Assembly: GCF_003946395.1 (NCBI RefSeq)
Contig: NZ_RHNZ01000007.1
Location: forward strand, 1-64,000
Reading direction: 5' to 3'
DNA: 64,000 bases
Source of the DNA: Levilactobacillus fuyuanensis
GTDB taxonomy: Bacteria; Bacillota; Bacilli; Lactobacillales; Lactobacillaceae
The notes under the pieces are model-generated. The model was not told where the DNA came from and ran no database searches. It worked only from the letters and a program-made list of their open reading frames with translations. The translations under genes were made by a program, and so were the position numbers. Shown here piece by piece: positions 1 through 64,000 of the stretch (position 1 is the first letter of the stretch; each line of letters starts with the position of its first letter).

Positions 1-137
1 GAATAGCTCATCGATTGTTGTTACTTTATTTTCATAAAAGCGAATTGACTTCGCAAATATTGTTTGGGTTTGATACCTAGTATCAAACCGCCCTACACAT
101 ATTTGGTTTGTCGAAACAATGTTCAGTTTTCAAAGGT
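1..137 (-). other. rRNA operon leader with boxA-like antitermination site
   Basis: The minus strand at 121-136 reads CCTTTGAAAACTGAAC, the boxA-type sequence typical of the leader and spacer of Bacillales/Lactobacillales rRNA operons. It is followed by a perfect 10-bp hairpin (67-89, loop CTA) and a motif near GCGAAGTCAATTCGC at about 44-58. The promoters just upstream make this a 16S leader rather than a 16S-23S spacer. No rRNA sequence is inside the window. Confidence 0.75.
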
Positions 138-172
138 CTACATTGCCAATTGCCGAAGCAATCAACTTAACC

Positions 173-381
173 ATCATATCATTTAGCTGATTTGATGTCA
201 ACAAGAAGTTTGATTTAACAACGTTTCTCGTTGATTTGCTGTTACGAATGCAACAGCTCAATTAATATAACATTTTATCATCATCACTGTCAAGAACTAA
301 TTTCAATCTTTCGAATTGGTCTAGTTGGTAACACGCGTTGACAACGTATATAACTATACCAAGTGAGGCCCCCACCGTCAA
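173..381 (-). promoter_or_regulatory. Three tandem rRNA-operon promoters reading leftward
   Basis: On the minus strand there are three sigma-A promoters, each with a 17-nt spacer. The first is TTGACG (376-381) with TATAGT (353-358). The second is TTGACA (288-293) with TTATAT (265-270). The third is TTGACA (196-201) with TATGAT (173-178). They are spaced about 90 bp apart and lead into a boxA-like leader. This is the usual arrangement in front of a Gram-positive rrn operon. The 16S gene itself would lie left of base 1 and is not seen. Confidence 0.85.
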
Positions 382-510
382 CTAAATATTGAAAATAAAT
401 TCATCTTTTTCCAAAGGCAAAGCTTATAGTTGAAAGCATCTGAATTGTTAACTGACGGCCGTGTGTTTCTTCTTTTTAGTGATTGCCATGTTCGTCTTTA
501 TTTTGTCGTC

Positions 511-545
511 AAAAAAGGCAGTCACCAAAAATAGCGACTGCCTTT
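511..545 (-). terminator. Terminator of tyrS
   Basis: The minus strand has a 10-bp stem (AAAGGCAGTC paired with GACTGCCTTT) followed by a T run, 15 nt after the tyrS stop codon. Confidence 0.9.
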
Positions 546-559
546 CATAAAATCCGTAA

Positions 560-1819
560 TTATTTAGCGATTCGAACTAAGAAGTACCGCTTTTTCCCAC
601 GACGAACGATGACGAACTTGCCATCGAAGGCACTACTTGGGTCAACTTCAGCATCCGTATCCGTAATCTTCTCACCGTTGATCCGGATTGCGCCATTAGT
701 TAGGTCTTCGCGTGCTTGTCGACGTGATGATTCGATCTTAGTGTCGTCAACTAACCACTCTACTAAGTTCTTCTTATCTCCACTAACCGTCACAGAAGGC
801 ATCTTCTTGAAGCCTTGTTCGATTTCGCTAGCCGTCAAATCCGCAACATCCCCAGAGAACAGTGCCTTGGTAATGTGTTGGGCTTCAACCACAGCGTCAT
901 GGCCATGAACAAATTCTGTCACTTCTTCGGCCAAACGGATCTGCGCCTTGCGCTTCTTAGGTTCCGTAGCCACTGACGTTTCCAATTTCTTGATCTGGTC
1001 TTGGTCCAGGAAGGTAAAGTACTTCAGTAACTTGATAACGTCCTTGTCATTCGTGTTGAACCAGAATTGGTAGAACTCGTATGGTGACGTCTTTTCTGGG
1101 TCAAGCCAGATGTTACCGCCTTCGGACTTCCCAAACTTGGTTCCGTCTTCCTTCAAGAGTAAGGGGATAGTCAGCCCATATGCCTTAGCATCTGACCCCT
1201 TGAGCTTATGGATCAAGTCGATGCCGGCCGTGATGTTCCCCCACTGGTCAGCACCACCGATTTGAAGCTGAACGTCTTCCTTCGTGAATAAATGAAGGAA
1301 ATCGATTGATTGCAAGATTTGGTAAGTGAATTCCGTGTAAGAAATCCCAACTTCCAACCGAGAAGCCACAACTTCCTTGTTCAACATGTTATTCACGTTG
1401 AAGAGCTTCCCGTAGTCCCGCAAGAAGTCTAATAGAGAGATTTTGGACAACCAGTCATAGTTGTTCACGATCTTAAAGGTCCCATCTTGACCGAAGAGGT
1501 GTTCCATTTGCTTGGTCAAGCAGTCTTGGTTATGGCGAACTTGGTCCATCGTCTGCAGGACTCGTTCTGATTTCTTCCCAGATGGATCACCGATGGAACC
1601 CGTGGCCCCACCAATAATGATGTAAGGACGATGACCAGCTAACTGGAACCGTTTCAGAATCATGAAGGGAATCAAGTGCCCAATGTGCATGGAATCCCCG
1701 GTTGGATCGATCCCGACGTACAGACCGACCGCCTTATCGTTGACCAATTCACCTAGGCCAGCTTCATCAGTCTGCTGGTTAATTGCGCCACGCCATTTTA
1801 ACTCATCAATAATTGACAT
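560..1819 (-). CDS. tyrS: Tyrosyl-tRNA synthetase
   Basis: This class I aminoacyl-tRNA synthetase charges tRNA-Tyr with tyrosine in the cytoplasm. The 419-residue length is normal for bacterial TyrRS. The Rossmann-fold ATP site shows HIGH at residues 45-48 and a KMSKS-like KFGKS near residue 230. An S4-type RNA-binding domain occupies roughly the last 70 residues. It is a single-gene unit with its own terminator, preceded by a T-box leader with a tyrosine specifier, so expression should rise when tRNA-Tyr is uncharged. Identification is secure. Confidence 0.98.
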   Translation of the reverse strand: MSIIDELKWRGAINQQTDEAGLGELVNDKAVGLYVGIDPTGDSMHIGHLIPFMILKRFQLAGHRPYIIIGGATGSIGDPSGKKSERVLQTMDQVRHNQDCLTKQMEHLFGQDGTFKIVNNYDWLSKISLLDFLRDYGKLFNVNNMLNKEVVASRLEVGISYTEFTYQILQSIDFLHLFTKEDVQLQIGGADQWGNITAGIDLIHKLKGSDAKAYGLTIPLLLKEDGTKFGKSEGGNIWLDPEKTSPYEFYQFWFNTNDKDVIKLLKYFTFLDQDQIKKLETSVATEPKKRKAQIRLAEEVTEFVHGHDAVVEAQHITKALFSGDVADLTASEIEQGFKKMPSVTVSGDKKNLVEWLVDDTKIESSRRQAREDLTNGAIRINGEKITDTDAEVDPSSAFDGKFVIVRRGKKRYFLVRIAK

Positions 1820-1845
1820 TTCCGTTCCTCCTATAATAAATCTCT

Positions 1846-2072
1846 CAATAAAAAAGTCCCCAATGGCGCTATGCCATCAGGGACGAATTGAAATCCGCGT
1901 TACCACCCAAGTTGTTGTCAATTGACAACCGCTCGTCATCTTTAACGGAATGACCCGCCGATTACTCGGCCGCTCCTCAGCGTAATTCGTGGTTACGGAC
2001 GTCCTGACTCCCAGCACCGTCAGATTTCTTGACCGGAGCCGCACCCACTACTGGACTGATTCATTGCTTATG
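1846..2072 (-). promoter_or_regulatory. Tyrosine T-box leader of tyrS
   Basis: The minus strand carries the T-box antiterminator core GGGTGGTAACGCGG (about 1898-1911). It is followed by a terminator hairpin (GTCCC...GGGAC around 1855-1884) and a T6 run. A stem I region lies upstream. The sequence GAATTACG contains a TAC codon (1982-1984) in the expected specifier position, which matches tyrosine and the downstream tyrS. The T-box mechanism is known for this family; the specifier assignment is my reading. Confidence 0.9.
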
Positions 2073-2078
2073 ATGTCG

Positions 2079-2107
2079 ATGATACCGGGACGGCGGGCAA
2101 ATGTCAA
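2079..2107 (-). promoter_or_regulatory. Promoter of the tyrS T-box transcript
   Basis: TTGACA (2102-2107) and TATCAT (2079-2084) on the minus strand, separated by 17 nt, sit just upstream of the T-box leader. Confidence 0.8.
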
Positions 2108-2151
2108 TACACCACGCTACCTTTACTGTGGCTTAACAACACGGTGTCGCT

Positions 2152-3522
2152 CTAAAAGAGGCTCGAGAGACTTTCCCAAACAATCTGAATGTTCAGTAAC
2201 GTCAGCACAATCGTACACGTCCACGCCAGGACCGTGATCCAGCGCTTATTGACGTATTCCGTCCCCATGATTTTCTTGGAGGACGTGAAGATGGTCAGCG
2301 GAATCATGGAAAATGGCAGTGCAATCGACAGGAAGACCTGTGAGTTGACCAACAGGCTGTCCAGCGCGGCCTCGTTTCCGCCATAGATAATCGTACAAAT
2401 AATCACGGGAACCACCGAGATCAGCCGCGTCACGAGACGCCGAACCCACAATGGAATCTTTAAATTGATAAATCCTTCCATAATGACCTGACCCGTCAGC
2501 GTCCCTGTAATCGTCGAATTCTGCCCGGAGGCCAACAAGGCAACCGCGAACAGCGTGGACAACAGTGGTGAAGCGACCGCCCCAGCTAACTGGTTATCCT
2601 GTAGGGCGGCGTAGAGGTTCCCAAACGTACCCAGTTGATCCGTGCCTTTACCAAAGAACATCGCTGCCCCCAACAAGAGAAGCAAACAGTTGATAATGAA
2701 CGCGCCAAATAACTGAATGTTAGAATCCCACGTCGTAAATTTCACGGCGCGACGCATTTCGGCCGGATCGTCCCGGTTGAACTTCCGCGTCTGCGAGATT
2801 GACGAATGCAAGTAGAGGTTATGTGGCATGACCGTTGCCCCCACGATTCCCAAAGCCATCGTCAGTTGTCCCGAGTGCACAATTTCCGTCCGCGGAATAA
2901 AGTTTGCCACGGCGGCGCCCATGTTCGGTTGGGCAATAATCACTTCATAGGCAAAGACCACCAGAATCACGGTGATCAGGCAGATCACAATGGCTTCGAT
3001 CTTTCTAAAGCCTAACTTTGTTAACAATAAGAGTAATAAGATGTCGAATACCGTCAGCGATACCCCGAGAATCAACGGTACCCCGAACAGCAGTTGCAGG
3101 GCAATCGCGCCCCCAATAACTTCGGCAATATCCGTCGCCATGATGGCGAGCTCGGTTACGACCCACAGCACGGCCCCAATCCGTTTGCTGGTATGCGCAC
3201 GAGTTGCTTGTGCGAGGTCCATTTGCGTCACGATGCCCAGTTTAGCCGCCATGTATTGAAGCAACATCGCGATTAAACTCGACATCAAGATCACTGACAT
3301 CAGCAGGTAGCCGTACTTGGCACCCCCACCGATCGAGGTTACCCAGTTACCCGGGTCCATATATCCCACCGCGACCAGTGCCCCCGGCCCGGAGAATGCC
3401 ATTAAATTCCTGATAAACCCTTTTTCCTTGGGTACCGTTACGGTCCCATTTACTTCTTCCAATGACGGTCCGTTTGCGTAGCCGGCCATCTTTGTCGACT
3501 TCGTTGAAACGTTGTCTGTCAT
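2152..3522 (-). CDS. mntH: Nramp-family Mn2+/H+ symporter (MntH)
   Basis: Proton-coupled uptake of divalent metal, chiefly Mn2+, across the cytoplasmic membrane. The family metal-site motifs are present: DPGN in the first helix (residues 56-59) and MPH in helix 6 (near residue 230). The protein is about 456 residues with eleven or so hydrophobic segments, normal for the family. A TTG three codons upstream would extend the frame, but it abuts the GGGAG Shine-Dalgarno. The ATG at 3522, nine bases further on, is therefore the likely start. Manganese import is central in lactobacilli, which use it for oxidative-stress protection. Confidence 0.96.
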
Positions 3523-3557
3523 ATTTTCCAACTCCCTTATCTCTTTGCTATTCTCCC

Positions 3558-3585
3558 ATTATACTGACGAGTCAAAGATTGTAAA
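3558..3585 (-). promoter_or_regulatory. Promoter of mntH
   Basis: TTTACA (3580-3585) and a consensus TATAAT (3558-3563) on the minus strand with a 16-nt spacer, about 35 nt upstream of the mntH start. A separate MntR operator was not identified. Confidence 0.7.
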
Positions 3586-3726
3586 GTCTTTTTTAATTGT
3601 CCCTAACTTTAATTTTATATTACCCATTAAATAAATAACCCTAAAAATACAAATTTCCCTTGTGTTTTCAAGGGATTTGCATCATAATATTTTTTATATT
3701 TCATTTTACAGAAAGTGGTGATTCCG

Positions 3727-3957
3727 ATGACCCATACAAAAATGTTCATTGAATTATTGGCGCCCTTATTTATTGCCGTCCTCACAATTGCTGGTCTTGC
3801 AGCATTAATGAAGTGGCAAGTCACGCCAGCCGCCGTGGGTCTCGGAACCCTTGGTGCTGCTGGCCTGATTACGGTCGTTGTCAGTGGCTTAGTCGCTGAC
3901 CTCTGGACCCGTCGACACACAACTGCCGCCGTTAAATCGCAAGCCAAAAACCGGTAA
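3727..3957 (+). CDS. Small two-helix membrane protein, unknown function
   Basis: A 76-residue protein with two hydrophobic stretches (about residues 6-27 and 35-57) separated by MKWQ, and a basic C-terminal tail. The ATG at 3727 follows the purine-rich AAAGTGGTG with a 6-nt gap. The GTG codons upstream lie inside that Shine-Dalgarno and are unlikely starts. It is monocistronic: the stop codon lies inside the stem of its own terminator. No family was recognised. The hydrophobic layout suggests a cytoplasmic membrane location, but no role can be inferred from neighbours. Confidence 0.7.
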   Translation: MTHTKMFIELLAPLFIAVLTIAGLAALMKWQVTPAAVGLGTLGAAGLITVVVSGLVADLWTRRHTTAAVKSQAKNR

Positions 3958-3982
3958 CCCTTCAAGGGCTACCGGTTTTTTC
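3946..3982 (+). terminator. Terminator overlapping the stop codon of the small membrane gene
   Basis: AAAACCGGTA-CCC pairs with GGG-TACCGGTTTT around a TTCA loop and is followed by a T run. The TAA stop (3955-3957) is part of the 5' arm. Confidence 0.9.
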
Positions 3983-4014
3983 ATCCACCTTTCATGATTA
4001 TCAGTGGCGTTATG

Positions 4015-4383
4015 TTAACTAATCCCGCTTTGCAACTGCTGGAGCGTCGAGTCTAACGTTGCTGGCAGCTTCTCCTGGATCAAATCCAGCTTCTTCTGCC
4101 CCAATACTGTCAGCGTGAGATAACGACGGCGCCGATCCTTCGTCGCTACCCGTTGACTCAGGTAACCACGTTTGCACAGATCAACCACGAGGTTCGACGT
4201 CCGGGTTGCTGAAAAGCCTAGTTTCTGCGCCACTTGGGCCACCGATAACTCTTCACTAGCCACGTACGTCAGCAACTGGCACTGCGGTAAATTTAAGCTT
4301 AGCTCCGTCAGCGGTTGGTTGTAGCACTGCGTCACTAAGCCGTAGATCTCAGTTAACTTTTGTAATTGCTCATGCTTTACCAT
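4015..4383 (-). CDS. MarR-family transcriptional regulator
   Basis: A 122-residue winged-helix protein. The recognition region SVAQVAQKLGFSATRTSNLV (about residues 47-66) is followed by the wing with the MarR signature KDRRRRYLTLT (about 82-92), which contacts the DNA minor groove. The usual MarR length is 140-150, so this is a compact member. It stands alone, between the small membrane gene and a SIR repeat copy, so its target is not evident. MarR proteins are normally dimeric repressors that respond to phenolic or oxidising ligands. No such ligand is indicated here. Confidence 0.88.
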   Translation of the reverse strand: MVKHEQLQKLTEIYGLVTQCYNQPLTELSLNLPQCQLLTYVASEELSVAQVAQKLGFSATRTSNLVVDLCKRGYLSQRVATKDRRRRYLTLTVLGQKKLDLIQEKLPATLDSTLQQLQSGIS

Positions 4384-4534
4384 TCTCCCAACTCCAATTG
4401 CCGCATAATTGTATCCGCTTTCATTATATCATTAACTGTCTACTATGAAACAATCCGCCTGCATAATTAGTCCGCCATATATCCTAATTTGACCCCCAAA
4501 AGATAACTATTTTCCCTAAAGTAACGTAAGCTGT

Positions 4535-4719
4535 CCGCACTACGGCTGCCAGGAATTCCACCTGCTGTGGGGACGCTCCAGCCTGAGGTACGGGCTTCCG
4601 ACTCAACTTGAAGCCACGAAAAGCCCGCGTCTTCAAGATTGCCCGTGCTGTAAACTGGCTCAAAACCACCAGTTAACACCACCTCCACGGCCAGTTCCAT
4701 TCCTGGCCTCCTCCGGCTA
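4535..4719 (-). repeat. SIR structured repeat, copy 1
   Basis: A structured intergenic repeat of about 185 nt. The outer stem is CCAGGAAT (4549-4556) with ATTCCTGG (4699-4706). Read on the minus strand, it contains hairpin 1 (TTAACTGG/CCAGTTTA), hairpin 2 (TTGAAG/CTTCAA), and the conserved AGCCCG-to-AGGCT hairpin followed by CGTCCCCACAGC. It lies between the terminator of the Mga-like gene and the MarR gene. Hairpin 1 and hairpin 3 are closest to copy 10, forming a subtype. Confidence 0.85.
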
Positions 4720-4773
4720 ATCTTGCCTTTTACTTCACATATCTAGATTCAGAAATTTAGTCTTCTTTTATCA

Positions 4774-4808
4774 AAACAAAAAGCAGGCTGGAGAGATCTC
4801 CTAGCCCA
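4774..4808 (-). terminator. Terminator of the Mga-like regulator gene
   Basis: The minus strand reads GGCTAGGAGA-TC-TCTCCAGCC, with one bulge, and is followed by TGCTTTTTG. Confidence 0.8.
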
Positions 4809-4875
4809 CTGATACCATCTATATTCAGCAAAATATCCAGTTCAAAAAGGGTCTCTCAGCATCCTGGTTGACGAC

Positions 4876-6372
4876 TTAAGAATCCTCGTCCAACGGGTGC
4901 GTCCGATTATTGAAATCCAACGCAAAGAGGGATAGCTCGTGATGGCGCAGCACCCGAATCAAGCGATCCAGGTTCTCCCCGTAAGCCAACTCCTTAACCC
5001 AGTGGAAAGCTTCCAAACGATTACGGTCCGCAAATCCAGCCGCTAACGGGTCAACGCCATAGATGATCAGATAATTATCCCGATTGCGTGCATCAATCAC
5101 CGTCTGATCCGTCAGCAGGCTAAGGTGGACGACCCCACTCAGTAACCGGTTGAAGATATCCGTGGTCACCCCGATCATGTCGTAGGTCACCAGAATCTCA
5201 ACCTTAGCTTCCGTCAGCGTCAGACCGTTCGTGTATTTACTCAGATGTTTCTGCACTAATCGAATATCCGCGGCCGCCACCTCACCGGGATAGAGTTGGC
5301 CCATGCTCTTGGCCAACGCCACTGCCGCCGCCATCGACGACTCGGTCGGCTTATACAGAGCGGTAATTTCTGGCCGCAACAGGGGATCTACCCGGAAGAG
5401 CAGCATGAACTGACAGAGTGAGAATAACCAGTTGGCGAACCAATCGCTCCCAGTCGCGTAGTCCGACAACTCACGGACGCCGGGTGCTAGTTCATAGCTA
5501 CCCAGACGTTGTTTGATACCGAGATAGATGCGCTGCATCGCTTGAGGTTGTAAGGCCCGGACGAAATACGGCGAACTCGTCAGCAAGTAGTCCAGCGTTG
5601 CTAATTCCGTCAGTGCCTCCTGCGGCGTATCCCCAAGACGCGTCTGCAAGGCCCCCGCCAAGCCGCGTAGGTCGGTCAGATGCCCCAGTGGAAACCGCAA
5701 CGGCGCATAGCGATGTCCCTGATCCAACCGCAATAGAGCCAGCGTAACTAGCAGATTTTTCCGCTGGGTCAGACTGATGGACTCCTGATAAATGGCGCCA
5801 TTGGCGTAGGTCGTCATAACCTGGTCGTGAATCGGCTGTATCCGTGCCGATAACTTTGGCAGATCTGTGACCGGCGTCAGCGTCGTACTGAACAGCATAA
5901 AGTAAAGCAGTTGAATCAATGCCTCGTTGCCCACGACCCGCAGCGGATTGGCCGTCAATTGCAAGTCATACTGGGCCAACTGCTGCTTCATTTCCTTCAT
6001 GCGTCGGTTGAAGGTGGATGTACTGATGCCCAGGTCGGCGCAGAAGGTACTGGTCTGCTGATAATCCTCCCGTAGCGTCGCCAGCATCGCCTGATACGGA
6101 ATGCTCTGCCGGTAGAGCCAGCGGCGGTAGTCATCCATCGTGACACTCGTCACCAAGTCATCCTTAGTCAGCAGGGTTTGCCGATCCAACACCTCCAGAT
6201 CCGTTCTGAGATTCAGCAGAACGTGGTAGGCACGCGAGTAGCTCACCTTGGTCATTTCGGCAAACTCCGTCAAACTAAAGTGACGTTTCTCATCATTGAT
6301 AAAGGTCAACAGCCGAATCTTCAACGTCTCCTTGGCCGTCAACATCGCAAAGTCGATCTTCAATTCTCTCAC
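4876..6372 (-). CDS. Mga/AtxA-like PRD-type transcriptional regulator
   Basis: A 498-residue protein with the layout of the Mga/RofA family. It has an N-terminal winged helix (about residues 18-65, with KVSYSRAYHVLLNLRTDLE), a second Mga HTH domain (about 80-130, with GISTSTFNRRMKEMKQQL), and then a long helical region like the phosphotransferase-regulated domains of Mga and AtxA. These proteins couple sugar phosphotransferase status to transcription, usually of surface or metabolic genes. The frame starts at a GTG (6372) with only a weak Shine-Dalgarno. A TTG or ATG a few codons inside is possible. The divergent side carries no obvious target, and it is followed by its own terminator. Confidence 0.82.
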   Translation of the reverse strand: MRELKIDFAMLTAKETLKIRLLTFINDEKRHFSLTEFAEMTKVSYSRAYHVLLNLRTDLEVLDRQTLLTKDDLVTSVTMDDYRRWLYRQSIPYQAMLATLREDYQQTSTFCADLGISTSTFNRRMKEMKQQLAQYDLQLTANPLRVVGNEALIQLLYFMLFSTTLTPVTDLPKLSARIQPIHDQVMTTYANGAIYQESISLTQRKNLLVTLALLRLDQGHRYAPLRFPLGHLTDLRGLAGALQTRLGDTPQEALTELATLDYLLTSSPYFVRALQPQAMQRIYLGIKQRLGSYELAPGVRELSDYATGSDWFANWLFSLCQFMLLFRVDPLLRPEITALYKPTESSMAAAVALAKSMGQLYPGEVAAADIRLVQKHLSKYTNGLTLTEAKVEILVTYDMIGVTTDIFNRLLSGVVHLSLLTDQTVIDARNRDNYLIIYGVDPLAAGFADRNRLEAFHWVKELAYGENLDRLIRVLRHHELSLFALDFNNRTHPLDEDS

Positions 6373-6396
6373 TTCTCATTCGCCTGGCATAAACGA

Positions 6397-6427
6397 AAGC
6401 CCCCTAACCACTAAAAAGTCAGGGAGT
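6397..6427 (-). terminator. Probable terminator of the 80-residue ORF
   Basis: The minus strand reads CCCTGAC paired with GTTAGGG around an AT-rich loop. The T tail is poor (GGCTTTCGTTT), so confidence is moderate. Confidence 0.5.
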
Positions 6428-6470
6428 TTCTGCGCCATTATTATTTTCTAGTCTCTATGGCCTTAATCGC

Positions 6471-6713
6471 CTAATCGATACTTGAAATAGTTACGTTACG
6501 CGCATCGAATTCCGTCAGGGTCTCCTTCAAAATAATCCGGGGATCGTCGTAGCGAATGCCAGGAAGCGCACTGCTGACATAGTTTCCCGTCAATCTGCCT
6601 GCTGCCACCTCTGGTTGAATGAGGACGTTTTGCCCATCGCTCGTGGTCAAGGTCACACTCTTGCCGTCCGTCAACCGGTCAACTAGTGGTAAAATCGGCA
6701 TCTTTTGCATCAT
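6471..6713 (-). CDS. Hypothetical 80-residue protein
   Basis: A small soluble protein. The longer frame (to 6767) is possible, but GGAGGGTG lies nine bases upstream of the ATG at 6713, which makes that the start. The sequence has alternating short strand-like stretches (SVTLTTSDGQNVLIQ near residues 18-32, NVTISSI at the end) and no cysteine or transmembrane segment. It sits directly upstream of the Mga-like regulator on the same strand, but a hairpin separates them. No family was recognised and no function is proposed. Confidence 0.6.
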   Translation of the reverse strand: MMQKMPILPLVDRLTDGKSVTLTTSDGQNVLIQPEVAAGRLTGNYVSSALPGIRYDDPRIILKETLTEFDARNVTISSID

Positions 6714-6767
6714 TCTGATCACCCTCCTATACTGAGTTTCCATCTTCATTCTAACACGTCCACTCAC

Positions 6768-7059
6768 GGACCCCTCGCTTCGTTACTCGCTAATTTAGCT
6801 AGTTTGCTATCACCGAGACAACGCCAAATGCCTACTTTGAGCCTATCTCAAGGATACCCAGGACTGCCACTTCTCCCAAGACAAGCGTCTCACAAAGTTA
6901 AGTGTCGACCGTCAACCAACTTTTTCACCGCTGTTGCCCCACAAAAATGGTCCCGAAACGCCAAAAACACGGTAATCCAATCACTTCCGTCATGAATTAC
7001 CATGTTAGTTTCTTCTATAATTAATAGGTTTTCAATTTGTATCCGTTTTCCAAGGCTTC
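6768..7059. other. Gene-free intergenic stretch
   Basis: About 290 bp between the small ORF and the NCS1 permease gene. A short open frame on the plus strand has no Shine-Dalgarno and unconvincing codon use. No repeat, strong hairpin or RNA signature was seen apart from an AT-rich segment at 7010-7050 next to the permease stop codon. Confidence 0.5.
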
Positions 7060-8466
7060 CTATGACACTTTAACTGGTGCTGGCACTCGGGTAAACCGCA
7101 TGCCGATGAAGTAGATTACGGCCGTGATGGCCATCGCAATAAAGGTTGCGCCGATTGTCGTGGCAATCACCGGCACCTGCTTCAAGCCCCAGTACGCCAC
7201 AACGCCCAGAGCCCAGCTCGCTACGGCAACCCAGTTGACCCCATGGGCGTACCAGTAAGCGCCGTGAACCTTGGTGAATTCACTCAGTTTATACTGCTTG
7301 CCCTTCAGGATAAAGTAATCGACCAGGAAGATGGCAATTTCCGGTCCCAGGAACATGCCGATCCCATCCAGGAATGTTTCGAAGACGTCCAGGAAGCTCG
7401 CGAGGTAGACCGGGATAAAGGTGACCGCGGTGGCTGCCAGCGTCACGATCCACAGACTCACGTTCAGCGATAGCCGGTGCGTCATGTTCGTCAGCGCAGA
7501 ACCAGCCGACATCAGGTTGACCGCGTTGGCCGTGGTACTGGTCAACACGATGACCAGTAAGGCGATGATGCCCAGTCCCAATTTGGCAGCGACCGTACTC
7601 GGGTCGGAGTTATTCGGATCGAAATGGTTCAGTGAAACCGCCGTCCCAATCGTGGCAAATAGCCCGATGAAGGCAAACCAGAACAGCCCGAAGTTGGCCC
7701 CTAGGAAACTAGCCTTGGTGGCCGCCGACTTCTTGTTAGTGAAGCGACTGAAGTCGGACGCTGCCGTCACCCATGCGAGGTTGAAAGCTGCCAGTGTGTC
7801 GGCCGCTACCCCGGAGCTCATCCGCATACTGTGGGGTGGTTGCCAGCCGATGATTTCGCTAAAGGAAACCGTCCGGAATACAACCACCGATTCCCACAAC
7901 ACGAAGACCACAACGAGAATGATGCCGATTCGTTCGATCAGTCGAACCGACCGTTCCCCCAACGAAATACTCAACAAATGCAACACACTCATGATGATAA
8001 TCCCAACGATCAAGCCGAAGGTGCCACCCGGTTTGCCATACAGCGGCCAACCGAAGAGTTCTCCGAAGATGTAACTGATCGAAGTGGCCGCGATGAACGT
8101 ATTGACTGCGGCCCATCCGATAAACTGAATCACGTTGATGACCGACGGAATAAAGCTCCCGCGTAACCCGAACGAGGCCCGGGTCAGTGCCATCGCTGGT
8201 AAACCTGTGCGGTAGCCCATGTAACTGGCCACTGCCAGTAAGGCGTAAGAGATCAATCCCACAACGACTAACGTGGTCGACGCCGTCAGGAACCCACAGG
8301 CGGCAATGACCCCACCGATGTACCAAGTCCCGTTGTTAGCGTTAGCGCCGATCCATGTGGCGAACAAGTCCCAATTGGACATCCGCCGATGCTCACGAGG
8401 AATCGACTCAACTCTCCCGAATTCCTTAGATGCTTTTGTTGCGGTTGCTTTAATCTCTTGTGCCAT
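7060..8466 (-). CDS. NCS1-family nucleobase/vitamin:cation symporter
   Basis: A 468-residue transporter with twelve predicted membrane helices, matching the CodB/Mhp1-type NCS1 family (cytosine, purines, hydantoins, thiamine precursors). The early loop MSNWDLFATWIGANANNGTW is typical of the family. So is the helix 3 region with RASFGLRGSF, followed by a helix containing IQFIGWAAVN. The AAAGGTGAGGACGC Shine-Dalgarno supports the ATG at 8466. The substrate cannot be fixed from sequence. The nearby nucleoside deoxyribosyltransferase, under pyrimidine-type control, makes a pyrimidine base such as cytosine or uracil reasonable, but that is inference. No TPP or purine riboswitch was seen upstream. 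Confidence 0.9.
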   Translation of the reverse strand: MAQEIKATATKASKEFGRVESIPREHRRMSNWDLFATWIGANANNGTWYIGGVIAACGFLTASTTLVVVGLISYALLAVASYMGYRTGLPAMALTRASFGLRGSFIPSVINVIQFIGWAAVNTFIAATSISYIFGELFGWPLYGKPGGTFGLIVGIIIMSVLHLLSISLGERSVRLIERIGIILVVVFVLWESVVVFRTVSFSEIIGWQPPHSMRMSSGVAADTLAAFNLAWVTAASDFSRFTNKKSAATKASFLGANFGLFWFAFIGLFATIGTAVSLNHFDPNNSDPSTVAAKLGLGIIALLVIVLTSTTANAVNLMSAGSALTNMTHRLSLNVSLWIVTLAATAVTFIPVYLASFLDVFETFLDGIGMFLGPEIAIFLVDYFILKGKQYKLSEFTKVHGAYWYAHGVNWVAVASWALGVVAYWGLKQVPVIATTIGATFIAMAITAVIYFIGMRFTRVPAPVKVS

Positions 8467-8529
8467 GCGTCCTCACCTTTCTCTTCTCGAATGCTGCGAA
8501 CTGTTTTGACTCTATTAAATTGTGGTAAC

Positions 8530-8727
8530 TGGTCGCCTGCGGCTGCCAAGGATTCCGCCTGCTGTGGGGACCGCCTGCAGCCAAAGTTCTGGCTTCCGGC
8601 TCGGTTTGAAACCTCGCGAGGCCCATGCGAGTTTCCAAACACGTCCCACGCTGTAAGTCCGGGGAAATTCACCCGGTCTAACACCGTCGTCACAGCAAGC
8701 TACACCCTTGGCCTCCTCCGGCTTATG
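8530..8727 (-). repeat. SIR structured repeat, copy 2
   Basis: Outer stem CCAAGG (8546-8551) with CCTTGG (8706-8711), a compensated change from the CCAGNG/CNCTGG form seen elsewhere. Hairpin 2 is AAACTCGC/GCGAGGTTT. The conserved hairpin 3 loop reads AGCCAGAACTTTGGCT, followed by GCGGTCCCCACAGC. It lies upstream of the NCS1 permease gene in the same orientation. Confidence 0.88.
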
Positions 8728-8810
8728 TTGCGAGAGTGCCGTCAAAACTGTTGACAGATTCTTCATCACTCTCTGCTGGCCTTAACCTATCCAGACGACC
8801 TATGTACGTT

Positions 8811-8835
8811 GGCGATACATCACCGCCAACGTTTA
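8811..8835. other. Perfect 8-bp hairpin upstream of SIR copy 2
   Basis: CGTTGGCG and CGCCAACG flank a 9-nt spacer and are followed on the plus strand by TTTAAACTTT. It could be a weak terminator on the plus strand or an operator for the permease on the minus strand. Nothing decides between these. Confidence 0.4.
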
Positions 8836-8955
8836 AACTTTAATATGGCGCATCAAATTACCAGTCTCTCACGGGTTAACACTGTCTGAGCCGCATGCTT
8901 TCGGTCCATCAAGTTGCTTGGCTAAATCCACTAGGCTGGTCGCCATCACATTTGA

Positions 8956-9140
8956 GCCGGAGGCAACCTGGGATGGAGCCAGCCGTGACGATGGCGTTGG
9001 TTGAAGTTTTTTCAGTCAACCTACACCATGGGACGCGTTTGAAGACACGTCTCTCAGTGGCTTCAAACCGAGTCGGCAGACCGCTCTTTGGCTGGCGGCG
9101 GTCCCCACAGCGGCGGAATCCCAGGTTGCCGTAGGCGATA
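8956..9140 (+). repeat. SIR structured repeat, copy 3
   Basis: This copy has an extended 11-bp outer stem, CAACCTGGGAT (8964-8974) with ATCCCAGGTTG (9118-9128). Hairpin 1 is GGTTGA/TCAACC, where most other copies have CCGGG/CCCGG. Hairpin 2 is GTTTGAAG/CTTCAAAC. The conserved AGACCGCTCTTTGGCT hairpin and GCGGTCCCCACAGC follow. It lies head-to-head with copy 2. Confidence 0.88.
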
Positions 9141-9159
9141 ACCCTCATCAACCTAATGA

Positions 9160-9600
9160 CTAGAGGATTTGGCCGACAAACTCGCCGGCTGGGAGGGTAT
9201 TGAAGTCGTAAGTCTTGAAGTCATCGACGTTCTTGCTGTACCAGTGCATGCTTTCGGTGACCATCAAGTTCACGGCCTCGTCCTTTTCCTGAAGCGCAAT
9301 GATCGGCTTGTTACTCATCGTGGCCACACCCAATTCGTAGGCGGTCCCAGAATCCAGGTTCTTGGCCTCAAAGTCGATGACCGTGACGATGACATCGGCC
9401 GCCGCAATTTGATCCATGTCGCGGTGGAAGATCTCCGTGGCCCATGGCTTGGTAAATTGTTCGTTGGCCGCATCTTGGTGGAGCCGTGGTGAATAGAAAT
9501 CTTTAACCGTTGGATTGGCTTCCAGAGCAGCCTCTAGGCGTTTCACCCGGTCGACCTGTTCTGGACTAAAGAATGGACTCGCAACGTAAATCTGTGACAT
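9160..9600 (-). CDS. ndt: Nucleoside 2-deoxyribosyltransferase
   Basis: The enzyme exchanges the base of 2-deoxyribonucleosides, a nucleoside salvage step characteristic of lactobacilli. The 146-residue length is close to the family norm of about 157. The family signature is clear: YVASPFFS near the N-terminus and the active-site stretch NLDSGTAYELG (residues 81-91), with Asp83 and the nucleophile Glu89. The ATG at 9600 follows GGAGGAATTTAGTT. A further 22 codons upstream run into the terminator of the leader and are not translated. The 5' leader carries a PyrR-type attenuator, so expression probably tracks pyrimidine nucleotide supply. Confidence 0.93.
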   Translation of the reverse strand: MSQIYVASPFFSPEQVDRVKRLEAALEANPTVKDFYSPRLHQDAANEQFTKPWATEIFHRDMDQIAAADVIVTVIDFEAKNLDSGTAYELGVATMSNKPIIALQEKDEAVNLMVTESMHWYSKNVDDFKTYDFNTLPAGEFVGQIL

Positions 9601-9639
9601 AACTAAATTCCTCCATCGATTTGATTTCAACCCTCTCGG

Positions 9640-9770
9640 CATGAAAAAAGCGGCCGAATCCCGCAAGAATTCCAGCCGCTAGCTTCACTCGTACTTAGGC
9701 GCACGAATAACTTCTACCGTACCTTTATCAGCCTCACGGGACTAAATTAAAAGGACTTATTTGGTTGTTG
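9640..9770 (-). promoter_or_regulatory. PyrR-type transcription attenuator in front of ndt
   Basis: The minus-strand leader contains AGTCCCGTGAGGCT (9730-9743), a full match to the known PyrR-binding loop ARUCCNGNGAGGYU. Downstream is a strong terminator (AGCGGCTGGA paired with TTCGGCCGCT, about 9645-9680) with a T6 tail that ends roughly 40 nt before the ndt start. In pyr operons, PyrR plus UMP stabilises the anti-antiterminator and stops transcription. Applying that to ndt is inference from these matches. Confidence 0.82.
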
Positions 9771-9776
9771 TAAAGT

Positions 9777-9805
9777 ATTATACGGGCCGACTGTTCATCC
9801 GTCAA
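9777..9805 (-). promoter_or_regulatory. Promoter of the ndt attenuator transcript
   Basis: TTGACG (9800-9805) and TATAAT (9777-9782) on the minus strand with a 17-nt spacer, about 35 nt upstream of the PyrR-type loop. Confidence 0.85.
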
Positions 9806-9901
9806 ACCCAGAATTGTCGAAAATGATTGGGGTTAATCGGTAAACCACCCGCTGTGTCAGTGCTAACTAATTTTTCAATTAATTCCTGAACGTTGGAAAT
9901 T

Positions 9902-10098
9902 GTCGCCTGCGGCTGCCAGAGATTTCATCTGCTGTGGGGACCACCTACAACCAAAGCACGGGCTTCCGGCTTGGTTTGAAACCTCGCAAGGTTCATGCGA
10001 GTTTCCAAACACATCCCATGATGTAACCCCGGGAAGAATCAATCACCCGGGTTAACATCATCGTCACGGCCGACTCCATCTCTGGCCTCCTCCGGCTA
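9902..10098 (-). repeat. SIR structured repeat, copy 4
   Basis: Outer stem CCAGAGAT (9916-9923) with ATCTCTGG (10078-10085). Hairpin 1 is long: the ATGATGT and ACCCCGGG arms pair with CCCGGGTT and ACATCAT. Hairpin 2 is AAACTCGC/GCGAGGTTT and the hairpin 3 loop is AGCCCGTGCTTTGGTT. It lies upstream of the ndt promoter, outside its transcript. Confidence 0.88.
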
Positions 10099-10204
10099 GG
10101 CTAACTTCCAACCACAACATTAACTCAAAAATAATCACTTTGAATTTCCATGTCGTAAGTTTCACCAACACCAACAACTGTGGGCTAACACCATATAAGC
10201 CGTA

Positions 10205-10373
10205 GGACTGGTGAAAATTGGCTCAGCTGTGGGAATACGCTTAGCGGCGACCTTTGCCGGTTAGCGTATTGGGAACTTTAAGACGTGGTCCTCACGGCTT
10301 GAAGTTCAGCCTAAAGACCGTCCTTTGGCTTTAGGCGTCCGCCCTCAGCGTCACGGCCCATTTTCACCAGTCC
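10205..10373 (+). repeat. SIR structured repeat, copy 5 (short-core variant)
   Basis: A perfect 14-bp outer stem joins GGACTGGTGAAAAT (10205-10218) to ATTTTCACCAGTCC (10360-10373). Inside are hairpin 1 (AATACGCT/AGCGTATT), hairpin 2 (CTTTAAG/CTTGAAG) and hairpin 3 (GCCTAAAG/CTTTAGGC). The hairpin 3 loop ACCGTCCTTTGG is shared with the other copies and is followed by GTCCGCCCTCAGC. It ends 28 bp before the promoter of the PH-domain operon. Confidence 0.85.
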
Positions 10374-10400
10374 GGAGGCACATTTAGTTAACCCCCATGG

Positions 10401-10429
10401 TTGTCAGAGGATGGGGGACTTGCTACACT
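10401..10429 (+). promoter_or_regulatory. Promoter of the PH-domain operon
   Basis: TTGTCA (10401-10406) and TACACT (10424-10429) with a 17-nt spacer, about 30 nt upstream of the first gene. Confidence 0.7.
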
Positions 10430-10460
10430 GGTTATATCAGGAGAGGAGTTTCAAACATCT

Positions 10461-10937
10461 ATGTCATCTGAAAATCATCACTTACCCGACCGGATCAAGC
10501 TCATCTGGGGAATCAGCGCGGTCGGCAGTTTCATTGCTTTACTGGTCCTCACCGGCCTCATCTGGCTCACCTACCGCTACTGGGATTGGCCCTTATGGAT
10601 ACTTTCCACTTTTGCGGCGATCACCATTATCGAGCCCATCATCGAAGGTAGCCTCATCCCCTACCGCTACCGATTCACGCGCTACCAGATTTCTGCGGTC
10701 GCCGTTGAAATGCAATCCGGGTTTATCTTTAAGAAACGGGTCGCCATTCCGATTGCCCGGGTCCAAAACGTCACGCTCAACGCCGGCCCCTTACTACAAT
10801 GGCAGAAATTGACCAAGGTGTCGATTGCCACGGCCTCCACCAATCACGGTATCGAAGGCTTGGAGCTCGATGAAGCCGAAGCATTGCGCGATCAAATCAT
10901 GCGGCTCGCGCGGGAGGCCCGCCATGACCAAGCCTAA
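10461..10937 (+). CDS. PH-domain (bPH2/YdbS-like) membrane protein
   Basis: A 158-residue protein with two adjacent membrane helices (about residues 17-40 and 44-62), then a bacterial pleckstrin-homology domain of the YdbS type. Visible markers are YRYRFTRYQI and the IPIARVQNVTLNAGPLLQ strand region typical of bPH2. Start at the ATG after GGAGAGGAG. It overlaps the next gene by 14 nt, so translation is probably coupled. Paired YdbS/YdbT proteins occur widely in Firmicutes. In Bacillus they are linked to resistance to membrane-active heterologous bacteriocins, but a function here is not shown. Confidence 0.88.
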   Translation: MSSENHHLPDRIKLIWGISAVGSFIALLVLTGLIWLTYRYWDWPLWILSTFAAITIIEPIIEGSLIPYRYRFTRYQISAVAVEMQSGFIFKKRVAIPIARVQNVTLNAGPLLQWQKLTKVSIATASTNHGIEGLELDEAEALRDQIMRLAREARHDQA

Positions 10938-12390
10938 ACGTACCCATCCACTGGGCCTGTTCCTGCACATTGCCAATTCCATCAAGGAATACTGGTTTCT
11001 CTTCATTCTGGTCTTTACGTTGTATAACCAGCCCATCTGGTTCGCACTGTGCTGGGCCGGGATCATTCTTGCCATGATCATCTGGCCCGCCACGCGCTGG
11101 GCCACGTTAAGCTACCGCGTCACCCCGACAGCGATTGAAGTCAACTCCGGGGTCTTCGTTCGCCACCACGAGCATATTCCCTATTCACGAATTCAAACGG
11201 TTCAACGGAAACAATGGTTCTTCCTAGCCCCGTTTAAGCTGGAAGAACTCTATATTGAGACGGCCAGCCATGATGATAACAAACCCGAAGCACGACTGGC
11301 CGCAGTTCCCACAACTCTTGCCGATACCATCGACGGCTACCGTTTGGGCGCGACCGCCACAGCAGCAGCTGATTCAGCAGATACTACGGAAACTGGAAAT
11401 AGCGTAGACACGGACACTGCTCCGATACCCGCAGCCACGCCAGTAACTGCCCATTACCGCATCAATAACCGCACGTTGCTCAAGTTTGCGTTTACCTCGA
11501 CGGGGTTCATCCCCCTGCTTTTGATTCTGTTGGCCATCTATAACAAGATTCCGCGCAGCTGGACCGATGCCTTGATTGACGACGCCACTCATTTGGCCCT
11601 CATCGTTCTGATTGGTGGGGCCGTAGCCGTGGTCGCCATTGCCTGGGTCGGTGCCTTCCTGTGGACCTACATCCGCTACTTTCACTTCGACGTGGCCTTA
11701 CAGGGTGACCAGCTGAAGACGGCGAAAGGTCTGTTCCAGCGTAATACGATCACCGCGCCGCTCAAACGGATTCAGGCCATCCGGGTCAAACAAAACGTTT
11801 TCCGGCAGTGGCTGCACATCCAAACCGTTCAAGTCCTGCTAGCCTCCAAGGCCGCTTCCAAGGACGACGATGATGACCTGGTGATTCTGCCGGCCGTCCC
11901 ACAGTCGCAACTTTACGATGTGGCCCCACCATTTGTCGGCTGGCTACCGGACCACACACCGGATCTCAGCGATCTCAACGTCGCCGACCGGCGGCAGTGG
12001 TATCTCATCCGTAATGCCCTACTGATTGTCATTGCGCCAGTAGCCCTCGCCAGCTTCCTGCTACCGCACTGGATGTGGGCCTTTGCCCTGATTCTGGTCA
12101 TCGCCTTCTTCCAGGGGCGCTTCGCCGCTCACCAAACGGGCGGGGGGCTGATCACCCCGCGGATGCTGGCGCTACAGACCGGCCACATGTGGACCAAGGA
12201 GACTTACTACCTGCCCGTCGACATGATCCAATCAGTTCGGCTAAGACAGTCTATCTGGATGAAACGAACCGGACTCATGCACCTCATCGTCAACGTGCGT
12301 CACGGTAATAAGAATCAAGCGATTGAACTGCGGTATCTGAAGGCTGAGCAAGCCCAACGTGTCTACGACTGGTACCTACAGACCGTCTGA
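10924..12390 (+). CDS. PH-domain (YdbT-like) membrane protein with three bPH2 repeats
   Basis: A 488-residue protein, the larger partner of the preceding gene. It has hydrophobic helix pairs at about residues 16-58, 182-240 and 360-395, each followed by a bPH2-type module. Examples are [13 protein letters not shown] then [13 protein letters not shown] in the first, and [16 protein letters not shown] in the second. The third has [14 protein letters not shown] near the end. An acidic Asp/Thr-rich linker lies at about 145-175. The start ATG (10924) lies inside the upstream gene and follows GGGAGG. The longer frame to 10825 is only overlap with that gene. Likely a membrane complex with the YdbS-like protein. 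Confidence 0.88.
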
Positions 12391-12404
12391 AAGGAGTCAC
12401 GCCC

Positions 12405-12755
12405 ATGACCACCCCTCGTATTTTCAAGATGAGCTTCGCACGCGTCTACCCGCTGTACGTCCAGAAAGCCGAAAAGAAGGGACACACCGCCGCCGAAGTC
12501 GATGAGATCATCACCTGGCTGACCGGCTACGACGCACTCGCCTTGCAGACCCAATTGGATGCCAACGTGGATTGCGCCAGCTTCATGGCCAACGCCCCCC
12601 GCTTTAATCCTAATGCTGCCAAGATTACCGGCGTTGTTTGCGGTGTTCGCGTTGAAGAGATTGCGGACCCCATCATGCAACGCCTGCGCTATCTCGACAA
12701 GCTGATCGACGAGTTGGCTCGAGGAAAGGCCATGGCCAAAATCTTGCGGGATTGA
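12405..12755 (+). CDS. DUF2200-family protein
   Basis: A 116-residue soluble protein matching the DUF2200 family. It opens with [20 protein letters not shown] and contains the ITWLTGYD segment characteristic of that family, then the C-terminal helix [17 protein letters not shown]. The Shine-Dalgarno AAAGGAGTCACGCCC fits the ATG at 12405, 14 nt after the PH-domain gene. It is therefore probably the third gene of that operon. The family has no established biochemical role that I can state. Confidence 0.85.
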
Positions 12756-12914
12756 TGATAGCGGTAGTCATTTTCGACATGCTGCCCATTGTATTAGCGG
12801 TTCCGGGTTCCCCGGAACCAGTGCTCTTACTCATTACTAATGTCAAAAGCGCCGAAATAGTCGCACGAATTTGCTAAACCATAGAAATTCTTAAACTGTC
12901 CCAGCACCACAATT

Positions 12915-12950
12915 AAGGCCATTCCCCACTTAACCGGGAATGGCCTTTTT
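12915..12950 (+). terminator. Terminator of the PH-domain/DUF2200 operon
   Basis: AAGGCCATTCCC pairs with GGGAATGGCCTT around CACTTAACC, followed by a T run. It lies 160 nt after the DUF2200 stop codon. Confidence 0.88.
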
Positions 12951-12964
12951 GATATGTTTGCTGA

Positions 12965-13011
12965 CAAAAAACGGGCATCCACAACCTCAACAGTTGTTGG
13001 TGCCCGTTTCG
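12965..13011 (-). terminator. Terminator of the GntR-ABC operon
   Basis: The minus strand reads CGGGCACCAACAAC paired with GTTGTGGATGCCCG, followed by T6. Confidence 0.88.
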
Positions 13012-13106
13012 TCTCGCCACAGCGTTCCCCAACGTTGTGACGCTCCCCTTGGTACGCACCGACCTCCCCAAGCCGTGGTGTACCGATACTACTTTCGTTA
13101 AAGCCT
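13012..13106 (-). other. Two hairpins with TTGGGGA loops in the 3' region of the ABC operon
   Basis: On the minus strand, between the permease stop codon and the terminator, there are two stem-loops. GGTAC-CACGG / CCG-GTACC carries the loop CTTGGGGAGGT (about 13052-13087). AGCGT / ACGCT encloses CGTTGGGGAACG (about 13022-13046). With the terminator they make three consecutive hairpins in about 140 nt. This could be a structured 3' UTR or a 3'-derived small RNA. Confidence 0.5.
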
Positions 13107-13111
13107 ACTCT

Positions 13112-14053
13112 CTAGCCGCGTTTACGTTCACGCCATTGATGCCACTGTTCTCCCAATCGGGGACGCCATAACCACGCGTAACCGAATAACAATGTAAACA
13201 GCAGGGACAGGACGAACGAGGTCCCGTCCGACGTCCAACTGAAGAAGAACGTGACGTAAATGACAAAGACGATGTATACCGGAACCCGCAAGTGCGGGAA
13301 CATTAAGTACTCACCATTATGTTCCAGTGAAAGCCGTTGATACAGAGCCGATCCCCAGATAAGCAGTGCCAGTGCGAGAATGACAGCGAACGTCAAGACG
13401 CACCACATAATCTGTGTTTCCGTTAGCGAGGTCAACTTCCTCACTATATTACCACTGATTGCGCTATATCCGCCTAAAGAAAAGGTAAAGCCCGCAATGG
13501 TCACGACGAGCGGCCCTTCTTGCCCGATGATCAAGGAAGCAAACCAACTAATGGCGAACAGGCCAAATGACATCATCAGCCCAAACAACCAGGATGACAG
13601 GATACCCGGCCACCCAATGTGCCAAGTATAGCCACTCGGTGTGCCGACCCAGTAGATCAGATACTGCACGGCCGTCGTGACGCTATCGATAAATAGGAGC
13701 GTCAGAAAGGCCACCTTGATTTTTGACCAGTAGATCCGTTGCCGACTGAAGCCACTGCTGAACAGAAACTGGTTAAAGTTATCCCGTAGATCAAGGTGCA
13801 TCATTTCTAGGCCGGCCAACCAGGCAGCAATCATCAGCCAAACGGAAAACCCAGAGAAGTAGATGCCCCGGTACGGCGCCCACTGCTGCATGGTCACGGC
13901 GTTCACCAGGCTACGACTGTAATGATCACTCGTCACATCATGGAGGGCAATCAACGCGATCATCACGATACCTAACAGGGCCATTGCCCCGATGGCAAAG
14001 AGCATTCTACGATGGCGTTGCCAAATCAACTGGTCCAAACGATTTTTAAACAT
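13112..14053 (-). CDS. ABC-2 type transporter permease
   Basis: A 313-residue membrane protein with about six hydrophobic helices (roughly residues 18-38, 58-76, 105-127, 144-165, 174-196, 214-230, with a further pair near 255-290). It is translated 16 nt after the ATPase gene and lies in the order GntR, ATPase, permease, as in YtrA-type operons of Firmicutes. It probably forms the membrane channel for the ATPase encoded upstream. The exported substrate is not evident. YtrA-type operons respond to cell-wall antibiotics in Bacillus, but that is only an analogy here. Confidence 0.85.
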   Translation of the reverse strand: MFKNRLDQLIWQRHRRMLFAIGAMALLGIVMIALIALHDVTSDHYSRSLVNAVTMQQWAPYRGIYFSGFSVWLMIAAWLAGLEMMHLDLRDNFNQFLFSSGFSRQRIYWSKIKVAFLTLLFIDSVTTAVQYLIYWVGTPSGYTWHIGWPGILSSWLFGLMMSFGLFAISWFASLIIGQEGPLVVTIAGFTFSLGGYSAISGNIVRKLTSLTETQIMWCVLTFAVILALALLIWGSALYQRLSLEHNGEYLMFPHLRVPVYIVFVIYVTFFFSWTSDGTSFVLSLLFTLLFGYAWLWRPRLGEQWHQWRERKRG

Positions 14054-14069
14054 GTCTGCGTCTCCTCCC

Positions 14070-14963
14070 CTACTTCAACAGCTGGTAACCCGTGTCATGC
14101 GCTAAGTTAGCACGGAACAGGTCTTCCAGGGTCAATGGTAATTCTTCAAATAAGACTGGCTTTAACGCCTTTAACTCTTGCTCGATAGCCGGTGTGTAGT
14201 CGGTAATGACCACGACCAATACCCGACCGGAAACCCGGATCAACTGGCTGTGTGCCTTGAGCACGTCCGGAATCACCTTGTCATTGAGCACCAACTGAAT
14301 CTTCTTGGCCCGTGAACGGACTTCTTCCAGATTATAATCGTGAATCAGTCGACTATCCTTCAACAGGAGCACCCGGTCACTCAACCCATCCAATTCATTT
14401 AAATCATGTGAAGAGATCAGGAAACCCTTCTGTTGATCGGCCACCTCGTCGATAACCATCGTTGCGATATTTTCCCGCACGATAACGTCCAGTCCGTCAA
14501 AGGGTTCATCCAAGATGATGTAGGTCGCATTCGAGGTCAGCGCCAGAATCAGGTTGACTAACGCCCGCATCCCCTTAGAGAGCCGCCGATACTGGCTGTT
14601 GGGGTCTAACTTGAATTGCGTAATTAATTTTGTAAAACGGTCACCGTCAAAGTTGGGATACACCGTCCCGAAGAATCGGGGAAGTTCCCACAACCGATAA
14701 GTACTTAAAAAGTTATACTGCGTGTCAATAAAGAAGAGCTGTTCCTGACGACTGGGTACATTGAGGATATCCTCGCCGTCGATCGCCACGTGGCCAGTCT
14801 CTGGCACGTACTGATTCATCATCGTCCGAAATAAGGTGGTCTTCCCCACACCATTTCGGCCGACTAAACCGATGATTTCTCCGGGTGCCCATTCAAAGTT
14901 AATGTCCTGAATGATCGGCCGCCCGCTGATTTGTTTGCTTAATCCCGTAACTTGTAACGTCAT
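14070..14963 (-). CDS. ABC transporter ATP-binding protein (YtrB-type)
   Basis: A 297-residue single-domain ATPase. Walker A GRNGVGKTT is at residues 35-43, the signature appears as LSKGM near residue 131, and Walker B YIILDEPFDGLD is near residue 158, followed by the H-loop SSHDLNELD. The C-terminal 70 residues are a family-specific tail. The start codon overlaps the GntR stop by 4 nt, so the two genes are translationally coupled. Together with the permease it should form an ABC-2 exporter. Confidence 0.93.
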   Translation of the reverse strand: MTLQVTGLSKQISGRPIIQDINFEWAPGEIIGLVGRNGVGKTTLFRTMMNQYVPETGHVAIDGEDILNVPSRQEQLFFIDTQYNFLSTYRLWELPRFFGTVYPNFDGDRFTKLITQFKLDPNSQYRRLSKGMRALVNLILALTSNATYIILDEPFDGLDVIVRENIATMVIDEVADQQKGFLISSHDLNELDGLSDRVLLLKDSRLIHDYNLEEVRSRAKKIQLVLNDKVIPDVLKAHSQLIRVSGRVLVVVITDYTPAIEQELKALKPVLFEELPLTLEDLFRANLAHDTGYQLLK

Positions 14964-15334
14964 TGCTCTACCCCCTCATATGCCGCCTTGATCCAATCGA
15001 CAACTTCGTCCAACGGTACACCGAGGTACCGAATCTCCGTCAACAATGTCAGGAGTTGTTTCTTCGTGGCAACCACCTGAGCCGAATCGCCGGCCGGTGT
15101 GACTGCCTCGCGGACGTAAGTGCCCTTCCCGTGGACCGTGGTGATGACTTGTTGCCCTTCCAACTGCTTGTAGGCCTTGCTGACCGTGTTCGGGTTCAGT
15201 TGTTCCTGCCGCGCCATCTCTCTGACGGACGGCAACCGGTCACCCGGCCGCAAGATGCCCTGGACGATCTGTTGTTTAACGCGTAACACCAGCTGCTCGT
15301 AGTACGGCAGTCCGGATTGATCGTTTACTTGCAT
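14960..15334 (-). CDS. GntR-family repressor, YtrA subfamily
   Basis: A 124-residue regulator with the N-terminal GntR winged helix (about residues 8-75). LRPGDRLPSVREMARQEQLN and NTVSKAYKQLE contain the recognition helix. A short C-terminal helical tail follows, as in the YtrA subfamily. The ATG at 15334 follows AAGGGGTG; the GTG three codons earlier lies within that site. It is the first gene of the ABC operon, and a perfect inverted repeat over its own promoter -10 is the obvious autoregulatory operator. Confidence 0.93.
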   Translation of the reverse strand: MQVNDQSGLPYYEQLVLRVKQQIVQGILRPGDRLPSVREMARQEQLNPNTVSKAYKQLEGQQVITTVHGKGTYVREAVTPAGDSAQVVATKKQLLTLLTEIRYLGVPLDEVVDWIKAAYEGVEQ

Positions 15335-15369
15335 GTTTTTCACCCCTTGGTTTGGCTACGTGTTCTGTG

Positions 15370-15403
15370 TGTACTATTATACCTAGTACAGTTAAAATGG
15401 CAA
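15370..15403 (-). promoter_or_regulatory. Promoter and GntR operator of the ABC operon
   Basis: TTGCCA (15398-15403) and TATAAT (15376-15381) on the minus strand with a 16-nt spacer. The -10 is embedded in the perfect inverted repeat TGTACTA-N7-TAGTACA (15370-15390), which is the size and position expected for a YtrA-type repressor site. Binding by the adjacent GntR protein is inferred. Confidence 0.82.
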
Positions 15404-15454
15404 CCCCTTGTTTGAAAATTAATTGTGATTGCTGATTTGACTGACCTTGATTAC

Positions 15455-15735
15455 GCCTCCCGGGATGGTGAAAATGGACTGGGACGCGGTGGGCGGACGT
15501 CATCGCCTTGCCGGGCGGCGCAAATAGGCTGGAACGCTAGGGCGGACGCCGGGAGCCAAAGTACGGTCTCCCGGCTTGACTCGGAACCTCTAAGGACCGA
15601 GTTTCCAAGTCACCAATTATCTAGGCAGCAAAGTTCGCTACCAAGATAATTCCCACGGCTGAGCCGATTTGCGCCACCCTCACGGCTAACATGGCGTCGA
15701 CCCAACCGCGTCTATTTTCACCATCCCTCCGGATC
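15455..15735 (-). repeat. SIR structured repeat, copy 6 (long variant)
   Basis: The largest copy, about 280 nt. The outermost 14-bp stem joins GGGATGGTGAAAAT (15462-15475) to ATTTTCACCATCCC (15714-15727). On the minus strand a second domain is closed by GACGCGG/CCGCGTC and by GGTGGCGCAAAT/ATTTGCGCCGCC. The core holds hairpin 1 (AATTATCT/AGATAATT), hairpin 2 (CTCGG/CCGAG arms) and hairpin 3 (GCCGGGAG/CTCCCGGC), with the conserved loop ACCGTACTTTGG, then GTCCGCCCTAGC. Confidence 0.85.
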
Positions 15736-15822
15736 ACACCGTGTCAAACCAGCAATCTCTATATCGTCCGGCCGATACTGTGAGAATTCTTACATATCAA
15801 CTCACTAGCACATCACTGAAAC

Positions 15823-15858
15823 ACAAAAGGACCAGCTAAGCCATCGCTCGCTGGTCCC
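15823..15858 (-). terminator. Terminator downstream of SIR copy 7 and the DUF975 gene
   Basis: The minus strand reads GGACCAGC paired with GCTGGTCC, then TTTTGTGTTT. It lies about 440 nt beyond the DUF975 stop codon, so a read-through transcript would include the complement of SIR copy 7. Confidence 0.75.
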
Positions 15859-16069
15859 AATACAAGTTATGTTTAAAGTCCCCGAAATCAATAACGCAAT
15901 AGTCCCCGCTATTCCGTTGGCCATATCACCACCGAGCCTCACAGGTAACTAGTGATGATATTGCTATAAATCAATGACGCCAACAGCAGTGCTCCTGACC
16001 ATGGCAACAACGATAGATCTTCTGTACATAGCTTTCATTCTGAAGGTACCGTCTAGACTCGTTCTGTAG

Positions 16070-16240
16070 CCGAAGGCAGTTGGGTTCTACGCAGTGACGG
16101 GGGTCTTTGCTAGCGTACCTAGCTAGCTTAGACCCCGGGACGATTGGTAGACTCGACCTTTGAGGCTTCCAATCACCTCTAGAGACCGCCATTTGGCTCT
16201 AGAGGTTGCCCCACAGCGTAGTACCCAACTGATGTAGGCG
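16070..16240 (+). repeat. SIR structured repeat, copy 7 (short-core variant)
   Basis: The outer stems are CAGTTGGGT (16077-16085) with ACCCAACTG (16223-16231), and CTACGC with GCGTAG. Hairpin 1 is GGGGTCT/AGACCCC with an inner GCTAGC/GCTAGC. Hairpin 2 is GATTGG/CCAATC. Hairpin 3 is CCTCTAGAG/CTCTAGAGG with the conserved loop ACCGCCATTTGG, followed by TTGCCCCACAGC. A second CCACAGCGTCACGGCC-like tail follows at about 16252-16267. Confidence 0.83.
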
Positions 16241-16296
16241 AAAGAACCTAATCCACAGCGTCACGGCCGATTGCCAGTACCCGGTAAGGCGCTGGT

Positions 16297-17031
16297 TTAC
16301 GCCATCCCGTCGTCATCGTGGTCATCCCCACCAACTGTTGCTTGGGGTTCGTCGTGGCGGACGACCAGTTGCGTGAAGAACTTCGCCCGGGCCATGTCAT
16401 AGTATGGTTGGACGAACAGCCCCGCCAGACCAAACGTGATCATTCCCAACAGGAACCAGCCAATAAAACTCAGGTCCATGATAAATAGGAATGCCTTGTT
16501 ACCATCCATCATGTGCCGCGACTTGGTAATTGCCTGTAGCGGCGAGAGCTCTTCGCCCTTGTCGACCGCGTCTCGGTACAAAAAGAACGCCTGTGAGTAG
16601 GAATAAGACTTGATAAAGCCCGGCACAATCAACAACAAGCTCCACAACAACGTGAAAATGGTGATCAGAATACCGATGAAAATCCAGCCCAAGAAATAAC
16701 GGCCGTTATCAAACAGTTTGAAACTCCGTTGAATGGGATTGTCCAATTTGGCAGTTCCCCGGTCGATATCGATCATGGTCAAACGGGTCCCCGCCCGCAT
16801 CATTGATCCCGCAATAATCAGTAGCCATCCGAACGAAAAGAAACCACTGACAGTCGTTCCCCCGTTACTCCATAAGGTTTGCGTAAAGACGTTGGCACTC
16901 CGTTCGTAGACCATGCCACCGATCCAGTTCAATGCAATCCAAAGAATTGAGAGTAGTATGTAAAAACCGATGTGATCCAAGATTTGACTCTTGGCCCCTA
17001 ATTTAAAATTAATGCGATCTTGTGAATCCAT
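16297..17031 (-). CDS. DUF975-family integral membrane protein
   Basis: A 244-residue membrane protein with six hydrophobic helices (about residues 18-42, 62-80, 112-138, 139-150, 180-205). The C-terminal cytoplasmic tail is very acidic (GGDDHDDDGMA). The motif PGFIKSYSYSQAFFLYRD is diagnostic of the DUF975 family. This family is common in lactobacilli and streptococci and has no assigned reaction. The gene is divergent from the first arylsulfotransferase-like gene, and their start codons are about 230 bp apart. It is likely monocistronic. Confidence 0.87.
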   Translation of the reverse strand: MDSQDRINFKLGAKSQILDHIGFYILLSILWIALNWIGGMVYERSANVFTQTLWSNGGTTVSGFFSFGWLLIIAGSMMRAGTRLTMIDIDRGTAKLDNPIQRSFKLFDNGRYFLGWIFIGILITIFTLLWSLLLIVPGFIKSYSYSQAFFLYRDAVDKGEELSPLQAITKSRHMMDGNKAFLFIMDLSFIGWFLLGMITFGLAGLFVQPYYDMARAKFFTQLVVRHDEPQATVGGDDHDDDGMA

Positions 17032-17130
17032 GTAAACTCCTCCTCGTTTTCACTGCCTGTGATTGTTTTATTGTAACATAATTGTCACATTAGTTTTAGA
17101 GAAACGGACGATTCTAAAAATTGCCTGAAC

Positions 17131-17184
17131 TTCACATAATTTTCACAACTTTCTTATAGTTCCATTAAAAACGCCCGCTATAAT
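17131..17184 (+). promoter_or_regulatory. Promoter region of the first arylsulfotransferase-like gene with PhoP-box-like direct repeats
   Basis: TTCACA (17131-17136) and TTCACA (17142-17147) are separated by 5 nt, and a degenerate third unit CTTATA (17153-17158) keeps the same 11-bp period. A TATAAT -10 is at 17179-17184. Direct TT[C/A/T]ACA units at this period are the known binding pattern of Bacillus PhoP. Assignment to PhoP here is inference. A related direct repeat, ACATAATTGTCACA, lies at about 17077-17090. Confidence 0.55.
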
Positions 17185-17261
17185 TGATAAACAGGTGCGA
17201 CCGGTTACATCGAAGCAATATTACCAGGTCGTATCAAATACATAAAGAAAGTGGTGTCATT

Positions 17262-18977
17262 TTGAGAAAACACAGACGCTTTGGTTGGCTGATTGGGGCA
17301 GCCTTCGTCGTCCTAGCATTGACCGGGTGCGCACAGTCCTCAAAGGCTGATGCGCCCAAGCAACCGAAACGGGTCACGGATTCGACGTTGCTTTCCACGG
17401 CCAAGATCAAGAGTAATATTGGGAGCGACCTGGTCTCCACGTTAAAGGATCAACAGGCCAGCACGACCCAGGATCTACGGGATAAACTGAATTCGGGGGG
17501 TTATTCCGCAGACCACATGTACGTGAAACTCAATCCATACGGGACTTCACCGCTCTCGGCCATTGCCCTCTTTACGACGGACGATGCCGTGAAGGTGAGC
17601 TATACGGTGGTCGGCAAGACTGATAAGACGAGTGTGACCAACACGTTGGCCGGTTATAAAACCCGTCACACCTTGCCAATCGTCGGCCTGTATGCCGATG
17701 ACAATAACACGGTCAAGATTCACCTGACGACTAAGGCCGGGAAAGTCACGACCAAGACGATTTACATTCAGACTAAAGCCCTGGCAAAGAACCTGGCCAA
17801 TCTGAAGCTAACCGTCACCAAGAATGATAAGGCCAAGATGAAGATCGGCAATAACCAGATGACTTTCATGATTCGTTCCACCCAACGCCCATTTGCCGTG
17901 GATGCCGACGGTGCCGTTCGTTGGTACTCCGACAACTACGCACAACACATTTACAAGCAACTCAGCAATGGCCACATTATCCTGATGAACAAGAAGGATA
18001 ACGCCCACATGGTCTACAACGACCTGATTGAGACCGATTATCTGGGACGCGTTTACAAGCAATATCACATTAGTAATAAGACCAAGAGCACCGAAAACGT
18101 CAAGGCCACGGCCAAATCCGAAAATAAACAGGAAACGACCGTGATTCACCATGACGTTATCGAACTGCCTAACCACAACCTGCTCGCGACCGTTTCCGAT
18201 GGGAGTAAATATGTCGAAGACACCATCGTTGAGCTGTCGCACAAGACGGGAAAAGTCGTGAAGGTGCTCGATATGAAACGCATCCTGCCAAAGAACATGT
18301 GGAAGAAGTACGACTCCTCTACTCGAACCGATGGCAAGGTCGACTGGCTCCACAACAACGCCCTGTACTACGACAAGTCCGACAAGAGTCTGGTTATTTC
18401 CAGCCGGCATCAGGATCTGGTCATGAAGATGGACTATAAGACGGGCAATATCAAGTGGCTCTTCTCCGGGAAGAAAACCACGGACTGGCCTAAGGCTTAT
18501 CAGCCATTCGTCTTGAAGGCAGCCAAGGGCACGACCATTACCGGAGGCCAACACGCCGCCTACCTGCTGGGTGATAACGACGGTAACGCCAACACCAAGG
18601 ATCTCCTTCTGTACGACAACAACTACGCCGTCACCAACGGAGATAAGAAGACTAGCGGCAAGTACTCACAGGCCGTTCAGTACACGATTAATGAAAAACA
18701 CATGACCATCAAGCAGAATTGGGCGTACGGCAAGAGCTTAGGCAAGGCCAACTTTACTGACCGTATCGGGAATAGCCAACGCTTAAGCAATGGTAACCAC
18801 CTGATTGACTTCGGGTACCTGAACGCTAAGAACGGGACCGGGAGTAACGTTATTGAGGTCGCCGGAAATCAGCAGGTCTTCAACCTGCATGTCGATAACA
18901 TTCCGGACAAGGGCTACGTTTACCGGGCATACCGGCAACCGCTGTTCCCAAGCAATTACACGTTCGACCTTAATTAA
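17262..18977 (+). CDS. Arylsulfotransferase (ASST)-family lipoprotein
   Basis: A 571-residue exported protein of the arylsulfate sulfotransferase family, which moves sulfate between phenolic compounds without PAPS. Family motifs are in order: HHDVIELPNHNLL, DWLHNNALYY, ISSRHQDLVMKMD and GGQHAAYL. In characterised ASST enzymes the last motif holds the histidine that becomes sulfated, and here it reads QHAA. The start is the TTG at 17262 after AAGAAAGTGGTG, which gives a signal peptide ending in the lipobox LTGC (Cys23). It would therefore be anchored outside the membrane. A paralogue lies 750 bp downstream. Substrate and true donor in lactobacilli are unknown. Confidence 0.88.
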   Translation: MRKHRRFGWLIGAAFVVLALTGCAQSSKADAPKQPKRVTDSTLLSTAKIKSNIGSDLVSTLKDQQASTTQDLRDKLNSGGYSADHMYVKLNPYGTSPLSAIALFTTDDAVKVSYTVVGKTDKTSVTNTLAGYKTRHTLPIVGLYADDNNTVKIHLTTKAGKVTTKTIYIQTKALAKNLANLKLTVTKNDKAKMKIGNNQMTFMIRSTQRPFAVDADGAVRWYSDNYAQHIYKQLSNGHIILMNKKDNAHMVYNDLIETDYLGRVYKQYHISNKTKSTENVKATAKSENKQETTVIHHDVIELPNHNLLATVSDGSKYVEDTIVELSHKTGKVVKVLDMKRILPKNMWKKYDSSTRTDGKVDWLHNNALYYDKSDKSLVISSRHQDLVMKMDYKTGNIKWLFSGKKTTDWPKAYQPFVLKAAKGTTITGGQHAAYLLGDNDGNANTKDLLLYDNNYAVTNGDKKTSGKYSQAVQYTINEKHMTIKQNWAYGKSLGKANFTDRIGNSQRLSNGNHLIDFGYLNAKNGTGSNVIEVAGNQQVFNLHVDNIPDKGYVYRAYRQPLFPSNYTFDLN

Positions 18978-19027
18978 GTTATTTACCTAACATTTCGTGC
19001 TAGCGGCTAAATAGAGGGTGAAAGTTG

Positions 19028-19219
19028 TCGCCTGCGGCTGCCAGGGATTCCGTCTGCTGTGGGGACCGCCTCCAGCCAAAGAGCGGGCTTCCGGCTCGGT
19101 TTGAAACCTCGCCAAGTTCAGGCGAGTTTCCAAACACGTCCCACGCTGTAAGGCCGGGAAAAACCACCCAGTCTAACAGCGCCGTCACAGCCGACTACAT
19201 CCCTGGCCTCCTCCGGCTA
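19028..19219 (-). repeat. SIR structured repeat, copy 8
   Basis: Outer stem CCAGGGAT (19041-19048) with ATCCCTGG (19199-19206). On the minus strand: hairpin 1 CGCTGT/ACAGCG, hairpin 2 CTCGCC/GGCGAG, and hairpin 3 loop AGCCCGCTCTTTGGCT, then GCGGTCCCCACAGC. It sits between the two ASST-like genes and is antisense to them. Confidence 0.88.
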
Positions 19220-19285
19220 AAATAACTTTCTAACATCTCTATTAGCCGAACACTCAAGTCGGCAAATCATTAATTCAAGACTCAC

Positions 19286-19330
19286 GGGGAACGACCATCA
19301 GCCTCATTGCTGGCAGTCGTTCCCCTTTTC
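19286..19330 (+). terminator. Terminator downstream of the first ASST-like gene
   Basis: GGGGAACGAC pairs with GTCGTTCCCC, with an inner CAGC/GCTG, followed by TTTTC. It lies beyond SIR copy 8. Confidence 0.85.
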
Positions 19331-19728
19331 TGCTGTACATCTGTGGTATCAGCCAAGGGATTACGCAATGCTTTAGCCCTTTACTATCTTATCCGCCAAG
19401 CCGTCGACACTATCCATTCGCCCTCTGCGACTCGTTCCATCGATTAGGGTTAGTTATTCGTGATTCTTATTTCATTGAGCTCTTTGACCGACAGACGCCC
19501 AACTTAGCTATCTAACGACCAACCGACTCCGTCATGAAATCTGCACGATTTTTTCTTAGTTCACTGAACCATTTGGAGACCGGTCACTGGCTTGGATACA
19601 GGCTTCACACGATGTATAAACTAGTTCTAGTCTTAAATATTAACTTGCCCGCAACCGGAAAGGCTTGCTACAATGGTTGGGAATACTGCTATCCGTTCGA
19701 TAGTTTTTAGGAAAAGGAGTTACATACG
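19331..19728. other. Gene-free stretch between the ASST-like genes
   Basis: No open frame with a ribosome site and no repeat was seen. Its right end carries a plausible plus-strand promoter for the second ASST gene: TTGCCC (19645-19650), an 18-nt spacer and TACAAT (19669-19674). Confidence 0.5.
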
Positions 19729-21447
19729 ATGAAGAAGTTTTGGAAAATCACGATTGGTGTGCTGCTGGCGCTGATCGTGGTCGGTGGCGCTGCGGCCTAC
19801 CATGAACGCCACAATATCCGCCGCTACCTGTTAGTCCATCAACGCTACGCCAAGAAGGATATTCTGACGACCAACCAGATTAAGCTCAACATTCGCCCAG
19901 CCCTCTCCACAGCGAATACGACCAGTACCAATAAACTCAGTAAGACCTACCGTCAGGATTTGAAACAGGTCAAGACCGGGTCGACTAATGCCAAGGTCAT
20001 TATGAACCCCTACAAGACCTCCCCACTCGCCGGCCTGATCCTGGTCAAGACTGAGGCGGCCACTAAGGTCACGCTGACCGTTCACGGGGACACCCCCGCT
20101 ACGACGATCACCAAACACCTCAGGGGATACAAGACCCAACACGCGGTCGGGGTGCTCGGCCTCTATGCCGACCGGACCAATCGCGTCACGTTGACCTTCA
20201 CCCGCAAGAACGGGACCACCACGCGCACGACCTACACCATGAAGACGGCGGCCGCGCCTAAAGAAATTGGGAAGAACACACTGAAGACTAGCAAGCCCCA
20301 GCAAATGGCGCTCGGTCAAGGCAATACCAAGTTGACTTTTGCCGTCAGCAGTCTTGGCTACACCTATGGGCTGGATGCCAAGGGCCAGATTCGTTGGTAT
20401 TCAACCAAGCCAATTTCCCACGTGTTCAAACAACTTGCCGACAAGCACCTGCTAATCAACACCAAGGTGAAGGCCAGTGACTCTAAGTCGAACGCGCTTC
20501 AGGAGACCGACTTCTACGGGCGGGTTTACCACCAGTACAACATGAACGGCCTCTTCCCGACCAAGGATGATCCGTCCAAGCTGGCCAATAATACCGTGAT
20601 TCACCACGACGCCATCGAGCTGCCAAACCACAACTTCCTATTGACGGTGGATGATGGAAGTAAGAAGTTCGTCGAGGATACCATGATCGAAGTCGACCGC
20701 AACACTGGGAAGATCCAGAAGGTCATTGACCTCAAACGTATTCTGCCCAAGTCGGCCTACGAAGCCTACAACGGGACCCACCGTTCCGACGGCAAAATCG
20801 ACTGGTTCCATCAAAATTCCATGTACTACAACCACAAGAACGGCGAGCTTATCATTTCCGGGCGCAATCAGGACATGATGTTGGCCATTAACTACAAGAC
20901 CACCAAGCTCAAATGGATTCTGGCCGCACCAGAAAAGCTGCCGAAGAGTTATCACAAGTACCTGTTGAAACCAACGACCAAGCACTACCGCTACAACGGT
21001 GGCCAACACGCGGTCATGTTGATCAACACGGCTAAAAATACCGGCAGTAAGATCGACTTGGAGTTCTACGACAACAACGTGCCCGTCACCCGGGGCAAGA
21101 CCAAGCAGTCTAAGAAGTGGTCGGCCGGCGAAATCGTCAGCATCGATCAGCTGAAGAAGACCGTCACCAAGTCTTGGAGTTTCGGTCGGACGCTAGGCAA
21201 ACGGAACTTCACCAACATCGTCGGCAGTAGCTACGACGTTGGCAAGGGCAACACCCTGATTGGCTTCGGCTACGCGAACAACGGCAAACGCAGTGAGTTT
21301 GTGGAAGTCAACCGCAAGACCAAGCAGATTGTCTTCGATGTCGACCGGACCGGCTTTGGTCACGGGGACTGGAGCTACCGGGCCCAACGGATGACGCTGT
21401 ACCCGGGATCGGCTAATCTGAGTTTACAGGACATTCAGACTAAATAA
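19729..21447 (+). CDS. Arylsulfotransferase (ASST)-family membrane-anchored protein
   Basis: A 572-residue paralogue of the preceding exported ASST. The N-terminus MKKFWKITIGVLLALIVVGG is an uncleaved signal anchor without a lipobox, so the beta-propeller domain faces outward on a single helix. The same motifs occur in the same order: HHDAIELPNHNFLLTV, DWFHQNSMYY, ISGRNQDMMLAINY and GGQHAVML (candidate sulfohistidine). AAAAGGAGTTACATACG gives the ATG. The two copies have different anchors and different promoters, which suggests separate niches rather than simple redundancy. Possible roles are sulfation or desulfation of phenolics from plant material; not shown. Confidence 0.88.
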   Translation: MKKFWKITIGVLLALIVVGGAAAYHERHNIRRYLLVHQRYAKKDILTTNQIKLNIRPALSTANTTSTNKLSKTYRQDLKQVKTGSTNAKVIMNPYKTSPLAGLILVKTEAATKVTLTVHGDTPATTITKHLRGYKTQHAVGVLGLYADRTNRVTLTFTRKNGTTTRTTYTMKTAAAPKEIGKNTLKTSKPQQMALGQGNTKLTFAVSSLGYTYGLDAKGQIRWYSTKPISHVFKQLADKHLLINTKVKASDSKSNALQETDFYGRVYHQYNMNGLFPTKDDPSKLANNTVIHHDAIELPNHNFLLTVDDGSKKFVEDTMIEVDRNTGKIQKVIDLKRILPKSAYEAYNGTHRSDGKIDWFHQNSMYYNHKNGELIISGRNQDMMLAINYKTTKLKWILAAPEKLPKSYHKYLLKPTTKHYRYNGGQHAVMLINTAKNTGSKIDLEFYDNNVPVTRGKTKQSKKWSAGEIVSIDQLKKTVTKSWSFGRTLGKRNFTNIVGSSYDVGKGNTLIGFGYANNGKRSEFVEVNRKTKQIVFDVDRTGFGHGDWSYRAQRMTLYPGSANLSLQDIQTK

Positions 21448-21504
21448 GTTATACGGCGACAGATAACTCTGCTTCGTCCGTAACTATCCCTATGAATCCA
21501 CATC

Positions 21505-21546
21505 AAAATCACCCTTCCAAAGTAAAAATTGGAAGGGTGATTTTTT
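21505..21546 (+). terminator. Bidirectional terminator between the ASST gene and the secreted-protein gene
   Basis: AATCACCCTTCCAA pairs perfectly with TTGGAAGGGTGATT and is followed by a T run on the plus strand. The converging gene ends 42 bp away and can use the same hairpin. Confidence 0.9.
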
Positions 21547-21587
21547 GAAATAAGTCCGGTTTAATTTAGCTGTCTGATTCGAAACAC

Positions 21588-22313
21588 CTAAGAAACATTT
21601 TCCAAATAGGCCACATTCTTTTGGAGACGCTGATACTTTTTCTTCATGTTCTTCGAATAATTAGCATACGCCTTATATTTTTTCAGAATTTTTTTGCCTT
21701 GCCAATAGGCTTTGTCGTCTTGCTGATTCAACACCAGCAGACTCTTTCCCTGATTAGCGGCAAGGTCGGCGTGGTATTCCAAGCTATTACGATTGAAGGC
21801 CATATCGGCCCGCATGGCGGCACTCCCCATTAACTGTTGCGCAGTCGACGTCACCGCCTGGTCATGTGGCGGCAGAATCTTGATTGACCAGGTCTTCGTC
21901 TTTGACGCAATCATTTCGGTCTCATTCTGGCTGTTTGGGCTGACCAGGTCCTTGTCGTACTTGCCGCCGACATGTCCCCAAAGTGATGACTTCTGAGATA
22001 CGACTTTTTTGCCTTGGTAGACAACCATATTCACCTTAACAGCGTTGCCAGCCGGCTGTTCGCCCGCGATAAATTCATAGCGTCTTCCGGCCTGCTTCTT
22101 GGAAAACGCTGCAATATAGATTTCACCATTCTTGGGAACCCGCAGCAGGGATAGCTTAAATCCCTGCGCCTTAAAAATTTTGTTAGTCGCCGCGCAATCC
22201 TTGTGATCAATGACGTTCTTTGTCTTCGCCTGGGCCGTAACCCCCGCACCCAAACTGACCAAGCCAAACGCCATCACCGTTAATCCCAACTTCAAACACT
22301 CTCTTAACCGCAA
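21588..22313 (-). CDS. Secreted protein of unknown function
   Basis: About 241 residues with a signal peptide ending in TAQA. The mature part is basic, rich in lysine and tyrosine, and ends in a helical KKYKAYANYSKNMKKKYQRL region. The GTG at 22322 directly abuts GGGGAG. A TTG at 22313, eight bases beyond that Shine-Dalgarno, is the better start. A single cysteine (in HKDCAAT) follows the signal peptide, too far from the cleavage site to be a lipobox. No domain was recognised. It converges on the second ASST gene and shares its terminator, but a functional link is not implied. Confidence 0.68.
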   Translation of the reverse strand: MRLRECLKLGLTVMAFGLVSLGAGVTAQAKTKNVIDHKDCAATNKIFKAQGFKLSLLRVPKNGEIYIAAFSKKQAGRRYEFIAGEQPAGNAVKVNMVVYQGKKVVSQKSSLWGHVGGKYDKDLVSPNSQNETEMIASKTKTWSIKILPPHDQAVTSTAQQLMGSAAMRADMAFNRNSLEYHADLAANQGKSLLVLNQQDDKAYWQGKKILKKYKAYANYSKNMKKKYQRLQKNVAYLENVS

Positions 22314-22502
22314 CCTAAACACTCCCCGAAAACACTTATTTGGTTAACCACCTGATGACATTAACTAATATCTTATAATCCGCTTCCACTCATCCACTGT
22401 CAACGCTGAATCGGGTGAACAAACGCCACAGGGGCTTAGACGCTATGGTTGATGTCTATGCACAGACCAATACTGGATTTCTACAGCTTTGGCCAATCGC
22501 AC

Positions 22503-22535
22503 AAAAAGAGTCCAGAAACTTTCCTGGGCCCTCTC
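22503..22535 (-). terminator. Terminator of the small Gly/Ser-tailed membrane protein gene
   Basis: The minus strand reads AGAGGGCCCAG paired, with a bulge, to CTGGACTCT, followed by a T5 run. Confidence 0.7.
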
Positions 22536-22560
22536 CGTCTTCACATGCTTAAAATGTTCG

Positions 22561-22779
22561 TCAATTACTACTTGAGCTACTTTGGGTTGGCATCCCACTA
22601 GGCTTGCCTGACGGGCGACCTTTCATGCCCTTCGGCGCGTTCTTCAATTGCGTCGTTTGTGCCGACTTGGCCTGCTGTTGGCCGAGCATGTAGCCCGTGC
22701 CGCCGCCTCCACCAAATAAAATGAGTCCGGCAACGGCCAGAGCTAGCCAGTGTTTGGGTCCTTTACGCGTTGGTTGCAT
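22561..22779 (-). CDS. Small single-helix membrane or secreted protein
   Basis: A 72-residue protein. A basic N-terminus (RKGPKHW) precedes one hydrophobic helix with a GGGGGTGYMLG end (about residues 11-33). After it comes a low-complexity Gly/Ser/Pro/Lys tail finishing in a serine run. The ATG at 22779 follows AAGGATGG; the longer frame to 22818 lacks a ribosome site. This is probably an exported tail on a signal anchor. No family was recognised. Confidence 0.55.
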   Translation of the reverse strand: MQPTRKGPKHWLALAVAGLILFGGGGGTGYMLGQQQAKSAQTTQLKNAPKGMKGRPSGKPSGMPTQSSSSSN

Positions 22780-22959
22780 CTCGGAACCATCCTTTCCAAA
22801 AATAATCTGCGATCGCATAAGTAGCAGTATACGGGAGTTTTCTTAACCCTGGCTAAATCGTTCGGAATCTACGGCTTGCTTTTCACTTTAAAAGTCGGTA
22901 GTATATGAACTATAATTTTATTTTAATCAAATAATGTTCGGAAATGGAGAAAATACCAG

Positions 22960-23901
22960 ATGCGTAATGTCTACTTTAACCACGATGGTGGCGTCGATGA
23001 CTTAGTTTCCCTGTTGCTCCTACTACAAATGCCAGATGTGCACCTGACCGGGGTCAGTGTCATTGGTGCCGATTGTTACCTGGAACCCGCACTGGCCGCT
23101 AGCCGAAAGATTATCGATCGTTTCGGCCACGATACCCAACTCGATGTAGCTGCCTCCGACTCGCGAGGCGTCAACCCTTTTCCTAAGGAGTGGCGTCTCG
23201 ATGCCTTTAGCCTCGACGCCCTGCCCATCTTGAACGAAGCCGGGACGGTGACCACTCCCGTCGCCGCCAAGCCAGCCCACCTCGACCTGATTGACAAGAT
23301 TCAGGCCGCAGTTGGTCAGACCACGCTACTCATGACGGGTCCCCTGACCGACCTCGCTCGTGCCCTATCTGTTGATCCCAGCATCGTCACCAAGATCGAT
23401 CGCCTCTACTGGATGGGCGGCACCTTCGACGGTCGAGGGAACGTCGCCGAACCCGAACAGGATGGGACGACGGAATGGAATGCCTTCTGGGATCCGGATG
23501 CTGTGAAGACCGTCTGGGATAGCCAGATTCCTATCCAAATGGTCGGTCTGGAAAGCACGCACCAGGTGCCGCTAACCCCGACTATTCGGCAACACTGGGC
23601 CACCTTACGTCAACACCCGGCGCTGGACTTCATCGGCCAGGGATACGCGTTGGTCCCCGCCCTACAACACTTTGAGACCAACTCGACTTACTTTCTCTGG
23701 GACGTCCTGACCACGGTAGCCACTGAGGCCCCGGCTGTCGTCACCACCAAGACTGTGACTAGCGATGTCCTCACGACTGGCCCCGGTCGTGGCCGCACCT
23801 TTGAAACACCGAACGGTCGGCCCGTGACCCTGGTCACCCAAGTCGATCACGATGGCTTCTTCCAGCGAATCGATGAACTGGCCATCTTAGCCGACAAATA
23901 A
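22960..23901 (+). CDS. Inosine-uridine-preferring nucleoside hydrolase family
   Basis: Hydrolyses the N-glycosidic bond of ribonucleosides to give base and ribose. The 313-residue length matches the family. The calcium-binding N-terminal motif reads NHDGGVDD (residues 7-14), where the classical form is DxDxGxDD, so the first aspartate is replaced by Asn. The MTGPLTDLARAL segment and the later WNAFWDPDA region, with its binding Asn and Asp, are typical. A good ribosome site (GGAG) precedes the ATG, and its own terminator follows. It fits the nucleoside-salvage theme of the ndt and NCS1 genes about 15 kb away. Confidence 0.9.
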   Translation: MRNVYFNHDGGVDDLVSLLLLLQMPDVHLTGVSVIGADCYLEPALAASRKIIDRFGHDTQLDVAASDSRGVNPFPKEWRLDAFSLDALPILNEAGTVTTPVAAKPAHLDLIDKIQAAVGQTTLLMTGPLTDLARALSVDPSIVTKIDRLYWMGGTFDGRGNVAEPEQDGTTEWNAFWDPDAVKTVWDSQIPIQMVGLESTHQVPLTPTIRQHWATLRQHPALDFIGQGYALVPALQHFETNSTYFLWDVLTTVATEAPAVVTTKTVTSDVLTTGPGRGRTFETPNGRPVTLVTQVDHDGFFQRIDELAILADK

Positions 23902-23910
23902 GCTATACTA

Positions 23911-23942
23911 AAGGAAGCGGCTGCAACGGCGCTTCCTTTTTT
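23911..23942 (+). terminator. Terminator of the nucleoside hydrolase gene
   Basis: GGAAGCG pairs with CGCTTCC and a T run follows. Confidence 0.88.
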
Positions 23943-24021
23943 AACGCCGTCAAGACGGCCCATTTTACATAAAATAATGACTTTACGCATCTAAAATACA
24001 TTGTACAAGGAGATATCGTCT

Positions 24022-24960
24022 ATGCTTCCCATCACCATCGGCATTGCTATCGGCATCATCGTATCCTTCCAGACCGCCGTCAATTCGCGCTTGCGGAGCT
24101 TCATTGGCTCGCCCTATCAAGCCTCGTTCGTTTCATTTGCCATCGGGACCCTTTTTCTGGCAGTCATCACTCTGCTGGGCCACCAGTCGCTACTAGTCTC
24201 TGGCACCCTACTGGCGACTCAGCCCTGGTGGATCTGGATTGGCGGACTACTTGGGGTTATCTTTCTGACCACCAATATTCTCCTATTCCCCCACATTGGT
24301 GCCGTCCAAACGGCCATCATGCCAATTCTCGGGCAGGTCATCATGGGGTCAATCATCGACAACTTCGGCTGGTTCAACGCGACCAAGCAACCCCTGACCC
24401 TCATTAAAGTCATCGGCCTCCTACTTGCACTGGCTGGCATTATCATCACAGTAGCCCTGCCGGGAATCCTGCAGCGGCGCAACCAGCTACAGTGGCCAAC
24501 ACCCACTGGCAATCCGCTACTCTGGCGCTTGCTGGGCATATTTATCGGGGCATTGGGTGCGACACAAACGACGATTAACGGTCGACTGGGACTCGTCCTG
24601 CACTCGGCGGTTCACGCGGCCTTCATCTCGTTTCTGATTGGAACACTGGGCCTGCTGGTCATCGTCCTCATCGCTAATCGCGGGCTAAAGGAAGTTCGCC
24701 GGGCAACCGGTCCGGGCAGACCTTGGTGGCTGTGGATTGGCGGGTTTCTGGGCGCCATCTTCGTACTGGGAAACGCCTACCTGGCACCAATTCTTGGCAC
24801 CGGCCAAACGGTGGTCTTCGCCTTACTGGGTCAAATTGCCGGCGGACTCCTCGTCGACCAATTTGGCCTGCTGGGCGCAACCCGTAAGCCAGTCGTTCCG
24901 GTTCAACTGTTAGGCCTGGCGACTCTGATTGCTGGGGTTGTCATGATTCGACTGTTCTAA
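24022..24960 (+). CDS. DMT-superfamily transporter (DUF606/YdcZ-type, duplicated)
   Basis: A 312-residue membrane protein built from two homologous halves of about 150 residues, each with five helices. Equivalent positions carry SRLRSFIGSPYQASFVSFAIGT in the first half and GRLGLVLHSAVHAAFISFLIGT in the second. Each half ends with DNFGWFNATKQP or DQFGLLGATRKP. This is the fused form of the DUF606/YdcZ family of the drug/metabolite transporter superfamily. The start is the ATG at 24022 after AAGGAG. The substrate is unknown. Confidence 0.9.
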   Translation: MLPITIGIAIGIIVSFQTAVNSRLRSFIGSPYQASFVSFAIGTLFLAVITLLGHQSLLVSGTLLATQPWWIWIGGLLGVIFLTTNILLFPHIGAVQTAIMPILGQVIMGSIIDNFGWFNATKQPLTLIKVIGLLLALAGIIITVALPGILQRRNQLQWPTPTGNPLLWRLLGIFIGALGATQTTINGRLGLVLHSAVHAAFISFLIGTLGLLVIVLIANRGLKEVRRATGPGRPWWLWIGGFLGAIFVLGNAYLAPILGTGQTVVFALLGQIAGGLLVDQFGLLGATRKPVVPVQLLGLATLIAGVVMIRLF

Positions 24961-24970
24961 TTTACCTTCT

Positions 24971-25014
24971 CAAAGAGGTCCTTGATTGAGCACGTTTCAG
25001 TCAAGGGCCCCTTT
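24971..25014 (+). terminator. Terminator of the DMT transporter gene
   Basis: CCTTGA pairs with TCAAGG, with flanking AAAG/CTTT, and is followed by an AT-rich tail that has only a short T run. Confidence 0.65.
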
Positions 25015-25163
25015 AAAATTCACGTCTCCCAAATAGGTCACATTATTTTTGTAGAAATTACATTTAAGTTATTAATGATTTCGGACTATAATAAAAAAAG
25101 ACGACCAAGAAAAGTAACATCGTTTTCTTTAAATCTCAACTTTTACCTTTAGGAGGTAATCAT

Positions 25164-25598
25164 TTGCGCATCAGTATACCGCTTGCCTTTTTAATCAGTA
25201 TTGGAACCGTTATCCCAACTATGGCCGTTGCCTTAATTTGGTATGTGACTCTGGCAACGACGGCCTCCCCACTTGAATGGGCTTTAGCAGTCTTGTTAAT
25301 CTTATGGATTGGTTTGACAAACTTTACGGGATGTATGCTTGTCTTTTATGTGACTGCCGCTCATTTAAAACGACGGTCAGCTCAAGCATTTATCCATACT
25401 AGTGACTTTGAACAACAACTATCGACTTTAAATAATCAGCAACTATCTAATATTGCTCAAGTTCTAACCATTCAGAAGACAGAAATATTAAGTCGTCAGT
25501 ATCGGAACGAGACCCCTAACGAGGTCCATCAACGATTAACCAACATAATTAGGAAGAAAAAAAGTTACCTTGAACACAATGAAAAAAACAACGCATAA
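25164..25598 (+). CDS. Tandem two-helix membrane protein, paralogue 1
   Basis: A 144-residue protein of a family present here four times in a row. Two membrane helices (about residues 5-27 and 36-60) are followed by a cytoplasmic tail. The tail holds the shared block FEQQLSTLNNQQLSNIAQVL, then a charged stretch with RQ...E...HQRL and a lysine-rich end. It starts with TTG at 25164 after a full-strength AGGAGGT site, so the rare start codon is real. The region is clearly richer in A and T than its flanks, which hints at horizontal origin. No known family was recognised. Bacteriocin immunity or membrane-stress proteins have comparable layouts, but that is only a suggestion. Confidence 0.8.
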   Translation: MRISIPLAFLISIGTVIPTMAVALIWYVTLATTASPLEWALAVLLILWIGLTNFTGCMLVFYVTAAHLKRRSAQAFIHTSDFEQQLSTLNNQQLSNIAQVLTIQKTEILSRQYRNETPNEVHQRLTNIIRKKKSYLEHNEKNNA

Positions 25599-25749
25599 TC
25601 TCACAAAAAAATATCATAAACGTTTCGTTCTGCTAATAAAGAGTTTTATTTAGATGTTCTGAATGATTATAAAAATAACTGTGCGCACAAAACTTGACAG
25701 CACGTAAGACACCACATGTTTTTTCGTTTAAAGATTAGGAGGTAATCAT

Positions 25750-26184
25750 TTGCATGTCATTAAACCACTTTCAATTATAGCCAGCATTGGATCGATTATT
25801 CCAACTGCTATTGTCGCCTTAATTTGGTACATAAATTTATCAGCAATTGTCTCCCCAATAGATTGGGCCTTAGTATTCTTGTTAATCTTATGGATTGGTT
25901 GGATTGGCTTCAAGGGATGTACCTTTATCTTTTACAGAGCAATCACTCGCTTTAAAAGAAAGCCTGCACTTTCATTTATTCACGCTGAAGATTTCGAACA
26001 GCAACTATCAATGATGGATAATCAACAGCTTTCCAACATTGCTCAAGGCCTTAGTGCTGCAGAAACTTCAGCATTCGTCCGTCAACGTCATCACGAAACA
26101 TCTGCTGAAACTCACCAGCGTCTCATGTCCCTTATCAGGGAACAAAAGAGATTCTTTGACGACAACAAAACGGCCCAAAAATAA
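25750..26184 (+). CDS. Tandem two-helix membrane protein, paralogue 2
   Basis: 144 residues and the closest relative of paralogue 1. It shares the same helix 1 motif (IPTAIVALIWY against IPTMAVALIWY) and the helix 2 motif SPIDWALVFLLILWIGW. The tail block reads FEQQLSMMDNQQLSNIAQGL. The upstream sequence is also duplicated: AGGAGGTAATCATTTGC precedes both genes, and TTG is again the start (25750). The duplication therefore included the translation signals. The 150-bp gap from paralogue 1 is AT-rich and contains TTGACA without a clear partner -10. Confidence 0.8.
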   Translation: MHVIKPLSIIASIGSIIPTAIVALIWYINLSAIVSPIDWALVFLLILWIGWIGFKGCTFIFYRAITRFKRKPALSFIHAEDFEQQLSMMDNQQLSNIAQGLSAAETSAFVRQRHHETSAETHQRLMSLIREQKRFFDDNKTAQK

Positions 26185-26261
26185 TTCTCTAAAAGAAAGT
26201 CATGATCCTTGGGTATCCAAGGATTTGCTCTTGTCTAATAACTAAGGGGGTTCTTTTAAAA

Positions 26262-26708
26262 TTGCATAGAGACAGCTATTTCCACAGATTATTTGTAATG
26301 CTTAGCGCCACATTATCTGCTTTTGTCGTTGGCGCAATGTTTTTTCTCTATCTTGCCGTTTATAGCAATATCCTTGGTTGGATTCTATCAATATTATTTA
26401 TTTTATGGATTTTTATAATGGTGTTCAGCGGCGCCATTCTCAATCTTGATATATTTCTAGACTATATTAATCGAAAAAAGGTTAATAGACTGGTGAATTC
26501 TCCTGATTTTGCCGAACAACTGCCCAACATGAGTAAGAAGAAGCTCACCAGTATCTCGCGCGTTTTACATTTAAAAGAAAACATTCTAGATGTTCAAATT
26601 TACTATAAAGAGAATGACGAACAACGGCGTCTCACTGGCATCGAAGCTATTAAAAAGCAGGCCACTGCTGTCACAAAAAAGGAGCTGGCTCTACACAACA
26701 AGAAGTAA
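26262..26708 (+). CDS. Tandem two-helix membrane protein, paralogue 3 (divergent)
   Basis: 148 residues with the same layout: two helices (about residues 8-34 and 39-62), then a charged tail with FAEQLPNMSKKKLTSISRVL aligned to the conserved block. It starts with TTG at 26262 after AAGGGGG. The longer frame from 26202 has no ribosome site. It is the most diverged copy and lacks the RQ...E...RL spacing of copies 1 and 2. It lies 77 nt after copy 2 and 24 nt before copy 4, so copies 2-4 look like one transcript. Confidence 0.76.
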   Translation: MHRDSYFHRLFVMLSATLSAFVVGAMFFLYLAVYSNILGWILSILFILWIFIMVFSGAILNLDIFLDYINRKKVNRLVNSPDFAEQLPNMSKKKLTSISRVLHLKENILDVQIYYKENDEQRRLTGIEAIKKQATAVTKKELALHNKK

Positions 26709-26732
26709 GTCTATAGGTATAGGAGTGGTTCT

Positions 26733-27233
26733 TTGTTCATCAACAAATTAACAATATTTTTTAGACTACTACGATTTACTTTAACCCAGTGGCGGTTCCT
26801 GTTGGCACAATGGAAATTCTTTTTGCTAGCTGATTTGGGTACTGTTATCCCAATATGCCTCATTGCAATGACCTGGTATGATAATATGGCTATAAACGAG
26901 ACAACACTGGAACAACTTCTAGTCGTTGTTTTGCTTATCTGGACTTTTCTCACGCTACTTATTGGTAACGCTCGATTCTGGGCCAAGTGGCTTACCTGGC
27001 GCAATCAAAAGAAAGTTAACCGCTTCTTTGCCAATGCCGACTGGGAAGATCAATTATCAACGATGAGTCTAGCCCAACTCTATGCCATTGGCCAAGTCCT
27101 GATACATCAGCGAACGCAGTTGGGCATTGGGAAACAATTACGTAAATCCCCAAATGATATCCGCGAGCGGTTAGTCGTCGTTATCCGGCAACACAAGAGG
27201 CACCTGGATGAGGAAAGAAAGTCCGACGACTAA
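26733..27233 (+). CDS. Tandem two-helix membrane protein, paralogue 4 (N-terminally extended)
   Basis: 166 residues. An extra basic amphipathic stretch of about 25 residues precedes helix 1 (about residues 28-48, with GTVIPICLIAMTWY), then helix 2 (about 58-82). The tail block reads WEDQLSTMSLAQLYAIGQVL and ends with IRERLVVVIRQHKRHL. TTG start at 26733 after ATAGGAGTGG. It closes the cluster and is followed by a 21-bp perfect-stem terminator. All four copies keep the IP near the start of helix 1 or an equivalent, an aromatic-aspartate before the EQL/DQL motif, and a C-terminal basic end. Confidence 0.78.
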   Translation: MFINKLTIFFRLLRFTLTQWRFLLAQWKFFLLADLGTVIPICLIAMTWYDNMAINETTLEQLLVVVLLIWTFLTLLIGNARFWAKWLTWRNQKKVNRFFANADWEDQLSTMSLAQLYAIGQVLIHQRTQLGIGKQLRKSPNDIRERLVVVIRQHKRHLDEERKSDD

Positions 27234-27263
27234 CACCGAATACTCTTTACTAACTCTAAATCA

Positions 27264-27323
27264 CCCAGCAGATACAGGTGCTTACCCAAAAAGCTAAGCA
27301 CTTGTATCTGCTGGGCTTTTGTT
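27264..27323 (+). terminator. Terminator of the tandem membrane-protein cluster
   Basis: CCCAGCAGATACA plus GTGCTTA pair with TAAGCAC and TGTATCTGCTGGG over 21 bp with one wobble, followed by CTTTTGTTTT. Confidence 0.92.
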
Positions 27324-27357
27324 TTCGTCCAAATCTGCTTTTGCTAAATCTGAGCAA

Positions 27358-27390
27358 CAAAAAGGGAGCCCCTACTGCGGCTCCCTCTGT
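27358..27390 (-). terminator. Terminator of the ABC-F gene
   Basis: The minus strand reads GGGAGCC-GCAGTAGG-GGCTCCC and then T5. Confidence 0.9.
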
Positions 27391-27431
27391 TTACAATTAA
27401 TTCATATTGTTGCCCCGAAGAACGCCTCTAA

Positions 27432-29063
27432 TTACTTGTCAGCGTACAGCGCAGCGACTTGATCCTGAACCTGCTTGTGACCTAAGAACTCGTCGTAAGT
27501 CGTGTCTGCCCGATCCACGATACCGTTAGGACTAACTTCAATGATCCGGTTAGCGATTGTTTGAATGAACTCGTGGTCATGGGATGTGAAGAGAATACTA
27601 CCGGTAAATCCAACCAGGCTGTCGTTTAATGCCGTGATAGATTCCAGATCCAAGTGATTGGTTGGATCATCGAGCAACAGCACGTTAGCCTTGCTCAACA
27701 TCATCTTGGACAGCATTGCCCGGACCTTTTCGCCCCCAGACATCACATCGACTTCCCGGTTCACATCGTCGCCAGAGAACAGCATCTTCCCGAGGAAGCC
27801 CCGCAAGAAGGTGTTGTCGCTCTCTTCCTTGGATGCAAACTGCCGTAACCAGTCAATGACCGTCAACTCGTTGTTGGCAAAGTAATCATTGACGTTCTTT
27901 GGCAGGTAGGTTGTGCTGGTCGTTTGACCCCAGACAACGTTTCCACTATCTGGTTCCATTTCACCAGCAATGATCTGCATCAAGATGGTGGTCGTCAAGT
28001 CATTACGACTGATGAAAGCCGTCTTCTCATCGGGACGCAACGTGAAGCTGACGTCATCGAGAATCGTCACGCCGTCGATGGCCTTGGAAAGGTGTTCTAC
28101 GCGAACCAAGTCGTTTCCAAGTTCCCGTTCTGGCGTGAACTTGATGAAAGGATACTTCCGTGAGGATGGCTTGATGTCATCCAGCGTGATTTTTTCCAGT
28201 TGCTTCTTTCGAGACGTGGCCTGCTTAGACTTCGAGGCGTTGGCACTGAACCGCGCCACGAATTCTTGCAGTTGCTTGATCTGGTCGGCCTTCTTGGCGT
28301 TGGCATTAGCTTTCAGCTGTGCAGCCAATTCACTAGATTCCATCCAGAAATCGTAGTTCCCAACAAACAGCGTAATCTTCCCAAAGTCCACGTCACACAT
28401 GTGCGTGCAGACCTGGTTCAAGAAATGCCGGTCATGGGAAACAACAATGACGGTGTTTTCGTAGTCCGCCAGGAAGTTTTCCAACCAACTGATGGATTGC
28501 ACGTCCAGCCCGTTGGTCGGTTCGTCCAAGAGTAATACGTCGGGATGACCGAATAAGGCTTGGCCCAGTAAGACCTTCACCTTTTGGGGTTCCGTTAATT
28601 CACGCATTTGGACTTGGTGGAGCGATTCGTCAATCCCCAAGGCCTGCAACATTTGGCTCGCTTCGGCTTCGGCTTCCCAACCGCCCATTTCGCCAAATTC
28701 ACCTTCGAGTTCAGCGGCGCGAATCCCATCTGCATCGCTAAAGTCGGCCTTCATGTAGATGGCGTTCTTTTCAGTCATGATATCGTAAAGCTTCTTGTGA
28801 CCCTGGATCACCGTGTTCAAGACGATTTCATCTTCAAAGGCAAAGTGATCTTGGTTCAGGCTGGACATCCGTTCGTTGGGGCCCATGGAGACGGTCCCAG
28901 TCGTCGGCTTTAATTTGTTTTCAATAATCTTTAAGAAAGTGGACTTGCCGGCGCCGTTAGCGCCAATGACCCCGTAGCAATTCCCCGGGGTGAACTTGAG
29001 ATTGACTTCGTCGTAGAGCTTCCGGTCGGAGAACTGCATACTGACATTATTGACGGTTAACAT
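27432..29063 (-). CDS. ABC-F family ATPase (YkpA/YbiT type)
   Basis: A cytoplasmic ABC-F protein with two ATPase domains and no membrane part. Such proteins act on the ribosome in translation or antibiotic protection. From the ATG at 29063 it is 543 residues. Domain 1 has an intact Walker A GANGAGKST (34-42) and DEPTNGLD, but the signature position reads LTEPQ instead of LSGGQ. The linker KQLQEFVARFSANASKSKQA is typical. Domain 2 has LSGGE-like MSGGEKV and LDDPTNHLD, but its Walker A is SRNDLTTTI, without the usual glycine or the GK lysine. This asymmetry is common in the YkpA group. The start follows AGGAGGTATCG. Confidence 0.92.
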   Translation of the reverse strand: MLTVNNVSMQFSDRKLYDEVNLKFTPGNCYGVIGANGAGKSTFLKIIENKLKPTTGTVSMGPNERMSSLNQDHFAFEDEIVLNTVIQGHKKLYDIMTEKNAIYMKADFSDADGIRAAELEGEFGEMGGWEAEAEASQMLQALGIDESLHQVQMRELTEPQKVKVLLGQALFGHPDVLLLDEPTNGLDVQSISWLENFLADYENTVIVVSHDRHFLNQVCTHMCDVDFGKITLFVGNYDFWMESSELAAQLKANANAKKADQIKQLQEFVARFSANASKSKQATSRKKQLEKITLDDIKPSSRKYPFIKFTPERELGNDLVRVEHLSKAIDGVTILDDVSFTLRPDEKTAFISRNDLTTTILMQIIAGEMEPDSGNVVWGQTTSTTYLPKNVNDYFANNELTVIDWLRQFASKEESDNTFLRGFLGKMLFSGDDVNREVDVMSGGEKVRAMLSKMMLSKANVLLLDDPTNHLDLESITALNDSLVGFTGSILFTSHDHEFIQTIANRIIEVSPNGIVDRADTTYDEFLGHKQVQDQVAALYADK

Positions 29064-29094
29064 GAATGAACGATACCTCCTAGATTTTTGCGTA

Positions 29095-29130
29095 AAAAAC
29101 CAACGTGTCAATTAACGGCAACGTTGGTTT
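29095..29130 (-). promoter_or_regulatory. Attenuator-like hairpin in the ABC-F leader
   Basis: The minus strand reads AAACCAACGT paired with ACGTTGGTTT and followed directly by T6. It ends about 30 nt before the ABC-F start codon and downstream of a plausible promoter (TTGCTT, 17-nt spacer, TAGACT near 29175-29203). A strong terminator between promoter and gene suggests conditional termination, known for several antibiotic-responsive ABC-F genes. Confidence 0.6.
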
Positions 29131-29197
29131 CCACTCATATTCGTTGTGTTATGTTGGCCTAGTCTACCATAAATATCGTTCACAAGCAACGGTTATG

Positions 29198-30058
29198 CTA
29201 CGACCAGGACCGTTGCGCGGCGTACCGCTCGCGGTAAGACTTCGGTGTCATCAGGAAATGTTGCTTAAAGGTCACGAAGAAATTCTTTTCTGTCCGGAAG
29301 CCCGTCTTGGTGGCGATCGTTTGGATGGAATCGTCCGAGGTCATCAGGAGTTCCGTGGCCCGTTCCAGCCGAATCTGCCCCAGATAGGCCTTGGGTGAGA
29401 TTCCCATGTATTCCTTGAAATACCGGGAAAAATAAACGCTGGAGTAATTTAACTTTGTCGCCAACTCGGCAATCGAAACGGGCTGCCCGTAGTTCTGTTG
29501 CAACTCCCCTACGGCCTGCCGCAAGGGTTCTGGCAACGGCAACTGGTCATTATCAACCTGTCCGTTAATTTTCAATTGCTTTAAGAGTTGCCCGACCAAC
29601 TGATACTCGGCACCTAGACTCGCCAGGTAATCTGCCTGGCTGTCGCGCTCGTGAATGGCGTTATCCACCAGCACCCCAACTGCCTGACCAATACCGCGGT
29701 AAGCCGCATCGTGGAGGTCTAAGTCGACTGGCCCCCAGATTGGCAGCTGCTCGTTATCGACCACATTTCGCAACCAAGCTGCCGGCATCAGTAGCGTCAT
29801 AATTTGATTGTCTTCGTCCAACATCGTCTCGTAACTGTGGACCACTTCGGAATTGATCACGTAGACGTGACCGGCAGCCATTTCGAAGGTTGAGCTCCCA
29901 ATATGCACGGTCCCGGGATGGCCACAATACGGGTAGGCCAATTCAACCGCTTGGTGCCAATGCGGCAATACCAATTTTGGCCCACCCGTACCATGACTAA
30001 TGACACGCAACGGCAATTGCATTGTAAAGTTTAAGCGTTCATGATAGGGCTGAGGCAT
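29198..30058 (-). CDS. AraC-family regulator with N-terminal cupin
   Basis: A 286-residue regulator. The first 130 residues form a cupin-like sensing domain with an H-x-H region (PHWHQAVELAYPY). The C-terminal 100 residues hold two helix-turn-helix motifs: SIAELATKLNYSSVYFSRYF, and the second ending in TIATKTGFRTEKNFFVTFKQ. The AraC signature continues with PKSYRERYA at the end. The ATG at 30058 follows AATGGGGGAACAAAC. Such proteins usually activate sugar-utilisation genes, but no such gene adjoins it. The neighbouring upstream DNA is a long gene-free region. Confidence 0.92.
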   Translation of the reverse strand: MPQPYHERLNFTMQLPLRVISHGTGGPKLVLPHWHQAVELAYPYCGHPGTVHIGSSTFEMAAGHVYVINSEVVHSYETMLDEDNQIMTLLMPAAWLRNVVDNEQLPIWGPVDLDLHDAAYRGIGQAVGVLVDNAIHERDSQADYLASLGAEYQLVGQLLKQLKINGQVDNDQLPLPEPLRQAVGELQQNYGQPVSIAELATKLNYSSVYFSRYFKEYMGISPKAYLGQIRLERATELLMTSDDSIQTIATKTGFRTEKNFFVTFKQHFLMTPKSYRERYAAQRSWS

Positions 30059-30240
30059 GTTTGTTCCCCCATTTCTGCAAAACATCATTCAACAAAGTAA
30101 GCGGCTCCAATTTCATTATCCCCAAGTAGACCAATTGCAGCAAGTTATTTTATATTGTAGTATACCACGTTAACCACATAGATGGTTAAAATAAGTAACG
30201 CAATCATTAAATTATGGGATTATGGAATTACTAAATCCCC

Positions 30241-30592
30241 GGTACAATGTAGTTGTACCATTCGATAGGGGCTACAAAATTTACGATAGTCAGGTTCCTA
30301 TCACGACAGCCATTGAAAACCTCGCGAAAGTTTGTCCGTCAGCGCCGATTCTCGCCGCTACTGGGGAGTGCCAGCGAAATCAGCAGCTAGTCGCACAAAG
30401 CGCCTAGCCCATCACCTTTCAGGATAATCGCATCGACCACTTGGGGGAGAGGTCGATCAACCAACGACCGGTGGTTTCTCTTGGGGAAGAGATCACTCAC
30501 CGTACTGTGAAGCAACAAAATAGGCTATGGCCATTAGAGGCTTTAGGGGGGACAGCTAGACCGGATTTGTGGTCTGGTTGTTTTTGTATAGA
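30241..30592 (+). other. Gene-free region with GGGGA-loop hairpins and a terminator
   Basis: After a perfect inverted repeat GGTACAA-N5-TTGTACC (30241-30259), the plus strand forms a series of stem-loops with G-rich loops. ATCGACC / GGTCGAT carries the loop ACTTGGGGGAGA (about 30432-30456). TCTCTT-GGGG-AAGAGA (about 30476-30491) follows. A looser one around CTACTGGGGAGTG lies near 30358-30370. An intrinsic-terminator-like hairpin (CTAGACC/GGTCTGG, then TTGTTTTTG) ends at about 30587. No credible ORF is present. It could be a small RNA gene; the promoter (weak TTATGG, TACAAT at 30243-30248) is uncertain. Confidence 0.45.
30556..30587 (+). terminator. Orphan terminator before the tandem repeat array
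   Basis: CTAGACC pairs with GGTCTGG and is followed by TTGTTTTTG on the plus strand. No gene lies upstream on this strand. Confidence 0.6.
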
Positions 30593-30596
30593 GAGT

Positions 30597-31178
30597 GGAG
30601 CAAGCCGTTTCGAAAGCCGCAAGTTTCCGGATATCATGGCGAGAGAAAATCCAACGAACCAAACTAGCAAAACAACTAACAACCTGTGCCGGACAGGAGT
30701 CACTTAGCTTTCTAAGCGCAGGAGTCTGGTTTGTGGAACTCGTTTCAGAGGCTGCAAGTTTCCGAATATATTGGCGAGAGAAAGTCAAACGAACCAAGCC
30801 AGTAAAACCACTAACAACTCACGCCGGACAGGAGTTCCTTATTTTTCTAAGCGGAAGAATCTGGCTTGCGGAACTCGTTTCAGACCAGAGTGTGAAGGAG
30901 GGTGGTAGGTCCTGAGCATTAACGTCAATAAGTGCCCACTCGGTGGAACCGAGTCGGTGCTTATTGGGGTTAAGCGCAGGGACCTGCCCGACTGAACGCG
31001 TTTCAGAGACCGCATACTTCCGGATATCTTGGCGAGAGAAAGTCTAACGAACCAAACACGTAAAGCTACTAACAACCTTTGCCGGGCAGGAGTCCGGGTT
31101 GTGAAACTCGCTTCGAAAGCCACATATTTCCGGATAGCGTGGCGAGAAAAATCCAGTGCACCAAGCCAGTCCAGCCAT
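30597..31178 (+). repeat. Element C degenerate tandem array (about five units)
   Basis: Units of about 107-138 bp begin near 30597, 30735, 30868, 30997 and 31105. Each opens with GAACTCGTTTCAGA-like sequence, then TTTCCGGATAT, GGCGAGAGAAA, CGAACCAA and ACTAACAAC. Between units an arm pairs across: CAAGCCAG with CTGGCTTG in one unit and CAAACTAG with CTGGTTTG in another, a compensated difference. Unit three is replaced in part by a long hairpin (30904-30988). No ORF is conserved through the units, so the array is probably non-coding. Confidence 0.75.
30904..30988 (+). repeat. Element C long hairpin, copy 1
   Basis: GGTAGGTCC (30904-30912) pairs with GGACCTGCC (30980-30988). Inside, TTAAC/GTTAA and then AATAAGTGCC and ACTCGGT pair with their counterparts up to a GGA loop, giving an almost continuous stem of about 30 bp. 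A near-identical copy in the opposite orientation lies at 36087-36171. Confidence 0.85.
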
Positions 31179-31213
31179 CCCCCCCTACCAAGCTCCTCAA
31201 CAACTATCCCCAA

Positions 31214-31254
31214 ACAAAAAAAAAGGAACCCAAGAATTCCCATCTCAGGTTCCT
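31214..31254 (-). terminator. Terminator of the MFS exporter gene
   Basis: The minus strand reads AGGAACC paired with GGTTCCT, then a run of nine or more T. Confidence 0.88.
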
Positions 31255-31298
31255 CATATTCATATCAAAAATTATAAACTCACGCAGTCACCGGCACC

Positions 31299-32504
31299 CT
31301 ACTTCTCCGTAGCCGACTGCAATTGGTCCGGCCGCTTCAACAGGAAGGCCATCAGGTAAGAAACAATCAGGAAGACCGACACCACCAGGTATGGGTAATG
31401 CGGATTCATATCGAGTAACATCCCCGACATAATTGGTCCTACAATGTTCCCGACGCTAGTCAAGGACATGTTTAACCCGTTGATCAGCCCCTGGTTAGAT
31501 TCACTAGCCTTGGTCAGCAGCGTCGTGATAGCTGGCCGCAACAGGTCGAAGGCAGAGAAGACGATCAGGGTGGCAATCATCACGGCAATCTTTCCGTGAG
31601 CCTGGGTAATCCAGACCACGCAGATTGCGGCCAGGAAGAAGCAGACCCGGATGACTCGCCGCTCGCCCCACTTACTAACCAGGGTATCAAACATCGCCAC
31701 TTGCAAGAATAATGAGATTAATCCGTTAAGCGTCAACACTAATGCGATGTTGCTCAGGCTAAAGTGAAAGACTTCGTTGACATAGATACTGTAGATACTT
31801 TCAAATCCTTGCAGACCAAAGGAAGAGACCAGAATCATGGTAAATAGGATGATGATCGGCACCGTCCAAAATTCCTTGGTCATCGGATGAGCGGAAGGCT
31901 TGGCAGCCGTAGAGCTTGTCGCCTCCGCATCGCGAATCTTACTGGTCTCGGCATCACTTGGCAACAGGCTGATCAGGACAATGGCACTGATCAGGCCCAA
32001 TGCACCGGCGGCCCAGAACGGCGTCTTGTAACTGATTCCGGCTAAGATTCCCCCAATACCAGGCCCCAGAATCAGGCCTCCACTGAAGGCGGCCGACAGC
32101 CAGCCAATGACCCGCGCCCGTTGGCGTTTCGTCGTAATATCAGCAGCTAAGGCCATCGCCGTTGGCACGACCATGGCGGCGGATAGCCCACCAATAACCC
32201 GCGAAATGTTGAAGACCATCAACTGGTTGGTCAAGGCAAACAGCACTTCAGAAACCATGAACAGGAATAATCCCGCCGTCAGAACTGGCTTCCGACCAAT
32301 CTTATCCGACAACCGCCCAATCAGGGGTGACGCCACAAACTGAGCGAAGGCAAACAGGGCACTCATGATTCCCATGTCCGTTGCGGTCAGATGCAATTGA
32401 TTCTTTAAGAACGGCATGACCGGAATCACTAAACTAATTCCCAAACATACTAAAAATTCACTAAACACTAAGATAAAAATGGCCCGTCTCGTTTTCTTCG
32501 TCAC
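31299..32504 (-). CDS. MFS multidrug exporter (NorA/TetA-like, DHA1)
   Basis: A 401-residue transporter with twelve helices. The MFS motif A appears as GRLSDKIGRKPVL after helix 2 (about residues 61-73). The DHA1-specific motif C is in helix 5 (SGGLILGPGIGG, about 142-153). It therefore belongs to proton-driven drug or metabolite export. The start is the GTG at 32504, preceded by AAGGGGTGAG. No regulator is paired with it directly. The divergent side leads to a LysR gene that reads toward it. The exported compound is unknown. Confidence 0.9.
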   Translation of the reverse strand: MTKKTRRAIFILVFSEFLVCLGISLVIPVMPFLKNQLHLTATDMGIMSALFAFAQFVASPLIGRLSDKIGRKPVLTAGLFLFMVSEVLFALTNQLMVFNISRVIGGLSAAMVVPTAMALAADITTKRQRARVIGWLSAAFSGGLILGPGIGGILAGISYKTPFWAAGALGLISAIVLISLLPSDAETSKIRDAEATSSTAAKPSAHPMTKEFWTVPIIILFTMILVSSFGLQGFESIYSIYVNEVFHFSLSNIALVLTLNGLISLFLQVAMFDTLVSKWGERRVIRVCFFLAAICVVWITQAHGKIAVMIATLIVFSAFDLLRPAITTLLTKASESNQGLINGLNMSLTSVGNIVGPIMSGMLLDMNPHYPYLVVSVFLIVSYLMAFLLKRPDQLQSATEK

Positions 32505-32618
32505 GATGGCTCACCCCTTCTCGCTAATTTTTACAGCATTGAGATAAATATATCAATATTTAGGGGTGTTTGTCTAATCATAAGCTCATTTTCTCAGAAA
32601 AATTTAGTTTTTACCGAC

Positions 32619-33497
32619 CTATCCCTTTTTCAGGGCCGCCGCCCACCGGCGATAATCATCCGCAAAATAGCTATCTCGCGGATAGACGAGGTCCAAATCG
32701 TGCCGCAATTGTCCCGCTTGAAGTGGTAGGACGGCAAGCTTTCCCGCCTGTAAAGCTTCAGCTACCACGGAACGATAGACAAAGCTGATGCCACTCCCCC
32801 GCAGTAAGATCTCTCGAATGGCAGTCGGATTGTTTACCGTCACCAACTGAGGGAATTCCGCAAAGGTCACGTTGGCTGCGTGTGCCAAATTCTCTAAAAT
32901 TTCTCGGCTACCGGACCCCTCCTCCCGGACAATTAAGGGATAAGCGGTCAGGTCTGCCCAGCTCACGGCCGCCTGTTGGGCTAACGGATGATCGGCAGCC
33001 ACGACCCCAACGAAGGGTTCCTGCCGGACCACTTCGTAACCGTAACGCTGTTTGTCAAAATTCCCTTCAATCAGAGCAAAGTCACTGTCACCGGATTTAA
33101 TTGCCGCCAACGCCGCGTGGGTATTCGTCACCCGACAATTAATTTCATGATAATGCTGCGCCTGTAGCAAGCCAATCAACCGTGGCGCTAAAAATTCACT
33201 GATCGATAGTGTCGTGCTAAAGGTAACTTGCCGGGCCTTCTGTGGATGTTGGAGAGTCGCCACCACCGCGTCTGCCTGGACCTGAACCCGCTGGACAAAC
33301 GCCGCAAGCTCCACCCCGGCCGGCGTGATCGTCAGCTTCGGTCGTTCATAGTGGACGAGTTCCACACCTAATTCCGTCTCCAAACTCTTGATTTGTTGCG
33401 ATACGGCTGGCTGACTGATATATAGCTGATGGGCCGTCTGCGTATACGACTTGGTCGTGGCCAGTACGAGAAACGTTTGATACCGGTTATCAAGCAT
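32619..33497 (-). CDS. LysR-family regulator (CysB/YeiE-like), divergent from yeiH
   Basis: A 292-residue LysR-type regulator with the N-terminal HTH (SYTQTAHQLYISQPAVSQQI, about residues 14-33) and the linker helix. A periplasmic-binding-protein-like effector domain fills the rest. The ATG at 33497 lies eight bases after AAAGGGAG; the codon two triplets earlier is too close. It is divergent from a YeiH-family transporter gene. A T-N11-A operator sits between them, so it most likely controls that transporter, as YeiE does for YeiH in enterobacteria. Confidence 0.92.
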   Translation of the reverse strand: MLDNRYQTFLVLATTKSYTQTAHQLYISQPAVSQQIKSLETELGVELVHYERPKLTITPAGVELAAFVQRVQVQADAVVATLQHPQKARQVTFSTTLSISEFLAPRLIGLLQAQHYHEINCRVTNTHAALAAIKSGDSDFALIEGNFDKQRYGYEVVRQEPFVGVVAADHPLAQQAAVSWADLTAYPLIVREEGSGSREILENLAHAANVTFAEFPQLVTVNNPTAIREILLRGSGISFVYRSVVAEALQAGKLAVLPLQAGQLRHDLDLVYPRDSYFADDYRRWAAALKKG

Positions 33498-33514
33498 AGT
33501 CATCGCTCCCTTTC

Positions 33515-33529
33515 ATAAGTGAAACTTAT
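33515..33529. promoter_or_regulatory. LysR-type T-N11-A operator between lysR and yeiH
   Basis: The perfect inverted repeat ATAAGT-GAA-ACTTAT contains the T-N11-A core of LysR-type sites. It lies in the 110-bp divergent region, about 20 bp upstream of the LysR start. Confidence 0.75.
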
Positions 33530-33610
33530 ATCGTTATTATCCATTCCAATTTTATCTTATAACCAACTTCCGGTAAACTAGGTTTAGACATTTTTGAGGA
33601 GGAAATTCTT

Positions 33611-34654
33611 TTGGATATTCGCACAACTGTTGTGAGCCGCGGCTTCTGGCTGGCCTCACTCCTAACTTTAGCTTGCGCCGTTGCCGGTAGTTTTCTGGCA
33701 CAACTGCCTTACTTAAACCTGGTCGGTGCCCTGGTCATCGCGCTACTACTGGGCATGGCCTGTCAGGTTCAGCCCCAGGTCATCAACGCCAACCGGGCTG
33801 GTATCGGCTTCATCAGCAATAAATTCTTGCGTCTTGGTATTATTCTCTTAGGATTCAAATTAAACTTGATTCAACTCGCCCAAGCCGGTGTAAAAACCAT
33901 TACCTTGGCCGTCTTCGTGGTCACGGGGATGGTCCTCCTGACCTACAACCTCAGCCGCAAGCTCGGTGTGGAAAAGGAATTGGCTATTCTGACTGCTACC
34001 GGGACCAGCATCTGCGGAGCCGCCGCCGTCATGGGCGTGTCGCCACAGATCAAGGTGCCCGCCGACAAGGCCGAACGTCAACGCGAAAATGAAGTGCTAG
34101 CTGTCGCTATCGTTGCCATCCTGGGAACGGTCTTCACGCTGATTGAAATCGGTCTGAAACCACTGCTTCACCTGACCGCCGTGCAATTTGGGGTCCTGAC
34201 TGGGGGCTCGCTCCACGAAATTGCCCACGCCGTCGCCGCCGGTAGTGCCGGTGGTCCCGTCAGTCTGGACACCGCCATCATTACCAAGCTCTCCCGGGTG
34301 CTTCTGTTGGCCCCCGCAGCACTGATCATCGGTTGGTGGTACCAACGCCAATCCCGCAAGACTAATCCTGAAGCGGCCGCCAATGAAGGCCCAGCTAAGC
34401 TGCCAATTCCCTGGTTCATGGCCGGTTTCATCCTGACCAGCATCATCGGAACCTTCCTGCCACTGGGTGACGTTGCCCTGGCTGGTTTGGTTAAATTGGC
34501 TTACATCTTCCTCGGCATGGCTATGGCCGCCCTGGGAATGAGCGTTAACTTCCGTGTGATCTTCCAGCGTGGGGGCAACGTCTTCCTGGCCGCCACCATT
34601 TCATCGGTCATCCTGATGACCTGTGTGACGATTGCCAGCAAGTTATTCTTCTAA
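33611..34654 (+). CDS. YeiH/UPF0324 family putative anion exporter
   Basis: A 347-residue membrane protein with ten or so helices. It carries the family hallmarks GFKLNLIQLAQAG and GTSICGAAAVMGVSPQIK (about residues 131-148), with GGSLHEIAHAVAAG further on (about 198-211). The family is annotated as a putative sulfate or sulfite-related exporter. The divergent LysR gene supports a role in sulfur or anion metabolism, but the substrate is unproven. Translation starts at TTG (33611) after GAGGAGGAAATTCTT. Confidence 0.92.
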   Translation: MDIRTTVVSRGFWLASLLTLACAVAGSFLAQLPYLNLVGALVIALLLGMACQVQPQVINANRAGIGFISNKFLRLGIILLGFKLNLIQLAQAGVKTITLAVFVVTGMVLLTYNLSRKLGVEKELAILTATGTSICGAAAVMGVSPQIKVPADKAERQRENEVLAVAIVAILGTVFTLIEIGLKPLLHLTAVQFGVLTGGSLHEIAHAVAAGSAGGPVSLDTAIITKLSRVLLLAPAALIIGWWYQRQSRKTNPEAAANEGPAKLPIPWFMAGFILTSIIGTFLPLGDVALAGLVKLAYIFLGMAMAALGMSVNFRVIFQRGGNVFLAATISSVILMTCVTIASKLFF

Positions 34655-34666
34655 AACTATTCAAGC

Positions 34667-34708
34667 AAAAATAGTGAACCGTCAGCGATTGACGATCCAC
34701 TATTTTTT
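34667..34708 (+). terminator. Bidirectional terminator between yeiH and cadD
   Basis: AATAGTG pairs with CACTATT, with an inner GTCA/TGAC, and T7 follows on the plus strand. The minus-strand cadD gene ends at its edge. Confidence 0.88.
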
Positions 34709-35313
34709 TAAATCATTTTCACCAAATGCTGAATCGTTCCGCTATCCCACAGGATATACAGTCCAATCAATAGGTACACGGCAACCGTAATGTAGCGTCC
34801 CTGTTTCTCCAAAACTTCCGCCACTTTTGGGAGGCAGGCCAGTCGATACCCAATCTCCCAAAACAGGACGACCATCACCGCAAACGTCAGGAGAATCAGC
34901 GGAATTGAGGACGGTGCCACCGTGGTGAAAATTGGCACGTAAATCCCAATGTTATCGGCTCCACAGGTCGCCATCGTAATTAAGGCCACGTTCCAAATAA
35001 GGCTCTGTGGCTTCGCTACCTTGGCCGCAATCTCCCCGGTATCGTCGTCATCCCCTTTAATCCACAACTTAATTCCCAAATAAATCGGAATCAACCCAAG
35101 CAGGCCCAGTAACCACGGTGCTGGCACGAATCCCAGAAAAAAGGCCACAATCAGTGAGCTTCCGACCAATACGATTGTTCCCAAAAAGTCCCCAGCCAGC
35201 ACTAACCAGCGATCTTGGTGCTTTACGCGGCCGAAGATTACCATTAGAATAATTAAGTAGTCGAGTCCGGTGGAAATATACGCCGTGACTCCCGTTAGAA
35301 TCGTTTTTAACAT
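34708..35313 (-). CDS. cadD: CadD-family cadmium resistance transporter
   Basis: A 201-residue membrane protein of the CadD family, which confers cadmium resistance in staphylococci and lactobacilli. Visible features are helix 1 with STGLDYLIILM, the conserved MATCGADNIGIYVPIF segment (about residues 114-129) and five to six helices in all. An acidic GDDDDTGE loop lies near residue 90. The ATG follows GGGGATGACAAC. It is divergent from an ArsR repressor gene with overlapping palindromes between them, so metal induction through that repressor is likely. Confidence 0.92.
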   Translation of the reverse strand: MLKTILTGVTAYISTGLDYLIILMVIFGRVKHQDRWLVLAGDFLGTIVLVGSSLIVAFFLGFVPAPWLLGLLGLIPIYLGIKLWIKGDDDDTGEIAAKVAKPQSLIWNVALITMATCGADNIGIYVPIFTTVAPSSIPLILLTFAVMVVLFWEIGYRLACLPKVAEVLEKQGRYITVAVYLLIGLYILWDSGTIQHLVKMI

Positions 35314-35330
35314 GTTGTCATCCCCTATGC

Positions 35331-35352
35331 ATGTTATCTATAACATATGTTA
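35331..35352. promoter_or_regulatory. Overlapping palindromic operators between cadD and arsR
   Basis: ATGTTAT-CT-ATAACAT (35331-35346) overlaps TAACAT-ATGTTA (35341-35352). Both are perfect AT-rich inverted repeats in the 69-bp divergent promoter region, where an ArsR/SmtB dimer would bind. Confidence 0.75.
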
Positions 35353-35382
35353 CCATCTACATATGAAAGGAGCAACCCTTTT

Positions 35383-35721
35383 ATGCCGGATTCCGAGGAA
35401 AAAGTCACTTTGATTGAACCACGAATGGTCCAAGCCTCACAATTAATCTTTAAATTACTCAGTAACCCCACGCGCTTACAACTGCTCTATCTCCTGGAAC
35501 AGCAGGAACTCAACGTTAGTCAACTCAGCGAGCTATTGACGGTGGAACAATCAGTAATCTCCCACCAGCTGGCACTGTTAAAGAAGGAACAGTTGGTAGC
35601 CGTTCGCCGTGTAGGTAAACAAAATTTCTATCGCCTGGATGACCCGCACATTCTCGATATCGTTAATGAAACCTTGGCTCACGTGGACCATGTGTTGCGG
35701 GGGAAGACGCATGGACATTGA
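35383..35721 (+). CDS. ArsR/SmtB-family metal sensor (CzrA-type alpha-5 site)
   Basis: A 112-residue winged-helix repressor. The HTH is [20 protein letters not shown] (about residues 46-65). The C-terminal helix carries the alpha-5 metal-site spacing D-x-H-x10-H-x2-H, in [17 protein letters not shown], followed by a histidine-containing tail (HGH). That is the CzrA/SmtB zinc or cobalt site. The N-terminal cysteines of CadC-type sensors are absent. The start ATG (35383) follows GAAAGGAG. It should release the shared operators when Zn, Co or Cd rises and so allow cadD expression. Confidence 0.93.
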
Positions 35722-35890
35722 GGGACGCGGTAGACAAGTTGAAGATTTCTCTTTGACTGAGTCTGAAAATAACTTGGTAGATGACTTTCTGTCTAGTCAT
35801 GAAGCTTTAGCTGCTAAAACAGAGGTCGAAACTGACCAGCTTGAGACATTTGATTCCCTTGAGAAGCTTTGGGCGGACTTGAATGATTGA
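35711..35890 (+). CDS. Small acidic protein overlapping arsR, unknown
   Basis: A 59-residue, strongly acidic protein. Its ATG lies 11 nt before the end of the arsR-like gene and follows GGGGGAAG, so translation could be coupled. It is predicted helical, with no cysteines and no membrane segment. Acidic small proteins of this type are often antitoxins or anti-regulators, but no toxin adjoins it. A strong terminator follows, which supports it being the last gene of the arsR transcript. The reading as a gene rests on overlap, ribosome site and terminator only. Confidence 0.5.
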
Positions 35891-35942
35891 AGACGGTTGA
35901 TTGGGTTTGCTTGATAAGTATTTTGGAATTTTCTTCAATAAT

Positions 35943-35992
35943 AAAACCGCAGATACCATTTGGATTTATCCAGACGGTATCTGCGGTTTTTG
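35943..35992 (+). terminator. Terminator of the arsR transcript
   Basis: AAAACCGCAGATACC pairs perfectly with GGTATCTGCGGTTTT and a T5 run follows. Confidence 0.92.
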
Positions 35993-36037
35993 TATTTAGT
36001 ATTGGGTTTAAGGACTGGTTTAGAGAGCTAGTCTGGC

Positions 36038-36187
36038 TCTCGCCTTGATGTTCGGAAACTTGCGGCTTCTGAAACGCGTTCAGTCGGGCAGGTCCCTCCG
36101 CTTAACCCCAATAAGCACCGACTCGGTTCCACCGAGTGGGCACTTATTGACGTTAATGCTCAGGACCTACCGCCCTTCTTCACGCTC
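36038..36187 (-). repeat. Element C, inverted single copy with long hairpin
   Basis: Nearly identical over about 150 bp to 30891-31039 but in the opposite orientation. The outer stem is GGCAGGTCC (36087-36095) with GGACCTACC (36163-36171). It starts right after the multicopper oxidase stop codon and may act as its 3' structure. Together with the copy at 30.9 kb it forms an inverted pair around about 5 kb. Confidence 0.85.
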
Positions 36188-37723
36188 TTACATCTTCATC
36201 CCCATCTTCTCATACGAACTCATCCCGGCGAGGTGGAGGTCTTTAACATCTATCCCCCGCTCCTTGGCTACCGCGTTCATTAAGGTATCCATGTCCATTA
36301 GCTTATAGGTTTGTGGATGGTCTGGGTCGTAGACTTCGATTTGCGCCATCATGCCGCCGTCCTCGTGTTCGATGATGTGGCAGTGGTACATGTAGACCCC
36401 GGTGTGTTCGAACCAGACCTTGATGCGGACCGTTTCGCCCGGGTTGACGCCAACTGTGTCCTTGAAGCCGTGTTCGTTGGGGTATGGTGCTTTACCATTC
36501 CGCGAGATCACTAGGAATTGTGTCCCGTGCATGTGGAATGGGTGGACCATGCCGCTGCCCATGTCGTTAGTGTTAGTCACGTCCCAGAGCTCGACGTTGC
36601 CAACCTTTTGCTTGGCATCGATCCGTTGCATTTCGAATTTCTTGCCGTCGATCATGACCTGCTCGTCCATCCCGGACATCACAACCTTGCGAATCGGCGT
36701 GTCCGGTGTGACTTCTGGGTCAGGAATATCGACGAGGTGGTCGGGTAACGTGGCTGTATCTGGCTTGAACGCGTGGATGCGGAACCGAACCAACGGAACA
36801 TCGTCAGAATACAACGTGACCGTTTCGCCCGGCTTGACCTTGCCGAAGTCCACAATGATTTCAGCCCGTTCCGCACAGGTTAACATCAGGTGGGTAAATG
36901 CAACGGGTTCTGGCATCACACCACCGTCCGAAGCCACTTGCGTGAATGGCAGGTCATTACTGAAGTGCAGCCGCCACTCGCGCCGGTTTGCCCCGTCCAA
37001 GATACGTAACCGCAACCGTTGCGTGGTGACATCGAAGTAAGGATTGATAGTCCCGTTGATCATCGCCGTAGGCCCTTGGACGCCATCTGGATCGTAATCG
37101 GCGTCGTAATCCCACTGGTTATCTTCGTGGAAGCGCCGGTCTTGCAAGACTAACGGAATGTCATCGACCCCGTAGTTTCTTGGAAATGGCAACTTGGCTT
37201 CTTGCTCATCGGTGACCAGTGCCAAACCGGCCAAGCCCTTCCAGACTTGTTCGGCCGTTGATGGGCACGGATGGGCATGCAACCACAACGTTGCAGCTGG
37301 TTGGTCGACTTTAAAATCAATGTGCCGCGTCTTGCCAGGATAGACTGGCGCGTGACACCCACCGTCCGTGTATGGCCCGGGAACGTTCAGTCCGTGCCAG
37401 TGGAAAGTAGTTAATTCAGGTAAATTATTTTTTAGATCAACATGCATCGTCTTGCCCTTAGCGAAGATGATGGTCTGACCGAGCAGACTCCCGTTGTACC
37501 CCCAGGTCTTGGTCTTCTTACCGGGCAACAGTTGTGTCTCCCCGGCTTGAGCCTCGACCGTGTAATAGGTATCCGTGGCGGTCTCCTTGTCAGGCTTTAA
37601 AAGTGGGGGAATCCGTAGCGGTTGTTGCGGCGTATCGGGTTCCTCCAACGGGACGTAACCCCCGTCATGCGTGTTAAAAGCCGGTTCATCAAAGAAATAA
37701 TCGGTGTGGATTGATTTTGTCAT
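36188..37723 (-). CDS. Multicopper oxidase (laccase-like, cytoplasmic)
   Basis: A 511-residue three-cupredoxin oxidase that couples substrate oxidation to reduction of O2 to water. All four copper-ligand segments are present: HWHG (type 2/3), HAHPC, HPFHMHG and HCHIIEHEDGGMM with the type 1 Cys, His and Met. There is no signal peptide, so it is cytoplasmic. Related enzymes of lactobacilli oxidise phenols and degrade biogenic amines. The methionine-containing C-terminus (MGMKM) recalls copper-handling relatives. The start follows GAGGAGCCTGAAAG. It is next to metal-resistance genes, but regulation is not visible. Confidence 0.95.
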   Translation of the reverse strand: MTKSIHTDYFFDEPAFNTHDGGYVPLEEPDTPQQPLRIPPLLKPDKETATDTYYTVEAQAGETQLLPGKKTKTWGYNGSLLGQTIIFAKGKTMHVDLKNNLPELTTFHWHGLNVPGPYTDGGCHAPVYPGKTRHIDFKVDQPAATLWLHAHPCPSTAEQVWKGLAGLALVTDEQEAKLPFPRNYGVDDIPLVLQDRRFHEDNQWDYDADYDPDGVQGPTAMINGTINPYFDVTTQRLRLRILDGANRREWRLHFSNDLPFTQVASDGGVMPEPVAFTHLMLTCAERAEIIVDFGKVKPGETVTLYSDDVPLVRFRIHAFKPDTATLPDHLVDIPDPEVTPDTPIRKVVMSGMDEQVMIDGKKFEMQRIDAKQKVGNVELWDVTNTNDMGSGMVHPFHMHGTQFLVISRNGKAPYPNEHGFKDTVGVNPGETVRIKVWFEHTGVYMYHCHIIEHEDGGMMAQIEVYDPDHPQTYKLMDMDTLMNAVAKERGIDVKDLHLAGMSSYEKMGMKM

Positions 37724-37840
37724 CTTTCAGGCTCCTCTTCGATTTGATTTGGCAACACTGTACAAATCTATGATAACGCATTCACCCCTTTTGGGGAAAT
37801 GAACGCCCCATTGCCGCACACGCATAGAAACTTCCCCAAA

Positions 37841-37869
37841 ATTAAAAGGCCACCCGCAGGCAACCTTTG
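37841..37869 (-). terminator. Probable terminator of the P-type ATPase gene
   Basis: The minus strand reads AAAGG-TTGCC paired loosely with GGTGG-CCTTT, then TTAATTTTG. The stem is imperfect. Confidence 0.55.
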
Positions 37870-37896
37870 TAAAAACTAAATTTAAAGTCAGTAACG

Positions 37897-39693
37897 CTAA
37901 CGATCTGTCCGTGCCCGGAGCGCATAGAGGATAGTGACCGTGTCCACAACTTCCTGGAAGACGGCCCCAATGATGGCTGGAATCACCCCGAAGCTGGCAA
38001 TCAACATCAAGCCGGTACAGATGAAAATTCCGATCAGCACGGCCTGTTTGGCCACGCGCATGGTATCGTGGGCAATCTGGCGTGCCGTGCTGACCCGGGT
38101 CAGATCATCCTTCAAGACCACTGCATCCGCCGATTCACTAGCCGCCGTGGCACCGTGCGCCCCCATGGCAATCCCGACATCCGCGGTCGCCAGTGAGGGT
38201 GCATCATTGATGCCATCCCCCACCATGGCCACTGGCCGCTGTTCGGCAGGTAGATCCGCCAGAACTTTAATCTTATCAGCGGGCAAACAGTCCGCATGAA
38301 CCTGGTCGATGCCGACCTCGCCGGCAATCGTTTCAGCGATTGGCCGGCGGTCCCCCGAGATCATCAGGAGGTGTTCCGCCCCAGCCGTCCGTAGCGCCGC
38401 CATCGTTTGACTGGCTTCCGGCCGCACGCGGTCATTGAAGCTGACGTACCCTTGGTAGATGCCGGCGATTGAGACGTAAACTGCCGTTTGGTCGGATCTT
38501 TCCACGGTATCGTCCGTCACGAAACGACTCTTACCGACGCGAACCTCCTGGCCGTCCACTATCGCTGCTACCCCCTGGGCTGTGGTCTCGTTAACCTCGG
38601 TCGCGGGTAGCAACTCTTCTGTCGTGGCTGCAACCAGCGATTGGGCTAGTACGTGGCCCGAGTGTTGTTCGGTACTGGCTGCCAACTGGAGCAGTTTCTC
38701 CGCGGGCAGCGCCGTAACGGGAACGACTCGATCCACGACCAGTCGGCCCTGGGTAATCGTGCCGGTTTTATCAAACGCAAACGTCTTGACCTGTGCCAGC
38801 TTCTCCAGCGTCGTCCCCGTCTTGACGATGATCCCATTTCGACTGGCCCGGCTCATCCCCGAAATCAGGGCAATCGGTGCCGCCAGGATCAACGGACAGG
38901 GTGACGCGACGACCAGCACTTCCGCTAACCTGACGGGATCGCCGGAGAAGAACCAAGCTAGCCCAGCGATGACGTAGGCCAACAGGGTAAATGGCACCGC
39001 GTACCGGTCGGCCATCCGGACAAACTTCGCGGGTTGCGCCTCGGCCTGTTGGACCAGGCGAACAATGTTCTGGTACTGACTGTTGTCAGCAGTCTGGTCG
39101 GCTTGTAGATAGACCGACGCCTCACCGTTGATGCTTCCAGACATGACGGTATCACCGGCCTGTTTTTCAATTGGTCGTGCTTCACCAGTCAATGAAGCTT
39201 CGTTGACCGTGGTAGGGCCGGTCGTTAACGTCCCATCGACGGGCATGACTTCACCAGGCTTGACCAGCAGCTTATCCCCAACTTCAACCAGACTCACGGC
39301 GATATCGGTCAACTGCTCACCATTGGCTCGGTGCGCGGTCTGTGGTGAATTGTTTAACAGCTCTTGTAGCTCACTGTTGGCGCGACTGGCCGCAAAGTCT
39401 TCCAGCGCATCGCCCCCGGTCAGCATCAGCAAGACGATCAATGCCGCCCAATACTCACCCACTGCCAGCGTGGCCAGCACGGCCGTAATAGCCAACAGGT
39501 CCACGCCGAACTTTCCCGAACGCAATGTCCGCACCATTTCAACGAACATAATGATGGCAAGCAGGAGGCCCAGCCCGGTAACCAGAATCTGCGCCCACAT
39601 TGCCTGATGATTAACAAATTGAAGCCAGAGTGCGATGACTCCTAAGATGATGACGAACCAGAATTGGCGATATTGCCGTAATTGTTGCATCAT
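37897..39693 (-). CDS. P1B-type heavy-metal-exporting ATPase
   Basis: A 598-residue metal-transporting P-type ATPase. The actuator TGEA, phosphorylation motif DKTGT and hinge GDGINDAPSLATADVG are all intact. The helix 6 metal motif reads SPC (VVASPCPLILAAP), not the CPC of typical Cu or Zn/Cd pumps. There is no N-terminal metal-binding domain; helices start right after the first 10 residues. SPC is the hallmark of the P1B-4 (Co/Fe-type) branch, but the C-terminal HEGxT motif of that branch is replaced by FQEVVD. The metal is therefore uncertain. The start is at 39693 after AGGGGAGGGACC. Confidence 0.92.
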   Translation of the reverse strand: MMQQLRQYRQFWFVIILGVIALWLQFVNHQAMWAQILVTGLGLLLAIIMFVEMVRTLRSGKFGVDLLAITAVLATLAVGEYWAALIVLLMLTGGDALEDFAASRANSELQELLNNSPQTAHRANGEQLTDIAVSLVEVGDKLLVKPGEVMPVDGTLTTGPTTVNEASLTGEARPIEKQAGDTVMSGSINGEASVYLQADQTADNSQYQNIVRLVQQAEAQPAKFVRMADRYAVPFTLLAYVIAGLAWFFSGDPVRLAEVLVVASPCPLILAAPIALISGMSRASRNGIIVKTGTTLEKLAQVKTFAFDKTGTITQGRLVVDRVVPVTALPAEKLLQLAASTEQHSGHVLAQSLVAATTEELLPATEVNETTAQGVAAIVDGQEVRVGKSRFVTDDTVERSDQTAVYVSIAGIYQGYVSFNDRVRPEASQTMAALRTAGAEHLLMISGDRRPIAETIAGEVGIDQVHADCLPADKIKVLADLPAEQRPVAMVGDGINDAPSLATADVGIAMGAHGATAASESADAVVLKDDLTRVSTARQIAHDTMRVAKQAVLIGIFICTGLMLIASFGVIPAIIGAVFQEVVDTVTILYALRARTDR

Positions 39694-39777
39694 GGTCCCT
39701 CCCCTTAAATCGTAATTGTTACCTCGAGTATACCAAAGCTTGTGACTTTTACCACATACGGACTGAAATTTGACCAA

Positions 39778-39810
39778 ACAAAGAGAGCCCGACCACGGCC
39801 GGACTCTCTA
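39778..39810 (-). terminator. Terminator for the LPXTG adhesin gene
   Basis: The minus strand reads AGAGAGTCC paired with GGGCTCTCT, with TTTGTTTGG after it. It lies beyond SIR copy 9. Confidence 0.75.
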
Positions 39811-39893
39811 ATGAATCAGCTATAAAAATAAATCTTAACATCGGTCAAAGCAAAAACGGAACTCACTAAATACTCATAAGTAAAAGATAGTTC

Positions 39894-40089
39894 AGCCGGA
39901 GGAGGCCAGAAATGTAGCCAGCTGTGACGACGGTGTTAGTCCGGGCGATTGGTTCTCCCCGGTCTTACACCGTGGGACGCGTTTGGAAACTCACTGATTT
40001 GTGGTGAGGTTTCAAACCGAGCTGGAAGCCCGTTCTTCGGCTGAAGGCGTTCCCCATAGCAGGCGAAGTTTCTGGCAACCGCAGGCGAC
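39894..40089 (+). repeat. SIR structured repeat, copy 9
   Basis: Outer stem CCAGAAA (39906-39912) with TTTCTGG (40069-40075). Hairpin 1 is ACGGTGT/ACACCGT with CCGGG/CCCGG. Hairpin 2 is CTCAC/GTGAG where others have CTCGC/GCGAG. The hairpin 3 loop is AGCCCGTTCTTCGGCT. It ends with a T7 run at 40091-40097 and lies just after the LPXTG adhesin stop codon, antisense to that gene. Confidence 0.87.
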
Positions 40090-40108
40090 ATTTTTTTACA
40101 CTGAGTAA

Positions 40109-41443
40109 TTAGAAGTGACGGCGAACAATCACGCCTGCACCTAACGTAGTCAGTACCAGAACGCCACCGAGCACGCCGGATAAGTTTCCTTGATCATCGG
40201 TCTGAGGTAACTTCGTGTTTGTGGTCTTCGTGGTGCCAGGATTTTCGGTTGCGGTTGCTTTAGCAACAGCAGCCCGCGCAGCCGCAGCTTTAGCGGCAGC
40301 GGCTTTGGCAGCTCGCTTCTTAGCAGCCTTTTTGGCAGCTTCCTTCTTAGCGGCTTGCTCGTTTTCTTTCTCTTCGCGTTCAGCTTCTTCTTCATCGGTT
40401 TCCGTGCCACCATCGGTATCGGTCGTCCCAGTACCGGTGTCGACATCAGGATCGACGCCAGGTTCTTCAGTCTCGTGGGTGTCACCACCACCGGAACCAC
40501 TGTTCCCATTAGAAGATGAAACTTTCCCATTTGCTTCTTCGGAATTCTTACCCCCTGAGGTGCCCCCACCCCAAGTCATGACAGCGTTGTTTCTAAATTT
40601 ATACCCAGAATCAATCAACGATGGGTCGGTTACCTTAGTGTAGTAATCGATAACCACCAGATTGCTGACGGTGTCGTTAAAGGATAGGTCAAATCCATCT
40701 TTGTTGTATGTAACGTTGTAGTCGGTTCCTTCAGTCATTGCTGGCTTTTCACGCTTATAGGTCGTGGTGTTTTCCCAGTACCCATTACTTACGGTCATGC
40801 CATGAATCAATTCCTGATTAGCACCGATTGTATCGGTAATGTCCAAGTTTTTCAGCTCAATTTCACGCCGATCGACTAAGATCGTCCATTTGATTGTGCC
40901 ATCATCCTGTAGCGTCCCCTTCTTAGAAAGATTGGCGTCGTTTTCAACAATGTTGATTTGAGAAGTGCTACTGCCATTGTTTTCGAGTGGGAAAACAACA
41001 TCCTTCTCGCCAGAATCTTCGTAGCGGTACTTAGTCATCATGTTCAAGGTCAACTTGCTGTTGGTTTTACCCTCCAACGCATCGTTCATAGTGATGACGA
41101 CGCCCTTGTCGGATATGACAGCCTCACCGATCACTGTACCATCGTCATCGAACACTTTGAAAGTATCACCGGGAGTCTTCCCCTTCAAGTTCTCCGGAAA
41201 ATCAAGCGTGATGGTATCGCCACTCTTAAGCGGCATGTCACCAAAGTCCAAATTGTATTGCACATCAATCGTATCTGCATGCTTGAAATCCGGTCCGTTA
41301 GTGACACTGGCTGAGGTGGTAAAGTCTGCACCATTATGGTTGGTTGCAGCTTTGGCCGGTGTCGCCACTTGGCTGACAACTAATAAGAACACTAAACTAA
41401 AGAATCCAATCAGCAATCGCCAAGATTTACTATTTATCTTCAA
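40109..41443 (-). CDS. LPXTG-anchored adhesin with SDR-type adhesive domains
   Basis: A 444-residue cell-wall protein. It has an N-terminal signal peptide (about residues 1-33, ending AKAA) and an adhesion module of about 270 residues. That module resembles the bacterial SDR/collagen-binding fold, with YNLDFGDMPLKSGDTITLDF near its start. An acidic Gly/Asp/Thr stalk and an Ala/Lys-rich helical stalk (EAAKKAAKKRAAKAAAAKA) follow. The sortase motif LPQTD leads to a hydrophobic helix and the RRHF tail. LPQTD instead of LPxTG is seen in several lactobacilli. It starts with TTG after GGGAGGAGATATTT. Confidence 0.88.
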   Translation of the reverse strand: MKINSKSWRLLIGFFSLVFLLVVSQVATPAKAATNHNGADFTTSASVTNGPDFKHADTIDVQYNLDFGDMPLKSGDTITLDFPENLKGKTPGDTFKVFDDDGTVIGEAVISDKGVVITMNDALEGKTNSKLTLNMMTKYRYEDSGEKDVVFPLENNGSSTSQINIVENDANLSKKGTLQDDGTIKWTILVDRREIELKNLDITDTIGANQELIHGMTVSNGYWENTTTYKREKPAMTEGTDYNVTYNKDGFDLSFNDTVSNLVVIDYYTKVTDPSLIDSGYKFRNNAVMTWGGGTSGGKNSEEANGKVSSSNGNSGSGGGDTHETEEPGVDPDVDTGTGTTDTDGGTETDEEEAEREEKENEQAAKKEAAKKAAKKRAAKAAAAKAAAARAAVAKATATENPGTTKTTNTKLPQTDDQGNLSGVLGGVLVLTTLGAGVIVRRHF

Positions 41444-41642
41444 AAATATCTCCTCCCGAAACTTTTAGATAACCAAAGTATACGCGCCCGTGCAACCGCT
41501 TGGCAATAGCTGCGGGACAGGTTACCCAAATTGAGGGGAGAACTTCCTGGTCTTTGGAAAATCGTCAATGATAGTGCCGCCGAATCCGGTCATCTGAGCC
41601 TTCTCTATTTCCTCTCTGCTGTGACCGCCAACTCAAAATGCC

Positions 41643-41682
41643 ATAAAAAAGGGCCACCAGTCTCATCGACTCGTAGCCTACC
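41643..41682 (-). terminator. Terminator of the HesB/IscA-like gene
   Basis: The minus strand has an AGTC/GACT core extended by GGC/GCC pairs and followed by a T6 run. The stem contains internal mismatches. Confidence 0.65.
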
Positions 41683-41687
41683 AACGC

Positions 41688-42092
41688 CTAGCAGATGCGC
41701 GTGCCCAGCGTTTGCATTTCTTTCTTTAAATCTAATTTTGATTTCTCTTCAGCCGTGTAGGTAATTAACCCAACCGCGCTGTCCAAGATGCCACTGTCGT
41801 CACGCAATGAAAGTTGGTTGAAGACGCGGTCTAAGATCAAGCCGTTACTCAAATACAATTCGGTATCGGCGTTCGTCTTCAACGTCCAACCTGCGTTGTT
41901 GGCTACCGTAATGGGATAATCGGGATCGTCAGTCGTCAGGGCAACCAGTTGAAACTTATCGCCGATAGCACAGGTTCCTCCCACCGTTGAGTATCGGTTG
42001 GAGCCGTCATCCGTGGTCAGCAGCACGGTGCTTCCCAGTTGAACGTTCTCGGCTAGGTATGCTTTCGCTGCGTCTTTAATCGTGATTTCCAT
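41688..42092 (-). CDS. HesB/IscA-like (Fe-S biosynthesis-type) domain protein
   Basis: A 134-residue soluble protein resembling the iron-sulfur cluster biosynthesis (HesB-like) family common in lactobacilli. The N-terminus MEITIKDAAKAYL and the beta-rich core with DDGSNRYSTVGGTCAIGDKF fit. Only one cysteine lies in the core (GGTCAIG) and one at the very end (RIC), so the classical three-cysteine cluster site of IscA is not complete. A scaffold function is therefore doubtful. The start follows AAAGAGGG. No other Fe-S assembly gene is nearby. Confidence 0.65.
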   Translation of the reverse strand: MEITIKDAAKAYLAENVQLGSTVLLTTDDGSNRYSTVGGTCAIGDKFQLVALTTDDPDYPITVANNAGWTLKTNADTELYLSNGLILDRVFNQLSLRDDSGILDSAVGLITYTAEEKSKLDLKKEMQTLGTRIC

Positions 42093-42244
42093 GATTATTT
42101 CCCTCTTTCTTGCGAACCATCATCCAATCAATTGTGCACAATTAACTATAACTTGATTTGGTTAATTTGTAAATCAATTCGACTTAGGTTGGCTTTGATG
42201 ACCCCACTGCATGAGTCGTTATATGACTAGCAAGAATTCCCGCA

Positions 42245-42423
42245 CTACGGCTGCCAGAGGTTCCGCCTGCTGTGGGGACGCTCCAGCCTGGGAACCGGGC
42301 TTCCGACTCAACTTGAAGCCACGAAAACCACGGGTCTTCAAGATTGCCCGTGCTGTAAACTGGCAAATGCACCAGTTAACACCACCTCCACGGCTGGCTC
42401 CACCTCTGGCCTCCTTCGGCTAA
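42245..42423 (-). repeat. SIR structured repeat, copy 10
   Basis: Outer stem CCAGAGGT (42254-42261) with ACCTCTGG (42402-42409). On the minus strand hairpin 1 is TTAACTGG/CCAGTTTA, hairpin 2 is CTTGAAG/CTTCAAG, and hairpin 3 is AGCCCG...AGGCT followed by GCGTCCCCACAGC. It is closest to copy 1. Confidence 0.87.
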
Positions 42424-42527
42424 ACTTGATCATTCCAATTTAAATGTTTCCCACTGGAACCTACCAACCTAAACCCTAGACAGATAATCACATATTCTGT
42501 CCCTAAGCCCCCCCTGTTTCATTAATA

Positions 42528-42553
42528 GGCGGAATCCCTGACAGCCGAAGGCG
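42528..42553 (+). repeat. SIR fragment (3' end only)
   Basis: GGCGGAATCCCTGACAGCC (42528-42546) followed by GAAGGCG matches the 3' end of full SIR copies with two differences. No 5' half is present, so this is a decayed or truncated copy. Confidence 0.75.
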
Positions 42554-42581
42554 CTATTCATCCTCAAGCGTCTAGCGACAC

Positions 42582-42640
42582 ACGAAAGCCAGATGAAAAG
42601 CCCACCACTCACCCGTGATGTGCCTGTCATCTGGCTCTTT
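42582..42640 (-). terminator. Terminator of the BceAB-GntR operon
   Basis: AGCCAGATGA and TCATCTGGCT form a perfect 10-bp stem, flanked by AAAG/CTTT, around a 30-nt loop with its own partial pairing. The T tail is weak. Confidence 0.65.
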
Positions 42641-42652
42641 CAGCAAATTAGA

Positions 42653-43033
42653 CTAGTCGTTCAGATCAGCCTCATACCCGCGTTTGATCAGTGCAATTAG
42701 CTCATCCTCTGACAGATTGAGCTTCTTGGCTTCGCTGGTGAAGCGACTGACATAGCGGTCATAGAACTCCGCGCGGCGTTTCTCCCGAATCGTCGTCTCG
42801 GCCGTAGCTGTCACGAACATCCCCACGCCCCGGCGTTTTTCGATGATTCCCGCGGCAACTAGCCGATTGATGCCCTTCAGCACCGTTGCTGGATTAATAT
42901 GAAATTCTTTGGACATTTCCGTCGTGGACGGGACCTGTTCGCCCGCCCGATAGATTCCGGTGAAGATGGCTTCTTCAACCTGTTCGGCCACCTGCAGATA
43001 GATTGGTTCCGGACTATCGAAATTAAATTTCAT
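42653..43033 (-). CDS. GntR-family regulator, YtrA subfamily, with the BceAB transporter
   Basis: A 126-residue regulator with the GntR winged helix (PIYLQVAEQVEEAIFTGIYR, EQVPSTTEMSKEFHINPATV) and the short C-terminal helices of YtrA-type proteins (about residues 75-126). The ATG at 43033 lies eight bases after GTGGGA. The longer frame overlaps the transporter gene and is not needed. It is the third gene of an operon with a BceAB-like ABC transporter. This is unusual, since that transporter class is normally controlled by a two-component system. Probably a repressor of its own operon. Confidence 0.88.
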   Translation of the reverse strand: MKFNFDSPEPIYLQVAEQVEEAIFTGIYRAGEQVPSTTEMSKEFHINPATVLKGINRLVAAGIIEKRRGVGMFVTATAETTIREKRRAEFYDRYVSRFTSEAKKLNLSEDELIALIKRGYEADLND

Positions 43034-43071
43034 TGTCATTTCCCACATTCTTTGTGAACTCGTTCTGTCGA

Positions 43072-44892
43072 CTAGTTCGTTGGTGCCTTCGGTAACACGA
43101 TTCGCCAATAAAGGGTCAACGTAATCGCATAGTAAATGGCGTACAGACCGATGAAGATGGCAAAGATACTGCCGATTCCCAGGTAAGGACTCATCGGACT
43201 GGCCATGATTGGCTTAAACATTTGCAGACCAAACAGAACATCGATTACTCCCATGATACCAGGAATCAGGAATAAAATCCCAATTTCTTTCGCAATCCCG
43301 CGGCGCATCAGGCTCTGACGGACCCCAACCTTATACAGCATCCGGTAACGTTGCTTATCGCCAGGAGCACCGGAGAGGATCTTGAACATCAGGCAGGAAG
43401 CCAACATTGCCAGGAAGGCGATCCCCAGGAAGTAACCCATGAATTCCAGGCCGCCAAAGATACCGCTCATCATCTCATAGCTCTGATAGTTACCGACCGT
43501 GATCTGTTCAGGCAGCGCAAACCGTTTCACTTCCATCCGATTCAGTCGCTTCAGAACCTTTTGATCCTGTACGAGGTCCTTGACCCGCACCGTTGTCACA
43601 GTCATCGTGGTCCCGGGTTGCTTTGCAAATTGCTTGGCGTTGAGAATCTTTGGTGTATAGAAGCCCATATCTTTACGGACAGCTAAACTTTGGAAATCAA
43701 AGTCCTGAACACCACTCTTCTTGAACTTAGCCAGCGACTCCGTGTAGAACTTCGGATGTTTCAAACTCTTGGTCAATTGGCCACTCTTGCTGAGCTCGAA
43801 GGGTTGTTGTTGCAACTCCGCGGCGTTGTAGTAAACGACTTTTCCTTGGCGCTTCTGCGTATACGTTGCTTGGTGCTTAACGTTCAACTGGTCGATCAGC
43901 TTTTGTTCCTGCGCATTCTTGTCGTGAATGGCTACAGTATACGTCCCAATAGAATTAGCCATCAGTGGCAACTGTCGGTGATAGCCGGACCCTACCGTGA
44001 TAGCGCCCAAGGCCATCGCAAATAGCAACGAAACAATGGTTAACATCCGCGTGTAGTTGTAGACCCGGAAATTCAGTTGGCCTAAGAGAAAGCCATTTAA
44101 ATGGCGCTTAGCCCACTTGGTGTGACGCAATCCCTGAATAATAACCAGTAAGGTCGCTCGGAACAACAGATAAGTCCCAATCGTAATGGTGACCAGGGCA
44201 AGTGGAATTGCCGCCATCTGTAACGTTTTGATAGCGGCCAGGGCCCAGTACCCGATCCCCAGGAAGGCCACGCCCAGGACTGCAGCGACCATCTGCCGGA
44301 AGAGATGAACTCTAGGTTGGTTGGCTTGTTCGTCAGTGTGAAGTAATTTCAACACGGTGGTCCGCGTTAACCGTACCATATTAAACAGTGAGGCCAGGAT
44401 GAAGAGGCCCACGTAGAGCACCGCCGTCGCAATAATGGCTGGCAGGTAGAACGCGGATAGATGTGCGAGGTGTAGACCCAACATATCCAGCAAGAAGCCA
44501 ACTAAAAACTGGCTCAGCAGTAACCCTAACACAATGCCGATGGCGGTCGCGATGGCCCCGAGAATCAGCGTTTCCAGGAAGACCAGTTCCCCGATACGCT
44601 TCCGCGTGGCCCCAAGCATCATGAAGAGTCCGTAGTCGTGCTGCCGCATACTCAATAGGAAACTATTGGCATACATGATGTAGACGATGGTGATCAGAAT
44701 CAACAGGATTGCCCCAAAGCCAAAGATCAGACTGGCCTGGCTGACCACTGCATTGGTCTTCAGAAAAGCCCGATTAGTCGCCAGGTTGGCAAACATGTAG
44801 AAGATGGCGGCCGACATGGTCAGTCCCGCTAGTAAGACGAGATAGTCTCGCCGCCGGTTCTTGATTCCGGCCAGTGCTAATTTTCCTAACAT
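43072..44892 (-). CDS. BceB-type FtsX-like ABC permease
   Basis: A 606-residue permease with ten membrane helices: four plus two FtsX-like bundles around one large extracellular domain (about residues 290-490) rich in lysine and valine. The GLFMMLGATRKRIGELVFLE segment after helix 2-3 is typical of the BceB/MacB coupling region. BceAB transporters detect and remove cell-wall-active peptide antibiotics such as bacitracin. The ATG at 44892 follows AGGGGGAAG, and the longer frame overlaps the ATPase gene. No BceRS kinase or regulator is adjacent. Confidence 0.9.
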   Translation of the reverse strand: MLGKLALAGIKNRRRDYLVLLAGLTMSAAIFYMFANLATNRAFLKTNAVVSQASLIFGFGAILLILITIVYIMYANSFLLSMRQHDYGLFMMLGATRKRIGELVFLETLILGAIATAIGIVLGLLLSQFLVGFLLDMLGLHLAHLSAFYLPAIIATAVLYVGLFILASLFNMVRLTRTTVLKLLHTDEQANQPRVHLFRQMVAAVLGVAFLGIGYWALAAIKTLQMAAIPLALVTITIGTYLLFRATLLVIIQGLRHTKWAKRHLNGFLLGQLNFRVYNYTRMLTIVSLLFAMALGAITVGSGYHRQLPLMANSIGTYTVAIHDKNAQEQKLIDQLNVKHQATYTQKRQGKVVYYNAAELQQQPFELSKSGQLTKSLKHPKFYTESLAKFKKSGVQDFDFQSLAVRKDMGFYTPKILNAKQFAKQPGTTMTVTTVRVKDLVQDQKVLKRLNRMEVKRFALPEQITVGNYQSYEMMSGIFGGLEFMGYFLGIAFLAMLASCLMFKILSGAPGDKQRYRMLYKVGVRQSLMRRGIAKEIGILFLIPGIMGVIDVLFGLQMFKPIMASPMSPYLGIGSIFAIFIGLYAIYYAITLTLYWRIVLPKAPTN

Positions 44893-44905
44893 TATTGACT
44901 TCCCC

Positions 44906-45664
44906 CTACTCGTTAAACGTCCCCAGCTCATTTAAGATCTGCTGGTAAAAGGCACTCCGGTCTTGTTCGCCGCGCTTGATTTCGGACCCAATCTGCCCAT
45001 CCTTGATAAATAGGATGCGTTGGCAGAAACTAGCGGAGAACGGATCGTGGGTCACCAGCAACACGGACATGTGCTGCTTCTGATTAATCGTCGTCAACAA
45101 GTCGAGTAACTCCCGAGCACTCGTGGAGTCCAACGCCCCAGTGGGTTCGTCCCCCATCAGGATTGATGGATGGTGCACGATGGCCCGTGCGGCAGCGACC
45201 CGTTGCTTTTGGCCCCCAGATAATTCTGAAGGATATTTTTGTAAGAGGTCGGCAATCGACAAGGTCTCGGCAACTTCATGAATCGCTTGATCCATCACCC
45301 GAGATGACGTGCCCTTCAAGGCCAGTGGCAGACCGATATTTTCTTCGGCCGTCAGACTTTCTAACAGATTGAAGTCTTGGAAAATGAAACCAACTTCCTG
45401 CGCTCGAAAATCAGCGAGTTGGTTGCCCCGCATCTTCGTGACATCGTGGCCGTTGACCACGACATCCCCCTTAGTTGGCACGTCAAGCGTTGACAGCATG
45501 TTCAACAACGTCGTCTTCCCCGAACCAGAAGCCCCCATGATCCCAACAAATTCACCGGCTGCCACCGTGAAGTCGAGCCCCTTCAATGCCTTGTATTGGC
45601 GTTCGTTAGCCTTGCCGTAAGTCTTTTCTAGATTGTGGACGTTAACCACAGTATTTGTTGTCAT
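44906..45664 (-). CDS. BceA-type ABC transporter ATPase
   Basis: A 252-residue ATPase of the BceA/MacB class. Walker A GASGSGKTT is at about residues 44-52, the Q-loop FQDFNLLE at about 94-101, the signature LSGGQKQR at about 148-155, and Walker B ILMGDEPTGALDS at about 168-180. The next gene, 13 nt downstream, is its FtsX-like permease. The promoter lies 70-80 nt upstream with repeated TAACTAACC motifs. The most likely role is resistance to cell-wall-active peptides; the particular compound is unknown. Confidence 0.94.
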   Translation of the reverse strand: MTTNTVVNVHNLEKTYGKANERQYKALKGLDFTVAAGEFVGIMGASGSGKTTLLNMLSTLDVPTKGDVVVNGHDVTKMRGNQLADFRAQEVGFIFQDFNLLESLTAEENIGLPLALKGTSSRVMDQAIHEVAETLSIADLLQKYPSELSGGQKQRVAAARAIVHHPSILMGDEPTGALDSTSARELLDLLTTINQKQHMSVLLVTHDPFSASFCQRILFIKDGQIGSEIKRGEQDRSAFYQQILNELGTFNE

Positions 45665-45680
45665 TTTAAAAATCCCCCAC

Positions 45681-45742
45681 TCTTTAGTCTATTGGTTAGT
45701 TACTTGTGTAATTAACTATAACGGTTAGTTAAAAATTGTCAA
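45681..45742 (-). promoter_or_regulatory. Promoter of bceA-like operon with repeated TAACTAACC motifs
   Basis: TTGACA (45737-45742) and TATAGT (45715-45720) on the minus strand with a 16-nt spacer. TAACTAACC occurs twice on the minus strand, once in the spacer and once downstream of the -10 (about 45692-45700). These direct repeats are candidate sites for the operon's own GntR regulator. Confidence 0.7.
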
Positions 45743-45970
45743 TCCTTAATTTTATTTGATTGAAGAGCGGTCCCAGAGTTAACGTCGCTAGTTTACCGGT
45801 AGGACTGGGACAGACCTGACATTGCAAGCAACAGAAAAGCCCAGAAAATTTTGTCAGTAATACCTTTCTGAATATGCCTAACGCACCAAACTTCTCACGC
45901 GACCTTTCCCCACTTTCGTTGTACAATTAAGCATGTAAGTTCCAAATCTGAAAACAAAGGAGTTTTTCTG
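45743..45970. other. Divergent intergenic region with a GTCCCAG/CTGGGAC hairpin
   Basis: Between the BceAB operon and the aldo/keto reductase gene. GTCCCAG (about 45769-45775) and CTGGGAC (about 45805-45811) bracket 29 nt. Its meaning is unknown. The reductase gene has AAAGGAG just before its start. Confidence 0.4.
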
Positions 45971-46921
45971 ATGAAACAACTGCAACTAGGTGGCAGTAAC
46001 TGGCAAGCCTCCGCCGTCGCTTTAGGAATTATGCGGATGGGCGTTCTGAGTAAGGATGACGCCGTCAAATCCCTGCAAGCAGCGCACGAAGCCGGCATTA
46101 ATTACATCGATTCCGCTGATATTTACGTCAACGGCAATTCCGAAAGAGTCTTTGGCGAAGCCCTCAAAGCTTCCGGCCTTTCACGAGATGACTTCTACAT
46201 CCAATCTAAGGGGGGCATCGTGCTCGACCCTAACCGGAGTCACGACGATCTGGTCTTTGGCCAACGCTACGATTACGGCAAACAACACCTGATTGACTCC
46301 GTTGATGGGATTCTTTCCCGCATGGGGGTCGACTACTTGGATGCCTTTCTTCTTCACCGGCCAGACCCACTGATGGAACCGGACGAAATTGCCGATGCCT
46401 TCAATACGCTACAACGTGAGGGTAAAGTTCGCCACTTTGGCGTTTCTAACTTCAATGTGCAACAATACTTGTTGGTTCAAGACGCCGTTGACCAAAAGCT
46501 GATGTTCAACCAACTTCAATTCAGCGCGGCACATGCCGGGATGATTACTGAAGGCCTGCACGTCAACATGGGCGATGTCCCAACACTCAACGACTTTGGG
46601 ATGATTGAGTTTGCCCGGCGGAATCACATCACCATTCAAGCTTGGTCGCCATTCCAATACGGCCTGTTTGCGGGGATGTTCATCGACGATCCGAAATATG
46701 CTGAATTAAACAAAGTTCTGCAGAAGTTGGCCGACAAGTACGGCGTCTCCAAGAACGGGATTGCCGTGGCTTGGATTCTTCGTCACCCGGCTAACATTCA
46801 AGTGCTGTTAGGGACGATGAACCCAACACATATCAAGGATAGTGCGGCAGGTGCCGACGTTACCCTGACTAAGCAGGAATGGTACGATATCTACCTGGCT
46901 GCCGGGAACGATTTACCTTAA
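45971..46921 (+). CDS. Aldo/keto reductase (YdhF-like)
   Basis: A 316-residue (alpha/beta)8-barrel oxidoreductase that uses NADPH to reduce carbonyl compounds. The catalytic tetrad is visible: Asp in NYIDSADIY, Tyr in the same segment, Lys in QSKGG and His in LLHRPD. The sequence runs closest to the YdhF type of the family. The C-terminal NADP-binding part contains IAVAWILRHP and the GTMNPTHIKD segment. It is monocistronic with its own terminator. Substrate unknown. Confidence 0.93.
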   Translation: MKQLQLGGSNWQASAVALGIMRMGVLSKDDAVKSLQAAHEAGINYIDSADIYVNGNSERVFGEALKASGLSRDDFYIQSKGGIVLDPNRSHDDLVFGQRYDYGKQHLIDSVDGILSRMGVDYLDAFLLHRPDPLMEPDEIADAFNTLQREGKVRHFGVSNFNVQQYLLVQDAVDQKLMFNQLQFSAAHAGMITEGLHVNMGDVPTLNDFGMIEFARRNHITIQAWSPFQYGLFAGMFIDDPKYAELNKVLQKLADKYGVSKNGIAVAWILRHPANIQVLLGTMNPTHIKDSAAGADVTLTKQEWYDIYLAAGNDLP

Positions 46922-46945
46922 AATCACAACAATTAATGGCTCACG

Positions 46946-46978
46946 AAACGTTCAGGAAATTTTCTGAACGTTTTTTTA
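46946..46978 (+). terminator. Terminator of the aldo/keto reductase gene
   Basis: AACGTTCAG pairs with CTGAACGTT and T7 follows. Confidence 0.92.
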
Positions 46979-47149
46979 TTTACCCGCAAGTCGGCAAAGA
47001 CTGGCCCACCAAGCGGTTTGGAAAACGGTTCCAAATTCACCATAAACTTTTTTACTAAAGGGGTTGTACTTTTTTTAAACGGTGTTAAACTGTAGTTGTA
47101 ATCAAGGGCGAGTGATTACTCGCTCGATAACTAGAAAGGGGATTTTATC

Positions 47150-47416
47150 ATGTTTACCACAACATTTTGGATTCTTGCTATTTGGTTAGTTATCAACGGA
47201 ATTTGGACCTGCACGGCGACGACAAACCGGGAATTGATGAAGTGGTTTGGCTGGATCAACGTGGTTGCTATTATTGCCGGCTTCTGGGTATTCTACGGTG
47301 CTGCTGGCGTTGCTGGTCTGACAGGTTGGTTCACTGCGGTTAACTGGATTAACGTTATCCTGGCAATCACACAATTCTACTTTGCTTACAAGAAGACTGC
47401 CGCTCAGGCACATTAA
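47150..47416 (+). CDS. Small three-helix membrane protein
   Basis: An 88-residue, almost entirely hydrophobic protein with three predicted helices (about residues 4-21, 33-55 and 60-80). It has a WFGWINVV motif and a short lysine/alanine C-terminus. AAAGGGGATTTTATC precedes the ATG, and a strong terminator follows. A promoter (TTGTAC, 16-nt spacer, TAAACT) lies about 60-90 nt upstream. Similar small proteins are widespread in lactobacilli without an assigned role. It is probably an integral protein of the cytoplasmic membrane. Confidence 0.78.
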   Translation: MFTTTFWILAIWLVINGIWTCTATTNRELMKWFGWINVVAIIAGFWVFYGAAGVAGLTGWFTAVNWINVILAITQFYFAYKKTAAQAH

Positions 47417-47437
47417 TTTAAACAAAGCCTATTACTT

Positions 47438-47475
47438 AAAAATCGGGGATGACTGCGAGCATCTCCGATTTTTAC
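47438..47475 (+). terminator. Terminator of the three-helix protein gene
   Basis: AAAATCGG-GATG pairs with CATC-CCGATTTT with a bulge, followed by T. Confidence 0.85.
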
Positions 47476-47679
47476 TGACTCTCAAAGTTTTAACGTTTTC
47501 CACTTTCAGCTGCTGAAAATTCTGGCTGGTGTGGAAACCACCTAGTCTGCTCTAGCACCTTAATTGGTATTTACTAAGGAAGCTGGTAAGATTAAGAAGA
47601 ACCTTCCAAAATTAAATAACCCTACTGATGGCCGCACTGGCGTATCAGTAAATTTCAACTATAAAAAGGTGGTCGTGCC

Positions 47680-48339
47680 ATGTCTGTTAATAAAATATTG
47701 GATCAGTTTCCCGCCACTATTCAAGCGACGAAGGAACTCACGCAGAAGCAAAAAGACGTGCTGATTGCCAGCATCCAGCTCTTTGCCAAGCAGGGGTACG
47801 CCAATACCAGTACCCACCAAATTGCAGTTGCCGCCCACCAATCTGAGGGCACCATGTTCAAGCATTTCAAGTCCAAGGCTAACATTCTCCGGGTCGCCTT
47901 GGAACCCGTCATCTTCCAAATTATTCCGGACGTTGCCGCTGAGTTAAAGAAGGATACACTGAGCAAACCCTTCACGAACCTTCACGACTTTCTGATTATC
48001 TTTGTCCAGAATCGCATGGAATTCGCCGAGGCCAATCAGGATGCCATCAAGGTCTTCTTCAGTGAGTTGCTCTACAACGAGGATCTTCGTCAGGAATTCA
48101 TCGACGTTGCGCGTAAGCAATTCATCGTGTCCTTTGAGGGTACGGTGACCAAGTTACAAAAACACAACTTGATTATCGACTGGCCATTTACCATGATTTT
48201 TCGCTACATTGCATCCGTCGTTGCCGGCTACATTCTCGATCGTTATGTGTTATTTCCCAACCGAGACTGGAATGACGACGACGAAGCCAAGTATCTCGTA
48301 GCCGAACTCGAAAAGGTCTTACAACCAGAACAAGCCTAG
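47680..48339 (+). CDS. TetR-family transcriptional regulator
   Basis: A 219-residue regulator. The N-terminal HTH (IASIQLFAKQGYANTSTHQI, then AVAAHQSEGTMFKHFKSKA) is the TetR signature. The remainder is a helical ligand domain with few clear features. AAAGGTGG precedes the ATG. It is monocistronic, with a terminator over its stop codon, and no exporter is adjacent in a divergent position, so its target is not evident. The converging gene encodes a lectin-like surface protein. Confidence 0.9.
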   Translation: MSVNKILDQFPATIQATKELTQKQKDVLIASIQLFAKQGYANTSTHQIAVAAHQSEGTMFKHFKSKANILRVALEPVIFQIIPDVAAELKKDTLSKPFTNLHDFLIIFVQNRMEFAEANQDAIKVFFSELLYNEDLRQEFIDVARKQFIVSFEGTVTKLQKHNLIIDWPFTMIFRYIASVVAGYILDRYVLFPNRDWNDDDEAKYLVAELEKVLQPEQA

Positions 48340-48366
48340 ACGCACTGTCTAGACTTGTTTTTGTTA
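48328..48366 (+). terminator. Terminator over the tetR stop codon
   Basis: AAG-CTAGAC pairs with GTCTAG-CTT around GCACT and is followed by GTTTTTG. The TAG stop (48337-48339) lies in the stem. Confidence 0.8.
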
Positions 48367-50517
48367 TGGTGCATCCGTCAATTGCCACAGCAGTTCACCG
48401 CTGTAATCACCGGCAACGGCGTCTCCATTGACTTCAATCAAAACACCATCGTTATCTTTCCATTTTTGGGCGACGTCAGTACATTCATCGTCTTCCTTAG
48501 TCGTTTGTTCCTCAATCACTGTCGGCTTGTCCCCAATAGTCAGCTTTTGGCGGGCCTTCCCATTACGATAGACCACGTCTCCACTCAATTCACGACCATC
48601 CGTGGTCGTGAACTTCTTACTAACATTCAGCTGAAGCTTCCACGAACTCCCAGCGCCTCGGCCATCACGCACGCGTAACTGCCAGTCCTTGTCTCGACCA
48701 ATCATCTGATGCTTCCCGTTCAGCTCACCCTTAAAATTGCAGTTGCAGGGCATGGTGTCGAACGCCAAGTCCCCTGAACGTTGGTTAACCGCGATTTTTA
48801 AGGGTTGAGCTTCATCCTTGCGGTTCGATGCTTGGATCGAAACATTGTTCTTACCCGGTTTCAATAATCGACTAGGTACCTTGAACTGAAATTTTCCGGA
48901 TGTGCCTTCCCAAGATCCCTTGAGCTGATTCAGGTTAAAAGTCAGGCCACCGACGTCGATTTGAACCTTGGTATCTGCTATGATGTCGTCATTGATATCT
49001 TTGCCATCGTTGGAAAGTCGAGCATGGACTGTCGCATCTTCCCCCTTTTCAACGCTCAGCGCCCCGTCATCTAAGCTCTCCAGTTTCAAATTGAGCTTCC
49101 GTTTAACCGTATATCCCGCCGATTCCACCTCGACATAATGATCCACTCCGGAAAAAATAACTTTACGTGGTGGCACATAAACGTCATGATCCACCGGTTG
49201 GATTTCCGTCTTCAACCAAAATGCTAGCGCAGGGGTCGCTGCAGAAAATGCACGACTTGCAAACCGCGTATCTACGCGATCGGCTACTAGCTCTTGACTA
49301 TTTAGCGAATAGAGGGCATGCATCCCATCATTCGTGAAGTGTCCTCGAATGCGTTTAACCGTGGATATTGCTGGCAATAGTGCCGTGGCCGTCGTCAATG
49401 TTCCTAATTGTGTCGGATGTTCCGCCGTTGCGTGCAGGACATAGCGCAACGTTTCACCAGGGAAGACCGTGTCCCCTTCTTTAATCTTGCGTTTAACTGC
49501 CATATTTTGCATGATATTTGTTTCCGCCAACTTTGAGAATTTTATCTGACGGGGCGTTTGATCCAGAACGACAAGCTGATTGGCACTGTTGAACTTACCA
49601 GTGGACCCGGTAATTCCCCAGGAAACTTCATTGGCCAGTGTTCGCCCATCGGCTGAAAGCTTTTTACGATCAATCGTGATGGTATCCTGAACTTCCGGCG
49701 TCATTGGTTGCCGTGTTTTGGGGTCCTGATCATTGAAGGCATAGGTCATCTGATTACTCTGCACTTTCCAATCAAGCGTGACGTGGCGCCATTGACCATC
49801 GGCAGGATTCGTCATCACCTTAGGCTGTTGATGTTTCAAAGAAAAATAATGTTTGTTTCGCTGACCATATTGCTTATACATGGACGCATCTGCTGGATAA
49901 CCACTGGCAATGTGTGGCCCCTGACTCGGAATACCATCCGCATCGTAGTAATTTCCAGCCCCCGGACTAGGTGTCTTATTGACCGTGGTATCAAACTCCA
50001 GGGCCCAGCTATGTTGAATAGCTATTTGGGATAAGCCTGACGCTGAGGCCCCAGAATTCGTATCACTAGCCCAGACCCCTAAAGATTGACCTTTTCCACC
50101 CGTGGCAATCGCATCAGTGGCATGCATATCGTTTTGTAAGACAAAGGCCATCCCAGAACTCTGCTTGGCCTGCTTATTCCCAAAGTAGAGCCAAAACGAC
50201 CAGCTCGTATCGTGCGTCAAATTGACCTTAGCCTTGGTTTTACCCAATTGCTGTGACCAGAACGCACCCACCTCATTTGTTCGTGAGTCAATATTATCGT
50301 TGGTAATTTGGGCGATTGATTCCTTGGTAAACGTCCCATCTACCAGTTGGGCATTTGACTTGGTACTAAATAGTGACGACAATGTCATGCCGTTTGGTGC
50401 CGTCTTGATGGCGGCTTGCATATCCTCATCTAAGGCGACTCCGGCAGCCTGGGCCTGCCGTTCACTTAGCAAGCCAACTCCCAGGCATGTTATAATAATG
50501 ATTAATAATCGGCGCAT
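48364..50517 (-). CDS. Secreted L-type lectin-like protein with C-terminal WxL-type domain
   Basis: A 717-residue exported protein. A signal peptide ends at AQA (about residue 24). Then comes an L-type lectin-like domain (about 50-320) with WSFWLYFGN, a calcium-lectin-like WALEFDTTVN, and WRHVTLDWKV. A middle region of beta-sandwich repeats follows. The C-terminal 140 residues have the two WxL motifs: WKLQL, and WQL in the closing GELLWQLTDAP. WxL proteins attach non-covalently to peptidoglycan, and lectin-like domains usually bind glycans. It is alone here, not in the usual WxL gene cluster. Confidence 0.85.
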   Translation of the reverse strand: MRRLLIIIITCLGVGLLSERQAQAAGVALDEDMQAAIKTAPNGMTLSSLFSTKSNAQLVDGTFTKESIAQITNDNIDSRTNEVGAFWSQQLGKTKAKVNLTHDTSWSFWLYFGNKQAKQSSGMAFVLQNDMHATDAIATGGKGQSLGVWASDTNSGASASGLSQIAIQHSWALEFDTTVNKTPSPGAGNYYDADGIPSQGPHIASGYPADASMYKQYGQRNKHYFSLKHQQPKVMTNPADGQWRHVTLDWKVQSNQMTYAFNDQDPKTRQPMTPEVQDTITIDRKKLSADGRTLANEVSWGITGSTGKFNSANQLVVLDQTPRQIKFSKLAETNIMQNMAVKRKIKEGDTVFPGETLRYVLHATAEHPTQLGTLTTATALLPAISTVKRIRGHFTNDGMHALYSLNSQELVADRVDTRFASRAFSAATPALAFWLKTEIQPVDHDVYVPPRKVIFSGVDHYVEVESAGYTVKRKLNLKLESLDDGALSVEKGEDATVHARLSNDGKDINDDIIADTKVQIDVGGLTFNLNQLKGSWEGTSGKFQFKVPSRLLKPGKNNVSIQASNRKDEAQPLKIAVNQRSGDLAFDTMPCNCNFKGELNGKHQMIGRDKDWQLRVRDGRGAGSSWKLQLNVSKKFTTTDGRELSGDVVYRNGKARQKLTIGDKPTVIEEQTTKEDDECTDVAQKWKDNDGVLIEVNGDAVAGDYSGELLWQLTDAP

Positions 50518-50660
50518 GTGTATTCCTCCCTGTAATCTCTATCGAATTAACACTCGCTTAGGGAGTATACAGGAGAAATGGCCATTTGGCCGCAAAATTA
50601 AGTTGTTTTCATAAAGAATTGTGTGAAACATAATTGTGCGCAACTTAAAATGCTGAATTG

Positions 50661-50697
50661 ATAGGCTTTCCCTGCTGTTTGGGGTGGCCTATTTTTC
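50661..50697 (+). terminator. Orphan terminator-like hairpin
   Basis: ATAGGC pairs with GCCTAT, with an inner CCC/GGG, followed by T5 on the plus strand. No plus-strand gene precedes it for more than 2 kb, so it may end a small RNA or antisense transcript. Confidence 0.55.
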
Positions 50698-50991
50698 GAA
50701 GGATGGCCGGTTAAAATTGACTATTTTCATTTTTCCCACAATGGTTTACTAGCGTGACTAGCGGCTTGTACCAGTACCAATCTAACGACATGCTAGCTCC
50801 ACACGTCAAATTGCATGATTATACGCACTAATACCAGTTAATCTAGCCTAAGCTTTGGGCCGCCGTGACCATGCCAACTCTCTTCCATTAGTCTAAAGTA
50901 TACTGGAAATCCACCGTCAATGGTGCTGAAATCCCTTGATATCAGTATTTAGATATTACAATCCTTGTGTTAGCGATTACGCTACACGACA

Positions 50992-51028
50992 AAATAAAAC
51001 GGCAGCGAGTTCTACTTCCCTGCCGTGT
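50992..51028 (-). terminator. Terminator of the MFS gene
   Basis: The minus strand reads ACGGCAG paired with CTGCCGT and then TTTATTTTG. Confidence 0.85.
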
Positions 51029-51035
51029 CATTTGT

Positions 51036-52241
51036 CTAATTATGATTGAATTTATTGATCAGGACCTTGGATGGCCGTGCTAGCCGGATCAAGCCGATCG
51101 TTAACGCAATACTCAGCGCAACCATCAGCGCGCCAAACAGCGGCGTCCAGCCCAAACCAAAGCGACTCGTTACCTGACCACCGATGCCTGAACCTAACGC
51201 AATTCCAACGTTAAAGGCCGAGATATTTAAGGCTGAGGCCATCGTAATGTCAGCTGGCGTATACTTTTCTGCCAGTTGCACGATGTACAACTGTAGCCCA
51301 GGAACGTTCATGAAGGCGAAGAAGCCCATCACTAAAACCGTCAGTAGGCCTAACCACTGGCTATTTGCCGTCACCGTCAAGACCAACAGTGTCGCAAAGA
51401 GACCGATAAACATTTTCAACAAAGCTGCTAGTGGCTTGGCGTTGGCCCAGCGGCCACCCAGCGTATTCCCAACGGCAACCATCAAACCGTAAACGACCAG
51501 AATAACCACGACAGCACTACTAGACCAGCCCATCTGTTGCTCTAATAATGGAGACAGGTAGGTGTAAGCCACAAAGGTGCCGCCATAACCCAATGCTGTA
51601 ACCAGCAAGGCCACTAAGAGTTGGGGATTTCTCAAGACGCGTAAGATTCCACGAGCCGTGGCTTTGCTCGGCAGTGGTAAATTCCGAGGAACCAGAACGT
51701 AGTCGGCAATCAGACCGATGACGCCAATGACACTAATGAAGATAAACGACCAGCGCCAACCGCCTAACTGACCGATCATTGTTCCCAGCGGTACTCCGGT
51801 AACCGTGGCAACCGTCAGTCCCGTAAACATAACGGCAATTGCGGATGCCCGTTTGGAAGGGGCCACCACATCAGCGGCGATCACGGACGCCACCGTCATG
51901 AAGATACCATGGGCTAGAGCGGCAATGACCCGCCCGGCCAAAAGAATGACGAAGGTCGGGGCGAAGGTAGCGACCAAGTTGCCCGAAATAAATAGCAACA
52001 TGATGACCACCATCAGCGTGTGCCGGTTGATCTGCCCGGTCAATAACGTCATGACGGGCGCACCGACCATGATACCCAAGGCGTAGACCGAGACCGTCAA
52101 CCCGGCCTGGGCCAGGCTCACATGGAAGCTTTGGATCAAAAGGGGAATCAGCCCCACGCTAATGAATTCAGTTGACCCGATTGCAAAGGCACTAACGGCC
52201 AGTGCGAGTAAAGTAAAAGTTGGTGAAAGTTTTTTTGTCAT
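51036..52241 (-). CDS. MFS exporter (AraJ/YdhP-like DHA1)
   Basis: A 401-residue, twelve-helix major facilitator. The opening SAFAIGSTEFISVGLIPLL is diagnostic of the AraJ/YdhP/NepI group. A helix 2-3 loop with LTGQINRHTLM and a helix 5 with motif C-like GVPLGTMIGQLGGW follow. These exporters remove sugars, nucleosides or drugs. AAGGAGGTCATT precedes the ATG. It is divergent from an HxlR regulator, so redox- or toxin-induced export is plausible. Confidence 0.9.
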   Translation of the reverse strand: MTKKLSPTFTLLALAVSAFAIGSTEFISVGLIPLLIQSFHVSLAQAGLTVSVYALGIMVGAPVMTLLTGQINRHTLMVVIMLLFISGNLVATFAPTFVILLAGRVIAALAHGIFMTVASVIAADVVAPSKRASAIAVMFTGLTVATVTGVPLGTMIGQLGGWRWSFIFISVIGVIGLIADYVLVPRNLPLPSKATARGILRVLRNPQLLVALLVTALGYGGTFVAYTYLSPLLEQQMGWSSSAVVVILVVYGLMVAVGNTLGGRWANAKPLAALLKMFIGLFATLLVLTVTANSQWLGLLTVLVMGFFAFMNVPGLQLYIVQLAEKYTPADITMASALNISAFNVGIALGSGIGGQVTSRFGLGWTPLFGALMVALSIALTIGLIRLARPSKVLINKFNHN

Positions 52242-52274
52242 AATGACCTCCTTGAATTGCGAACTCGATAAATA

Positions 52275-52322
52275 TTGATTATACTGGCTAGGAACTCAAG
52301 TACAAGAACCCACTTTAAAGTG
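52275..52322. promoter_or_regulatory. Divergent promoter region of MFS and HxlR genes
   Basis: On the minus strand TTGTAC, a 16-nt spacer and TATAAT lead to the MFS gene. Next to the -35 lies the perfect 12-bp palindrome CACTTTAAAGTG (52311-52322), a candidate site for the HxlR protein. Confidence 0.6.
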
Positions 52323-52364
52323 CCCTACCCACCAAAAAGTAACCATCAGTCAGGAGGCCATTTC

Positions 52365-52727
52365 ATGCCCACAAAAACGTATCATATTGGCGTCGAAGCC
52401 ACAATGGAGATCATCGGTGGCAAATGGAAATCAATCATTCTCTGCCATCTCCGTCATCAAACCATGCGGACCGGTGAGCTTGCCCGCGCCATTCCGCAAA
52501 TTTCTCAGAAGATGCTGACCCAGCAACTCCGCGAATTGGAAGCTGCCAATATCGTTTCTCGCCACGTCTATCAGCAGGTGCCGCCACGCGTCGACTACAG
52601 CCTAACTGATTACGGTCAGTCATTGTCAGGAATTCTTCACGAGTTGTGCGTCTGGGGCGAGGATAATATCGACCGCCGGCAAAATAATGGCGAGGAGATT
52701 ACCCTCCTCAGTCGTGATGGCGTCTAG
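52365..52727 (+). CDS. HxlR-family transcriptional regulator
   Basis: A 120-residue winged-helix regulator with the family signature. It opens with GGKWKSIILCHLRHQTMRTGEL (residues 18-39), continues with ISQKMLTQQLRELEA and ends with VPPRVDYSLTDYGQSL. HxlR proteins sense redox or electrophile stress through cysteines. This one has Cys28 in the family-typical region and one near residue 101. The ATG at 52365 follows AGGAGGCCATTTC. It is probably the regulator of the divergent exporter. Confidence 0.92.
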   Translation: MPTKTYHIGVEATMEIIGGKWKSIILCHLRHQTMRTGELARAIPQISQKMLTQQLRELEAANIVSRHVYQQVPPRVDYSLTDYGQSLSGILHELCVWGEDNIDRRQNNGEEITLLSRDGV

Positions 52728-52750
52728 CCTTTGATCAGCAATCGCTCAAT

Positions 52751-52795
52751 AGCCAGTACCCCCTAATTATATTCAAGGGGTGCCGGCTTTTTTTA
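52751..52795 (+). terminator. Terminator of the HxlR gene
   Basis: AGCC-GTACCCC pairs with GGGGTGCC-GGCT with small bulges, then T7. Confidence 0.85.
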
Positions 52796-53191
52796 GATCA
52801 GATTTTCTAAAAGTGAACCGCCAATCATGGTAAGTAGCCTCGTCAGCGAACAAAGATAATTATATGTAAAGTCAGACCAATTTTAATTGCCATCACATTG
52901 CCTATATTGGGTCTACTAAGCCCAATTAGACCACTCGCCAATCCTGTGGTCTCGGACTTTTTTACACGAAGATAATGCTTGTCAGGGGGCCCAGTGAATG
53001 CTATGGTTTAGCTAGTCCAACACCCTTAACAAGATATCTTAGTGAAAGTCCGTGCAGTTTAGCAGTCCGTTTATATTAGTATATTTATCTACATATTATA
53101 ATCCTGATAAAGATTGGGTAAAATCATCGTTTTCGCCAATCTGCTATTTACCTGATACCCTTCCCGTCCAGACAAGTGAAAGGAGAATTTC
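52796..53191. other. Gene-free stretch with an orphan terminator
   Basis: About 400 bp without a credible ORF. A plus-strand hairpin at 52927-52963 (AGACCAC/GTGGTCT, then CGGACTTTTTT) looks like an intrinsic terminator with no gene directly upstream. The sequence from about 52850 to it could be a short non-coding transcript. Confidence 0.45.
52927..52963 (+). terminator. Orphan intrinsic terminator
   Basis: AGACCAC pairs with GTGGTCT and is followed by CGGACT6. Confidence 0.7.
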
Positions 53192-53749
53192 ATGAAACAA
53201 CGAAGAATTGGCAACAACCGACACATCATTGGCTTATTCCTGACGGTTATCGTCCTGGCCGCCACATTGATTTTACCGGTGACCAATACCTTTGCCTCCA
53301 AAGCTCCCAGCAAGCAGGAACTCCGCACTGAAAGAAAAGTCTTTATGAAGAAGAATCAGAAAGAGCTCAAAGCCGCAACCCTAAATTCTAAGGGGCTTTC
53401 CATTGCCTGGAAGGATGTACTCCAGCATAAAATCAAGCTCCTCAAGCATTTGAAGAAAACGATTGCTCAAGAAAAAGGCACCGTCTATTCCGCAAAACAG
53501 GCTAAGGCGCTGACCCGTAAAATCAACAAACTACATAAAAAATACACAACTAAGTTAAGAAAACTGAAAGGTCAAAAGCAATCTGCAAGTATCGTTTACA
53601 ATTCATACGTTGACGGTAGCTATGTCTCATTCATGAAGGAAAAAGTTAAACAAGTCGGTAACCGGACTTACATTCTCTGGGGCATCCACGAACATAATGG
53701 TAAATTTACCAATTTCGGCGGTCACGGCGCTGGCTTTACGGTCGGATAG
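53192..53749 (+). CDS. Small secreted lysine-rich protein, unknown
   Basis: A 185-residue exported protein. The signal peptide (about residues 1-35) ends in TFAS. The middle is a highly basic helical region (about 40-130) with many KLxK and KKxxKKLR repeats. The C-terminal 55 residues are a separate beta-rich part with aromatic residues and a Gly-rich end (GGHGAGFTVG). GAAAGGAGAATTTC precedes the ATG. It is monocistronic. The charge pattern would suit binding to teichoic acid or nucleic acid, but there is no direct evidence. No family was recognised. Confidence 0.7.
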   Translation: MKQRRIGNNRHIIGLFLTVIVLAATLILPVTNTFASKAPSKQELRTERKVFMKKNQKELKAATLNSKGLSIAWKDVLQHKIKLLKHLKKTIAQEKGTVYSAKQAKALTRKINKLHKKYTTKLRKLKGQKQSASIVYNSYVDGSYVSFMKEKVKQVGNRTYILWGIHEHNGKFTNFGGHGAGFTVG

Positions 53750-53841
53750 TGCGTCACAACCCGGGTTTACGAGTGTGATTACAGACCTGATCACCCACCG
53801 TCCCTTATCAAAAAAATAATCAGCCACTTTCTATGAGACCA

Positions 53842-53888
53842 GCGGCCTACCGTAATAACTTAAAACACTTGTTACGGTGGGCCGTTTT
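53842..53888 (+). terminator. Terminator of the lysine-rich secreted protein gene
   Basis: GGCC-ACCGTAA pairs with TTACGGT-GGCC and is followed by GTTTTCG. Confidence 0.75.
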
Positions 53889-54100
53889 CGCACTTATCTC
53901 ACTGAAAAGCTCACTTAAAGTCACAATTCTCTTATTTTCCAATTCTGAAAGTTACCCCCTAAACCGATGGCTTTATTAAGATTTTAATCCGTTTCAAAAT
54001 AGTTGGTGCTTTGACCTGACAAACTCTGTATAATAGTGACGTCATAGCACTATCACATTTTCATAATTAGCTACATACTTCATCGGAGAAGGGAAAAACA

Positions 54101-55033
54101 ATGCACGTATTCGTTAATATCGTGCCGCAAAACCAGCTAGACTGGGCGTGCTTAAGCACACTCGTCGGGGAGTTGACCAGTCAACATTTTGCGGACGCTT
54201 CTTTTAATTTGCAATTACCAGCGGACCAGACTCTCACGCCCAAACAACAGCACCAAACTACTGTCTGGGGCCTAACCGTCAATAACTCACAGACCGCATT
54301 AGTACCACACAACTATCTCATTAATTTAAGAGAAACCGACCATGTTCTTCCGGGGGCCCTTCATCAGTGGGCGCAAGTCATGGCTAAGCATACCGGCAGT
54401 CCAATTAGTCTGGCGGCCTTTGACTTGTCAGAAGACTTAGACACTCAAATCATGGCATACGTTGCCGATCATCAGGAGTCCGGTCTGCAACAGACCTATC
54501 GTCAACTCGCCACGACCACAATTGATGATCCTGACGAACGCTTACTCACGTTGTGGAGTCTACAAAGCTACAGCGTCCAAACAAATCTGCAAAATATCCG
54601 GCAGATGACGCAACGTATCCGGCCAACTGGTATTTTATTGCCAACTGAACGGTTAACGCCAGCTTTACCGTTGACATCGACAGCACAGGCCTTTGCTGTC
54701 CTCCGCCAAGGCACAGACATCGTTCGTCTTCACGTACCCACGATTCAACGAGCCATGTGGGCAGAGGTAACACCCACCGCTTGGCTCGATGAACTCACAC
54801 AGATTGATGCCACGCAACTAGATGTTATGTGGCAACCTGCTTACATGGCCTACGTACAACGTCAACTCAATTTCTTATTGACAGTGGCCGGTCGCAAACA
54901 ACTATCCAAGCAGGCACACACAACCTTAATGATACGTATCAAACAACTGATCACTGGGCCTACCCATCGTTGGTCTCGCCTTGGACTGTTACAATTGGTG
55001 TCGCCTCGTCTGGCACATCAGTTGTTCTACTAG
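54101..55033 (+). CDS. Hypothetical protein coupled to the teichoic acid polymerase gene
   Basis: A 310-residue soluble protein without signal peptide or membrane helix. It is predicted mixed alpha/beta, with long helices (about residues 125-175 and 225-290). Its stop codon is embedded in the ribosome site of the next gene, 9 nt away, so the two are co-translated. No known domain was recognised. The context suggests an accessory factor for the downstream glycosyl/glycerophosphotransferase, for example in polymer synthesis or enzyme positioning, which is inference only. Confidence 0.8.
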   Translation: MHVFVNIVPQNQLDWACLSTLVGELTSQHFADASFNLQLPADQTLTPKQQHQTTVWGLTVNNSQTALVPHNYLINLRETDHVLPGALHQWAQVMAKHTGSPISLAAFDLSEDLDTQIMAYVADHQESGLQQTYRQLATTTIDDPDERLLTLWSLQSYSVQTNLQNIRQMTQRIRPTGILLPTERLTPALPLTSTAQAFAVLRQGTDIVRLHVPTIQRAMWAEVTPTAWLDELTQIDATQLDVMWQPAYMAYVQRQLNFLLTVAGRKQLSKQAHTTLMIRIKQLITGPTHRWSRLGLLQLVSPRLAHQLFY

Positions 55034-55042
55034 GAGGCCCTC

Positions 55043-57358
55043 ATGAAATTTAGCATAATCACCCCCTGCCAACCGGCAGAATTATCCCAACTGCTAGAAC
55101 TCCGCGATAATTTAAGCAATCAGACCACATATGACTTTGAATGGGTCATTGCCTTAAACGCTCCGCTCGATTTAACCGCACCCGATTGGCAATTACCTTT
55201 CACCGTACATCAAGTTAGCTTTGAAGGCACGACCCTCGGTGCTGCGCGTAATGCCGCCATGGCTACCGCAACCGGGGACTGGTTGGTCTTTGTCGATAGT
55301 GATGACTACCTAACGACTAACGCCTTAGCTGAAATTACCGCTATCCAACCACTTCCAGCTGATACGCTGGCTGACCTCTATCAATATCCCACGTACGAAC
55401 CCCATACGTCCTTTATGGCCAGTCAAGAACAGACGCCCCTTGCGGACAGCCTCCCTAAATGGGGTGGTCCGAAGCGGCGCCAACTCAAGAACCGCGCCGT
55501 TAATTTGAGCGAAGCAATGCTCAGCCAGCTCTCGACGGATATGCAGGTAGCACCGACCGCCGTCAACTGGCTACAACACAAGTACGTTCGCTGCACCGGA
55601 GAAGATCGGTGGGCGCAATTCAACCGGCAACTAAAGATCACGGGCAAGGTCATCGACCGGCACTTGATTCAGGATAACCAGTTGACATTCGATACAACCA
55701 ACGCACTTTATCCGGACTATACTTTCTTGACCCAAGTCATGGCACGGACTAACAGCTACCTTCGTTTGGCCGATCCGACCTACATCCGGGTAAAACACAA
55801 CGACCCGATCAACCAGCCGTCCGTCCACCAACTTGAGGCGGCGGATCGCTGGCATCAACGGCTTGCCGCTTGGCACACTAGTTTGGTTGCCATCAATAAC
55901 GCAGATCTCCACCTGGCCTTCAGTCGCTATTGTTTGAATCGAATTCACCGATTCTTATACATGGCCTTAGCTACCGATGCGACCGCTGATGACCCAACAA
56001 TCACTAATGTGCCCCAACTAATGACGCAACTTCACAACTTCTTACAATTAGTCGATGAGGAAGCCCTCGGCGAAATTTCCATGTTGAGCCGCCACATCCT
56101 TAATCGGATTCGACGGCAACCGGTCTATCCACATCACGCCATCAATCGAATCGTGCGCCTACGTCAACTTGGCCGTGTCATCAAGCATCGTGGACGCGGT
56201 GTCACGCGCCTTTCCTACATGTGGTGGTTCACCAAGCTCCGAATCAAGCCCAAGACGATTCTCTACGAATCCTTCCTGGGTCGTAACTTCTCGGATAGCC
56301 CCAAGGCCGTCTACAACTACCTGCAGGCTAACTATCCCGGTCAGTTCAAACACGTCTGGATTTCCAACCCCGGCGTAACTGGCATGCCAGCTAACCGGCC
56401 CAACACAATCGTGGTAAAACGATTTGGCTGGCGGTATATGTATTATTTAGCTACTGCTAAGTTCCAAGTCATCAACATGCGTCAACCCAAGTGGTTCGTC
56501 AAACGGCCGGGAACCAAATTCTTAGCAACTTGGCACGGGACACCCCTGAAACACTTAGTCTTCGATATGGATAATGTGGCCAGTGCCAATCCGCTCTACA
56601 AGCAGATCTTCTTCCAACAGTCTCGTCAATGGGACTATTTGGTCACAGCCAACCAATTCTCTGTGGATGTCTTCGAACACGCCTTCATGTATCCCGTTGA
56701 AAAGATGCTAAAGTCTGGCTATCCACGCAACGATATTCTGAGTGCACCCGACCGTGATGCTCGGGCACGTCAGATCAAGGAACAATTAGGCATTCCGCAA
56801 GACAAGAAGATTATTCTCTACGCACCAACTTGGCGTGACGGTGATTACTACGGTGTCGGTGATTACAAGTTCACCTTGAAACTCGACATCAACCGTCTGC
56901 GTCGTGAACTGGGCGATGAGTATGTGTTGGTCTTACGAACCCACTACTTCATTACGGAACACTTGGATACGACTGGCTTTGGTGACTTCGTGTACAACGA
57001 ATCCAGCTACGATGACATCGCTGAACTCTACCTGATTTCAGACGTTCTGATCACCGACTATTCTAGTGTATTCTTCGACTACGCCATTCTGAAGCGCCCA
57101 ATTCTCTACTTCGTTTACGATTACGAAAAGTACGGGAGCGTCTTGCGTGGCTTCTACCTCGATATGGAAAAGGATTTACCGGGCCCTCTGTTGAAGACCA
57201 ATGATGACGTCTTAGCGGCGCTTCATAATTTGCCGCAGGTCACCCGCGACTACGCGGCGGCTTACAAGACCTTCAGTCAGCGATTCAACGCCTGGGAAGA
57301 TGGTCACGCCACCCAGCGTGTGGTTGACGCCTTCTTCGATCAAGACTACTTAAAATAA
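55043..57358 (+). CDS. Fused family-2 glycosyltransferase and CDP-glycerol glycerophosphotransferase
   Basis: A 771-residue bifunctional enzyme for wall teichoic acid or related glycerol-phosphate polymers. The N-terminal GT2 domain (about residues 1-300) shows FSIITPCQPAE, GAARNAAMATATGDWLVFVD and the DxD site SDDYL. The C-terminal TagF/TarF-like domain (about 395-771) shows KFLATWHGTPLKHL, APTWRDGDYYG, LRTHYF and ITDYSSVFFDYA, the known CDP-glycerol transferase motifs. The start follows AGGAGGCCCTC. Classical TagF has no GT2 half, so this fusion probably adds a sugar and glycerol phosphate with one polypeptide. It acts at the inner membrane face. Confidence 0.92.
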   Translation: MKFSIITPCQPAELSQLLELRDNLSNQTTYDFEWVIALNAPLDLTAPDWQLPFTVHQVSFEGTTLGAARNAAMATATGDWLVFVDSDDYLTTNALAEITAIQPLPADTLADLYQYPTYEPHTSFMASQEQTPLADSLPKWGGPKRRQLKNRAVNLSEAMLSQLSTDMQVAPTAVNWLQHKYVRCTGEDRWAQFNRQLKITGKVIDRHLIQDNQLTFDTTNALYPDYTFLTQVMARTNSYLRLADPTYIRVKHNDPINQPSVHQLEAADRWHQRLAAWHTSLVAINNADLHLAFSRYCLNRIHRFLYMALATDATADDPTITNVPQLMTQLHNFLQLVDEEALGEISMLSRHILNRIRRQPVYPHHAINRIVRLRQLGRVIKHRGRGVTRLSYMWWFTKLRIKPKTILYESFLGRNFSDSPKAVYNYLQANYPGQFKHVWISNPGVTGMPANRPNTIVVKRFGWRYMYYLATAKFQVINMRQPKWFVKRPGTKFLATWHGTPLKHLVFDMDNVASANPLYKQIFFQQSRQWDYLVTANQFSVDVFEHAFMYPVEKMLKSGYPRNDILSAPDRDARARQIKEQLGIPQDKKIILYAPTWRDGDYYGVGDYKFTLKLDINRLRRELGDEYVLVLRTHYFITEHLDTTGFGDFVYNESSYDDIAELYLISDVLITDYSSVFFDYAILKRPILYFVYDYEKYGSVLRGFYLDMEKDLPGPLLKTNDDVLAALHNLPQVTRDYAAAYKTFSQRFNAWEDGHATQRVVDAFFDQDYLK

Positions 57359-57373
57359 ACTTTCAGTACTTTC

Positions 57374-57416
57374 AAAAGCTCCCATGCCGGTGACGTTACC
57401 AGCATGGGAGCTTTTG
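57374..57416 (+). terminator. Terminator of the teichoic acid polymerase operon
   Basis: AAAAGCTCCCATGC pairs with GCATGGGAGCTTTT, then TG. Confidence 0.9.
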
Positions 57417-57517
57417 TGATCTATTCAATTCATTAATTGTTGCTCGTTGAAACAGCCTATCCGCTAGATACGATTAGTCTCGCTAACCACCAGCAAAACT
57501 GTTACTGTCAATGTAAG

Positions 57518-57955
57518 CTAAGCTTGTGTCTTTTGCTGTTCTCGTTGCCAAATATCCGCAATTAAACTGGCTAGTGTAATGCTGGCCATTTGAGCTTCCG
57601 CCGCTGCCTGCACCGTTGCATAGGCCTCGCGCAAGGTCTCCTGAATATTGCCACCCACGATGCACTGTGGATTGGTTTTATCATCGACATGTAAGAGATT
57701 ATCATCCGTTTCAACGGCCCGATAAATATCCAGGAGTGAAATATCCGTTGGATCACGCGTAACTTCTGGCGTAGCCGTCCCGCGTTGCGTCGCGAGTAAG
57801 CCCGCCGTCCGTAATGCGGCCATCAAACGCCGGACTAGTCCTGGATTGGATTCAACGCTCCGAGCGATTGCCGTACTAGACAGATCGTCGTCGTGGTAAA
57901 TCTCAATGTACGCCAAAATATGCACGGCATCGCTAAGCTTATGGGAATATCGCAT
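57518..57955 (-). CDS. Rrf2-family regulator (YwnA-like)
   Basis: A 145-residue winged-helix regulator. SDAVHILAYIEIYHDDDLSS and IARSVESNPGLVRRLMAAL contain the Rrf2 HTH. A single cysteine (NPQCIVGG, near residue 97) is present instead of the three that bind an Fe-S cluster, as in redox-sensing YwnA and CymR relatives. It lies 18 nt after the NmrA-like oxidoreductase gene and is probably co-transcribed with it. A palindrome upstream of that gene is the likely target, so it is probably an electrophile- or redox-responsive autorepressor. Confidence 0.88.
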   Translation of the reverse strand: MRYSHKLSDAVHILAYIEIYHDDDLSSTAIARSVESNPGLVRRLMAALRTAGLLATQRGTATPEVTRDPTDISLLDIYRAVETDDNLLHVDDKTNPQCIVGGNIQETLREAYATVQAAAEAQMASITLASLIADIWQREQQKTQA

Positions 57956-57973
57956 CCTTCACGGCCTCCTTAA

Positions 57974-58837
57974 TTACTTCGCTACCGCTAAACTCGTCGT
58001 TAAGAAATCTGGTAGGCTCTGCGCGGGATGGCCCATAATTTTGCGGTAGTCATCGGTCACCGTCGCCAACAGGCCACGACCGCCGGCATCGTACATGGAG
58101 GCCAACATATGGCCCTCGTTATCTTCGTTATACAGCGCCGCAAATTCACTGAGCGTCACCGGTGCGTAACCAATCGTCTCGCCCGAAACGGTACTGAGGA
58201 CCTTGGCGAGCGCTGGCATCGTGTACGACCGTTCCTGGGTCAACGTGTAGCTTGGTTGCCGCCACAGCGCTGGGGTCACAGCCACCTTGGCAAAGGCTGC
58301 CGCACTATCAGCCAGACTGATGAAGCTCAGTGACGCATCCCCCATGGGATAAATGACATTATGGCGTTCGATCAATTCTGGCAAGTAAGGTACCAGCGGA
58401 TCGGCATACAGCGCGTTTCGTAAGATAGTGTAACTCAAGTTCGTGCCAGCCAATCTGCGTGGAACATAGCCATAGAATGCAGAAAGGTCAAACGGATTGT
58501 CTGTCTGATCGGCAATGAAACCCATCACAATCAAATGCCCCACCTGCGCCTTTTCTGCCGCAGCAATTACGTTTTCAAATTCCGTCACGCGACTAAAGCT
58601 ATCGTGACTCTTGCTGGGAACGTAAATAGCCACATCGGCAGCATCCAAGACGGTCGCCACCGTATCAGACTCGCGATAATCCAACGGCAGAACCGTCATC
58701 CCCTGTGCCGCAAACGCTGCGGCTTTTGCTGGCGTATGAACACCGAGCGTGATCTGCTGCGGCGCGACTAACTGGGATAGAGCTTTAACAATTTGGGTAC
58801 CCAAGTGACCGGCAGCACCGGTAACGACATATTTCAT
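57974..58837 (-). CDS. NmrA-like NAD(P)H-dependent oxidoreductase
   Basis: A 287-residue Rossmann-fold protein of the extended-SDR NmrA group. TGAAGHLGTQIVKAL (residues 6-20) is the nucleotide-binding loop. Related proteins are quinone or nitroreductase-type enzymes such as QorB. The ATG at 58837 follows AAAGGAGTCCTTCAGA; the longer frame to 58900 overlaps the promoter. The pairing with an Rrf2 regulator suggests induction by quinones or oxidants. The substrate is not established. Confidence 0.88.
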   Translation of the reverse strand: MKYVVTGAAGHLGTQIVKALSQLVAPQQITLGVHTPAKAAAFAAQGMTVLPLDYRESDTVATVLDAADVAIYVPSKSHDSFSRVTEFENVIAAAEKAQVGHLIVMGFIADQTDNPFDLSAFYGYVPRRLAGTNLSYTILRNALYADPLVPYLPELIERHNVIYPMGDASLSFISLADSAAAFAKVAVTPALWRQPSYTLTQERSYTMPALAKVLSTVSGETIGYAPVTLSEFAALYNEDNEGHMLASMYDAGGRGLLATVTDDYRKIMGHPAQSLPDFLTTSLAVAK

Positions 58838-58861
58838 TCTGAAGGACTCCTTTAGATTGGT

Positions 58862-58880
58862 TGTTACTTTAAAGGTAACA
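58862..58880. promoter_or_regulatory. Operator-like inverted repeat TGTTAC-N7-GTAACA
   Basis: A perfect 6-bp inverted repeat with a 7-nt centre lies 25 bp upstream of the NmrA-like start. It is the size expected for an Rrf2 dimer site. Binding is inferred. Confidence 0.65.
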
Positions 58881-59008
58881 TCTAATCTACTGATCGTCAA
58901 TCAACTCACCTCATATTTTGACAAATTGCACCGCTTCTTCGTCGCGAACGACTATAATAAAGTTAAGATACATTAACCCAAAAATAGTTTTGATGAGGAG
59001 TGAGTAAC

Positions 59009-59710
59009 GTGGTTCAACAATTAGCTAATAAAGTTGCAATCGTCACTGGTGCCGGGTCTGGTAAGGGTCAAGCCATTGCCGAATTATTTGCCAATCAGGG
59101 TGCCCAAGTCGTGGCAGCCGACAGTAACGCCGAAGCGCTAAACGCCGTGGTCGACGGGATTAATTCCGCTGGTGGAACGGCCATCGCAGCGGTCACCGAC
59201 GTCACTAAAGATGCCGATGTCACCGCCATGGTTCAACGCGCCATTGATCAATTTGGTCATCTCGATATCCTAGTCAATAATGCCGGGATGCTCGACAAGC
59301 TAGCCCCCGCTGATACGCTGACTAACGAACTGTGGGACAGAGTCATGACGGTCAACACGACCAGCGTGATGTTGGCCACACGTGAAGCCCTCAAGCGGTT
59401 CGCCGCCCAAGACGCCGGCGTTATTCTCAACATTGCTGCGGTCGAAGGCGATACGAGTGACCGGGCCAGTGCAGCCTACGCTGCCTCCAAACACGCCGTG
59501 GTCGGCCTGACAAAGAATACGGCCTTTATGTACCAAAACGCCGGTATTCGGACCAACGCCATCGCCCCCGGTAGTAAGGACGCCGAATCACCACTGGGCA
59601 TCACCGTTCCCACCACGCCCAGCGGTAACAAGATTGCCCAAACCGCACTGTTTCTGTGCTCCGATGCCGCCAGCTATGTCAATGGGGTCATCGTTCCGGT
59701 AAAATTCTAA
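59009..59710 (+). CDS. SDR-family oxidoreductase lacking the catalytic serine
   Basis: A 233-residue classical short-chain dehydrogenase. The cofactor loop TGAGSGKG (about residues 13-20), NNAG (about 88-91) and the YAASK active-site pair (Tyr and Lys, about 155-159) are present. The usual catalytic serine 13 residues before the tyrosine is alanine (in NIAAVEGDTSD), so the normal proton relay is incomplete. Either the activity is altered or another serine substitutes. The start is the GTG at 59009 after GAGGAG. It has its own terminator. Substrate unknown. Confidence 0.88.
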   Translation: MVQQLANKVAIVTGAGSGKGQAIAELFANQGAQVVAADSNAEALNAVVDGINSAGGTAIAAVTDVTKDADVTAMVQRAIDQFGHLDILVNNAGMLDKLAPADTLTNELWDRVMTVNTTSVMLATREALKRFAAQDAGVILNIAAVEGDTSDRASAAYAASKHAVVGLTKNTAFMYQNAGIRTNAIAPGSKDAESPLGITVPTTPSGNKIAQTALFLCSDAASYVNGVIVPVKF

Positions 59711-59727
59711 TGCTTAACTAAACTCAA

Positions 59728-59777
59728 ACTGGCGGCGTGACGCAACAGATAATGTTGTGCCAAGCCGCCAGCTTTTG
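59728..59777 (+). terminator. Terminator of the SDR gene
   Basis: CTGGCGGC pairs with GCCGCCAG, with an inner GCAACA/TGTTGT, then TTTTG. Confidence 0.85.
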
Positions 59778-59948
59778 ATCTAAGCCTCAGTTGAATCCAG
59801 CTACTCGCTAACCAAACGCATATGAGATACCGTCCATTTTATCTCCCTACCGTACGCTCTTGCCCATAACGGAAAAAATTGACGCCCCCCATCCCGACTT
59901 GTACACTGGAAAACAGATGCTTTAGCGGGTAAGGAGATGTGTCATGCA

Positions 59949-60692
59949 ATGACATGGTTAATTTTACTAGTTACAGGATTTTTAGTTGGGTTGTTGGTTA
60001 TTTCGACCGGTGGTGGTGGCGCGGCCATCTATCTCGGCCTCCTCACGACTGTCTTTCATTTGGCCCCCGGCTCGGCAGCGGCAACCTCGTTGTTCACGGC
60101 TTTTCCTTCCTTGCTAGTCGGCGCTTACGGCCACTACCGCACCGGCCAGATTCACTTTAAGGTTGGCAATCAGATGCTAATTGCGGCCATTCCAGCAACC
60201 ATCATAGGCGCTCTGATTTCACCTTATATCCCTATCAAGCTGTACACCTGGCTGGTCGCCATTATCTTGTTCCTACTAGGTGTTCAGATCCTGGTCAAAC
60301 GTTTCAGCCATCGTCAGAGCAAGCCGGTCCAACATCAGGGCCTGCAAGCCGCCTGCTACGGTGTACTCAGTGGTCTGATGGTCGGCGTCGCTGGCTTGTC
60401 CGGTGGTGGGCCGATTATTGCTGGACTGCTGGTTCTCGGCCTCGACATGATTCCAGCTGCGGCCACCTCCGCTTACGTACTGGTCGGGACAACCCTGGTT
60501 GGTTTAATTTTTCACATGTCGGCCAACAACGTCAACTGGAGCATCGGCGTCAGTCTGATGATTGGCGCGATGCTGGGGGCCTTCTGCGCACCACGCCTGC
60601 TGATGCACGCAGACCCACAGAAGCTAAACGCCTATCTCAAGCCCTTTATGGGCGTGTTGATCATCTTCATGGCAGTGAAAATGGTCTTCTAA
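59949..60692 (+). CDS. TauE/SafE (DUF81) family permease
   Basis: A 247-residue membrane protein with about eight helices. Two homologous halves each start with a glycine-rich stretch (STGGGGAAIYLGLL near residue 20, VGVAGLSGGGPIIAGLLV near residue 145). The family exports or imports sulfonates, sulfoacetate or sulfite-type anions. The ATG at 59949 lies 12 nt after AAGGAG; an earlier ATG overlaps that site. It has its own terminator and no regulator nearby, so the substrate cannot be given. Confidence 0.88.
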   Translation: MTWLILLVTGFLVGLLVISTGGGGAAIYLGLLTTVFHLAPGSAAATSLFTAFPSLLVGAYGHYRTGQIHFKVGNQMLIAAIPATIIGALISPYIPIKLYTWLVAIILFLLGVQILVKRFSHRQSKPVQHQGLQAACYGVLSGLMVGVAGLSGGGPIIAGLLVLGLDMIPAAATSAYVLVGTTLVGLIFHMSANNVNWSIGVSLMIGAMLGAFCAPRLLMHADPQKLNAYLKPFMGVLIIFMAVKMVF

Positions 60693-60711
60693 AATGACAT
60701 TTATTCACGAC

Positions 60712-60754
60712 TAAAAACGCCAACCAGCGGCTTTCAACGCTGATTGACGTTTTT
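60712..60754 (+). terminator. Bidirectional terminator between the TauE gene and the LPXTG gene
   Basis: AAAAACG and CAGCG arms pair with CGCTG and CGTTTTT with small bulges, giving T runs on both strands. Confidence 0.82.
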
Positions 60755-60767
60755 GAATAACTTGAAT

Positions 60768-62858
60768 TTAGTCGCGACGCTTCTTAATGATGACAGCGCC
60801 TAATGTTCCCAATAGACTAGCCAAGAGGGCTGTCCCAACGGCCGGTGCCCAATTATTCTGAGCTTCGCCCGTTTGTGGCAAACCACCCAAGTCGGCTAAA
60901 ATCCGACTCTTCAGTGCTTGAAGCTGGGCAACCCGTTGTGCATTGCCCTGAGCTTTAGCCGCTGCAATAGCCTGGTCGACCCGTTGCAATAGCGTCTCTT
61001 CACTCGCATGGGCTGCGGACGGCGTCTCTGTCTCGTCAGCAATCAAATCGTCCCAGTAGTCCTCGACCACTTCATCCTCGGCATAGTTGGGATGCTCGTG
61101 TTCGTAGGTCAGGTCGCCTTCACCCTCTTCACCAGGTTCCTCAGTATCGGGATCCACAATATTAGGTTCCTCAGTCCCTGGTGTTTCAGTATCTGGTTCC
61201 TCGGTACCCGGTTCCTCGACGCCTGGCTCTTCAATATTTGGTAATTCAACATCGATGCCAGGGTGAACGGGCTTTTCAAATTCCTCTTCGTCGTCGCCAT
61301 TACCTTGCAGATCCCACCGGTGGGTCTCCGCCTTGACGATGACCTTGTTAGCGATGAGGTTCCCATCAATGTTTTGGTTCGCGACAATCGTTGCGGAAGG
61401 CGCCAGCATACTGCCTTGGAATGGCGCATTGACGTTAATTTCGCCACCATACTGCTTATCACTAGCGGTACTATCGTAGAAGTTCCACAGTAAATGGTTG
61501 TCCCCGAAGTCTTCCGTTTCATGATTATCACGATCACTGCCGTCGCTGTAGACGATCTTGATTTGCGAGTTGATGTCGTAGTCCGCTTGACCACCGGTAT
61601 CCACGTTAATAATCACAGTTGCCCCATCAGCGTCGGGTGACAAGCCCTTGATGGTCAGTGGCCGGTCTTTTTGCAAAACATCTGGCGACAAGTTGATTAC
61701 AATCTGCCCATTAGCATTAGGCGTCATATCGCTGATATCAATAACCCGGTTGTTTTCATCCGTAAAGTCACTATTGCTATAGCTGGCTTCACTAGCCTTG
61801 TTGGCCAGGGATTCGTTCAAAGTCTTTAATTTGGCAAACTCCGCATCAAAATCGATGTAGGTCTGGCCATTCTGGTCTTGGTAGACTTCGTTGGCCAGTA
61901 AGTGGTCGATGTAAACGCCATTGACCATAGGCCGGTTGGGATTACTGATATCAATGTTGATACCTTCCCCAAAGACCACCTTGTTTTCACGGGTATCACC
62001 CCCGGAAACGAAGGAGCTCCCGGCAATGTTGGTCAGATTCTGTATGTAAGAGATATCCTTGTCGAGTAATTCTTCGATAATGTTCGTCCCAAAGTTCACG
62101 TTCCCAATCAGATTCTGAACGGCAACGTTCCCATTGGTGTGGGCATTCAGTTCAGCTTCCCGGGCAAAAATATGGAAGACTGAGGAGACACCTAGTAGGT
62201 TGTCCAGATCTGGATAGTCATCGTAAACGGTCCCACCAGATTGAATTTCGGCCTCTGATAAAGGTTCAAGGGCCGTGGTTTTAGCTGGCACATATTTTGC
62301 TTGCGCCTTTTCAACTAAAGCATTGACCTGTTCACGCAACTTAACATTGGCTAAAGCTGTCGTAAGGCCTTCCTTAGGCGTCATCAGGCGTGCGTTAATA
62401 CCTGAGGCCGTTGCTTTGTGCGCCATCTTATAAAGATTCTTTTTTGACGTTTTTACTTTTTTGGTGTCCTTATTGCTTGATTTCGAAATCTTGGAACCAT
62501 CAGTAGTCGTCTGATTTTGACCGTCAGTCTCAGTAGTCGTCTTGGCCGAAGAGACAAGCGTGTTTGCCGGCTGGTTCTGCTTCGACCCACCATTATCGCT
62601 ATCACTACTGTTAGTACTACTGTTAGTACTGCTGTTAGTACTGCTGTTGGTGCTGCTACTGTTAGTACTGCTACCACCACTGCTACTCTCAGCAGACCCT
62701 ACAACGCTAGAAGAGACTGTGTTGCTATTGCTACTCTCGGTTGTCGAAGCGTTGGCCGTCACCATGCCGCCACCCCCAATGGCAAGCATTACTGCGCAGG
62801 CGAAAACCCACTTACGACCGTCTTTATACATCTTAAAATGCGTTCGTTTCATTTCCAT
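60768..62858 (-). CDS. LPXTG-anchored surface protein, choice-of-anchor A family, KxYKxGKxW signal
   Basis: A 696-residue wall protein. The signal sequence contains FKMYKDGRKWVF, a KxYKxGKxW variant linked to accessory or septal secretion in lactobacilli. After it comes a low-complexity serine/asparagine stretch with SSTN repeats (near residues 65-90). The large central domain (about 200-530) resembles the choice-of-anchor A adhesive module. An acidic proline-rich stalk of EEPGT/EEPDT repeats follows, then a helical segment and LPQTG with a hydrophobic tail and KKRRD. The ATG at 62858 follows AAAGGTAGGG. Confidence 0.85.
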   Translation of the reverse strand: MEMKRTHFKMYKDGRKWVFACAVMLAIGGGGMVTANASTTESSNSNTVSSSVVGSAESSSGGSSTNSSSTNSSTNSSTNSSTNSSDSDNGGSKQNQPANTLVSSAKTTTETDGQNQTTTDGSKISKSSNKDTKKVKTSKKNLYKMAHKATASGINARLMTPKEGLTTALANVKLREQVNALVEKAQAKYVPAKTTALEPLSEAEIQSGGTVYDDYPDLDNLLGVSSVFHIFAREAELNAHTNGNVAVQNLIGNVNFGTNIIEELLDKDISYIQNLTNIAGSSFVSGGDTRENKVVFGEGINIDISNPNRPMVNGVYIDHLLANEVYQDQNGQTYIDFDAEFAKLKTLNESLANKASEASYSNSDFTDENNRVIDISDMTPNANGQIVINLSPDVLQKDRPLTIKGLSPDADGATVIINVDTGGQADYDINSQIKIVYSDGSDRDNHETEDFGDNHLLWNFYDSTASDKQYGGEINVNAPFQGSMLAPSATIVANQNIDGNLIANKVIVKAETHRWDLQGNGDDEEEFEKPVHPGIDVELPNIEEPGVEEPGTEEPDTETPGTEEPNIVDPDTEEPGEEGEGDLTYEHEHPNYAEDEVVEDYWDDLIADETETPSAAHASEETLLQRVDQAIAAAKAQGNAQRVAQLQALKSRILADLGGLPQTGEAQNNWAPAVGTALLASLLGTLGAVIIKKRRD

Positions 62859-63116
62859 ATCGACTAAATCCCTACCTTTCACTATAAGACTCCATCCCTA
62901 TTTTCGTCCTCTCCGGATGAACATTCAACGTTATTTTGAAATTATTTTTTAATTTAACAAATTAACTCTTATGTAGTTTATCCAAAGAACATTGTCGTTG
63001 GATTGTTAGTTCGCTTAACCAGCATAAACACGTGCTTTCACAAAATTTAGCGATTATTTTGAAAACTTGTGAGACTAAATTTGGATTTTTTACATTAGTA
63101 TTAAGTAACAGAACAA
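62859..63116. other. AT-rich intergenic region upstream of the anchor-A gene
   Basis: Contains the ribosome site AAAGGTAGGG of the LPXTG gene and long A/T tracts. No ORF and no strong hairpin were seen. Confidence 0.5.
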
Positions 63117-63152
63117 ATAAAACGGCCCCGACCGTTGCCTGTCGGAACCGTT
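63117..63152 (-). terminator. Terminator of the MucBP/LPXTG gene
   Basis: The minus strand reads ACGGTTCCGAC paired, with small mismatches, to GTCGGGGCCGT and then TTTATTTG. Confidence 0.85.
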
Positions 63153-63213
63153 AATTATCCATAGTTTAGTTAGCCATGCCATATAGGCACCATCAGCACG
63201 TTTCCCTCAAAAA

Positions 63214-64000
63214 CTAGTGTTGCCGTTTGCGTTTTAGACCAAATCCGGTCAAAGCACCGCCAAGCAGTAAGGCCAAACCGACCCACGGTGAAATGGTAGT
63301 TTCGTCGGTCTGCGGCAAAGTGGCATCCTTCGTTGCCTGTTGCTTAGGTACCTGCTGTGTCTTAGCAGTTGCTGTCGCAGTCTTCGCGTTCAGGTTCACA
63401 GTTTGCGTGCGTTTGTTTGTTGACTTCTGGGGTTGTTTACCAGGTGCAACCCGGTCGGCATCCCCGCCGTTCACAGCATCTCCTGTATCATCAATTATCG
63501 GTGCCTCAGGATCGACGAGGTCACCATCGCCGTCCGTGTCGATCGCTTGGTACGTAAAGGTGACGGTCTGGCCTGCCGCCGTGTAGGTGCCACTTGCGAC
63601 ACCATTGCCGACTAATTGATAACCCGGTAGCGTCTGGGCGTTGATAGTAAAGGCATCGCCAACATTTCCAGATTGTTGCGTCTGACTGATGACCTTGCCA
63701 TCCTGATCAACGTTAACGATGGTGACAATCCCGGTCGTAACGCCCGGATCTGGTGTGCCTGGATTACCTGGATCGACTGGCTTTTCATTTTCAATCTTGA
63801 AGGTAATATAGGCGCTGTACCCCCACAATGCGCCGTAACTCTGATTAACGACTTGAATGGTGTAGGTGCCATCTGGCACATCGTCCTTCGCGGTAAACTT
63901 CAAGGCCACCTTATTTCCCGAGACACGTTGCACGCTGAACCAATCCGTGGCATTCTCCGCGGTAGCGGCCCAAGCGGCAATATCTTCGGTCGGCAGGTTA
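63214..64000 (-). CDS. LPXTG surface protein with MucBP-type domain (5' part outside window)
   Basis: Only the C-terminal 261 residues or so lie in the window, and the reading frame is open to the right edge. It contains the end of a beta-rich domain and a Pro/Gly linker. A MucBP-type module follows (GIVTIVNVDQDGKVISQ to QTVTFTYQ), then an acidic DTDGDG stretch, a Thr/Gln/Lys-rich wall-spanning region, LPQTD, and a hydrophobic tail with KRKRQH. MucBP domains bind mucin in lactobacilli. The GTG at 63933 is an internal codon, not a start. Confidence 0.85.
   Translation of the reverse strand, partial: NLPTEDIAAWAATAENATDWFSVQRVSGNKVALKFTAKDDVPDGTYTIQVVNQSYGALWGYSAYITFKIENEKPVDPGNPGTPDPGVTTGIVTIVNVDQDGKVISQTQQSGNVGDAFTINAQTLPGYQLVGNGVASGTYTAAGQTVTFTYQAIDTDGDGDLVDPEAPIIDDTGDAVNGGDADRVAPGKQPQKSTNKRTQTVNLNAKTATATAKTQQVPKQQATKDATLPQTDETTISPWVGLALLLGGALTGFGLKRKRQH

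Follow-up and report, generated by a model that had tools for sequence, protein, structure and literature searches.

A repeated three-hairpin element in Levilactobacillus fuyuanensis with inverted flanks, exchanged hairpins and a possible fold-back route of insertion

The window analyzed here, a 64-kb stretch of the Levilactobacillus fuyuanensis contig NZ_RHNZ01000007.1, contains ten copies of a non-coding repeat of ~190 nt, in which an outer stem with the ends AGCCGGAGG and GCCGCAGGCG is placed around three hairpins (H1, H2, and H3). An earlier note on this DNA had claimed ten such elements and one fragment. All ten were recovered in their places, and they match a profile built from themselves far above chance (nhmmer E-values 1e-31 to 1e-56); several of the stems quoted in that note are directly legible in the aligned sequences. 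The first element (4531-4728, minus strand) has only a 3'-end remnant at the corresponding site of L. parabrevis, so the difference is a deletion there and not a fresh insertion here. The element at 8527-8729 (minus) precedes the start of the gene at 7060-8466 (minus) by 61 nt, and its outer stem CCAAGG/CCTTGG is common to L. parabrevis, where H1, H2, and H3 differ. Its partner at 8949-9142 (plus), with the 5' ends facing, lies 18 nt past the stop of the gene at 9160-9666 (minus), and on the 5' side of this partner an inverted copy of the coding end 9160-9182 is found at 8912-8934 (minus). Upstream of the same gene and its PyrR-type leader is the element at 9897-10107 (minus), partnered by a second-class element (GTCCGCCCTCAGC) at 10187-10371 (plus). 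Another second-class element, at 15505-15696 (minus), is nested within the outer arms (15462-15479 and 15710-15727) of a host element at 15455-15745 (minus), and its partner is a third-type element at 16065-16243 (plus). The sequence described earlier as a 280-nt element at ~15455-15740 is thus present, but it is a complete element inside the arms of another, and the median body length (AGCC to GGCG) is 187 nt among 178 copies. The element at 19021-19229 (minus) lies between the stop of the gene at 17184-18977 (plus) and a terminator-like hairpin recognized by eye at ~19286-19329; the segment 18956-19026, which takes in 22 nt of the coding end, has an inverted copy at 19224-19291 (plus). The element at 39882-40094 (plus) lies 15 nt past the stop of the gene at 40109-41443 (minus), ahead of a terminator-like hairpin seen by eye at ~39783-39809. 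The last element, at 42234-42430 (minus), is 91% identical over 42240-42364 to 4535-4659. The fragment at 42527-42554 (plus) does resemble an element 3' end, but it is a weak match (E 0.059) that is missing from the stricter hit list; it is perhaps the leftover of a lost partner. The short string GTCCCCACAGC alone is weakly enriched in the window, with 25 matches at up to 2 mismatches against 17.1 expected, a number reached by 4 of 100 shuffles.

The same ten-copy model matches more copies outside the window, and 53 matches in 449 kb of the genome place the window elements in a much larger family, amounting to ~2% of this sequence by hand calculation (53 matches of ~190 nt). As suggested earlier, Lactobacillaceae genomes were searched, and the model matched 27 of 121, this one included, showing that relatives of the window elements exist in other genera of the family; 94 of the 121 had no match under strict filters. 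A class-wide sample of 200 genomes gave no match except this genome. Flanks were analyzed for 178 of 203 matches, after dropping those that were incomplete, near an end, or identical in core sequence; 176 of these were aligned and 153 retained at no more than 93% identity. No match was found in plasmid records with four BLAST queries or in phage records with one query, both of which may leave out records of nearby genomes, and there was no sign of travel on plasmids or phages at the search sensitivity used. The claim that the elements belong to no named RNA family holds on the stretches searched, where no Rfam family exceeded chance. At the gathering score, Rfam 15 gave two matches in the whole window, a T-box and a PyrR leader, both off the elements. 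At relaxed E-values, in the window part 8480-10420 and in L041 and L177, the sole match on an element was a chance-level miRNA at 10016-10063 (15.6 bits against a gathering score of 63, E 4.2). No description of the family was found in the literature covered, which included PMC2267715.

The orientation of the elements is highly regular. Neighboring close copies have their 5' ends facing in 50 of 53 pairs, and in 17 of 17 pairs from two other genera. Relative to the adjoining genes their direction is fixed, the 3' end being the one that faces the gene; it points to a stop codon in 27 of 50 cases and to a start codon in 23. Dispersal, facing 5' ends, and the near parity of starts and stops are more easily understood for a mobile repeat than for a regulatory RNA that does one job per site. 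Paired ends, multiple copies, and the lack of a called gene inside 49 of 50 elements (ORF script) are as expected of miniature inverted-repeat transposable elements (MITEs). The overall picture is more that of non-autonomous mobile repeats than of regulatory RNAs serving single sites.

The comparison with the sister species L. parabrevis covered 28 elements, of which 24 lie at shared sites. The four without a counterpart are 4531, 42234, C34:145098, and C34:174845, and the element-free L. parabrevis site of C34:145098 retains a short hairpin. Exchange of the element, at times confined to one hairpin, occurred at 11 of the 24 shared sites; at C34:161449, for example, H2 is strongly different and H3 is identical. 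The element at G007c35:41303 is 98% identical to C34:175267 and is a plain orthologue, not an exchange. None of the 1711 within-genome pairs shared one hairpin at 95% while another was below 60%, so hairpin exchange is shown by the orthologue comparison only. In class 2, the two arms of one hairpin correlate (0.45-0.87) and different hairpins do not (-0.21 to 0.12), a pattern that could also arise from saturation; in class 1, different hairpins correlate (0.46-0.59). Three sites are longer here, at 693, 331, and 953 nt, than in G010, G014, G017, or G002, where they span 138-204, 42-99, and 236-461 nt and where no element or only one was found. Exceptions with no element found and longer gaps are G012 (470, 4113, and 1125 nt at three sites) and, at the 18977 site, G014 and G017 (1290 and 1602 nt).

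The flanks of the elements are inverted copies of each other above the 99th percentile of the null in 75 of 178 cases, with 1.8 expected. After 42 elements were dropped because their flanks contain pieces of other elements, 40 of 136 remained above the null (1.4 expected), and an earlier anchored test gave 27 of 101. A permissive local test gave 4 of 101 above the 99th percentile, with 1 expected; these four positives look nested or placed between other elements. Within 30 nt of the ends, repeats of at least 7 nt were inverted in 56 cases (9.8 expected) and direct in 8 (6.8 expected; n=178). A direct target-site duplication like that of MITEs was therefore not seen at 7 nt or more, and since the ends are uncertain by several nt, duplications of 2-6 nt may exist. 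The best 25 flank matches are only 68-91% identical, and no fresh insertion was seen.

Based on the arrangement of these sequences, we tentatively propose, with a probability of roughly 0.45, that the family consists of non-coding, chromosome-borne mobile repeats that insert by fold-back, self-primed synthesis and later swap hairpins. Synthesis would enter the new copy from the 3' flank and run through the element, and the new strand would then fold back on the element's own outer stem. The folded-back strand would copy about 20-70 nt of the 3' flank and then return to the old template, so that the target duplication left behind would be inverted, not direct. Short tracts of gene conversion or template switching, with their breakpoints in the conserved linkers GGGACG and GTCCCCACAGC, might afterwards trade hairpins between copies.

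Alternatively, the elements could be MITEs or REP-like repeats of the ordinary kind, which a classical transposase has moved into palindromes that were already there (terminator hairpins, for instance); the inverted flanks would then be the former palindrome's arms. Terminator-like hairpins were seen by eye beyond several stop-side elements, one element-free site retains a hairpin, the arms of one element enclose another in the window, and pieces of other elements occur in the flanks of 42 of the 178, all in keeping with this explanation. Alternating orientation is also known for REP arrays (PMC2817692). However, of the 26 clear cases in 49 mapped elements, 12 have a flank match that extends into coding sequence at the 3' side and none has one at the 5' side; part of this asymmetry is to be expected, as few 5' ends lie close to genes. 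The inverted coding-end copy at the 9160 gene scores above 100 shuffles in both genomes that have this element and in none of 23 others, by a small margin (score 12.0 against shuffle maxima of 11.6 or 11.4). It is missing from at least four relatives that carry other elements there (G002, G023, G020, and G011). For the 40109 gene, the coding-end copy was found in neither genome with the element, and the element-free G013 does show it. The persistence of the signal without other-element flanks, the lack of direct duplications of at least 7 nt, and the distribution of Y1 transposase, which does not track element abundance, also speak against insertion into palindromes, and we consider it unlikely.

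The structure itself is well supported. In a test of covariation against a tree-aware null, 16 base pairs stood out, all of them within the three nested hairpins; 93.9% of cells pair, against 68.5% when shuffled, and in a separate fold check of 48 copies none of 500 shuffles was equally good. The pairs thus covary beyond phylogeny, as in a structured RNA, possibly in part inflated, as the null assumes no hairpin exchange between copies. The earlier statement that such compensatory change means selection on structure cannot be upheld as it stands. Since L. fuyuanensis and L. parabrevis split, copies have exchanged entire hairpins, with both arms moving as a unit, so some of the covariation may have been inherited with ready-made hairpins. 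These observations bear on a second alternative, that the family is a cis-acting or non-coding structured RNA (a leader RNA or processing signal, for example) that is retained for its function at each site and was spread by duplication. Besides the covariation, it is favored by the conserved letters that every hairpin carries and by 12 retained orthologues, in which counted-pair positions changed about half as often as all other positions, outer stem included (30/695 against 124/1492; Fisher p 0.0006), so some constraint on paired positions exists at retained sites. It is also favored by an excess of G-U plus U-G (121) over A-C plus C-A (44), counted after 3 of 29 pairs were dropped, the first dominated by G-U (80 cells), the second containing 13 C-A cells, and the third 43 G-G cells; omitting the C-A pair favors the folded-strand reading and omitting the G-U pair disfavors it. 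The folding strand is probably the one written in the earlier note. On the other hand, an RNA with a job at each site agrees poorly with nearly equal numbers of start-facing and stop-facing copies, with exchange at 11 of 24 shared sites, and with family genomes in which no match was found (94 of 121). No common promoter was seen upstream by eye. Start-side copies are no better paired, with 0.67 non-canonical pairs per copy (18 copies) against 0.46 (24 copies), and a function confined to them is unsupported. We regard this explanation as rather improbable.

That the repeats are immobile by themselves, their inverted flanks and covariation being by-products of replication errors at hairpins (templated quasi-palindrome correction), seems very improbable: inverted copies and arm-by-arm stem replacement would be expected from hairpin-templated synthesis, and H3 at C34:136593 has a different stem from its L. 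parabrevis counterpart but shares most of its loop letters, yet such errors do not in themselves bring a new copy to a new locus, and several loci have elements here where relatives have short element-free gaps. The fold-back reading has its own difficulties. Fold-back alone does not explain the pair orientation. Most of the inverted-flank signal comes from three genomes, L. fuyuanensis, L. parabrevis, and one MAG, with 71 of 149 elements, whereas five other relatives together gave 4 of 29; genus g38 gave 0 of 39, and g18 and g34 together gave 0 or 1 of 10, no clear signal. In addition, no driving enzyme was identified among the reverse transcriptase and Y1 transposase candidates. Reverse transcriptase (PF00078) was matched in 6 of 25 genomes of the genus but not in this genome, L. 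parabrevis (G007), or G001, and its absence from element-bearing genomes rejects it as an obligatory driver. Y1 transposase (PF01797) is rejected in the same role, as its presence is unrelated to element abundance; it was not found in G001, G011, or G016, each with at least 21 element matches.

Several known systems resemble the family. Integron attC sites are imperfect hairpins with conserved mismatches that are read as a single strand; the elements are likewise imperfect single-strand hairpins with conserved mismatches but differ by the three-hairpin architecture. REP/REPIN repeats are linked to RAYT transposases and carry GTAG/CGTC tags. Like REP/REPIN (BIME) repeats with RAYT, the elements are high-copy extragenic hairpins of alternating orientation and no coding capacity. 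Unlike them, they are ~190 nt long, have three hairpins inside an outer stem, often have inverted-duplicated flanks, and are not tied to the presence of a Y1 transposase. With MITEs they share short length, many non-coding copies, a terminal stem, and a position at gene edges; they differ in having inverted similarity instead of direct target duplications of at least 7 nt and in exchanging hairpins between copies. The BOX, RUP, and bcr1 repeats of Gram-positive bacteria are, as the elements are, intergenic, multicopy, foldable, and modular, but probably differ in sequence and architecture. Papers on BOX and RUP are cited in PMC2267715. GOLLD and other large RNAs of Lactobacillales are structured RNAs found in the same order, whereas, in the stretches covered by the Rfam searches, the elements matched no family better than chance.

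Whether the family represents a new class of mobile element, which inserts at gene edges by self-primed fold-back, leaves an inverted target copy, and trades hairpins so that its covariation comes largely from exchange, we consider doubtful. If this were true, inverted target copying would be added to the outcomes of transposition; classical transposases are not known to leave such copies. The family would also offer a natural system for following hairpin exchange between sister species. Finally, covariation, the usual proof of a functional RNA, could then arise by the swapping of ready-made hairpins among repeats.

The ten structured repeats that the earlier note had placed in this window were all recovered at the positions claimed. 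Its additional fragment is a weak match, and its longest copy (about 15455-15740) is present as an element nested between the arms of a second one rather than as a single element. Brought into a common orientation, the copies have ends of the AGCCG.AGG type and GCCGCAGGCG together with an outer stem. They also have in common the motif CAGCYGTG, which partly pairs with CCCACAGC, a linker of the GGGACG type, and three hairpins (H1, H2, and H3), the last with the loop ACCG...TTTGG. Elements of a second class end in AGCCGTGAGG and CCGGTAAGGCG. In 48 diverse copies, from which the covariance model R1 was built, RNAalifold predicted 34 pairs, 29 of which stay paired through two-sided changes somewhere. 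In the real alignment, 93.9% of cells pair and the covariation score is 0.676; shuffled alignments give 68.5% and 0.201, and none of 500 equalled either real value; sliding the partner by 1-3 columns lowered pairing to 31-47%. Among 53 matches from three other genera, 91.2% of positions pair, a figure biased towards the model to which they were aligned, and the middle of H3 is poorly conserved.

The covariation proposed from reading the sequence also held against a tree-aware null, in which our own script placed random substitutions on a FastTree tree of 153 sequences (192 columns) to give 40 null alignments. Sixteen column pairs reached E 0.05 or better, although this null takes no account of recombination, which the exchanges described below show to be real. 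Twelve of the 16 belong to the structure that RNAalifold predicts for this alignment, and the other 4 lengthen its helices; 12 of the 16 are at least 97% canonical, and the remaining four (0.49 to 0.83) probably reflect misregister. Across 26 of the 29 pairs, G-U plus U-G combinations outnumber A-C plus C-A (121 vs. 44), suggesting that the strand as first written is probably the folded one, as RNA or single-stranded DNA.

In 449 kb of this genome (the window and two other contigs), there are 53 hits, 50 of them exceeding 130 nt; R1 gave 53 matches in these stretches, a few of them counted twice in overlaps. The density of the hits is very uneven (36 in 209 kb, 7 in 176 kb, and 10 in 64 kb), and naive extrapolation gives about 320 elements genome-wide. 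Under stricter filters, which lose weak matches, R1 found the element in 27 of 121 genomes of the family Lactobacillaceae, including this one, and in 11 of 40 genera (E 0.001). In a class-wide sample of 200 genomes searched with similarly strict filters, where at least 20 of the other 199 belong to other families, the only genome matched was this one (E 0.0001). An exact pattern of the element, searched in a set of 84,980 species with a single genome each, occurred in 29 stretches, which come from Levilactobacillus parabrevis, L. humaensis, and a metagenome-assembled genome (MAG) of an uncultured Lactobacillus. Most genomes compared are drafts, one per species, so that no fresh insertion could be seen.

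The window holds other structured or repeated sequences. A T-box leader (Rfam RF00230, 111 bits) lies at 1876-2073(-), upstream of the gene at 560-1819, and a PyrR binding site (RF00515) at 9642-9758(-), ahead of the 9160-9666(-) gene, which presumably resembles a nucleoside deoxyribosyltransferase. Ahead of the 7060-8466 gene, which we take to be permease-like, a hairpin followed by TACATAG (8790-8840) is seemingly kept with differing stems in the relatives G010, G014, and G017, as judged by eye, and is perhaps a separate leader structure. A sequence of 135-171 nt at 30606-31133 and 36018-36188 is repeated on either side of about 5 kb, directly at 62-81% identity and in inverted form at 75-88%, with no match to the element model. 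Two 144-aa ORFs begin with copies of a 200-nt sequence (25149-25934; 74% identity) and are probably a duplicated gene. The segments 18138-18208 and 20593-20663 (77% identical) lie within two long, adjacent ORFs (17184-18977 and 19729-21447) that are probably tandem paralogues, and a short tandem repeat of 12/15-nt units at 62593-62684, inside the 60768-62882(-) ORF, is likely a low-complexity protein region.

The elements are placed in a consistent sense. On a gene map made with a simple ORF-based script of our own rather than with a trained gene finder, the 3' end is closer to a gene than the 5' end in 44 of 50 elements (median 60 vs. 428 nt), and the nearest gene end is a start in 23 and a stop in 27. 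Additional DNA beyond the 5' end and the pairing of elements account for part of this proximity. Elements at most 700 nt apart face each other with their 5' ends in 50 of 53 distinct pairs, the other three being tandem and none having facing 3' ends; 34 of the 53 come from this genome and the relative G007, very probably L. parabrevis and so named here; many of these occupy sites that the two genomes share, and they are not all independent events. The 5' ends also face in 16/16 pairs in another genus, g38, and in 1/1 in a further one, g18.

Elements have been exchanged at fixed sites. At 24 sites picked by synteny, with an element in both this genome and L. parabrevis, orientation is the same in all 24. 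Thirteen are plain orthologues (element identity 0.89-0.98), and 11 carry an exchanged element (0.58-0.85) next to 3' flanks that are 0.81-0.97 identical; 5' flank identity is 0.54-0.93 at exchanged sites vs. 0.62-0.88 at 12 plain ones. Hairpin segments could be read at 22 of the 24. On contig C34 of this genome, the element at 161449 differs strongly in H2 (0.57) with every H3 segment identical, that at 155030 has changed H2 and H3 with H1 and the ends conserved, and that at 142387 is of a different type within the same outermost letters. In the window element at 8527, all three hairpins differ and the outer stem is conserved. Among ten orthologous pairs in g38, all matched at both flanks, one shows a lone H1 change (0.51; H2 0.93, H3 0.85), and in another pair H1 is absent from one copy. 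In the 12 plain orthologues, counted-pair positions changed less often than others (4.3%, 30/695, vs. 8.3%, 124/1492; Fisher p 0.0006), which points either to some constraint on the stems in place or to hairpin-templated correction. At C34:174845-175476 (stretch L042), two tandem elements stand where L. parabrevis has one (G007c35:41303; L139/L140); the second is 98% identical to that single one, with flanks 59-72% alike, and these elements seem to lie in or beside second-class arms.

The two flanks, read outward from the element ends, resemble each other. Similarity exceeded the 99th percentile of mismatched flank pairs in 75 of 178 distinct elements (1.8 expected); because the mismatched pairs also carry the element's own ends, these are accounted for. 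Forty-two of the 178 lie no more than 120 nt from pieces of other elements; without these 42 the signal is 40/136 (1.4 expected), so nesting contributes in some measure. By genome, the 75 comprise 44/84 here, 18/43 in L. parabrevis, 9/22 in the MAG, and 4/29 in five other relatives. The best 25 matches, including window element 19021-19229, span 19-73 nt at 68-91% identity. End repeats of at least 7 nt are at chance level when direct (8 vs. 6.8 expected) and abundant when inverted (56 vs. 9.8 expected). None of 39 elements in g38 gave a flank signal; either its insertions are ancient or not every genus shows the feature. In the relative G002 (L153/L088, joined), the outer two of three elements at 37923(-), 38208(-), and 38454(+) match each other inversely (score 67), an arrangement that might have arisen if an insertion copied an entire element in inverted form.

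Of 26 clear cases in 49 mapped elements, 12 have a flank match that overlaps coding sequence on the element's 3' side and none has one that does so on its 5' side, to be weighed against 5' ends seldom being near genes. Since the flank with coding sequence would be expected to be the older, we infer that the 5' flank is the copy and the 3' coding flank the original. At the 9160 gene, where this genome and L. parabrevis both carry an element, an inverted copy of the last 23 coding bases exceeded 100 shuffles by a small margin in both; it was found in 0 of 23 other species, at least 4 of which carry other elements there. At the 40109 gene, the same test gave no inverted copy in both element-bearing genomes and gave one in an element-free genome. 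By eye, the element and a further 90 nt or so stand between stop and terminator of this gene here, compared with about 20-25 nt in several element-free relatives (e.g., G010 and G014) and a wider spacing in G017.

Gap lengths are consistent with gain at some sites. At three or four of seven window sites, the gap is clearly shorter in some element-free relatives (693 vs. 138-204, 331 vs. 42-99, 953 vs. 236-396, and 1158 vs. 651-687 nt), given that the anchors were ORFs of at least 90 aa, so that small intervening genes may be missed, and that the search model misses divergent elements. Exceptions are G012, with gaps of 470, 1125, and 4113 nt at three of those sites, and the 18977 site, with 751 nt here vs. 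1290 in G014 and 1602 in G017.

No reverse transcriptase was found in this genome or L. parabrevis, and no Y1 transposase in three element-rich relatives. Inverted duplications by fold-back priming are described in yeast and human DNA (PMC10622511, PMC7467729, and PMC3907307), and the parts of the literature searched ascribe no bacterial repeat to it. In the mechanism we propose, synthesis would run from the 3' flank through the element, the new strand would fold back on the outer stem and copy the flank, and hairpins would later be exchanged via the conserved linkers. Repetition, exchange, the orientation rule, and, in three close genomes, the inverted flanks are observations; mobile repeats with fold-back insertion and later hairpin exchange are jointly their best explanation, at a probability of about 0.45, a value lowered since three genomes account for most of the flank signal. 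That the elements form a new class of mobile element, in which self-primed fold-back synthesis leaves an inverted target copy and hairpins are traded, is a doubtful proposition at present. The family itself most likely consists of non-autonomous, structured mobile repeats.
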